Assembly: GCA_017546585.1 (NCBI GenBank)
Contig: JAFYWC010000098.1
Span: 64,360-98,864 of the forward strand
Direction: 5' to 3'
Length of the DNA stretch: 34,505 nucleotides
DNA from: Bacteroidales bacterium
GTDB taxonomy: Bacteria > Bacteroidota > Bacteroidia > Bacteroidales > UBA932
Positions within the stretch are counted from its first letter, which is position 1. Every line of letters begins with the position of its first letter. The notes under the pieces were generated by a model. It made no database searches. It saw only the letters and a program-made list of their open reading frames with translations, and was not told the origin of the DNA. The translations under genes were made by a program, and so were the position numbers. This document shows, in pieces, positions 1 to 34,505 of this stretch.

Positions 1-59
1 AATTTGATTTCTGAGTCAAAATTATAATTATTATTACTGAATTCCTAATAAATCCTTTC

Positions 60-719
60 TTAATTCATCATAATCAGTGCGACCGACTTGTGGCTGAACT
101 CCAGGCGCACCCTGTCGTCTACAGACTTGTTCAGCGTCGCTTTCCACCAATTGTCGAACACTACGTCGTCGGTCTTCCACTGAAGGCCTTCTGAACGTAT
201 CCTCAGGCTGCTGTCCGGCGTGATGATAGAGATCTCACGGCCTGCACCGCAGTCGAACTCTGTAGTGTCAGTCACCGGGAACACAGTACCTTCGTCAGTC
301 ACAGCCTCGAGCACTGTTTCGCCGAGATCGAACATCCTTGTGTATTCCATAAGCAGAGAGAGGTTGCCGATAGTATGGTCGGCACGTCCTCCGGTCGCTC
401 CGAGAATATGGATCGCCTCGATGTCCTCGATGTTGTTCAGCACCCATCTGACCGCCTTGGTCTGGTCGTTGTGCTCCTGTTCGCTTTCGCGTATTATGAT
501 GTCGGAATATTTCTTCTGAAGGGAAGGGGAAAGCGTGTCCATATCTCCGATAACCAGATCAGGTAGCCTCTCTTCTCCGAAGATGGCCTCGCTGTGTCTG
601 AGGAACTTCTTGAGCGCACCGTCACAGCAGACGATGAAGTCCGCAGAGCGGATCAGGTAGCGCGGATATTCCGTTTTCGGGAAACTGCCGTCGCAGATTA
701 TCACGATATACTTTCCCAT
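60..719 (-). CDS. Thiamine pyrophosphokinase
   Basis: 219 residues, the usual length for the family. It transfers pyrophosphate from ATP to thiamine to make the cofactor thiamine diphosphate in the cytosol. Family motifs are in order: CDGS and CCDGA near the N-terminus, VIGDMDT around residue 57, EHNDQTKA around residue 82 and GATGGRADHTIGN around residue 107; the acidic and NDQTK segments form the ATP/Mg site in this family. The C-terminal half is the shorter thiamine-binding beta domain. It starts at ATG 719, five bases after the stop of the upstream lptG-fmt frame, so it is probably co-transcribed and translationally linked. I saw no TPP-riboswitch-like element in front of it. The family call is firm. 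Confidence 0.93.
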   Translation of the reverse strand: MGKYIVIICDGSFPKTEYPRYLIRSADFIVCCDGALKKFLRHSEAIFGEERLPDLVIGDMDTLSPSLQKKYSDIIIRESEQEHNDQTKAVRWVLNNIEDIEAIHILGATGGRADHTIGNLSLLMEYTRMFDLGETVLEAVTDEGTVFPVTDTTEFDCGAGREISIITPDSSLRIRSEGLQWKTDDVVFDNWWKATLNKSVDDRVRLEFSHKSVALIMMN

Positions 720-724
720 AGAAA

Positions 725-1759
725 TTATCTTCCTGTAATCTTAGAGGATGTACCCTCTGTTGTAGTATAGCTGCAAGGCTCTCTGAATCCGATGAGGAAG
801 TCCTTTACAGACATTCTCTTCTTGCCAGAGATCTGGAGCTCTGTCACAGAGATCGCTCCGTCTGCTGTCGCGAATGCGAGATATGTCTTTCCGTCCGAGA
901 GGATGGTGCCAGGCGCAGCAGACTCCATAGAGTTCTGTGCAAGCATAGCCGCATATTCCTCACCCTCCACCTTGAGAGTCTTGTATATCTTCATCTGGAT
1001 GTTCTTCTCATCCTTTACGAGTTCAGTGAATGCTGCCGGATATGGGCTCAAACCGCGGATGAGGTTGTAGATGTCCTTTGTGTGGCTTCTCCAGTCGATG
1101 TGGCAGAGTTCTCTTGTGAGCTTAGGCGCAGGCTTGAGAATCTCCGAACCCTGGATGAAGCTCTTCTGTGGGCGGAACTCCACATTGTTCTCGATGATGG
1201 CCTCTACAGTGCTTACCACCAATTCAGAACCGATCTCCATCAGCTTGTCGTGAACCTCTCCTACAGTCTCGTCAGGTCCGATCTTGCAGTCGTATCTGTA
1301 CATAATTCCACCGGTATCCATACCCTCGTCAATCATAAACGTAGTGACACCGGTAGTCTTCTCGCCGTTGATCACAGCCCAGTTGATAGGGGCCGCACCA
1401 CGGTACTGAGGAAGAAGGGCAGCGTGGAGGTTGAATGTTCCGAGCTTCGGAATCTCCCATACAACCTTCGGAAGCATTCTGAATGCAACGACCACGAACA
1501 GGTCTGCCTTCCAGCTCTTGAGAGCGTCGAGGAACTCCGGATCCTTGAGAGAGATAGGCTGGAGTACAGGAAGGTTATGCTCTACAGCATACTTCTTCAC
1601 TGCGCTTTCGTTGACCTTCAGGCCGCGTCCGCTTGCCTTGTCGGCCACTGTCACCACTCCAACTACATTGTAGCCGTTCCTGATGAGCGCGTCAAGCGGC
1701 GCTACAGCAAACTCCGGCGTACCCATATACACTATTCTGGTCTTCTTGAATGTGCTCAT
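725..1759 (-). other. fmt: Fmt domain with possible internal translation start (fmt-equivalent region)
   Basis: This is the part of the fused frame that would be annotated as fmt on its own: 344 residues beginning MSTFKKTRIVYMGTPEFAV. It is listed separately because an internal start is plausible. The ATG at 1759 is preceded by AAAGG at a spacing of 8 nt, and the plus-one frame reads TAA-TGA across this ATG, which is the usual stop-start overlap of two separate coupled genes. Whether the protein is made alone, as a fusion, or both cannot be read from DNA. Confidence 0.7.
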
Positions 1760-3181
1760 TACCATTGCCTTTATTTTCTTGAAAACATTCTTGACGTTTC
1801 CGAGATTGAATATTGATGAATCGTTGATTGCCTGCCAGGTGAGGTAAAGACCTGTAGGAAGCAGGATGTATGATGATATGAACACACCGCTGAACGGACC
1901 GATCGCACCGTCACGTGCGAGCTTCGTTCCGGTGATGTCGATCACCCAATAGAATACGAAGAAGAGTACCGAAATGATAGCAGGAGTACCGAGACCTCCC
2001 TTTCTGATCAGCGCACCGAGAGGCGCACCGATGAAGAAGAAGATAAGGCAGGCGATCGACAGGGCGAACTTCTTGAGGATCTCGATGTCGATGAGCCTGA
2101 GTGTATAGGTGTGGTGGAAACGTTCACGAGAATATGAGGCAAGAGACAGCTGGAGCTCTTCAGCATTGTCCTTCGCCTTTTCCACAGCCTTGATCTCGTC
2201 TTCGATCTTCTTCCACTGGTTGAGGTTTTCGTGAGTGAACGGCACTGTGCGTCCAGCCTTGCCGGCAGAGTCCAGCTGACTGTTGTAACGCAGTGTGCGT
2301 GACTTGTTTACAGATGCGATATTGCTCTGCTTGCCGGCCTCGTTGAGGGCTCCGATGGAGTCCTGGCCGTGCTGCAGCTGCTTCAGGTTCATAGACTTCA
2401 CCTGATCATCGAATCGGCTTGAGTCAGACTTCTGGAAGGCGTAGTTCTCAAGAGGAATGATGAGTTCCTGCTTACCGAACTCGATCTTCTGAAGCGTCAG
2501 TGTCGTGTCGCGGTACTTCTTGTTGTTGGTTTCTTCGTAGTTTGCTCCGTTGTACAGTGTGAACGTAAGGTAAGTCTTGTTCTTCGACATCTTCATAAGT
2601 GCGGAGTCGGCGAGCGTGAGACTTGTGTTTCCTTTGTTCTTTGTGTGGTTGTACACCATCACGCCGTACATCATATCTGTCTCCTCGTTTCTGTCGTTCA
2701 CTCGAAGGATGTATCCCTCGATACCGTTGTAGAAGGTACCTGTAGGGATCTTGATCTCCTCCTTTGTCTTTCCGATGTCGTCACGAAGAGTGTAGATCTT
2801 GTTGTACGCCACCGGAATGAGGTCGTTGGAGATGAAGAATGCTCCGATACTGATGACGACGCATACGAGTCCGAGAGGTATGAGGATGCGCTGGAGCGAA
2901 ATACCTGCAGCCTTGATGGCGAGGAGCTCGTTGTTCTCGCCGAGCGTTCCGAGCGTCATCATTGACGAAAGGAGCGTGGCGAGAGGGAGGGAGAGCGGCA
3001 GGAGCGTTGCGCTGCCCCAGCCGAGGAATTCAAGGATAACCTTGAAACTCAATCCCTTACCTACGAGTTCATCGATGTACAGCCACAGGAACTGCATCAT
3101 AAGAATGAAGACGACGACCAGCAGGATCGCGATGAACGGTCCCACAAATGACTTCAATATGAACTGGTCTAACTTCTTCAT
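725..3181 (-). CDS. LptG-type permease fused in frame to methionyl-tRNA formyltransferase
   Basis: One uninterrupted 818-residue frame contains two proteins that are normally separate. Residues 1 to about 474 are a YjgP/YjgQ (LptF/LptG) lipopolysaccharide-export permease: an N-terminal membrane cluster (residues 10-120), a long charged periplasmic domain, and a C-terminal membrane cluster (about 370-452) ending with a cytosolic tail. Residues from about 475 (ATG at 1759) are a complete Fmt of 344 residues: MGTPEFAV at its N-terminus, the catalytic FNLHAALLPQYRGAAPINW segment with its Asn and His, and GMDTGG. Fmt formylates initiator Met-tRNA using 10-formyl-THF. Both LptG termini should face the cytosol, so an attached Fmt would be correctly placed. 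An AAAGG lies 8 nt before the ATG at 1759, so Fmt may also start independently. The upstream neighbour is alaS, the downstream one thiamine pyrophosphokinase. Confidence 0.85.
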   Translation of the reverse strand: MKKLDQFILKSFVGPFIAILLVVVFILMMQFLWLYIDELVGKGLSFKVILEFLGWGSATLLPLSLPLATLLSSMMTLGTLGENNELLAIKAAGISLQRILIPLGLVCVVISIGAFFISNDLIPVAYNKIYTLRDDIGKTKEEIKIPTGTFYNGIEGYILRVNDRNEETDMMYGVMVYNHTKNKGNTSLTLADSALMKMSKNKTYLTFTLYNGANYEETNNKKYRDTTLTLQKIEFGKQELIIPLENYAFQKSDSSRFDDQVKSMNLKQLQHGQDSIGALNEAGKQSNIASVNKSRTLRYNSQLDSAGKAGRTVPFTHENLNQWKKIEDEIKAVEKAKDNAEELQLSLASYSRERFHHTYTLRLIDIEILKKFALSIACLIFFFIGAPLGALIRKGGLGTPAIISVLFFVFYWVIDITGTKLARDGAIGPFSGVFISSYILLPTGLYLTWQAINDSSIFNLGNVKNVFKKIKAMVMSTFKKTRIVYMGTPEFAVAPLDALIRNGYNVVGVVTVADKASGRGLKVNESAVKKYAVEHNLPVLQPISLKDPEFLDALKSWKADLFVVVAFRMLPKVVWEIPKLGTFNLHAALLPQYRGAAPINWAVINGEKTTGVTTFMIDEGMDTGGIMYRYDCKIGPDETVGEVHDKLMEIGSELVVSTVEAIIENNVEFRPQKSFIQGSEILKPAPKLTRELCHIDWRSHTKDIYNLIRGLSPYPAAFTELVKDEKNIQMKIYKTLKVEGEEYAAMLAQNSMESAAPGTILSDGKTYLAFATADGAISVTELQISGKKRMSVKDFLIGFREPCSYTTTEGTSSKITGR

Positions 3182-3196
3182 TCTGTATTGTTTTCC

Positions 3197-3290
3197 GAAC
3201 AGCCTGTAGCTTCCATAGGCCCCCTCCCACTTTGTGGGCCCCTCCCCCTACGCGGGGGTGCGAATGCCAATTCCAGCTATCAGGCAGTTC
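3197..3290. repeat. Palindromic element 1 (GC-rich double-hairpin core with complementary arms)
   Basis: The arms 3197-3220 and 3266-3290 are imperfect reverse complements (18 of 25 aligned positions). Between them lies a 42-nt core (3221-3262) with two hairpins, CCCAC-TTT-GTGGG and CCCCC-TACGC-GGGGG, joined by GGCCCCTCCC. The core recurs almost base for base at 25257-25299. TTCCA occurs in direct orientation at both core edges (3211-3215 and 3271-3275), exactly where the arm pairing fails. It sits between alaS and lptG. Confidence 0.85.
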
Positions 3291-3302
3291 TAAAGATAAT
3301 AA

Positions 3303-3352
3303 GTCGGCTTGCCGACCGGCCCGGGTAGGGCCGAAATCCCCCTGATAGGGGG
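3303..3352. repeat. Three consecutive perfect hairpins
   Basis: GTCGGC-TT-GCCGAC (3303-3316), CGGCCC-GGGTA-GGGCCG (3317-3333) and CCCCCT-GAT-AGGGGG (3338-3352) follow each other almost without spacing. The last one continues as GGGGGTGC, as the second hairpin of the palindromic core elements also does, so it may be a diverged relative. No U-tract follows on either strand. Confidence 0.75.
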
Positions 3353-3371
3353 TGCAGGGGGTTAAGATACC

Positions 3372-3413
3372 CGAAGTTAGTTGAACTAGCGGGTAGCGAG
3401 TTCAACTAACTTC
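3372..3413 (-). terminator. Perfect 15-bp inverted repeat enclosing the alaS stop codon
   Basis: The arm 3372-3386 is the exact reverse complement of 3399-3413, with a 12-nt loop that contains most of the alaS TAG (3386-3388). It could fold in the alaS mRNA as a strong hairpin. There is no U-run after it, so intrinsic termination is uncertain; an mRNA 3'-end stabiliser or attenuator before lptG is equally possible. Confidence 0.6.
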
Positions 3414-6001
3414 GCGGCAGCTGCGGAAAGTCCGTCCACGGACTTTCCGCCAGCTGTCGCCAATCCTGGCTGTCCGCCGCCGCCACCCATAACGAGCTTG
3501 GCTGCCTCACGGACATCTGTACCTGCATTGTGTCCAGCCTTCACGAGGTCCTCAGTGTACATAAGGAGGAGCTGTGGCTTGCCCGCAGCCTCGAACGCTG
3601 CAGCAATCACGAGATTCTGAGCCTCCTTCTGAAGCATAAACGCTGCATTCTTGAGCATAACAGGATCCATTGGAGTGTCGATCACAACGACATTCTTGCC
3701 GTTCATCTCAACTGCCTTCTCCTTGAGAGTGCCCTTGAGAGCAAGAGTCTTCTCCTTAGCAATCTCTTCCATCTGCTTCTTGAACGCCTCGTTCTCCTCA
3801 ACCATCTTTCTGATTGCACCAGCAAGATCAGGAACATTGTTGAAGAATGCCTTCGCTGTGCGGATTGTCTCCGCCATCTCGTCTACGAGAGCCTCAGCGT
3901 GAACGCCTGTTGTAGCCTCGATACGACGTACTCCGGCAGCAACTGCAGACTCTGAAACGAGCTTGAAGAAGCCGATGCGGCCTGTAGCCGATGCGTGTGT
4001 ACCACCACAGAGCTCGCAAGAATCGCCGAACTTCACTACGCGTACGCTGTCGCCGTACTTCTCTCCGAAGAGTGCCATCGCACCCATCTCCTGAGCCTCT
4101 TCCATAGTAGCGTTGCGGTTCTCGTCAAGCTGGTAGTTCGCTCTGATGAGGGCATTTACACGGCTCTCCACTGCCTTGATCTGCTCGTCGCTGAGCTTCT
4201 CGAAGTGTGAGAAGTCGAAACGGAAGTACTTGTCGCATACGAATGAACCCTTCTGCTCCACGTGTGTTCCGAGGATCTCACGGAGTGTCTGGTGGAGGAG
4301 GTGGGTAGCCGAGTGGTTGTTCTCGATCTGAGCTCTTCTCTCTGCGTCTACGTGGAGAGTGAAACTCTCTGTGCAGTCTGCAGGGATGCGCTCTGCTACG
4401 TGGATAGTAAGGTTGTTCTCCTTGATTGTGTTTACGATGTTGATCTTCTCGCCGCTCTCTGAAAGGATGTATCCGGTGTCGCCTACCTGTCCACCCATCT
4501 CTGCATAGAACGGTGTGCGCTCGAATACGAGCTGGAACATAGTCTTGTTCTTTGCCTTCACTGTGCGGTGACGTGTGAGCTGAACGCCCTCGAGCTCGGT
4601 GTAGTCGTAGCCGAGGAACTCGATGTTGTCGCAGTGTGCGAACTCAACCCAGTCTCCTGACTCGATCGCAGTAGCGTTGCGCGCTCTGTCCTTCTGCTTC
4701 TGAAGCTCTGCCTGGAAGCCCTCGATGTCGATCTTGTAGCCCTTCTCAGAAGCGATGAGCTCAGAAAGGTCGATAGGGAATCCGAATGTGTCATAGAGGA
4801 CGAATGCATCCTCTCCGCTGATGATCTTGGTCTCTGCTGACTTTGCCATAATGTTGTCCATCAGGCGGATACCTCTGTCGAGAGTGCGGAGGAAAGCCAT
4901 CTCCTCCTCCTTGATCACGCGCTCGATGAGAGTCTGCTGCTTGACGATCTCCGGGTAGAACTCACCCATATCGTCAACGAGCTGCTGCACGAGACGGCAG
5001 ATGAAAGGCTCGTTGAATCCGAGGAATGTGTAGCCGTAGCGTACTGCACGGCGGAGGATACGACGGATCACATATCCTGCCTTTACATTCGAAGGAAGCT
5101 GGCCGTCTGCGATAGAGAAGCTGATCGCACGGATGTGGTCAGCGATTACACGCATAGCGATGTCTTCCTCAGTTGTATTTCCATACTTGTGTCCTGAAAG
5201 TTCCTCGATCTTGCCGATCATTCCAGTGAACACGTCAGTGTCATAGTTTGACTGCTTGCCCTGAAGTGCCATACAGAGACGCTCGAATCCCATACCTGTA
5301 TCCACGTTCTTGTTAGGGAGAAGCTCGAGCTCACCGCTGGCCTTGCGGTTGTACTGCATAAACACGTTGTTCCAGATCTCGATCACAAGGTGATGATCCT
5401 TGTTTACGAGTGATGCGCCCGGCACGGCTGCGCGCTCCTCGTCAGAGCGGAGGTCGATGTGGATCTCAGAGCAAGGACCGCAAGGACCTGTGTCGCCCAT
5501 CTCCCAGAAGTTGTCCTTCTTGTTTCCGAGAAGGATCCTGTCCTCAGGAAGGTGCTTCTTCCAAGCCTCCATTGCCTCCACGTCGAGTGTAGTGCCGTCA
5601 GCCTCTGAACCCTCGAATACTGTAGCGTAGAGTCTTTCCTTGTCGAGCTTGTACACCTCAGTGAGGAGTTCCCAAGCCCAGTCGATCGCCTCCACCTTGA
5701 AGTAGTCGCCGAAGCTCCAGTTTCCGAGCATCTCGAACATTGTGTGGTGGTAGGTGTCGCGGCCGACCTCCTCGAGGTCATTGTGCTTTCCGCTGACACG
5801 CAGACATTTCTGGCTGTCGGCAACCCTCTTCCATTTGGCAGGGCTGTTGCCGAGGAACCAATCCTTGAACTGGTTCATACCAGCGTTGGTAAACATAAGT
5901 GTAGGGTCGTTCTTTACGACCATAGGTGCCGATGGCACGATCTGGTGCCCCTTGGACGCAAAGAAGTCCAGGAATGCTTTTCTTATTTCTTTTGAAGTCA
6001 T
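3386..6001 (-). CDS. alaS: Alanyl-tRNA synthetase
   Basis: 871 residues, full length for a class II AlaRS, which charges tRNA-Ala in the cytosol. The N-terminal catalytic domain opens [19 protein letters not shown] and has the motif 2 region [14 protein letters not shown]. The editing domain has [10 protein letters not shown] (zinc ligand histidines) and [16 protein letters not shown] (C-x3-H). The C-terminal DHHA1-like region ends with the glycine run [15 protein letters not shown] chose ATG 6001 rather than a TTG at 6022, because the longer form would overlap the promoter box at 6020-6027. Its 3' end is embedded in two long palindromes. Confidence 0.97.
3417..3456 (-). repeat. Near-perfect palindrome inside the alaS coding end
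   Basis: CAGCTG plus a 12-nt arm (3424-3435) is mirrored by its reverse complement at 3438-3449, followed after a one-base bulge by CAGCTG. It encodes the conserved [15 protein letters not shown] tail of AlaRS, so codon choice has to support both protein and palindrome. Confidence 0.8.
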
Positions 6002-6019
6002 ATCTCGTGAATTAACTCG

Positions 6020-6027
6020 CAAAAATA
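6020..6027 (-). promoter_or_regulatory. Bacteroidota -7 promoter box for alaS
   Basis: On the minus strand this reads TATTTTTG, matching TAnnTTTG, and ends 18 nt before the alaS ATG. The upstream sequence is AT-rich without a clear -33 TTTG. Confidence 0.55.
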
Positions 6028-6121
6028 CTATAATTTCCGTAAAATTCCATACAAAAAAGCCATTTCCTTACCCATATAGGATTTTTTATATATTTTTTAT
6101 AGATGTGTAGATGATTTTCAT

Positions 6122-6129
6122 TACCTTTG
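6122..6129 (+). promoter_or_regulatory. Bacteroidota -7 box giving a near-leaderless transcript
   Basis: TACCTTTG matches TAnnTTTG and ends only six bases before the ATG at 6136. A T-rich block around 6091-6100 is in the -33 position. In this promoter class transcription starts a few bases after the box, so the mRNA should begin at or within a few bases of the start codon. Confidence 0.6.
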
Positions 6130-6135
6130 CCCGAT

Positions 6136-7152
6136 ATGCCTAGCAACAAACAGTACATATTCAACAGTAAAACCCTGTCATACGAGGTCAAGAAACGCTC
6201 GAAGACGTCCCGATTCCTGAGATCGATCGCCCTTCTGGTGTTGAGTTTCCTTATGACGGGCCTCTATTGCTGGATATATACCTCTGTGCTCGGCCTTGAC
6301 TCTCCAAAGACCGCACTTCTCAAGAAGAAGAATGCGGAATGGTCTTCGAAGATCGAGGTCCTCAACAGACAGCTGGACGAGTACAGCACGGCTCTGGCGT
6401 CTCTTCAGATGAGAGACGATGAGATCTACAGGTCGCTCTTCGGTATGAACGAGATACCTTCTGCGGTGAGAAATGCCGGTTTCGGTGGTGTGAACCGCTA
6501 CGCTCATCTTGATGAGGTGGATCCTGACGGCCTGCTCAAGAAGACTGCGGTAAAGCTTGATGTGCTGACCAAGAAGTCATATGTGCAGAGCAAGTCTTTC
6601 GACGAAGTGGCGCAGCTCTCCAGACGCGCCGGTGAGATGGCCTCCTGCATTCCGGCCATCCCGCCTGTCAATCCGGATCCTAAGATTTACCGTCTTTCAA
6701 GCAGTTTCGGCTACAGAAAGGATCCGTTCTCGGGTCGACAGAAGCGCCATACAGGCGTGGACTTTGCGCTCAAGCCGGGCAATCCGTTGTATGCTACCGG
6801 CGACGGAGTGGTGGAGTCGGTGAAGTTTGAACTTTTCGGCTACGGAAACCAGGTCGTGATCGATCACGGCTTCGGTTACAAGACCAGATATGCGCATATG
6901 AAGACCATCGGCGTGGCCGAGGGAATGAAGGTGAAGAGGGGAGAGTGCATCGGCCTCAGCGGAAATTCCGGACGCTCTTCGGGACCTCACCTGCATTACG
7001 AGGTGTTGTATAAAGGCGCATACGTGAATCCGGCAAACTACTATGACCTGTCGATCACTCCGGAGGAGTATGCGACTATGGTTCAGGATATTGCAGACGC
7101 ATCGGAGAGGATAACCCTCCATCCGTCACACCAGAAGAAGAGGAAGAAGTGA
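6136..7152 (+). CDS. Membrane-anchored M23 metallopeptidase (first of tandem pair)
   Basis: 338 residues. A short basic cytosolic N-terminus is followed by one membrane segment (about residues 26-48, IALLVLSFLMTGLYCWIYTS), a coiled-coil-like region, and a C-terminal M23 (LytM-type) zinc endopeptidase domain. Zinc-ligand motifs are intact: RHTGVDF for H and D, and GPHLHYE for the HxH. The family cleaves peptidoglycan cross-links or regulates amidases in the periplasm. I chose ATG 6136 over an in-frame TTG at 6127 because the TTG lies inside the promoter box. The stop overlaps the next gene (TGATG), so the paralogues are translationally coupled. Confidence 0.9.
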   Translation: MPSNKQYIFNSKTLSYEVKKRSKTSRFLRSIALLVLSFLMTGLYCWIYTSVLGLDSPKTALLKKKNAEWSSKIEVLNRQLDEYSTALASLQMRDDEIYRSLFGMNEIPSAVRNAGFGGVNRYAHLDEVDPDGLLKKTAVKLDVLTKKSYVQSKSFDEVAQLSRRAGEMASCIPAIPPVNPDPKIYRLSSSFGYRKDPFSGRQKRHTGVDFALKPGNPLYATGDGVVESVKFELFGYGNQVVIDHGFGYKTRYAHMKTIGVAEGMKVKRGECIGLSGNSGRSSGPHLHYEVLYKGAYVNPANYYDLSITPEEYATMVQDIADASERITLHPSHQKKRKK

Positions 7153-8102
7153 TGAAGAGAGAATACGCATACGATAAGGAAAATATGAGGTTCCGCAAGG
7201 TGACTACGTCCGTCTGGAAGGTGGTGCGTAAGTTCTTGCTGTTCATCCTTGTTACAATGTCTATGGCGGTGCTGTACTATGTGCTCTTCGCGCTGGTGTT
7301 CAGTTCCGAGACTGAAAAGCGCCTCAAGATGGAGAACGACCTTTATAGGCAGGAGATTCCGGAACTTGAGCGCAAGGAAAGGCTTCTTGCTGACGTCGTC
7401 GAAGGTCTTCAGGCAAGAGACAACAGGATATATGAGGAGATCTTCCACACTTCCGCTCCGGATATGAATCCGATGTCTGCGGTGAACTTCCTTGAGGGAC
7501 TGGATTCGATTCCGGATGACAACATCGTAAGTTATGCGGAAAAGAAACTGGCACATCTGGAAAGGAGCGCCAGCAATGTGGATGAGAATTTCAGACGTGT
7601 CTTCGAGGCTGTCCAGAATCAGGATTTCATTATGCCTCCGATGACCAACCCGTTGAATGACTTTACATTCGCCCAGACCGGAGCGTCGGTCGGCGACAAG
7701 ATAAACCCGTTCTACAAGGTCAGCATAAGGCATAACGGTCTTGATATGCTTGCGCATTCGGGAGAGCCGGTGTATGCTGCGGCGGACGGAGTGGTGAAGG
7801 AGGTCGTCAGGTCAAGGAAAGGACTCGGAAACCAGGTTGTGATCGACCACGGCAACGGCTACCATACAAGGTATGCTCATCTTGCGGATATGGAAGTCGT
7901 GAGAGGAAGAGTGGTCAAGAAAGGCACAAGGCTCGGCTATGTGGGAGTGTCCGGCAACTCGTTTGCCCCTCATCTCCACTATGAAGTGCTGAGGGATACC
8001 GTTGTCCTGGATCCGGTGAATCATCTGTTCGCATCCGTGACACCGGAGGACTATATGAATATACTGATAATGTCCGTATCTACCGGACAGTCAATGGATT
8101 GA
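7152..8102 (+). CDS. Membrane-anchored M23 metallopeptidase (second of tandem pair)
   Basis: 316 residues with the same architecture as its upstream neighbour: basic N-terminus, one membrane segment (FLLFILVTMSMAVLYYVLFALVF), a coiled-coil-rich periplasmic stretch, then an M23 domain with RHNGLDM and APHLHYE zinc motifs intact. Both proteins share the block GNQVVIDHG and a tyrosine-arginine-histidine stretch, so they arose by duplication but have diverged strongly. I chose ATG 7152, which shares its A with the upstream TGA; a GTG at 7149 is less likely. It is followed one base later by a MerR-like gene, so all three are probably one operon. Acting as a hetero-pair on the cell wall is an inference. 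Confidence 0.9.
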   Translation: MKREYAYDKENMRFRKVTTSVWKVVRKFLLFILVTMSMAVLYYVLFALVFSSETEKRLKMENDLYRQEIPELERKERLLADVVEGLQARDNRIYEEIFHTSAPDMNPMSAVNFLEGLDSIPDDNIVSYAEKKLAHLERSASNVDENFRRVFEAVQNQDFIMPPMTNPLNDFTFAQTGASVGDKINPFYKVSIRHNGLDMLAHSGEPVYAAADGVVKEVVRSRKGLGNQVVIDHGNGYHTRYAHLADMEVVRGRVVKKGTRLGYVGVSGNSFAPHLHYEVLRDTVVLDPVNHLFASVTPEDYMNILIMSVSTGQSMD

Positions 8103-8103
8103 T

Positions 8104-8421
8104 ATGGAGAAATATTTCTACACAATCGGCGAAGTGGCCGAAATTCTCAAAGAGAGCACTTCTTTGGTGAGATTCTGGTCGAACGAGTTTCCGAAGTTCA
8201 TCAAGCCTAAGAGAAACGCCAAGGGAAACAGACTTTTCACAAAGGAGGATGTGGAGACGTTCAAGCACATCCATCTTCTTGTGAAGGTGCAGGGTCTTAC
8301 GCTTGAAGGAGCGGCGAAGAGGCTCCAGGGCGACAGAAAGGAAGTCATAAGCAAATCGCGCGTGCTTGATACGCTCAAGAGCATCCGCCAGCAGCTCTCT
8401 GAAATCCGTCAGGACTTGTAA
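8104..8421 (+). CDS. Small MerR-family DNA-binding protein
   Basis: 105 residues. The N-terminal winged-helix motif is MerR-like: YTIGEVAEILKESTSLVRFW, then a wing and FTKEDVETFKHIHLLVKVQGLTLEGAAKRL. After it there is only a short helical tail and no effector-binding domain or metal-ligand cysteines, so it is a minimal MerR. The start ATG follows the M23 stop by one base. Neighbours are the M23 pair upstream and nif3 downstream (4-nt gap). Its target is unknown; autoregulation of this operon is only a guess. Confidence 0.85.
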   Translation: MEKYFYTIGEVAEILKESTSLVRFWSNEFPKFIKPKRNAKGNRLFTKEDVETFKHIHLLVKVQGLTLEGAAKRLQGDRKEVISKSRVLDTLKSIRQQLSEIRQDL

Positions 8422-8425
8422 CATT

Positions 8426-9202
8426 ATGAAAGTAAAGGATATAATAAAGGTGATAGAGGACTTTGCTCCTCTCGGTATCCAGGAAGGCTGGGACAACAGC
8501 GGACTGTGCATCGGCTCTCCGGAGGACGACGTTACCTCCGTCCTCCTCGCGCTTGACTGCACTCCGGAACTCGTGGACGAGGCAGTGGCTGTTGGTGCCG
8601 ATATGATCGTGACCCACCATCCGCTCATCTTCTCAGGCCTGAAGAAGATTTCGCCGGACAACAAGATCGGTGCGGCGGTGACGAAGGCCATCAAGGCCGG
8701 AGTCGCGGTGTACGCGGCGCATACCAATGCCGACAAGGTGATTGCCGGAGTCAGCGGAGCGATGGCTGCGAAACTGGGCCTCCAGAACGTCAGGATTCTT
8801 GACGAAGATGCTGAGGGAGTGGGACTTGGAGTGGTCGGAGAACTCCCGGAACCTATGCAGTCGGAGGATCTGGTTGCATTCGTGAAGGAGAAGTTCGGCC
8901 TTAAGGTCGTGAAGACTTCCAAGCCGCTGGAGAAGGCCGTGAGCCGCGTAGCGGTGTGCGGCGGATCAGGCGGCTCGCTCATCGGAGCGGCACGCAAGGC
9001 CGGAGCCGATGTATATGTGAGCGGAGACATTTCCTACCATAATTATTTCACTGAAGATGGCTTTATGATTATGGATATCGGCCATTATGAGAGTGAAATA
9101 GAGATAGTTGACATTTTAATTTCTTTGATAAAGAAAAATTTTCCTACCTTTGCGGTTCGCATTACGCAGAATATAAATAGTAACCCGATATATTATTTTT
9201 AA
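8426..9202 (+). CDS. Nif3-like dinuclear metal center hexameric protein
   Basis: 258 residues, the short Nif3 form without the PII-like insert domain. Metal-ligand motifs are present: VTHHPLIFSG for the two histidines, AAHTNADK, and a C-terminal GHYESE for His and Glu. These proteins form toroidal hexamers with two metals per subunit; some are reported as GTP cyclohydrolase I type 2, but the role in most bacteria is unsettled. I chose ATG 8426, directly after the merR stop at 8421, because the longer in-frame version would overlap merR and begins with low-complexity sequence. The 3' coding end (FPTFAV) carries a promoter-like sequence for the next gene. Confidence 0.9.
   Translation: MKVKDIIKVIEDFAPLGIQEGWDNSGLCIGSPEDDVTSVLLALDCTPELVDEAVAVGADMIVTHHPLIFSGLKKISPDNKIGAAVTKAIKAGVAVYAAHTNADKVIAGVSGAMAAKLGLQNVRILDEDAEGVGLGVVGELPEPMQSEDLVAFVKEKFGLKVVKTSKPLEKAVSRVAVCGGSGGSLIGAARKAGADVYVSGDISYHNYFTEDGFMIMDIGHYESEIEIVDILISLIKKNFPTFAVRITQNINSNPIYYF
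9145..9152 (+). promoter_or_regulatory. Bacteroidota promoter inside the nif3 3' end
   Basis: TACCTTTG matches TAnnTTTG, and a TTTG lies 17 nt upstream at 9124-9127. It would drive the zinc-ribbon gene at 9209 with a leader of roughly 50 nt. The box encodes the conserved Nif3 residues PTF. Confidence 0.55.
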
Positions 9203-9208
9203 GCAGAT

Positions 9209-10018
9209 ATGGCTAAAAAGACTAAGAAAATCGAAACTCCTATCGACCAGAGAGAGACATTCGTATCGATTCAGAAGAGCTTTGCAGACTCGGATCTCAG
9301 TGTGTCTGAGAAACTTAAGACTCTGTATATTCTTCAGCAGGCTGACACTGAGATTGACAAGATCCTTCAGCTTAGAGGTGAACTTCCTTTGGAGGTAGAG
9401 CAGCTTGAGGAGGAGATCGCAGACCTCACAGCGAAGTCTGCACGCATCGCAGAGCAGATCGAGGAGATGACAAAGTTCATCGCTGAGAACAAGCTCAACA
9501 TCACAGAGTGCGATGCTCAGATCGAGAAGTACAAGGGACAGCTCGACAACATCTCAAACAGCCGCGAGTACGACTCACTCAACAAGGAGATCGAGAACCA
9601 GGGCCTCCTCAGACAGATTGCTGAGAAGCACATCGGTGAGGCTAAGGACCGTATCTTCGACAAGAAGAACGACCTCGAGATTGTAAAGGAGAAGATCTCA
9701 GTAAGAACAGAGGATCTCGCAGCTAAGAAGCAGGAGCTTGCTACTATCGTAGAGGCTACTTCAAAGGATGAGGAGAAGCTTCGTGCAAACAGAGAGGCTT
9801 GCGCAGCAAAGATCGACGCAAGAACTATGAGCGCATACGAACGCATCCGCGAGAGCTGCAACAACCACCTCGCAGTAGTGTCTGTATTCAACGGTGACTC
9901 TTGCGGTGGCTGCTTCAACACAATCGCTCCACAGAGACTTATCGACATCGCTTCAAACAGAAAGATGATCATCTGCGAGCATTGCGGTAGAATCCTCGTA
10001 AATCCAGATTTCGAATAA
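9209..10018 (+). CDS. Coiled-coil zinc-ribbon protein (C4-type)
   Basis: 269 residues. Residues 20-210 are almost entirely charged heptad-like sequence (for example EVEQLEEEIADLTAKSARIAEQ is a clear coiled coil). The C-terminus has a C4 zinc ribbon: CGGC, about 20 residues, then CEHC, in DSCGGCFNTIAPQRLIDI and IICEHCGRILVNP. The zf-RING_7/C4-type family is widespread in bacteria and of unsettled function, with nucleic-acid binding suspected. Codon use is strongly biased to a few codons, as in the pur genes here, which suggests high expression. It has its own promoter candidate inside nif3. Confidence 0.85.
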   Translation: MAKKTKKIETPIDQRETFVSIQKSFADSDLSVSEKLKTLYILQQADTEIDKILQLRGELPLEVEQLEEEIADLTAKSARIAEQIEEMTKFIAENKLNITECDAQIEKYKGQLDNISNSREYDSLNKEIENQGLLRQIAEKHIGEAKDRIFDKKNDLEIVKEKISVRTEDLAAKKQELATIVEATSKDEEKLRANREACAAKIDARTMSAYERIRESCNNHLAVVSVFNGDSCGGCFNTIAPQRLIDIASNRKMIICEHCGRILVNPDFE

Positions 10019-10047
10019 TCCGGTACATATATTATTATATATAGGAT

Positions 10048-11574
10048 ATGGCTGAAGAAGGAAAAAGACGAACAGTCAAGAAGAAGAATCCTGCAGTCAA
10101 TCTAGATACACTTGGGCTTGAGATGGGAAACAGACCACCTCAAGCTCTTGATGTCGAAGAGGCTGTCCTCGGAGCGCTTCTGATTGAGCCGAACTGTGTG
10201 GATGAGGCGATGGGAGAACTCACTCCCAACTGCTTCTACAGCGAGAAGCACAGGATGATATACGAGGCTATGCGTACTCTCGTCAACGAGCACGCTGCCT
10301 TGGACCTGCTGTCTGTGTCCCAGAAACTCAAGGATACAGGCAAACTCGAGGCAGTGGGCGGCACCGTCCTCCTTGTCCAGCTGTCGCAGAAAGTAGGAGC
10401 TGCGGCTCATATCGAGTATTATATCAGGATTCTCAAGCAGAAGTGTATCCAGCGTGAGCTGATTACGGCTTCGTATGAGATCCTCAAGACTTCCTACGAT
10501 GATGCGGTCAATGTAGACGACCTCATCGACCAGGCTCAGACCAAGGTCTTTGCCGCCATCCAGAACAATGTGAAAAAGGATGTTCAGGAGATCGGAAAGG
10601 TAATCAATGACGCTTTGGAGGACATCCAGAAGCTTCAGAACTCTTCCGGACTCAGCGGTGTGCCTTCGGGATTCGAGTCTATCGACAAGATCACGCAGGG
10701 ATGGCAGGCATCCGACCTCATCATTCTTGCGGCCCGTCCTTCGGTGGGTAAGACAGCGTTCGTGCTGAACCTTGCAAGAAACGCTGCTGTGGACTTCAAT
10801 ATGCCTGTAGCCATCTTCTCTCTTGAGATGCCGTCGATTCAGCTTGCAAAGCGTATGATGGTGTCGGAGACAAGACTCAGCGCCGACAAGTTCAGAGGCG
10901 GTGAGAAGATTGCGGAATGGGAGTGGAAACAGCTTGACATCCAGCTTACACGCCTTGTGAAGGCTCCGATCTATATCGATGACACTCCTTCGCTTCCGGT
11001 GATGGAGTTCCGTTCGAAGGTGAAGAAGCTTGTGAAGCAGAAGGGCGTCCGTCTCATAATTGTCGACTACCTTCAGCTGATGCAGGGTCCTTCGGAGCTC
11101 CGCGGTATGCGTGAGCAGGAGGTTGCGGCGATATCACGTACTCTCAAGGCGACTGCCAAGGAGATGAATGTGCCTATCATCGCACTGTCACAGCTTTCAC
11201 GTCAGTCTGAAAACCGTCAGGGAAGTAACCGCCGTCCTCAGTTGAGCGACCTTCGAGAGTCTGGATCAATCGAGCAGGATGCGGATATGGTAATCTTCAT
11301 CCACCGATATGATTATCAGGGACTTTCAGAGAACGCTGATGATATCGGAAGAACACAGATCATCATCGCAAAGCACAGAAACGGTGCGATTGCGGATGTG
11401 GATATGAAGTTCCGTGCAGATGAGGTACGCTTCGTGGATCTGTCTGACAGCCTTGTCAATCACGCTGATCTGATGGGTGGTGTAGAGTCTGCGATGAACA
11501 GTGATATGCCTCCTTTCGGACCAGATCTTGGCGCGGGTTATGATGACTTTGGCGCGAATGGTGGTTTCGCTTAG
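10048..11574 (+). CDS. dnaB: Replicative DNA helicase DnaB
   Basis: 508 residues. The N-terminal DnaB domain (PQALDVEEAVLGALLIEP) is followed by a linker and the RecA-like ATPase with Walker A ARPSVGKTAF (residues 229-238), Walker B LIIVDYLQLM, and the DRESGSIEQDAD-type sensor region (here LRESGSIEQDADMV). DnaB is the hexameric 5'-3' helicase that unwinds DNA at the fork. There is no intein insertion, although dnaB is a frequent intein site. The C-terminal tail is Gly/Asp-rich (GAGYDDFGANGG). The start ATG is 30 nt after the zinc-ribbon gene. Confidence 0.97.
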   Translation: MAEEGKRRTVKKKNPAVNLDTLGLEMGNRPPQALDVEEAVLGALLIEPNCVDEAMGELTPNCFYSEKHRMIYEAMRTLVNEHAALDLLSVSQKLKDTGKLEAVGGTVLLVQLSQKVGAAAHIEYYIRILKQKCIQRELITASYEILKTSYDDAVNVDDLIDQAQTKVFAAIQNNVKKDVQEIGKVINDALEDIQKLQNSSGLSGVPSGFESIDKITQGWQASDLIILAARPSVGKTAFVLNLARNAAVDFNMPVAIFSLEMPSIQLAKRMMVSETRLSADKFRGGEKIAEWEWKQLDIQLTRLVKAPIYIDDTPSLPVMEFRSKVKKLVKQKGVRLIIVDYLQLMQGPSELRGMREQEVAAISRTLKATAKEMNVPIIALSQLSRQSENRQGSNRRPQLSDLRESGSIEQDADMVIFIHRYDYQGLSENADDIGRTQIIIAKHRNGAIADVDMKFRADEVRFVDLSDSLVNHADLMGGVESAMNSDMPPFGPDLGAGYDDFGANGGFA

Positions 11575-11592
11575 GAAACAATCATCATTGAA

Positions 11593-12459
11593 GTGAAAAT
11601 TTTCAAGTATATATGTTTTCTCCTGTGTGCGTGTCTGTCGCTGACTTCACGTGCACAGGAGAAAACTGATATTAAGGCAACCTATTGCGTGCCGGTGAGG
11701 CAGATAAGCGAGTCTAATCTGCCGTATAAGGCTGGAGAGACGCTGTCTTTCACTATGCATTACGAGTGGGGTGCCATCAATTCTGATGTGGGTACAGCCA
11801 CTGTCGTTCTGGATACGCTCACATATAACGGTCAGAAGGTCTTCCTCTGCTCTGCAACGGGAAGGACTACCAAATTGTTCGACATCTTCTTCAAGGTCAG
11901 GGAGGATTTCAAGTCCTGGTTCACGACTGACGGCCTGAAGCCTCTGAAGTTCACGAGGGATACGCACGAGGGACATTATGTGGCCAGGAATACGTATCAC
12001 TATGACTGGAATGCTGCCGAACCGCATATCGATGCGGATGTGTATTCGAGCAGCAGGGGAGACAGGACTTTGGAGCTGCCGCTTACGCCTTGCACTTATG
12101 ATCTTCCGTCACTGTTCTATTTCTCCAGGAATATGGATCTGGACAATGTGGAGCCGGGAAAGAAGTATCCTATGACTTTCGCCATCGATGATGATGTGTA
12201 CAATGTGTATTTCATCTTTTATGGCAGGGATACTGTGAAGGTGAAGGGCTTGGGTACGGTGAAGACGATCAAGTTTGCTGCGAGGCTGTTGGCCGGAGAG
12301 GTGTTCAATGGTGAAGAGGATATGATGATATGGGTTTCGGATGACGAGAACAGGATACCTGTCCAGTTCGAGGCTCCGATTCTCGTGGGTACGGCTTCGG
12401 GCCGTCTCAAGACGTACGAGGGTCTCAGATATCCGTTCACTGCTCTAATCAAGAAATAA
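11593..12459 (+). CDS. Exported DUF3108 domain protein
   Basis: 288 residues. A signal peptide (KIFKYICFLLCACLSLTSRAQ) with a probable cleavage after SRA precedes a beta-rich domain beginning KAGETLSFTMHYEWGAINSDVGTATV, the pattern of DUF3108 proteins. It probably acts in the periplasm or at the outer membrane; the molecular function of the family is not established. It starts with GTG at 11593, 18 nt after the dnaB stop, and ends 10 nt before the rseC-like gene. Confidence 0.8.
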   Translation: MKIFKYICFLLCACLSLTSRAQEKTDIKATYCVPVRQISESNLPYKAGETLSFTMHYEWGAINSDVGTATVVLDTLTYNGQKVFLCSATGRTTKLFDIFFKVREDFKSWFTTDGLKPLKFTRDTHEGHYVARNTYHYDWNAAEPHIDADVYSSSRGDRTLELPLTPCTYDLPSLFYFSRNMDLDNVEPGKKYPMTFAIDDDVYNVYFIFYGRDTVKVKGLGTVKTIKFAARLLAGEVFNGEEDMMIWVSDDENRIPVQFEAPILVGTASGRLKTYEGLRYPFTALIKK

Positions 12460-12469
12460 TTCAATATCT

Positions 12470-12886
12470 ATGTCTAAGAAGAATGAAATAGTTCATAGCG
12501 GCAAGGTGCTGGAAATCGATCAGGATTTCACTACTGTGCAGATCGTGGTTTCGTCTGCCTGTTCAGCTTGCCACGCAAAGTCGCTTTGCGGAATGTCAGA
12601 GGATGAGGAGAAGATCATTATGCTCCCTACAGACCCTTATGCCACCTATTCCGTGGGGGATATTGTAAACGTATGCACAAAGATGTCTATGGGGTTGAAA
12701 GCAGTGTGGATATCTTATGTGATTCCTTTGGCCATTTTAATGATTTTAATATTATCTTTGTCTAGTGTTATCGGAAACGAGGTCTATCGTGCGCTTGCAG
12801 CGATAGGCGGCGTTGCCGTGTATTACTTTTTCATTTGGCTGTTCAGGGAAAGACTGTCGAATGAATTCGAATTCTACATCAAGTAG
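12470..12886 (+). CDS. RseC/MucC-family protein associated with Rnf
   Basis: 138 residues. An N-terminal cytosolic domain has a cysteine motif (C31, C34, C40 in SACSACHAKSLCG) of the RseC family, followed by two membrane segments (around residues 80-104 and 108-128). In proteobacteria RseC works with the Rsx/Rnf complex in keeping SoxR reduced; here no soxR is visible, so a role in Rnf assembly or electron transfer is more likely. It lies 56 nt before rnfB. Confidence 0.87.
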   Translation: MSKKNEIVHSGKVLEIDQDFTTVQIVVSSACSACHAKSLCGMSEDEEKIIMLPTDPYATYSVGDIVNVCTKMSMGLKAVWISYVIPLAILMILILSLSSVIGNEVYRALAAIGGVAVYYFFIWLFRERLSNEFEFYIK

Positions 12887-12942
12887 TTACGCCCCTGGAT
12901 GCAGGGCTGGCTTGAACAACAATTAAACTAATTATAGCTATA

Positions 12943-13845
12943 ATGACACAAACTATTATCTGGACTATTGCAATCCTCACCATTCTTGGTGCGGCCCTCG
13001 CAGTTGTCCTTTTCGTCGTGGCAAAGAAGTTCCACGTCGAGGAGGATCCGAGGATCGACGAGGTGGAGAAGGTATTGCCTGGTGCAAACTGCGGAGGCTG
13101 CGGACAGGCAGGTTGCCGCGCTTTTGCCCAGCATTGCGTTGAGTCGTCTCCAAATCTGGACAGCTGCTTCTGTCCTGTAGGAGGCAACGAAGGTATGCAG
13201 AAGGTTGCAGCCGTTCTCGGCGTTGAGGTTGTCGCTAAGGAACCTCAGGTGGCTGTGGTACGTTGCAACGGATCTTGTGAGAACCGTCCTCGCACAAACG
13301 AGTACGGCGGCTATCAGTCTTGCCGTGTCAAGGCCACTCTCTACAGCGGCGACACAGCTTGTTCTTTCGGATGTCTCGGATGTGGCGACTGCGTTTCTGT
13401 CTGCCAGTTCGGCGCCATCACTATGGACCCTGCAACAGGTCTTCCTGTTGTAGACGAGGAGAAGTGTACTGCCTGCGGAGCTTGCGTGAAGGCTTGTCCT
13501 AAGGCTGTCATCGAACTTCGCAACAAGGGCCGCAGGAATATGCGTGTATACGTATCCTGCATAAACAAGGACAAGGGTGCGGCTGCGCGCAAGGCCTGCA
13601 AGGCTGCCTGCATCGGCTGCAGCAAGTGTGCGAAGGTATGTCCGTTCGAGGCTATCACAGTGGAGAACAATGTTGCCTACATCGACTACACCAAGTGCAA
13701 GCTTTGCAAGAAGTGTGTTGCCGAGTGTCCTACAGGCGCCATCCACGCTGTGAACTTCCCTGTAATCCCGCCAAAGCCAGCGGCTCCGGCACCTAAGCCA
13801 GAAGCTGCTCCTGCGCCGGCAGAACCAGTAAAGAAGGAGGAATAG
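12943..13845 (+). CDS. rnfB: Rnf complex iron-sulfur subunit RnfB
   Basis: 300 residues. An N-terminal membrane anchor (residues 4-27) is followed by the CNCGGCGQAGC-type cluster site of RnfB (NCGGCGQAGCRAFAQHC), a CNGSC segment, and four ferredoxin-type motifs: CLGCGDCVSVC, CTACGACVKAC, CIGCSKCAKVC and CKLCKKCVAEC. This multi-cluster form is typical of RnfB from anaerobes. RnfB is thought to take electrons from reduced ferredoxin. The C-terminal 28 residues are a Pro/Ala/Lys-rich tail. The stop is 4 nt before rnfC. Confidence 0.95.
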   Translation: MTQTIIWTIAILTILGAALAVVLFVVAKKFHVEEDPRIDEVEKVLPGANCGGCGQAGCRAFAQHCVESSPNLDSCFCPVGGNEGMQKVAAVLGVEVVAKEPQVAVVRCNGSCENRPRTNEYGGYQSCRVKATLYSGDTACSFGCLGCGDCVSVCQFGAITMDPATGLPVVDEEKCTACGACVKACPKAVIELRNKGRRNMRVYVSCINKDKGAAARKACKAACIGCSKCAKVCPFEAITVENNVAYIDYTKCKLCKKCVAECPTGAIHAVNFPVIPPKPAAPAPKPEAAPAPAEPVKKEE

Positions 13846-13849
13846 GACT

Positions 13850-15211
13850 ATGATGAAGACATTTTCAATAGGTGGTATCCACCCAAGCGACAGCAAGATT
13901 TCGAAGGACTGCAAGATCGAGGTTCTTCCTGTTCCTTCCAAGGTATTCATTTCTGTGGCTCAGCATCTCGGCGCCCCTGCAACTCCGATCGTGAAGGCAG
14001 GTGATGTGGTGAAGGCCGGTCAGGTGATCGCAGAGCCTGCAGGATTCATTTCAGCTTATGTACATTCTTCGGTGTCAGGTACTGTGAAGTCAGTCGGACC
14101 TCGCAAGGACATCGCCGGAAACAATATGACTCACATCGAGATCGATGTAGAGGGTGACGAGTGGGCAGAGGGAATCGACCTCACAGACACTCTCGTCACA
14201 GCAATCCCAGAGGACAACAAGGAGATTCTTGAGAAGATCAAGATGAACGGTGTCGTAGGTCTCGGAGGTGCTACCTTCCCTGCACACGTGAAGCTTTGTC
14301 CTCCTCCAGGCAAGAAGGCTGACTGCCTCATCCTCAACGGTGCTGAGTGTGAGCCTTATCTTACTTCAGACTACCGCATTATGCTCGAGAGAAGCAAGGA
14401 GATTGTCGTAGGTGCCGCTATTATGAAGCAGGTGCTCGGAGGATGTCCTGCTGTGATCGGTATCGAGGAGAACAAGCCAGAGGCAATCAAGGCTATGACT
14501 GCAGCAGTGGCTGAACTCCAGAAGACAGCAAAGGGATACGAGGGCATCTCTGTTATGACTCTCAAGAAGAAGTATCCTCAGGGCGGTGAGAAGCAGCTTA
14601 TCGACGCAGTTATGAAGCGTCAGGTGAAGTCTATGGGACTTCCTATCGACGTGGGTGCTGTGGTTCAGAACGTTGCTACTTCATTGGCTGTATATGAGGC
14701 TGTCCAGAAGAATATGCCGTTGGTTACCAATGTGATGACCATCACAGGTGACTGTCTCCCTATGGAGAACCAGCACAACTACAAGTTCCGTATCGGTATG
14801 CCGCTTTCATACATCGCAGAGGTTGCAGGAGGTATTCCTGAGAGTGCTGCGAAGGTGATCAGCGGAGGTCCTATGATGGGTAAGGCGATCGCAAATCTTG
14901 ATGCGACTACAGTGAAGGGTTCGTCTTCACTCCTTTACCTGACCGCGGAGCAGACAGTGCGTGGCGTTGAGTCGGCTTGTATCCGTTGCGGCAAATGTGC
15001 CGAGGCCTGCCCTATGGGTCTCGAGCCGTTCCTGCTCAATAAGTATGCTCGCAACAATATGATGGACGAGCTTGAGGAGAATGCGGTACAGGATTGTATC
15101 GAGTGCGGATGCTGTCTCTACAGCTGTCCGGCAAACATTCCTCTTCTCGACATCATCCGTCTCGCAAAGGGCGACGTCATCAAAATTATAAGAGGCAGGG
15201 GTCAAAGGTAA
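13850..15211 (+). CDS. rnfC: Rnf complex subunit RnfC
   Basis: 453 residues. The N-terminal barrel-like segment and the central NADH/FMN-binding region (GLGGATFPAHVKL, ILNGAECEPYLTSDYR) match RnfC. Two [4Fe-4S] motifs near the C-terminus are CIRCGKCAEACPMG and CIECGCCLYSCPAN. RnfC is the cytosolic subunit that reduces NAD with electrons coming from RnfB. ATG at 13850 is followed by a second ATG at 13853, and either could start. The last nine codons and the stop form the left arm of palindromic element 3. Confidence 0.95.
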   Translation: MMKTFSIGGIHPSDSKISKDCKIEVLPVPSKVFISVAQHLGAPATPIVKAGDVVKAGQVIAEPAGFISAYVHSSVSGTVKSVGPRKDIAGNNMTHIEIDVEGDEWAEGIDLTDTLVTAIPEDNKEILEKIKMNGVVGLGGATFPAHVKLCPPPGKKADCLILNGAECEPYLTSDYRIMLERSKEIVVGAAIMKQVLGGCPAVIGIEENKPEAIKAMTAAVAELQKTAKGYEGISVMTLKKKYPQGGEKQLIDAVMKRQVKSMGLPIDVGAVVQNVATSLAVYEAVQKNMPLVTNVMTITGDCLPMENQHNYKFRIGMPLSYIAEVAGGIPESAAKVISGGPMMGKAIANLDATTVKGSSSLLYLTAEQTVRGVESACIRCGKCAEACPMGLEPFLLNKYARNNMMDELEENAVQDCIECGCCLYSCPANIPLLDIIRLAKGDVIKIIRGRGQR

Positions 15212-15305
15212 AAACTAAATCCCTCCCATCGCAAGCGATGGGCCCCTCCCGTTCACGAGGCCACGGGCGGCCACGGTTTTTACCTTTGCCCCAAGCCTCT
15301 ATAAT
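15185..15305. repeat. Palindromic element 3 (divergent core, long complementary arms over the rnfC stop)
   Basis: The left arm (15185-15215) and the reverse complement of the right arm (15276-15305) align over about 30 nt with few mismatches. The core holds CCCATCGC-AA-GCGATGGG, then CCCCTCCC, then a second stem CCCG...CGGG. The format matches elements 1 and 2 while the hairpin sequences differ. The rnfC stop (15209-15211) is inside the left arm. Confidence 0.85.
15281..15288 (+). promoter_or_regulatory. Promoter-like TACCTTTG in the right arm of element 3
   Basis: It matches TAnnTTTG and lies 41 nt upstream of the rnfD ATG. It is the reverse complement of CAAAGGTA at the rnfC stop, so it may be a by-product of the palindrome. 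No good -33 box is seen. Confidence 0.35.
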
Positions 15306-15329
15306 TGATAACTGATTTAATCAAAAGAA

Positions 15330-16292
15330 ATGGATAAATTATTAGTTTCACCGTCTCCGCATCTTCATACAAAGACTTCGACCAAGTCTTTGATGCGTGA
15401 CGTAGTGATCGCTCTGCTCCCTGCAGTGGTTGTGTCTGTCCTCTTCTACGGATGGTCAGAACTTCTCGTTCTCGGAGTGAGCGTTGCTTCCTGCATCTTG
15501 CTGGAGTACCTTATCACAAAATATCTGCTGAAGAAGTCTTGCACTGTATGTGACTGGTCAGCAGCTGTTACCGGTGTTCTTCTTGCGTTGAACCTTCCTT
15601 CTTCAACTCCTTGGTGGGTAGTATTCATCGGAGCTGTAGTGGCTGTGGGCGTTGCCAAGATGACATTCGGCGGTCTCGGTCAGAACCTTTTCAACCCGGC
15701 TCTCGTGGGTCGTGTGTTCCTTCTGATCTCGTTCCCTACCTATATGACCGATTGGGCTAAGCCTAACGGATTCATCGGCAACTTCGATGCGTTCACAGGA
15801 GCGACTCCGCTCGGTATCGCAAAGGAGGGTGGCGTGGCTGCAATCGAGAGTATGGATTATATGGATATGCTGTTCTGCAACATCGGCGGTTCTGCCGGCG
15901 AGCTTTCAGCTCTTGCGCTTCTCGCAGGATTTGTATATCTCCTCGTCCGTAGAGTGATCAGACCATACATCACACTTTCGATCCTTGCAACTGTGGCTGT
16001 GTTCTCAGGCATCTTCTGGGCGATCAACCCTGCCGAGTTCACAGATCCTCTCTTCAACCTCCTTACAGGTGGTCTCCTTCTCGGATCGATCTTTATGGCT
16101 ACAGACTATGTGACATCTCCTATGAGCAACCTCGGCGGCATCGTGTTCGGTATCGGTATCGGTGTGATCACAATGCTCATCCGCTATTTCGGTGCTTATC
16201 CAGAGGGAGTGTCGTTCGCTATCCTTATTATGAACTCTGTGGTTCCTCTTCTCAACAAGTGGTTCCACACTAAGAAATACGGGAGGGCATAA
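15330..16292 (+). CDS. rnfD: Rnf complex membrane subunit RnfD
   Basis: 320 residues with about eight to nine membrane segments. It carries the covalent flavin attachment motif DAFTGATPLG, with Thr159 as the predicted FMN-linked residue (D-x-x-T-G-A-T). RnfD is an integral membrane subunit in the electron path and in ion translocation. The start ATG is separated from rnfC by 118 nt of palindromic element 3, the largest gap in the rnf cluster. The stop is 3 nt before rnfG. Confidence 0.95.
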   Translation: MDKLLVSPSPHLHTKTSTKSLMRDVVIALLPAVVVSVLFYGWSELLVLGVSVASCILLEYLITKYLLKKSCTVCDWSAAVTGVLLALNLPSSTPWWVVFIGAVVAVGVAKMTFGGLGQNLFNPALVGRVFLLISFPTYMTDWAKPNGFIGNFDAFTGATPLGIAKEGGVAAIESMDYMDMLFCNIGGSAGELSALALLAGFVYLLVRRVIRPYITLSILATVAVFSGIFWAINPAEFTDPLFNLLTGGLLLGSIFMATDYVTSPMSNLGGIVFGIGIGVITMLIRYFGAYPEGVSFAILIMNSVVPLLNKWFHTKKYGRA

Positions 16293-16295
16293 GTT

Positions 16296-16889
16296 ATGGC
16301 AGTACAGTCGACATTCAAGAATATGAGCCTTTGTCTGCTCGTGATCTGTCTCGTATGTTCGGGCCTTCTTGCAGGTGTGTACGCTCTTACAAAGGAGCCT
16401 ATCGACGCTGCTGCAAAGGCTAAGAACGAGGCTGCGATTATGGAGGTTCTTCCTGAGACAGCAGTGACTGTCGAGGAGGAAAGAACCGTAGAGTTTGAAG
16501 GTGCTTCATATACCTACAACCTCGCTTACGATGAGGCTGGCAACACTGTAGGATGTGCTATCAATGTGGCTCCTGTAGGCTTCGGCGGCCCTATCGCAAT
16601 CAAGGTGGGCTTCGATGTGAACGGCGTCATCTGGAATACGAAGGTGCTTTCTCAGGCTGAGACTCCAGGTCTCGGTGCGAAGTGTGTAGAGACTGCATTC
16701 TCGTCTCAGTTCAAGGGCTTCGATCCTGCTGCGAAGAAGCTTGCAGTGAAGAAGGACGGCGGAGATGTGGATGCAATCACAGCTTCTACCATCACTTCCC
16801 GTGCATACACAGATGGCCTTGCTCTTGCTGTGAAGGTGTTCCAGGCTATCGGTCAGACCCCTATGCCACTTAACGATATGGAGGAGTAA
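16296..16889 (+). CDS. rnfG: Rnf complex flavoprotein subunit RnfG
   Basis: 197 residues. One N-terminal membrane segment (residues 10-30) is followed by a periplasmic FMN-binding domain with ETPGLGAKC (around 122-130). The flavinylation site reads DAITASTITS, with Thr165 in the position of the FMN-linked threonine. The common motif is D-x-x-[ST]-G-A-T, so Gly and Ala are replaced by Ala and Ser here while the threonine is kept. It lies tightly between rnfD and rnfE (3-nt gaps). An ApbE flavin transferase is not in the window. Confidence 0.93.
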   Translation: MAVQSTFKNMSLCLLVICLVCSGLLAGVYALTKEPIDAAAKAKNEAAIMEVLPETAVTVEEERTVEFEGASYTYNLAYDEAGNTVGCAINVAPVGFGGPIAIKVGFDVNGVIWNTKVLSQAETPGLGAKCVETAFSSQFKGFDPAAKKLAVKKDGGDVDAITASTITSRAYTDGLALAVKVFQAIGQTPMPLNDMEE

Positions 16890-16892
16890 ACA

Positions 16893-17483
16893 ATGGGAAA
16901 ATTTCAGCATATAACTAAAGGCCTCGTAAAGGAGAACCCTACTTTCGTTCTTCTTCTCGGTATGTGTCCTACCTTGGCCACAACCACTTCGGCCATCAAC
17001 GGTATGAGTATGGGACTTGCCACTATGTTCGTCCTCATCCTCTCGAACATCGTTATTTCAGCCATTGCATCATACATTCCTGACAAGGTGCGCATTCCTG
17101 CATACATTGTGGTTATCGCGACTTTCGTGACTCTTCTTCAGTTCGTTATGCAGGCATATGTTCCTGATGTATACGAGACACTCGGTCTGTTCATTCCGCT
17201 TATTGTGGTGAACTGTATCGTTCTCGGTCGTGCAGAGGCTTTCGCAAACAAGAACAGCGTTGTGGATTCGGCTCTTGACGGTATCGGTATCGGACTCGGT
17301 TTCACTATGTCCCTTACTCTTCTCGGTCTGGTGCGTGAGATCCTCGGAAGCGGTTCCGCTTTCGGTTTCAAGTTCATCGAGGGTGACGGTATCCTTGCCT
17401 TCGTGCTTGCTCCAGGAGCCTTCCTCGCACTCGGCTACCTCATCGTGATCTTTAAGAAACTCACTTCGAAAAAGGCGGAGTAA
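16893..17483 (+). CDS. rnfE: Rnf complex membrane subunit RnfE
   Basis: 196 residues, with about six membrane segments. Family features include KENPTFVLLLGMCPTLATTT at the N-terminus and VVNCIVLGRAEAFA in the middle, containing one of the paired cysteines that RnfA and RnfE use in the membrane electron path. It follows rnfG by 3 nt and precedes rnfA by 21 nt. RnfE and RnfA are paralogous and form an inverted pair in the complex. Confidence 0.95.
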   Translation: MGKFQHITKGLVKENPTFVLLLGMCPTLATTTSAINGMSMGLATMFVLILSNIVISAIASYIPDKVRIPAYIVVIATFVTLLQFVMQAYVPDVYETLGLFIPLIVVNCIVLGRAEAFANKNSVVDSALDGIGIGLGFTMSLTLLGLVREILGSGSAFGFKFIEGDGILAFVLAPGAFLALGYLIVIFKKLTSKKAE

Positions 17484-17504
17484 TTAATTGTAGGAGAAAT
17501 TGTT

Positions 17505-18107
17505 ATGGTAGAATATTTACTTATCATCATATCAGCGATATTTGTAAACAATATCCTGTTGTCGCAGTTCCTCGGAATCTGTCCTTTCCTCGGAGTGTCG
17601 AATAAGCTCAGTACTGCTTCGGGTATGTCGATGGCTGTATGCTTCGTCATTACCCTCGCTACAGTGGTGACTTATCTCCTCAATACGCTTCTCGTGAAGC
17701 TTGGACTCGAGTTCCTTCAGACCATTTCGTTCATTCTCGTGATCGCTGCTCTCGTGCAGATGGTGGAGATCGTCCTCAAGAAGATCAGCCCTGCGCTGTA
17801 TGCTTCTCTCGGTATCTTCCTTCCGCTCATCACTACAAACTGCGCCGTTCTCGGTGTCGCTTTGACTGTTGTGCAGAAGTCATCTCCTTTCGCTGCTGCA
17901 GCAAACGGAATGTTCAACCTCGGTGAGGCTACTGTATACGCATTCGCGACTTCACTCGGCTTCGGCCTTGCTATGGTCCTCTTTGCAGGACTTCGCGAGC
18001 AGCTTGCTCTCAACGATGTACCTAAGGCTTTCAAGGGCATTCCTATCGCTCTTGTGACTGCAGGTATCCTTGCAATGGCCTTTATGGGCTTCTCTGGACT
18101 TGTGTAA
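17505..18107 (+). CDS. rnfA: Rnf complex membrane subunit RnfA
   Basis: 200 residues, about six membrane segments. Conserved RnfA segments are [18 protein letters not shown] (with the first membrane cysteine) and [15 protein letters not shown] (with the second). It is the last canonical rnf gene in the order B-C-D-G-E-A. Its TAA stop overlaps the ATG of the next small gene (TAATGA), which indicates translational coupling. Confidence 0.95.
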
Positions 18108-18301
18108 TGACAGCACTGGAATTGCTTGACAAAGCAGAAGAACTGAGGCGTAACTGCCGCTTTGGAGATGCGATAAACTTCTACAGAGCGGCAGCGGATG
18201 CCCCGGATGCTACTGAAGAAATAAAAAGAAAATCCCTCGCATCCGTCGAGCTGATGCAAGAGATTAACGGTTTTGTAAACGTTGACCTTATGAATCCATA
18301 G
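18107..18301 (+). CDS. Small TPR-like protein coupled to rnfA
   Basis: 64 residues. Two amphipathic helices in LELLDKAEELRRNCRFGDAINFYRAAA have the spacing of a single TPR-like repeat (Ala/Leu/Tyr positions); the remainder is also helical. It has no signal peptide or membrane segment. I do not recognise a named family. Support for it being real is the TAATGA overlap with rnfA, ordinary codon use, and the fact that its last codons and TAG stop lie within the operon terminator, so the transcript covers it fully. A role as a cytosolic Rnf accessory is an inference from position only. Confidence 0.65.
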   Translation: MTALELLDKAEELRRNCRFGDAINFYRAAADAPDATEEIKRKSLASVELMQEINGFVNVDLMNP

Positions 18302-18316
18302 GGTCAACGTTTTTTT
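18277..18316 (+). terminator. Intrinsic terminator of the rnf operon
   Basis: The arms 18277-18287 and 18302-18312 are perfect 11-bp reverse complements, followed by a T-rich run. The TAG stop of the small gene (18299-18301) is at the end of the loop. It also separates the convergent GH20 gene. Confidence 0.88.
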
Positions 18317-18327
18317 ATGGCCTGTGC

Positions 18328-20316
18328 TTATCTGTATATTATACCTTCCGGCTCGGATATGCTGCTGTCTTCGCGTACTGTGACAGGTATGAATGCCGCG
18401 TGCCAGTTTGGCGAGTTGAGCGTGTGAGGACAGTGCAGGACGATGGTGTTCCAGCCTGCCTTGAGAGGTATGCGGGCGGGTTCTCTCATCCAGAAGAACT
18501 GCTCGTCTGTGTAAGGGAGTTCATTCGGAGCCTGATGCCAGGTCTGATGGTGATATCTGTATGCTCCCGGCTCGTTCCAGAGGACTGCAGGGAATATTTC
18601 CGTCTGTGTTGCAGTACTCTGTGAAGACACATATACGTGTCCTCCGTTTTCCCATTTCCCCTGTTCACCGATTCCGTCAGACATTCTTGTGGATCTTGAA
18701 GGCGAGTCGAAGCCTATCCAGGCAGTGATGATTGTGTCTCTTTCAACGAAGATTTCAGTGTTGAGCCAAATGTCGGCCGCTACATTCTGGGGGATGCCGT
18801 TCTCTCTGCAGAGGGCATTCAGGTCTACGCATCCGCCCCAGGCGTCTGCGTTTACAGGCAGTGAACATTCCGCCTCTACGAAGTCTCCGTTGGTTTTGAG
18901 GACAGGTTTTGTCGTTATGGTCGCGTGCCATTCGATGCCTGCATTTGCAACCCATCTTACATTCCAATCTTTGAGGAAATTATCCCTATGATATGACATC
19001 TTCTCCTCAAAATCCAACAGGGCCTCGTATGCTTCAGTGCCGGGTTTTGGGAAGAGGTAGGTGTGCGATCCTTCGTATCCTTTGCCGCCTCCCCAGCTGC
19101 TCTGGGCGAAGCTGAGCAGGCCTTCCGGCATACCGTTGTGAGGGAAGGTCTTCGTCTTGTCAGCCACTCTTACATCGTTCCACAGGCACAGTATTCCTCC
19201 GAGTGCCTTTTCGTCAGCCTCTTCGACAGAGCAAAGCTGGTGGAGGAAGAAGTTGGCTGTGTTGATGATCGGATTGCCGAGGTTGAGGTAGCCCATATAT
19301 GAGTCTATGTATCGGCGCGGGAAGCCTTTGCCTGAGGCTCTTCTGCCTTCGTCTGACCATATCTGCGAGATGGTGCTTTCAGAAGATGGGAGTCCCGGAT
19401 ACCAGGCAAGGGGAGTACGCCCGCCGGAGATGATGATGTCCTCGCAGAATTTCATAAATCCGTATGGATCATTGATATACACTTCATCTGAACCGATGTG
19501 GACATATGGGCACATCTCTGCCGGAATCTCGTTCATAAACTCCTCGAGGCACACTTTCAGCACTTCTTTTCCCTGTTCGGATGCCATACCGAATCCGAAC
19601 GTTCTGTCAAAGTACTGGCTGTGTCCCGGCATATCGATTTCCGGTATTACGGTTATGCCTCTGTGCGCTGCGTATTCTATGAGTTCGCGGATCTGTGCAT
19701 ATGTGTAGAACCTGCCTTCGTCGCGTCCTTTCCTCTGGTATTGAGGGTCATTCAGCTGCGGGAATGCCTTGCATTCGATTCTCCAGGCTGGATTGTCTGT
19801 TAGATGCCAGTGGAATACGTTGATCTTGTAGAAGGCGAACAGGTCTATCTCCTTCTTCAACGTTTCGATTTCGCGGAAGTTTCTTCCGGTGTCGTGCATA
19901 AATCCTCTGATCGGGAATGCCGGCCTGTCGCTTATGTCGAGGTCGTGAATTGCCTTTCCCTTGAATGCAGCGTCGGACTTGGAACCTCTGGACTTCGGGC
20001 TATCGGATCCGATGAAATCTTCAGGGCCCACGCCTGTAAGCTGGGCGAGTGTCGCTCTGGCGTGCACAATGCCGGCCCTGTCCTTGGCTTTGAGTTCCAC
20101 TTTACCCTTGCGGGCAATGATGACATATTCTTCCGGATTGAGGTCGGATGATGGATCGATCGTTTCGGTGATCTTCTTGATCCTGAATGTCTTACCTGTA
20201 TCCATATGCATCTCCGCCGGCTCCGGAATCAGCATCTGCTTCGGAGTCGTGGTCTGAGCTTGAGTGGTCAGCGATAGAATGGTGGCTGTGATCAGCAGTG
20301 AAAGAATCTGTTTCAT
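18328..20316 (-). CDS. Exported GH20 beta-N-acetylhexosaminidase
   Basis: 662 residues. The signal peptide is MKQILSLLITATILSLTTQA. An N-terminal GH20b-like domain (LIPEPAEMHMDTGKTF) is followed by the catalytic barrel: HWHLTDNPAWRIE (around 169), EIDMPGHSQYF (around 226) and HIGSDEVYI with the catalytic Asp277-Glu278 pair. GH20 enzymes use substrate-assisted catalysis to release terminal GlcNAc or GalNAc from glycans. The usual HxGGDE has Ser at the second Gly. Residues after about 480 form an extra beta-rich C-terminal region of unknown role. It is probably periplasmic or outer-membrane linked. It faces purE divergently and has its own near-leaderless promoter. Confidence 0.9.
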   Translation of the reverse strand: MKQILSLLITATILSLTTQAQTTTPKQMLIPEPAEMHMDTGKTFRIKKITETIDPSSDLNPEEYVIIARKGKVELKAKDRAGIVHARATLAQLTGVGPEDFIGSDSPKSRGSKSDAAFKGKAIHDLDISDRPAFPIRGFMHDTGRNFREIETLKKEIDLFAFYKINVFHWHLTDNPAWRIECKAFPQLNDPQYQRKGRDEGRFYTYAQIRELIEYAAHRGITVIPEIDMPGHSQYFDRTFGFGMASEQGKEVLKVCLEEFMNEIPAEMCPYVHIGSDEVYINDPYGFMKFCEDIIISGGRTPLAWYPGLPSSESTISQIWSDEGRRASGKGFPRRYIDSYMGYLNLGNPIINTANFFLHQLCSVEEADEKALGGILCLWNDVRVADKTKTFPHNGMPEGLLSFAQSSWGGGKGYEGSHTYLFPKPGTEAYEALLDFEEKMSYHRDNFLKDWNVRWVANAGIEWHATITTKPVLKTNGDFVEAECSLPVNADAWGGCVDLNALCRENGIPQNVAADIWLNTEIFVERDTIITAWIGFDSPSRSTRMSDGIGEQGKWENGGHVYVSSQSTATQTEIFPAVLWNEPGAYRYHHQTWHQAPNELPYTDEQFFWMREPARIPLKAGWNTIVLHCPHTLNSPNWHAAFIPVTVREDSSISEPEGIIYR

Positions 20317-20323
20317 AATGATG

Positions 20324-20331
20324 CAAATTTA
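20324..20331 (-). promoter_or_regulatory. Bacteroidota -7 box giving a near-leaderless GH20 transcript
   Basis: The minus strand reads TAAATTTG, followed by seven bases and then the GH20 ATG. No clear -33 TTTG was found. Confidence 0.55.
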
Positions 20332-20381
20332 AGCCATTATCCTTTAATCCGGTTTCTTTTTGCTGCCAAGTTTGGCGCAAC

Positions 20382-20504
20382 TGTGCGCGAAGTGACAAAA
20401 TTATGTCACGTTACGCACAAGGTATCTGTGTAAGTGTTTGATAATAAGGTGTCTGTGTGAAGCGTCTTTGCGCGAAGTGACAGAGAATCGTCACGTCGCG
20501 CACG
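20382..20504. repeat. Unit 1 of a tandem 123-nt inverted-repeat-bounded element
   Basis: A 38-nt quasi-palindrome (20382-20419), a 47-nt linker and a second 38-nt quasi-palindrome (20467-20504). Each palindrome has GTGAC-N8-GTCAC at its centre (20392-20409; 20477-20494). The outermost 15 nt of the unit are inverted copies matching at 13 of 15 positions. Confidence 0.8.
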
Positions 20505-20521
20505 TTAACAGGTCTTGGTTC

Positions 20522-20644
20522 TGCTCCCGAAGTGACTGATATTGGTCACATTAGTTGCACGGTTGTTTTGTAATTGTTTGATTGATAATGTGTTGGTGGA
20601 TTAGTGTGCTCCTTGCGAGACAAAAAGTAGTCACTTCGGGAGCA
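20522..20644. repeat. Unit 2 of the tandem 123-nt inverted-repeat-bounded element
   Basis: It has the same 38-47-38 layout as unit 1, 17 nt downstream of it. Terminal repeats TGCTCCCGAAGTGAC (20522-20536) and its exact reverse complement (20630-20644) bound the unit. The 47-nt linker is similar to the linker of unit 1 (for example TAAGTGTTTGAT against TAATTGTTTGAT). The second palindrome has GAGAC in place of GTGAC on its left. Confidence 0.8.
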
Positions 20645-20695
20645 ATGTGCTGGGGTGTGTGGATATTCGGTGAAAAAAATCCGCAGATATAGGTT

Positions 20696-20714
20696 AGTAT
20701 TACTAAGTAATACT
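20696..20714. promoter_or_regulatory. Candidate operator: 19-nt palindrome upstream of purE
   Basis: AGTATTACTAAGTAATACT has perfect 9-bp arms around a single central base. It ends 12 nt before the purE -7 box, so it covers the -33 region. A bound regulator would block or contact RNA polymerase. The regulator is unknown. Confidence 0.6.
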
Positions 20715-20726
20715 CCCAAATTTTGT

Positions 20727-20734
20727 TATCTTTG
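20727..20734 (+). promoter_or_regulatory. Bacteroidota -7 box for the purE operon
   Basis: TATCTTTG matches TAnnTTTG. The predicted leader to the purE ATG at 20977 is about 235 nt, unusually long compared with the other genes here. Confidence 0.6.
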
Positions 20735-20753
20735 CCGTTTGGAAAAAAGCAGG

Positions 20754-20814
20754 GGGTAACGTAGACATATTTTCATATTTCTGCACAACCTTCCCATAGC
20801 CAAAAGAGAAATTA
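20754..20814 (+). repeat. purE leader direct repeat, copy 1
   Basis: A 61-nt segment repeated at 20885-20945. The first 40 nt differ at one position, an 11-nt middle is variable, and the last 10 nt (AGAGAAATTA) are identical. It contains TTTCATATTT (20771-20780), the exact reverse complement of 20973-20982 at the purE start. Confidence 0.85.
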
Positions 20815-20853
20815 CTAAACATCAACCTTAGCTTTGAGCGAAGCGATGGTAAG

Positions 20854-20874
20854 TCCCTTTCCCGAGGAAAGGGA
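20854..20874 (+). repeat. Hairpin between the purE leader repeats
   Basis: TCCCTTT, a 7-nt loop, then AAAGGGA. No U-tract follows, so it is not a typical terminator, but it could structure the leader. Confidence 0.6.
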
Positions 20875-20884
20875 TTTAGGGAAA

Positions 20885-20945
20885 GGGTAACGTGGACATA
20901 TTTTCATATTTCTGCACAACCTTCGATAAAGCTCAAGAGAAATTA
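20885..20945 (+). repeat. purE leader direct repeat, copy 2
   Basis: Second copy of the 61-nt leader repeat, 131 nt downstream of the first. It ends 31 nt before the purE ATG. The anti-start sequence TTTCATATTT is at 20902-20911. Confidence 0.85.
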
Positions 20946-20976
20946 ACCTGAAATAAATCAAACAACATTAGAAAAT

Positions 20977-21444
20977 ATGAAAGTAGCTGTAATTATGGGA
21001 TCGACCAGCGACCTTGAAATTATGTCGCAGGCAATCAATGTCCTCGAGGGATTCGGTGTCGAGGTGGTTAAGAAAGTCATCAGTGCACACAGAACTCCAG
21101 ACCTTATGTGCGAGTTCGCGAAGTCAGCAAAGGCAAACGGCATCGGAGCCATCATCGCCGGAGCGGGTGGAGCAGCACACGTAGCAGGTGTCGTGGCAGG
21201 TATGACCACAGTTCCTGTGATCGGAGTTCCAATCCAGACAAAGGCACTCGGCGGAATGGATTCACTCCTTTCGATCGTTCAGATGCCTGCAGGTATCCCT
21301 GTAGCTACAATGGCTATCAACGGAGCAAAGAACGCGGGTCTTTTCGCAGCACAGATCCTCGCTCTTACAGACGCTGAGCTCTCTGCAAAGCTCGACCAGT
21401 TCAGAGCAGAGCAGACTCAGAAGGTTCTTGAAGCTACAATCTAA
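20977..21444 (+). CDS. purE: N5-carboxyaminoimidazole ribonucleotide mutase PurE
   Basis: 155 residues, standard for a class I PurE. The N-terminal phosphate-binding MGSTSDLEIM, SAHRTPDLM and the GAGGAAHVAGVVAGMTTVPVIGVP block are conserved. It interconverts N5-CAIR and CAIR in IMP synthesis. purK, its usual class I partner, is not in the window. It is the first gene of the pur cluster, 21 nt before purL, behind an unusually long and repeated leader. Confidence 0.96.
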   Translation: MKVAVIMGSTSDLEIMSQAINVLEGFGVEVVKKVISAHRTPDLMCEFAKSAKANGIGAIIAGAGGAAHVAGVVAGMTTVPVIGVPIQTKALGGMDSLLSIVQMPAGIPVATMAINGAKNAGLFAAQILALTDAELSAKLDQFRAEQTQKVLEATI

Positions 21445-21465
21445 CCGACGCAACTTATTCAAAAT

Positions 21466-24400
21466 ATGAGCAATTATCGCATTTACGTAGAAAAGTATCC
21501 TGAATTTCAGGTGGAGGCACGCAGCCTTCAGAGCGAGCTGAACGAGAACCTTCAGCTCGATCTCGCGGCTCTGCGCCTTCTTAACGTGTATGACCTCTTC
21601 GGATTCTCAGAGGAACTCCTCGAGAAGAGCCGCTACAGCGTGTTCGGAGAGATCGTGACTGACAGCGTTACTGACGAGTGTGACCTCTCAGACGCAAAAT
21701 ACATCGCCGTGGAGTACCTTCCAGGCCAGTTCGACCAGCGTGCAGCATCTGCTGTAGACTGTGTCCGCCTTATCGATCCTGCAGCCAAGGTAAGCATCAA
21801 GAGCTCAAAGCTCATCATCCTTCCTGCTGACACAACAGATGAGGTGATTGCAAAGATCAAGAAATATTACATCAACGCTGTGGAGTCTCGTGAGAAGGAT
21901 CTCACAAAGCTTACAGCAATGGAGCAGCCAGAGGTGACTCCGGTTCCGGTTCTCGAGGGTCTTACTGCCCTCACAGAGGAGGAACTCGCGCCTTACTGCA
22001 AGAAGATGGGTCTCGCTATGAACGCAGACGACCTTCGCGAGGTGGTGAACTACTTCAAGACTGAGGGCCGTGATCCGTCTGAGACAGAGCTCCGTATCCT
22101 CGATACATATTGGAGTGACCACTGCCGTCACACTACATTCACAACCGAACTCGAAGACATCAACGTTGAGGAGTCTTTCCTCAAGGAGGAGATCGACGGA
22201 ACTCTCAATCTCTATATGAAGATCCGTCAGGAGCTTGGCCGTGAGAACAAGGGCCTTAACCTTATGGATATGGCTTGCATCGGTGCACGCTACCTCAAGT
22301 CAAAGGGCCTTCTCGACGATATGGAGGTCAGCGAGGAGAACAATGCCTGCAGCATCTATGTAGACGTTGACATCGTTGACGACGAGGGCGAGATGACCAC
22401 AGAGAAGTGGCTTCTCCAGTTCAAGAACGAGACTCACAACCACCCTACAGAGATCGAGCCTTTCGGTGGCGCGGCAACTTGTCTCGGCGGTGCAATCCGT
22501 GACCCGCTCTCTGGCCGTGCATATGTTTACCAGGCTATGCGTGTGACAGGTGCAGGTGACATCTATCTCCCTGTGTCTGAGACAATGGCCGGTAAGCTTC
22601 CTCAGAGCATCATCTCACGCAAGGCAGCTCACGGTTACTCAAGCTACGGTAACCAGATCGGTCTCGCAACTACCCACGTTCGTGAGGTTTACCACGAGGG
22701 TTATGTTGCAAAGCGTCTTGAGGTAGGAGCTGTGGTAGGAGCAGTGAAGGCTGACAGCGTACGTCGCGAGAGCCCGGCTCCTGGTGACGTAGTCCTCCTC
22801 CTCGGTGGCCGTACAGGCCGTGACGGAGTCGGCGGAGCTACAGGTTCTTCAAAGGAGCACACTGAGGAGTCTCTCGAGACTTGCGGAAGTGAGGTTCAGA
22901 AGGGTAATGCACCTGAGGAGAGAAAGCTCCAGAGACTTTTCCGTCGTCCTGAGGTGACCAAGCTTATCAAGAAATCAAACGACTTCGGTGCCGGCGGTGT
23001 CAGTGTGGCTATCGGCGAGCTTACCGACGGTCTTGACATCTACCTTGACAGGGTGCCTGTGAAGTACAACGGACTCAACTCTACAGAGCTTGCTATCAGT
23101 GAATCTCAGGAGCGTATGTCAGTTGTGATCGAGGCTAAGGACAAGGAAGCAATGATGGCATACTGCGCAAGCGAGAACGTTGAGGTTACATATGTGGCTG
23201 ACGTTACAGACAGAAAGCGTATGCGTATGTTCTACGGTGACAAGGTGATCGTTGACCTTTCACGTGAGTTCATCGACAGCGCAGGAGCAAAGCATTATGC
23301 AAAGGCTACTGTAGGTGCAGTAGAGCAGAAGAATCCGTTCGAGCGCACTGTTGAGGGTGACACTCTCAAGGACAAGGTGTTCTACAACCTCCAGGATCCT
23401 AACGTGACATCACAGAAGGGTCTCATCGAGATGTTCGACTCTACAATCGGCCGTTCGACAGTGCTTATGCCGTTCGGAGGTATGCTTCAGACAACTGAGA
23501 CTCAGGTGTCTGTCCAGAAGCTCCCTACTGACGGATACACAGATACAGCGTCTATAATGGCGTTCGGTTACAACCCGTTCATCGCAAGCTGGAGCCCATA
23601 CCACGGTGCTGCCTATGCAGTGGTTGAGGCGTGTGCAAAGGTTGTTGCAGCGGGTGCTTCATACGAGAAGATGCGCTTCTCTTACCAGGAGTACTTCGAG
23701 CGTATGACAGACCGCAAGTCTTGGGGCAAGCCGCTTTCGGCACTCCTCGGAGCCCTCAAGATGCAGGTTGAGTTCGGTCTTCCTTCAATCGGAGGAAAGG
23801 ACTCTATGAGCGGTACATTCGAGAACATCAACGTACCTCCAATGCTTATGGCCTTCGGTATCACTACAGTTGATGCCGGTCAGGTAATCTCTCCTGAACT
23901 CAAGTTCGAGGGCAACAAGCTTTACCTCATCAAGCATACACCGGAGGCTAACTATATGCCTGACGTAGAGCAGCTCAAGGCTAACTGGGCTTACGTGCAC
24001 GAGCAGATCCAGGAGGGCAACATCGTTTCAGGTTACGCTCTCGGATTCGGCGGTATCGCTGAGGCTATCTGCAAGATGTCATTCGGTAACGGTCTTGACG
24101 CAAAGATCAAGGTTGACGAGAAGGAACTCTTCAACTATGGCTACGGTTCTATCCTCGTTGAGGCTGAGGAGGCACTCGACTATCCGAATGCAATCCTCAT
24201 CGGTGAGGTGACAGACGGAGAGGAGAGCGAACTCACAATCAACGGAACCAAGTTCGACATCTTCGAGCTTATGGCTGTGAACGGCGCCAGATTCGCTGAG
24301 GTTTATCCTGACACAGCAGAGGCTTACCACAAGAAGCTCGTTCCTGCAGGAATGGAGGGTGTGAAGCCGCTCAAGGTGAAGAGATCTGAGATGAAGTACA

Positions 24401-25224
24401 AGGGCGAGCCGGTTGAGAAGCCTATCGCATATCTCCCTGTATTCCCTGGTACAAACTGCGACTACGATTCAGCAAAGGCTTGGCGCAACGCAGGTGCAGA
24501 GGTGCGTATGAGCGTATTCTGCAACTTGACTGAAGATGATATCTTCCGTTCGATCGCTGAGATGAAGAAGAACATCGACGAGTGTCATATCCTTATGCTT
24601 TGCGGTGGATTCTCTGCAGGTGATGAGCCGGACGGAAGCGGTAAGTTCATTGCTAACGTTCTCAACAACAAGGACATCGCTGACGCTATCCACGCTCTCA
24701 TCGACCGTGGCGGTCTCATCCTCGGTATCTGCAACGGATTCCAGGCTCTCGTGAAGTCAGGCCTCCTTCCATACGGACGTCTCGGTCAGGTGACTAAGGA
24801 CAGCCCTACACTCTTCCGTAACGACATCAACCGTCATATCTCTCAGATGGTGACTACACGTGTCGGCACAACAAATTCTCCTTGGCTCAAGGACTTCGCT
24901 ATCGGCGACCTCCACACTATCGCAGTGAGCCACGGTGAGGGTAAGTTCGTTGTGAACGAGGAGTTCGCTAAGGAGCTTTTCGCAAACGGTCAGGTTGCGT
25001 TCCAGTATGTGGATCCGCTCGAGGAGGAGCCTACAATGGAGTCTCCATATAACCCTAACGGTTCATATTACGCGATCGAGGGTATCATCAGCAAGAACGG
25101 TCAGATCCTCGGTAAGATGGGTCACACCGAGCGCTATGAGGAGAATCTCTTCAAGAACATCGATGACGATACTCGTGAGCAGCCATTGTTCCACAATGCA
25201 GTAGCGTATTTTAGAGGCGAGTAA
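21466..25224 (+). CDS. purL: Phosphoribosylformylglycinamidine synthase, large single-chain form
   Basis: 1252 residues, the fused form that combines the synthetase and glutaminase found as PurL, PurQ and PurS in other bacteria. An N-terminal PurS-like domain precedes a linker with LDTYWSDHCRHTTF, two AIRS-like ATPase halves (FKNETHNHPTEIEPFGGAATCLGG marks the first; split here as two conserved stretches, KNETHNHPTEIEPF and GGAATCLGG), and a C-terminal class I glutaminase with nucleophile GICNGFQAL and histidine in VSHGEGKF. It converts FGAR to FGAM using ATP and glutamine. The stop is followed 4 nt later by the left arm of palindromic element 2. Confidence 0.97.
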   Translation: MSNYRIYVEKYPEFQVEARSLQSELNENLQLDLAALRLLNVYDLFGFSEELLEKSRYSVFGEIVTDSVTDECDLSDAKYIAVEYLPGQFDQRAASAVDCVRLIDPAAKVSIKSSKLIILPADTTDEVIAKIKKYYINAVESREKDLTKLTAMEQPEVTPVPVLEGLTALTEEELAPYCKKMGLAMNADDLREVVNYFKTEGRDPSETELRILDTYWSDHCRHTTFTTELEDINVEESFLKEEIDGTLNLYMKIRQELGRENKGLNLMDMACIGARYLKSKGLLDDMEVSEENNACSIYVDVDIVDDEGEMTTEKWLLQFKNETHNHPTEIEPFGGAATCLGGAIRDPLSGRAYVYQAMRVTGAGDIYLPVSETMAGKLPQSIISRKAAHGYSSYGNQIGLATTHVREVYHEGYVAKRLEVGAVVGAVKADSVRRESPAPGDVVLLLGGRTGRDGVGGATGSSKEHTEESLETCGSEVQKGNAPEERKLQRLFRRPEVTKLIKKSNDFGAGGVSVAIGELTDGLDIYLDRVPVKYNGLNSTELAISESQERMSVVIEAKDKEAMMAYCASENVEVTYVADVTDRKRMRMFYGDKVIVDLSREFIDSAGAKHYAKATVGAVEQKNPFERTVEGDTLKDKVFYNLQDPNVTSQKGLIEMFDSTIGRSTVLMPFGGMLQTTETQVSVQKLPTDGYTDTASIMAFGYNPFIASWSPYHGAAYAVVEACAKVVAAGASYEKMRFSYQEYFERMTDRKSWGKPLSALLGALKMQVEFGLPSIGGKDSMSGTFENINVPPMLMAFGITTVDAGQVISPELKFEGNKLYLIKHTPEANYMPDVEQLKANWAYVHEQIQEGNIVSGYALGFGGIAEAICKMSFGNGLDAKIKVDEKELFNYGYGSILVEAEEALDYPNAILIGEVTDGEESELTINGTKFDIFELMAVNGARFAEVYPDTAEAYHKKLVPAGMEGVKPLKVKRSEMKYKGEPVEKPIAYLPVFPGTNCDYDSAKAWRNAGAEVRMSVFCNLTEDDIFRSIAEMKKNIDECHILMLCGGFSAGDEPDGSGKFIANVLNNKDIADAIHALIDRGGLILGICNGFQALVKSGLLPYGRLGQVTKDSPTLFRNDINRHISQMVTTRVGTTNSPWLKDFAIGDLHTIAVSHGEGKFVVNEEFAKELFANGQVAFQYVDPLEEEPTMESPYNPNGSYYAIEGIISKNGQILGKMGHTERYEENLFKNIDDDTREQPLFHNAVAYFRGE

Positions 25225-25228
25225 CATA

Positions 25229-25332
25229 ATTTGTTGGTAACCAAGTGTTCCAGTGACCCCTCCCACTTTGTGGGCCCCTCCCCCTACGCGGGGGGTGCGG
25301 ATGTCACTTCCACACAATGGTTACCACCAAAT
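25229..25332. repeat. Palindromic element 2 (same core as element 1, different arms)
   Basis: The arms 25229-25257 and 25303-25332 are reverse complements at about 24 of 30 aligned positions. The core 25257-25299 equals the element 1 core apart from one extra G. TTCCA is directly repeated at 25248-25252 and 25308-25312. It fills the purL-purF gap and ends 14 nt before the purF ATG. Confidence 0.87.
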
Positions 25333-25346
25333 AAGACGAACAACAA

Positions 25347-26750
25347 ATGTGTAAGTGTAATAACAATTATAGAGATGACAAGTTGCATCACGAGTGTGGT
25401 GTGCTTGGAATCTACGGTGTTGAGGATGCTGCAGGCCTGGCTTACTATGGCCTGCACGCCCTTCAGCACAGAGGACAGCAGGGTTGCGGTATCGTGACAG
25501 TGGACGCTGACGGAGATTTCCACAGAGTCAAGGGTGAAGGTCTCGTTACAGAGGTCTTCAACGAGGCAAAGATGGCAAAGCTTCCGGGCAAGATGGCCAT
25601 CGGTCACGTACGTTACAGCAACGCCGGCTGCAAGGGAACAGAGAACCTTCAGCCATTCCTCTTCCATCACAATTCCGGCGACTTTGCGCTGGCAAACAAC
25701 GGCCAGATCGTGAACTACCGCCAGCTTCGTGATGAACTTGAGGACAGAGGAAGCCTTTTCCAGTCTTCTTCAGATGCCGAGGTGCTTGCCCACCTTATCA
25801 AGAAACAGAAGTTTGAGAAGGATACTCCACGTATCTACGCGCTCAAGGCTGCCCTGAATCAGATTGACGGTGCATTCGCCTGCGTGGTAATGACCGGCCG
25901 CCGTATCTATGCCTGCCGTGACAAGAACGGATTCCATCCGCTCGCGATCGGTAAGCTGGGCGAGGGCTATGTAGTTGCCAGCGAGACTTGCGCGTTCGAT
26001 GTGCTTGGAGCAGAGTACATCCGTGATGTGGAGCCGGGAGAGATCGTAACTCTCGACCACCACGGCATCCGTAGCCAGTTCTATGCAGAGACAGCGCGTC
26101 ACGCTATGTGCGCGATGGAATATGTGTATTTTGCACGTCCGGACAGCGACATCGAGGGATGCAATGTGCATAACTACAGAAAAGAATCCGGTAGAATTCT
26201 TGCCAAGGAGGCACCTGCTGATGCGGATATCGTGATCGGTGTTCCTGATTCAAGTTTGAGTGCTGCCCAGGGTTACGCCGAGGCAAGCGGACTTCCATAC
26301 GAGATGGGACTCATCAAGAGCAAGTATGTTGGACGTACATTCATCCTTCCTACACAGTCTCTCCGTGAGAAGGGAGTGAAGATGAAGCTTTCGCCTGTGA
26401 AGACCATCGTGAAGGGCAAGAAAGTAGTGCTCGTGGATGACTCTATCGTCCGCGGTACCACATCGCTCAAGATCGTGAAGATGCTTCGCGAGGCCGGTGC
26501 TGCAGAGGTGCACGTGCGTATCGCCAGCGCCCCTCTCAAGTACACTTGCTACTACGGTGTGGATGTACACACTCCTCAGGAACTCATCAGCAACAGCAAT
26601 TCAGTTGAACAGGTATGTAAACTCATTGATGCAGACTCGCTTGCGTTCCTTTCTCACGAGGGTATGTACAAGGCCGGCAAGCGTCAGGACCTTTGTATCG
26701 CCTGCTTCAACCACCAGTATCCTACCAGTCTCTACGAAGAGGAGAAGTAG
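25347..26750 (+). CDS. purF: Amidophosphoribosyltransferase PurF (iron-sulfur type)
   Basis: 467 residues. It makes phosphoribosylamine from PRPP and glutamine, the committed step of purine synthesis. The first 16 residues look like a propeptide, placing the Ntn nucleophile at Cys17 (HHECGVLGIYG). The PRPP loop is VVLVDDSIVRGTTS (around 359). Four cysteines match the [4Fe-4S] ligand pattern known from the Bacillus subtilis enzyme: Cys255 (MCAMEYVYFARPDS), Cys401 (YTCYYGVD), Cys450 and Cys453 (LCIAC). It therefore should be an oxygen-sensitive cluster-bearing form. The stop is 3 nt before the transporter gene. Confidence 0.95.
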   Translation: MCKCNNNYRDDKLHHECGVLGIYGVEDAAGLAYYGLHALQHRGQQGCGIVTVDADGDFHRVKGEGLVTEVFNEAKMAKLPGKMAIGHVRYSNAGCKGTENLQPFLFHHNSGDFALANNGQIVNYRQLRDELEDRGSLFQSSSDAEVLAHLIKKQKFEKDTPRIYALKAALNQIDGAFACVVMTGRRIYACRDKNGFHPLAIGKLGEGYVVASETCAFDVLGAEYIRDVEPGEIVTLDHHGIRSQFYAETARHAMCAMEYVYFARPDSDIEGCNVHNYRKESGRILAKEAPADADIVIGVPDSSLSAAQGYAEASGLPYEMGLIKSKYVGRTFILPTQSLREKGVKMKLSPVKTIVKGKKVVLVDDSIVRGTTSLKIVKMLREAGAAEVHVRIASAPLKYTCYYGVDVHTPQELISNSNSVEQVCKLIDADSLAFLSHEGMYKAGKRQDLCIACFNHQYPTSLYEEEK

Positions 26751-26753
26751 CCC

Positions 26754-27767
26754 GTGGACGTAAAGAAGATAATAAGAAATTGGATGCTTCCCATCGCTAT
26801 GGTGACGGGAGCATCCATTTATCTTATATATCATATTATGCCGGAGACTGTCCATATGGCAGGCCCATATCTGAAGACCGGCGTGGCGCTGTTTCAGCCT
26901 GTGCTGATCTTCCTGATGCTCTTCCTGACGTTCTGCAGGATCGAGCCGAAGGAACTCAAGCCGCATAGGTGGCACTGGTGGCTTCTGCTGGTGCAGGGAG
27001 GGCTTTTCGTGCTGCTTGGACTTGTCACCTGGCTGGTGATGAGGCTGTTGCCTGTCAAAGGCGATGCCTGGAGGGTGGTGATGGAGAGTGCTATGCTCTG
27101 CCTGATATGTCCTACAGCCACAGCAGCGGCGGTGGTGACACGAAAGCTCGGTGGAGATGTGCCCGGAATCACTACATATGTGGTGCTGATCAACCTTCTT
27201 GCAGCTCTTCTGGTGCCGCTTGTTGTGCCGTTGATCCATCCTCAACAGGCTATGGATTTCTGGACCGCATTCAGCATCATCATTGCCAAGGTGTTTCCGC
27301 TCCTTATCACTCCGTGCCTCTTCGCGTGGCTGGTGAGATATCTCTTCCCGAAGCTTCACCGTCAGTTGTTGAAATATCCGGACTTACCTTTTTATATATG
27401 GGCTGTTGCGCTGACACTCGCGATTACGGTCACTACCAAGTCCATTGTCAAGAGCGATATGTCTGTAGTGCTTCTGATGGCGATGTCATTTGTCTCGCTC
27501 GTTTGCTGCGCATTCCAGTTTGCAGCAGGCAGATATATCGGAAGCCTGTACAAGCCGAGAAGACCGGATGCAAGTGCGGAGGTCGAGACCCGGGGCAGGG
27601 AAGTGCGCAAGATCACAGCAGGTCAGTCGCTCGGTCAGAAGAACACAGTTTTCGCCATCTGGATGGCCTACACCTTTATGACTCCTGAAACAGCCATAGT
27701 GGGTGGACTGTACAGCATATGGCACAATATCTACAATACCTGGCAACTCCGCAGTGCCGGGAAATAA
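26754..27767 (+). CDS. BASS/SBF-family (bile acid:sodium symporter-like) transporter
   Basis: 337 residues with about nine to ten membrane segments and no signal peptide. The C-terminal block SLGQKNTVFAIWMAYTFMTPETAIVGG (around residues 290-316, given here as SLGQKNTVFAIW and MTPETAIVGG) and LYSIWHNIYNTWQL match the end of SBF-like proteins. Members move organic anions such as bile acids, pantothenate or other metabolites with sodium; the substrate here is unknown. It starts with GTG at 26754, 3 nt after purF, with an alternative ATG at 26784. The placement inside the pur cluster suggests co-expression with purF, and a nucleobase- or folate-related substrate is only a guess. Confidence 0.78.
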   Translation: MDVKKIIRNWMLPIAMVTGASIYLIYHIMPETVHMAGPYLKTGVALFQPVLIFLMLFLTFCRIEPKELKPHRWHWWLLLVQGGLFVLLGLVTWLVMRLLPVKGDAWRVVMESAMLCLICPTATAAAVVTRKLGGDVPGITTYVVLINLLAALLVPLVVPLIHPQQAMDFWTAFSIIIAKVFPLLITPCLFAWLVRYLFPKLHRQLLKYPDLPFYIWAVALTLAITVTTKSIVKSDMSVVLLMAMSFVSLVCCAFQFAAGRYIGSLYKPRRPDASAEVETRGREVRKITAGQSLGQKNTVFAIWMAYTFMTPETAIVGGLYSIWHNIYNTWQLRSAGK

Positions 27768-27802
27768 TCAGTGAGGCTCTTTCGGGTCTCGCTTTCTTTT
27801 GT

Positions 27803-27810
27803 TAAATTTG
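27803..27810 (+). promoter_or_regulatory. Bacteroidota -7 box for purM
   Basis: TAAATTTG matches TAnnTTTG and ends 25 nt before the purM ATG. A weak TTTC is near the -33 position. Confidence 0.55.
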
Positions 27811-27835
27811 CGGCTCGTTAATTAAAACCATTCTT

Positions 27836-29008
27836 ATGAGCAACCAAAGGTATATGCAGCGTGGTGTTTCGGCGTCCAAGGAGGATGTGCACAACGCTAT
27901 CAAGAACATCGACAAGGGAGTCTTCCCTAAGGCATTCTGCAAAATCATTCCTGACATTCTCGGTGGAGATCCGGAGTACTGCAACATTATGCACGCAGAC
28001 GGAGCAGGTACAAAATCTTCGTTGGCATACCTTTACTGGAAAGAGACAGGCGACCTCAGCGTATGGAAGGGCATCGCTCAGGATGCGCTCATTATGAACA
28101 TCGACGACCTTCTTTGCGTCGGTGCAGTAGACAATATCCTCGTTTCATCTACAATCGGACGTAACAAGCTCCTCGTGCCGGGTGAGGTGATCAGCGCGAT
28201 CATCAACGGTACTGACGAACTTCTCGCAGAGCTTCGCGAGATGGGCGTAGGCGTTTACGCTACCGGCGGTGAGACTGCTGACGTGGGTGACCTCGTGCGC
28301 ACAATCATCGTTGACTCGACAGTTACCTGCCGTATGAAGCGCAGCGATGTGATCGACAATGCGAACATCCGTCCTGGCGACGTGATCGTAGGTCTCGCTT
28401 CTTCAGGCCAGGCTACATATGAGAAGGAGTACAACGGCGGTATGGGCAGCAACGGCCTTACTTCAGCGCGTCACGATGTGTTCTCGAAGTATCTCGCAGA
28501 GAAGTATCCGGAGAGCTACGACAAGGCTGTTCCTGAGGAACTCGTTTACAGCGGCGGCCTCAAGCTGACTGATGCTGTCGAGGGTTCACCTCTTGATGCA
28601 GGTAAGCTCGTGCTTTCTCCTACACGTACATATGCGCCGGTGATCAAGAAGATCCTTGATGCGCTCAGGCCTGAAATCCACGGAATGGTTCATTGCTCAG
28701 GTGGTGCTCAGACCAAGATCCTTCATTTTGTAGGCGACAACTGCAAGGTGGTGAAGGACAATCTTTTCCCTGTACCTCCACTCTTCAAGACAATCCACGA
28801 GCAGAGCGGAACAGACTGGGCAGAGATGTACAAGGTGTTCAATATGGGTCACCGTATGGAGGTTTACCTCGCTCCTGAGCACGCGGAAGAGGTCATCGCG
28901 ATCTCGAAGAGCTTCGGAATCGACGCACAGATCGTAGGTCGCGTCGAGGAGAGCGCAGGAACAAAGGAACTCATCATCCGCTCAGAGTTCGGAGAATTCA
29001 TTTATTAG
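27836..29008 (+). CDS. purM: Phosphoribosylaminoimidazole (AIR) synthase PurM
   Basis: 390 residues, about 45 longer than the enterobacterial enzyme. It cyclises FGAM to AIR with ATP. Conserved AIRS-family features are HADGAGTKSSLAY, MNIDDLLCVGA, GGETADVGDLV and VIVGLASSGQATYEKEYNGGMGSNGLTS (given as two stretches, VIVGLASSGQ and GGMGSNGLTS). The sequence is rather divergent from the classic PurM in its N-terminus, as is usual for the Bacteroidota type. It has its own promoter candidate and is separated from purH by a repeat-containing gap. Confidence 0.9.
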   Translation: MSNQRYMQRGVSASKEDVHNAIKNIDKGVFPKAFCKIIPDILGGDPEYCNIMHADGAGTKSSLAYLYWKETGDLSVWKGIAQDALIMNIDDLLCVGAVDNILVSSTIGRNKLLVPGEVISAIINGTDELLAELREMGVGVYATGGETADVGDLVRTIIVDSTVTCRMKRSDVIDNANIRPGDVIVGLASSGQATYEKEYNGGMGSNGLTSARHDVFSKYLAEKYPESYDKAVPEELVYSGGLKLTDAVEGSPLDAGKLVLSPTRTYAPVIKKILDALRPEIHGMVHCSGGAQTKILHFVGDNCKVVKDNLFPVPPLFKTIHEQSGTDWAEMYKVFNMGHRMEVYLAPEHAEEVIAISKSFGIDAQIVGRVEESAGTKELIIRSEFGEFIY

Positions 29009-29014
29009 TAACAA

Positions 29015-29117
29015 GGAGGAGATTGTCACGTCGCTGACGCTCCTCACAATGACGTAGTGTATGAAGTCGGAACGATTAATTCCAAACGTCATTCCGAGCG
29101 AAGCGTGGGAATCTTTG
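29015..29117. repeat. REP-like pair of facing repeat units between purM and purH
   Basis: Unit A (about 29020-29054) reads AGATTGTCACG...CGCTCCTCACAATGACG. Unit B (about 29087-29116) read in reverse is AAGATTCCCACGCTTCGCTC followed by GGAATGACG. Both share AGATT at one end and CGCTC-n3-AATGACG at the other, so the two units face each other. Sequences of the unit B type are common dispersed repeats in many bacteria. Confidence 0.7.
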
Positions 29118-29139
29118 CAATAAAAACACATAACTAGAT

Positions 29140-30690
29140 ATGAGAGCATTATTCAGTGTAAGTGATAAGACAGGCGTAGTAGAATTCGCCAGTCAGTTGG
29201 TTGAGCTCGGTTGGGAGATCATCGCAACCGGCGGAACTATGAAGCTTCTGCAGGACGCAGGACTTAAGGTAATCAACATCAGCGAGATCACAGGTTTCCC
29301 TGAGATCTGCGACGGACGCGTAAAGACATTGCACCCTAAGGTGCACGGTGGCCTCCTCGGCCGTCGCGACCTCGATAGCCACATCGCTCAGCTCAAGGAG
29401 AACGGCATCGAGTTCATCGATATGGTCTGCGTGAACCTCTATCCTTTCAAGCAGACTATCGCAAAGCCTGACGTGACTATGGAGGATGCAATCGAGAACA
29501 TCGACATCGGAGGTCCTTCAATGCTTCGTTCTGCTGCAAAGAACTGGAGCGCGGTTACAGTTGTCTGCAACCCTGAGAACTATGCTAAGATCATCGCTGA
29601 GATCCGCGAGACAGGAAACACTACAAAGGAGACACGTCTCCAGCTTTCTGCTGAGGCATACACTCACACAGCAGAGTACGATATGATGATCGCTACCTAT
29701 ATGCGCAAGGCTGCAGGTCTCAACGAGAAGCTTTTCCTCGAGTATGACCTCAAGCAGAGCCTCCGCTACGGTGAGAACCCACACCAGAACGCAAAGTTCT
29801 ACGCGACTCTCGACACAGTTCCTTTCTCTCTCGCGACTGCAGAGCAGCTCAACGGTAAGGAACTCTCATACAACAACATCCAGGACGCTAACGCAGCCCT
29901 CAATATCGTACGCGAGTTCGATGCTCCTTTCTGTGTAGGTCTCAAGCATATGAACCCTTGCGGTGCAGCGATCGGAACAGACGTTGTGGACGCTTGGAAG
30001 AAGGCTTACGAGGCTGACAAGGTGAGCATCTTCGGCGGTATCGTGGCTGTGAACCGTGAGGTGAACAAGGAGGTTGCAGAGCTTATGAAGCCTATCTTCC
30101 TTGAGATCATTATGGCTCCTTCATTCACTGACGAGGCACTCGAGGTACTCTGCACAAAGAAGAACCTCCGTCTCCTCAAGGTAGATATGAGCAAGGAGAA
30201 CGGCGGCCACAATATGTACGTAAGTATGAACGGCGGTATCCTCGTTCAGGAGCAGGACATCGACACCAAGACTGTGGTAGCCGATATGTGCGTTACTGAG
30301 GCTAAGCCTACCGAGGCACAGCTCACTGACCTTGATTTCGCTTGGAGAATCGTCAAGCACGTGAAGTCAAACGCTATCGTGGCTGTGAAGGACGGTGCTA
30401 CTCTCGGAGTAGGAGCAGGTCAGATGAACCGTGTAGGTTCTGCAAAGATCGCCCTGGAGCAGGCTGCAGCGGCTCTCGCTGAGGCAGGCAAGGATGTGAA
30501 GGCTGAGGCTATCGTTCTCGGATCTGACGGATTCTTCCCATTCGATGACACAGTGACTCTCGCTGCGGAGTACGGCGTAAAGGCTATCGTTCAGCCAGGC
30601 GGAAGCGTACGTGACGAGGATTCTGTGAAGAAGGCAAACGAGTGCGGAATCACAATGCTCTGCACCGGAATGCGTCACTTCAAACATTAA
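29140..30690 (+). CDS. purH: Bifunctional AICAR transformylase / IMP cyclohydrolase PurH
   Basis: 516 residues. The N-terminal MGS-like cyclohydrolase domain (residues 1-190) has ATGGTMKLLQDAG, FPEICDGRVKTLHPKVHGG and NIDIGGPSMLRSAAKN. The C-terminal transformylase domain has LKHMNPCGAAIG with the catalytic Lys-His and ends GMRHFKH. It makes the last two steps to IMP, using 10-formyl-THF. It starts at ATG 29140, 131 nt after purM. Confidence 0.97.
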   Translation: MRALFSVSDKTGVVEFASQLVELGWEIIATGGTMKLLQDAGLKVINISEITGFPEICDGRVKTLHPKVHGGLLGRRDLDSHIAQLKENGIEFIDMVCVNLYPFKQTIAKPDVTMEDAIENIDIGGPSMLRSAAKNWSAVTVVCNPENYAKIIAEIRETGNTTKETRLQLSAEAYTHTAEYDMMIATYMRKAAGLNEKLFLEYDLKQSLRYGENPHQNAKFYATLDTVPFSLATAEQLNGKELSYNNIQDANAALNIVREFDAPFCVGLKHMNPCGAAIGTDVVDAWKKAYEADKVSIFGGIVAVNREVNKEVAELMKPIFLEIIMAPSFTDEALEVLCTKKNLRLLKVDMSKENGGHNMYVSMNGGILVQEQDIDTKTVVADMCVTEAKPTEAQLTDLDFAWRIVKHVKSNAIVAVKDGATLGVGAGQMNRVGSAKIALEQAAAALAEAGKDVKAEAIVLGSDGFFPFDDTVTLAAEYGVKAIVQPGGSVRDEDSVKKANECGITMLCTGMRHFKH

Positions 30691-30712
30691 TAGATTCAAA
30701 ATCAACAATATG

Positions 30713-30745
30713 AATGGTGCTGGAAGCAATGCTTTTGGCACCATT
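30713..30745 (+). repeat. 33-nt palindromic hairpin after purH
   Basis: Symmetric layout: AATGGTGC, a 3-nt internal loop, AAGCA, a single A, TGCTT, a 3-nt internal loop, GCACCATT. It lies 23 nt after the purH stop. No U-run follows, so termination is uncertain; processing or mRNA protection are alternatives. Confidence 0.65.
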
Positions 30746-30763
30746 TGCATAAATGTCCTTGAT

Positions 30764-31537
30764 ATGCGACGTGGCATACTGATCTTTTGTTTTGCTTTTG
30801 TGCTCTGTACAATGCTTCCCGCTGCGGAAAAAGGCGATACGCTGAAGCTGATGACTTATAACATCCGCTTCGGTGAACTGTCTGATATGAAGACGATGGC
30901 AGAGTACATCTCCTCCGAGCAGCCGGATGTGGCAGCTCTTCAGGAGTGCGACTGGAATACCCACAGGGGTAACGCCCCGCACCAGAACGGAGTGAGGTTT
31001 CTCAACGAACTTTCCTATCATACCGGAATGTTCGGCATATATGCGAAAGCGATAGATTTCAGCGGAGGATATTATGGCATCGGACTTCTCAGCAGATATC
31101 CTGTTCTGCGCTATGAGAGGGTTCTCTTGCCGAATGACGGCCAGTCGGAGCAGCGTGTGATGCTTGTGGCCGACATCGAACTTCCCGGTGGGGAAGTAAT
31201 CACTTTTGTGAATACACATCTGGAGGTCAAGACTGCCCAGATACGTCTCGAGCAGATAAACTTCATCAACGGCTATCTCAAAGAGTGCCCGAACAGGCTC
31301 TTCCTTGCAGGTGATATGAATGCATCGCCTGATTCAAATGAGATCAGACTCCTTGGCGAAGAGTGGCAGAGCCTTACAGATCAAGATTTTACGTTTCACT
31401 CATCCGATCCGAAAGTGAAACTTGATTATATCTATGTAAAGACCGGGCACAATGTCGAACTTCTTTCGACCGATGTCAGGGAAAACGTTTCTTTGTCGGA
31501 TCATTTCCCGGTAGTGTCTACCGTCATACTTCATTAA
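30764..31537 (+). CDS. Exported endonuclease/exonuclease/phosphatase-fold protein
   Basis: 257 residues from ATG 30764. The signal peptide is MRRGILIFCFAFVLCTMLPAA. Motifs of the EEP superfamily are in order: LMTYNIRFG, LQECDW (metal-binding Glu), THLEV, GDMNASPDSNE, LDYIYV and LSDHFPVV (catalytic Asp-His). The superfamily includes nucleases, phosphatases and sphingomyelinases, so the substrate is open; export fits nutrient-scavenging or lipid phosphoesterase roles. An ATG at 30710 would add 18 residues but lies in the palindrome and delays the signal peptide, so I prefer 30764. Confidence 0.82.
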   Translation: MRRGILIFCFAFVLCTMLPAAEKGDTLKLMTYNIRFGELSDMKTMAEYISSEQPDVAALQECDWNTHRGNAPHQNGVRFLNELSYHTGMFGIYAKAIDFSGGYYGIGLLSRYPVLRYERVLLPNDGQSEQRVMLVADIELPGGEVITFVNTHLEVKTAQIRLEQINFINGYLKECPNRLFLAGDMNASPDSNEIRLLGEEWQSLTDQDFTFHSSDPKVKLDYIYVKTGHNVELLSTDVRENVSLSDHFPVVSTVILH

Positions 31538-31547
31538 TTCTCATATC

Positions 31548-32684
31548 GTGTCTTCTTACCCGGATAAGATAGTAGTCGCCTCGGATTCGTTCAAAGGGTC
31601 CCTTGCTTCTCTGGAGGTCGCAGATGCGGTCGAGAGGGCTGTGAACGAGGTGTTTCCTCTCTGCAAAGTCATCAAGGTGAATGTGGCTGACGGAGGGGAA
31701 GGCACTATGGATGCGCTTCAGCAGACTCTAGGCGGAAGGAAAGTGAATCTCACGGTGTCCGATCCTTTGGGACGTCCGGTTGAGGCTTCCTATGTCATTC
31801 TTGATGACGAAGTTACAGCTGTATTGGAAATGTCTGCAGCCAGCGGACTTACGCTTCTGTCCCCGGAGGAAAGAAACCCTATGAAGACATCTACCGTCGG
31901 CACGGGTGAACTGATTCGTGATGCCTTGGACAAGGGATGCAGAAAGTTTCTTGTGGGCATCGGAGGCAGTGCTACCAGTGATGCCGGTATGGGAATGCTG
32001 CACGCGTTGGGCTATCGCTTTCTTGATGCTTCAGGTAATGAACTTTCTCCTGTCGGAGCATCTCTTTCCTTTGTCGAGTCTATCGATGTGACGAACAGCC
32101 ATCCGGCTTTGTCGGAATCCTCCTTCATTGTGGCCTGCGATGTGAAGGCGCCGTTATACGGGCCTGAAGGAGCGGCCTGTGTGTTCGCGCCTCAGAAGGG
32201 AGCTGACAGGGAAATGGTTGAGGTACTCGATAACGGTCTCCGCCATTTTGCGGCAGTTGCTTCTGCCGCTGCCGGCCGTGGCTCCTCCGCCCTTCCGGGC
32301 TCCGGTGCCGCCGGCGGGCTCGGCTTCGCCTTCCGCGAATTCCTCGACGCCAGTCTGGAAAAGGGCGTCGAGATGGTTCTGGATGCGATTCACTTTGACG
32401 ATCTCATCTCCGGTGCCTCCCTTGTAATCACAGGAGAGGGTAGGATTGACGCACAGACTTTGACCGGAAAGACTCCTTACGGAGTGGCTCAAAGGGTTGC
32501 ACGTCAGGGTATTCCGGTAGTTGCTATTGGAGGCTCTGTGTCAATCGCTTCCGGCCAGGCGGAACTCGCCGGCTTCCGGAAGGTCGTGCCTGCAACGCCG
32601 GCCGATATGCCTCTTGAGGAGGCAATGGTGCCGGAAGTCGCGGCGGAAAATATCTATAAAGCCGTTTTGGCGCTCATTAAATAA
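31548..32684 (+). CDS. Glycerate kinase (GlxK/GRK1 type)
   Basis: 378 residues, standard length. Motifs are IVVASDSFKGSLASLEVADA at the N-terminus, NVADGGEGTMDAL, LVGIGGSATSDAGMGMLHAL and ITGEGRIDAQTLTGKTPYGV. It phosphorylates D-glycerate with ATP, feeding it into glycolysis. It starts with GTG at 31548, 10 nt after the upstream gene. It is not a purine gene and appears to be a passenger between purH and purD. Confidence 0.92.
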   Translation: MSSYPDKIVVASDSFKGSLASLEVADAVERAVNEVFPLCKVIKVNVADGGEGTMDALQQTLGGRKVNLTVSDPLGRPVEASYVILDDEVTAVLEMSAASGLTLLSPEERNPMKTSTVGTGELIRDALDKGCRKFLVGIGGSATSDAGMGMLHALGYRFLDASGNELSPVGASLSFVESIDVTNSHPALSESSFIVACDVKAPLYGPEGAACVFAPQKGADREMVEVLDNGLRHFAAVASAAAGRGSSALPGSGAAGGLGFAFREFLDASLEKGVEMVLDAIHFDDLISGASLVITGEGRIDAQTLTGKTPYGVAQRVARQGIPVVAIGGSVSIASGQAELAGFRKVVPATPADMPLEEAMVPEVAAENIYKAVLALIK

Positions 32685-32715
32685 GGATTTTCTGTTTGTT
32701 TTAAGGATGAAATGT

Positions 32716-32737
32716 GGTATATTCGCACGAATATACC
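32716..32737 (+). promoter_or_regulatory. Perfect 22-bp palindrome upstream of the CBM9-like gene
   Basis: GGTATATTCG and its exact reverse complement, separated by CA. It ends 12 nt before the ATG at 32750, so it overlaps where a ribosome would bind. It could be an operator or an RNA hairpin that controls translation. Confidence 0.6.
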
Positions 32738-32749
32738 TAGATTGATTTT

Positions 32750-33385
32750 ATGAAGAAGATCAGTGATTTTGTGAGCGGCATCGAAAAATGCACAGATGCC
32801 CAGATCAGGGAGGAAATGCAGAAGCTTACACCGGCTCCTGTTGCCTGTGTAAACTGGCCGGACGAGTTCCCTTATGCTCCGTCGGTGAGTGTCAGAGTAG
32901 CCAATTCTGAAAATGCTCTCGTGCTTATGTTCGAGGTAGCGGAGAATCATATCAAGGCTGTCGCAATGGAAAACAACGGAAACGTATGGGAAGACAGCTG
33001 CGTGGAGTTCTTTGTTGCGGATCCTTCTGGTGAGGGCTACTATAATTTCGAGGTGAACTGTGTGGGTACAGTACTGGCTTCAAAGCGCAAGTCAAGAACA
33101 GATGCAGTACATTTCACAGATGAGCAGATCGCCCAGATGCGCGTGTTCGGTTCTTTGGAGCACAAGCCTACGGATATGCGCGGCGAGGATCTCAAGTGGT
33201 GGCTCGTCGAGGTGATTCCGTTCTCGCTCTTCGGCCTTGAAGGCGGCGCAAGGACAATCAAGGCAAATTTCTACAAATGCGGTGACAACTGTGACACTAC
33301 TCACTTCCTCAGCTGGTCACCTATCGGTCTTCCGTCACCTGACTTCCATTGTCCGGCTTTCTTCGGCGAGATCGAACTCAAGTAA
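32750..33385 (+). CDS. Cytosolic carbohydrate-binding family 9-like protein
   Basis: 211 residues without signal peptide. The sequence shows the beta-sandwich CBM9-like pattern seen in many Bacteroidota hypothetical proteins: VSVRVANSENALVLMFEV, WEDSCVEFFVADPSGEGYYNFEVN (given as WEDSCVEFFV and YYNFEVNCVG), and a C-terminal LSWSPIGLPSPDFHCPAFFG. Family members are labelled carbohydrate-binding but the function of these intracellular forms is not established. A palindrome lies directly upstream; purD follows after 29 nt. Confidence 0.8.
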   Translation: MKKISDFVSGIEKCTDAQIREEMQKLTPAPVACVNWPDEFPYAPSVSVRVANSENALVLMFEVAENHIKAVAMENNGNVWEDSCVEFFVADPSGEGYYNFEVNCVGTVLASKRKSRTDAVHFTDEQIAQMRVFGSLEHKPTDMRGEDLKWWLVEVIPFSLFGLEGGARTIKANFYKCGDNCDTTHFLSWSPIGLPSPDFHCPAFFGEIELK

Positions 33386-33414
33386 TCTGAAATCAAAGTT
33401 ATAAAACAGAAAAT

Positions 33415-34505
33415 ATGAAAAAAGTATTGGTAATCGGCGGCGGTGGACGTGAACACGCGATTGTTGACGCTCTCAGCCGTTCTCCTCAGGTAGGAAAGAT
33501 CTATTGTGCACCTGGCAATGCCGGTATCTCTGCCCAGGCGGAGTGTGTCGCAATCAAGGATACCGATGTAGAAGGCCTCAAGAACTTCGCTCTCGAAAAC
33601 GGCATCGACCTCGCGGTTGTAGGCCCGGAGGTTTCTCTCGCTGCCGGCGTAGTAGACGCATTCAAGGGTGCCGGCCTCAGAATCTTCGGTCCTTCAAAGG
33701 CTGCCGCGACAATCGAGGCAAGCAAGGATTTCGCAAAACAGCTTATGGCCAAATACGAGATTCCTACTGCAGCTTTCGAGACATTCGAGGATTATGATGC
33801 AGCATTGGAGTATGTGAAGAAAGGTTCGCTTCCGGTGGTTCTTAAGTATGACGGTCTTGCTGCCGGCAAGGGAGTTGTGATCCCGGAGACACTTGAGGAG
33901 GCAGAAGCGACTCTCAAGGATATGCTTCTCGACGACAAGTTCGGAAAGGGCAAGGTCGTGGTTGAGGAGTTCCTTACAGGTCCTGAGTTCTCGTTTATGT
34001 GCTTCGTGGACGGTCTGGATGTTTATCCGATGACACTTTCACAGGACCACAAGCGTGCATACGAAGGCGATAAGGGTCCTAACACAGGCGGTATGGGCGC
34101 ATATTCACCTGTTCCTATCATCACAGACGAGGATCTTGAGTTCTCCCTCGAGAAGGTTATGAAGCCTACAGCGGCTGCTATGGTTGCAGAGGGCTGTCCG
34201 TTTACAGGAGTACTTTACGGCGGTCTTATGAAGACTCCTCAGGGACCTAAGGTGATAGAGTTCAACTGCCGTTTCGGCGACCCTGAGACAGAGGTTGTTC
34301 TTCCTCGTCTCGAAACAGACATCTACGACATCTTCTCGGCAGTTGCCGACCACACCCAGATGCCTGACATCAAGTGGGCTGAGGCTGTGACTATGGGCTT
34401 CGTGATGGCTTCGAAGGGCTATCCTGGCGACTATGAGAAGGGTTATGAGATCAAGTTCCCTGAGAATCTCGATGTAAGAGTGTACCATATGGGAACATCC
34501 CTCAA
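33415..34505 (+). CDS. purD: Phosphoribosylamine-glycine ligase PurD (cut by window end)
   Basis: The first 363 residues are present; the frame is open at the right edge, and the family is usually about 420-430 residues. It joins phosphoribosylamine and glycine with ATP to form GAR. Motifs are VLVIGGGGREHAI at the N-terminus, VVLKYDGLAAGKGV in the ATP-grasp domain, DHKRAYEGDKGPNTGGMGAY and IEFNCRFGDPETE with the metal-binding acidic residues. The ATG at 33415 follows the CBM9-like gene by 29 nt. Confidence 0.96.
   Translation, partial: MKKVLVIGGGGREHAIVDALSRSPQVGKIYCAPGNAGISAQAECVAIKDTDVEGLKNFALENGIDLAVVGPEVSLAAGVVDAFKGAGLRIFGPSKAAATIEASKDFAKQLMAKYEIPTAAFETFEDYDAALEYVKKGSLPVVLKYDGLAAGKGVVIPETLEEAEATLKDMLLDDKFGKGKVVVEEFLTGPEFSFMCFVDGLDVYPMTLSQDHKRAYEGDKGPNTGGMGAYSPVPIITDEDLEFSLEKVMKPTAAAMVAEGCPFTGVLYGGLMKTPQGPKVIEFNCRFGDPETEVVLPRLETDIYDIFSAVADHTQMPDIKWAEAVTMGFVMASKGYPGDYEKGYEIKFPENLDVRVYHMGTSL

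Follow-up and report, generated by a model that had tools for sequence, protein, structure and literature searches.

Rickettsia palindromic elements (RPE) are dispersed palindromes of about 150 bp, grouped in ten families and found in frame in unrelated genes (PMC10969869), whose repeat identity is reported, with reference to earlier work, to be lost over time (PMC6649704). REP units are hairpins with an unpaired tag, some of them intragenic, which share genomes with Y1 (RAYT) genes; the REP/RAYT systems include GTAG and CGTC superfamilies, and CCTC variants of CGTC have been published (PMC3733652). Near-perfect inverted repeats also occur in translated genes of Nematomorpha mitochondria, where template switching has been named as one possible mechanism (PMC6649704). 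Template switching is described as making and keeping hairpins (PMC8794818), and template-switch mutations at quasi-palindromes are known both to create hairpin arms and to repair them (PMC8794818; PMC8604942). The palindrome family analysed here, a mobile repeat with a conserved inside and private ends, resembles these known kinds of palindromic element and differs from them by its private arms. Like RPE, it is palindromic, dispersed and in frame in coding genes; yet RPE arms are shared between copies, whereas the present arms, bursts excepted, are mostly near perfect, private and able to change in concert. RPE belong to another phylum and are likened to our family by description, not by sequence. 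REP units are short (20-40 bp, with stems of 5-13 bp) in the accessible account, long private arms and a pseudoknot being features of the present family. In Nematomorpha both palindrome arms encode conserved parts of proteins, and a dispersed conserved core is not described in the available text. Unlike quasi-palindromic template-switch sites, the present arms surround a conserved, dispersed core with up to 37 copies per genome. A short literature search retrieved no title or abstract describing the family.

Of 151 genomes sampled from the genus Candidatus Cryptobacteroides, 108 contain the family, which lies in both orientations and shows presence/absence polymorphism at orthologous junctions. 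Three copies lie in our window, the whole stretch of 34,505 nucleotides of Bacteroidales DNA analysed, and the palindromes reported there in the initial annotation are real and located about where it had placed them:

3190..3220, + strand: left arm of element 1 (type C), pairing with about 3266-3295
3222..3262, + strand: core of element 1, with CCCTCCC, hairpin 1, GGGCCCCTCCC (3236-3246) and a second stem
3266..3295, + strand: right arm of element 1, partner of the left arm
3297..3414, no strand assigned: second dispersed repeat, whose terminal hairpin (arms 3372-3390 and 3396-3414) pairs with the alaS 3' coding end
15191..15215, + strand: left arm of element 2 (type A), 25 nt, overlapping the 3' terminus of rnfC (13850-15211) with its stop codon, 88% complementary to 15276-15300
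15221..15272, + strand: core of element 2, with CCCTCCC (15221-15227), hairpin 1, GGGCCCCTCCC (15240-15250) and the pseudoknot
15248..15272, + strand: pseudoknot of element 2, CCCGT 15248-15252 with ACGGG 15263-15267 and GGCC 15259-15262 with GGCC 15269-15272
15276..15300, + strand: right arm of element 2, complementary to the left arm
25229..25256, + strand: left arm of element 3 (type C)
25258..25298, + strand: core of element 3, with CCCTCCC (25258-25264), hairpin 1, GGGCCCCTCCC (25272-25282) and a second stem
25301..25332, + strand: right arm of element 3

The near-identical cores are those of elements 1 and 3, core 2 being divergent, and not cores 1 and 2 as had been thought. As + strand RNA, each element folds better than all 200 of its dinucleotide shuffles (z -3.64, -6.52 and -4.62 for elements 1, 2 and 3); element 1 does less well when the - strand is folded (z -2.29, with 5 of 200 shuffles equally good). 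Positions 2900-3306 of the window are 98% identical to the relative G129. Element 2 is found with similar arms in G129, G026, G024, G021, G032 and G138, and in G066 with similar arms and hairpin 1 lost; at the place of element 3, G026, G021 and G066 have neither arm. The hairpin at 3372-3413 had been proposed as an empty target, and it turned out to be the terminus of a different dispersed repeat, parts of which recur elsewhere in relatives and which is missing from 11 relatives, whose junctions measure 33-55 nt; by eye, its arms and alaS show matching differences in G245 and G210.

The core consists of two CCCCT-plus-stem modules, the tag-like CCCCT preceding each stem (by eye). Its layout, CCCTCCC-hairpin-GGGCCCCTCCC followed, in the second module, by a covarying H-type pseudoknot, is present in 130 of 138 Bacteroidales copies; shuffled tails yield the pseudoknot in 12.8 copies on average and in 19 at most. 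Exact matches to GGGCCCCTCCC number 11 in the genome (reversed control, 0); allowing up to one mismatch, the window holds four against 0.28 expected, two of them inside element 1. A TTCC-like internal loop adjoins the core in most of eight type C copies, including elements 1 and 3. Cores with private arms were also found in Microbacterium (three loci) and Caloramator (one locus). These four loci apart, long arms accompany only 1 of 71 non-Bacteroidales copies, and the repeat behind the identical core string in Alphaproteobacteria is apparently a different one. Element 2, the sole query, had no similar DNA in phage and plasmid collections, which speaks against a phage or plasmid origin of this element.

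Arms were expected to be complementary within each copy, and so they are: when arms taken from different copies serve as baseline, own-arm complementarity exceeds the between-copy 99th percentile in 126 of 138 distinct Bacteroidales copies (median 20 vs 6). Element 1 is among the weak copies, its arm score of 11.0 equalling that percentile without exceeding it. In the 182 of 202 Bacteroidales copies with an arm score of at least 12, arm length has a median of 28 nt; for the longest Watson-Crick run the median is 17 and the maximum 38. The companion claim, that arms are unrelated between copies, holds for most copies and fails for the TTCC-like loop common to most type C copies and for bursts with common arms. 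In a burst in G065 the left arm is common to 12 of 12 fetched copies and the right arm to 10 of 12, and in the window's own genome arms are common to copies on contigs C85, C90 and C105. Arms and core are shared together in bursts; since burst copies are alike outside the arms too, the copying may have involved a larger unit.

Pairing arms of differing sequence would also be expected if selection preserved base pairing in the outer stem of a structured RNA, since pairing alone would matter. The covarying pseudoknot and the TTCC-like loop beside the core agree with such an RNA, as does the composition of arm mismatches on one strand: against 4795 Watson-Crick pairs there are 57 G-T, 98 A-C and 211 other mismatches, and the excess of A-C over G-T (p 0.001) reads as an excess of G-U on the other strand. 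On the core strand, however, G-T makes up about 1% of arm pairs, below A-C, and is not enriched; we accordingly lean towards arms that would be recopied at the DNA level from a hairpin template, rather than kept by selection on RNA pairing. Copies moreover lie in both orientations and at in-frame coding positions, and neither the window nor six further loci searched gave an Rfam match at gathering score. We therefore regard the RNA explanation as decidedly unlikely; arm covariation alone is no proof of a functional RNA.

Both arms can change together at one site, as at template-switch palindromes. Between the sister species G023 and G047 we found 13 orthologous places, two of which were dropped for one-sided or short flank matches. 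In 5 of the 11 compared (G023/G047: L340/L369, L352/L333, L388/L341, L389/L343 and L393/L335) both arms had changed yet still matched each other, with own scores of 16.0-24.4 and cross scores of 8.0-12.6; in the other six, arms were identical or still matching across species. Over the 11 pairs, median identity was 0.71 and 0.70 for the arms and 0.83 and 0.84 for the flanks. Because of these six pairs, and of the element 2 arms kept in several species, arm renewal is not constant. Paired positions were also counted: 19 copy pairs were supplied, and L291/L292 (where by eye both arms changed together) and L162/L006 were dropped for want of a strict core pattern. In the remaining 17, 18 paired positions were altered on both sides with Watson-Crick pairing kept, against 3.4 expected, six were broken (none G-T) and 63 were altered on one side only. 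Such column-wise counting misses indels, hence the own/cross test is the stronger. Coordinated arm change could also come from selection plus compensation or from re-insertion at the same site, the latter being likely for L352/L333 because their cores differ.

Overall, we favour, with a probability of about 0.55, small dispersed mobile palindromic elements whose arms would be recopied by template switching and which a Y1 transposase would move in trans. The element would travel together with its arms; its centre is predicted to form a strong hairpin whenever the DNA is single-stranded, and replication may for that reason switch template and recopy one arm from the other, sometimes from host flank. 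Recopying would keep the arms nearly perfect while letting them drift to copy-specific sequence, and it is probably why arms mainly match each other within a copy. If so, the family offers an explanation for a mobile repeat with conserved inside and private ends, and a natural set of marked loci, dozens per genome at most, in which the hairpin-templated mutation of bacterial DNA could be measured. More tentatively, and with rather low confidence, the transmissible unit may in effect be the pseudoknotted core of 40-70 nt, which would seed replication to copy local flank into arms, the palindrome being made anew at each insertion and tolerated even in translated housekeeping genes.

Two mechanisms had been proposed in the initial annotation, and neither accounts for everything. 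That ready-made hairpins receive the core in their loops is very improbable: the short element-free junctions of purL-purF (n=3, 1-15 nt), rnfC-rnfD (n=6, 22-26 nt) and alaS (n=11, 33-55 nt), 20 in all, hold no long hairpin and have no room for one, and 16 of 18 short-insert loci at one gene site lack a long inverted repeat, even though a bare long hairpin stands at a methyltransferase site in G069 (L321; weaker in L320) and one with a different loop at rnfC-rnfD in L249, L250 and L252. Other relatives carry other inserts at the same three intergenic sites. The second proposal has the palindrome arise on arrival, the flank being duplicated in inverted orientation; in a more specific form, which we add, the second arm would be built by fold-back synthesis on the target strand. 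It finds host sequence in some arms to its credit: the left arm of element 2 runs over the 3' terminus of rnfC, stop codon included, and the repeat beside element 1 copies the end of alaS. At the methyltransferase site, among the best-matching 30 loci, the palindrome passes the end of the conserved block by at least 6 nt in 12 and at least 12 nt in 8, and in L311, a homologue with a short insert, 11 nt agree at 10 of 11 positions with the left arm of L286/L287, the right arm being missing. Conversely, empty purL-purF relatives have neither arm, burst copies have arms in common and arms are later replaced in place, so that flank copying on arrival is unlikely as the full explanation. G129 does not qualify as an empty control for purL-purF, since it misses more than the element there.

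As for the mover in the favoured reading, a Y1 gene is present where the family multiplies, as in REP/RAYT systems: all 34 high-quality genomes with at least three copies encode an IS200-like Y1 transposase, the candidate mover. Across all genomes with at least three copies the proportion is 74 of 78, the four exceptions being incomplete genomes with 3-13 copies and no Y1 match. Among high-quality genomes, the two-by-two table of Y1 against element is 41/7/6/9 (p 0.001, kinship among genomes uncorrected), and six have Y1 and no palindrome copy. The element is missing from all 10 Y1 loci fetched (2.8-3.4 kb) and is not, in these, part of a Y1 gene cassette. Reverse transcriptase was rejected as mover: it is encoded by 32 of the 108 genomes that carry the element and by 10 of the 43 that lack it, which is no association (p 0.55).

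Many copies of the family are intergenic. Others form open in-frame insertions in conserved genes, namely those for TilS, ATP synthase gamma, LpxB, RibF, YgiQ and MtaB, and in this way extra open segments have spread among the conserved genes in a genus of animal guts; at one gene, insert lengths are divisible by three in 49 of 50 cases.

The three palindromic elements of the window belong to a dispersed family of palindromes, some copies of which lie within genes. As the initial annotation reported, all three are present at about the positions it gave; a second repeat accompanies the first (forward-strand coordinates):

3190-3295: element 1, type C
3297-3414: second dispersed repeat; the 3' coding end of alaS is one arm of its terminal hairpin
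15191-15300: element 2, type A, overlapping the end of rnfC at the rnfC-rnfD junction
25229-25332: element 3, type C, at the purL-purF junction

On the + strand each element folds better than 200 of 200 shuffles, and the near-identical cores are those of elements 1 and 3, not 1 and 2 as had been claimed. The core comprises two direct modules, each with CCCCT and then a stem that begins with CCC and ends in GGG; a further stem interlocks with that of the second module to form an H-type pseudoknot (e.g. CCCGT..GGCC..ACGGG..GGCC). Using many different pair combinations, this pseudoknot is present in 130 of the 138 Bacteroidales copies, where shuffled tails gave a mean of 12.8 and a maximum of 19; the identical search was positive in 31 of 74 copies from elsewhere. 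Some copies (loci L340, L333, and L026) hold an extra domain within the pseudoknot loop. In the source genome GGGCCCCTCCC has 11 exact sites, on both strands (reversed control, 0), and a stricter two-part core occurs in 108 of 151 genomes of Candidatus Cryptobacteroides, a draw that includes the source genome, reaching 37 copies in one of them. Outside the core, arms have a median of 28 nt (182 of 202 copies). Among the matches listed, Microbacterium has at least three copies, two with private arms (arm complementarity scores 17.5 and 16.0) and a third scoring 8.5, and Caloramator at least one, with private arms (12.5). Alphaproteobacterial sites have the core string in common, mostly without long private arms. 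Repeats of the form CCCTCACCCTCCC-hairpin-GGGCCCCTCCCTCTCCC..GGGAGAGGG with the same core string are seen in Caulobacter, Sphingomonas, and Azospirillum (L049, L101, L055, L071, and others).

The arm test read 212 distinct copies among 217 (138 Bacteroidales, 74 non-Bacteroidales), and the proposed complementarity of arms within a copy was borne out: in 126 of the 138 Bacteroidales copies it lies above the 99th percentile for arms paired across copies. The sister species G023 and G047 gave 13 orthologous places, 11 of which entered the comparison. At five of these the left and right arms are both altered, their own match being kept and the cross match with the other species' partner nearly gone, and at the remaining six the arms are identical or the cross match is still present. 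By eye, L291 and L292 show an apparent matched gain or loss across both arms. At purL-purF, two relatives (G287, G298) carry same-type elements with different outer arms, and G007 an element of another type. The core of element 2 has many further matches in relatives (~81-96% over some 60-85 bases), ending mostly at the arm start. Element 2 itself is orthologous in six relatives with similar arms, and in a seventh that has lost hairpin 1; thus, arms are not fast at that site, whereas at others, such as the five altered between G023 and G047, they are.

Selection on RNA pairing could maintain the arms and would predict many G-U pairs; yet on the core strand G-T mismatches (57, ~1% of pairs) are fewer than A-C (98), the A-C excess there being a G-U excess on the opposite strand. 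Double changes that keep Watson-Crick pairing number 18 against 3.4 expected, and one-sided changes at paired positions 63. Alternatively, one arm would be recopied from the other at the DNA level, with the hairpin as template. Both the scarcity of G-T and the double changes fit such hairpin-templated recopying, which we infer to act here. PMC8794818 and PMC8604942 already describe it in RNA genes and in yeast, respectively, and PMC6649704 names it among the possible origins of palindromes in translated genes of hairworm mitochondria.

The interpretation first attached to the palindromes, that the element either inserts into existing hairpins or creates an inverted copy of its flank on arrival, with the hairpin at 3372-3413 as a possible empty target, was partly right. 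That hairpin is instead the end of the second dispersed repeat and pairs with the alaS 3' end; in some relatives this repeat varies in step with alaS. Bare hairpins do exist (e.g. L321); insertion into ready-made ones is nonetheless unlikely. At rnfC-rnfD the junction measures 22-26 nt and contains no hairpin in 6 of 20 relatives, several others having different inserts. In three relatives, G007, G299, and G236 (L249, L250, L252), this junction is occupied by a long hairpin that is not the element's and whose loop differs. At purL-purF, 1-15 nt replaces the element in G026, G021, and G066, neither arm being present, and other relatives have other inserts; G129, considered as a clean empty site, was rejected as a deletion. 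The alaS junction is just 33-55 nt in 11 relatives. At all sites, junctions without the element may reflect loss or original absence.

Of 75 copies read, 25 lie in a frame open for at least 60 codons upstream and at least 40 downstream. The loci behind this count were no longer than 3 kb and overlap in part, and GC-rich DNA inflates it. Predicted proteins with in-frame copies include YgiQ, LpxB, RibF, HutI, MtaB, TilS, and a SpoU-family rRNA methyltransferase (first naming set, 9 of 10 matched; the methyltransferase falls below the best NCBIfam cut-off and above Pfam's), as well as ATP synthase gamma (second set, 9 of 10 matched). Among 50 loci of the methyltransferase site (the 30 best matches to an insert-containing query plus 20 hand-picked), insert length is divisible by three in 49. 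Long inverted repeats, scoring at least 16.6, are present in all 32 inserts of at least 111 nt and missing from 16 of the 18 shorter ones, longer inserts offering more room for one. The site hosts several different cores, with long arms, among them those of other hairpin families (L290, L293, L310; L304, L305; L302, L313, L314, L321). Separately, window 725-3181 is a single open frame that looks like a fusion, its start matching LptF/LptG and its end methionyl-tRNA formyltransferase.

Some copies come in bursts, which may have involved a larger unit. In one G065 subfamily (12 fetched copies) the left arm is common to 12 and the right to 10, and common sequence extends beyond the arms. The source genome's contigs C85, C90, and C105 (L008, L009, L010) start inside one element; a core, an arm, and a terminator-like hairpin are common to them over their first 134-141 bases, after which they diverge beside three different genes. 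This stretch is a recent larger repeat.

As for a candidate mover, Y1 genes occur in 91 of 108 element-bearing genomes versus 19 of 43 without it (p 1.6e-6, kinship ignored), and, where there are at least three copies, in 34 of 34 high-quality genomes and 74 of all 78. Among high-quality genomes, seven carry the element but no Y1 match, at one or two copies each, and six have Y1 and lack the element. Reverse transcriptases showed no comparable association, and the element was absent from all 10 fetched Y1 loci. Two Y1 transposase loci (L236, L237) have ATCGCCTG hairpins nearby, possibly their own REP sequences.
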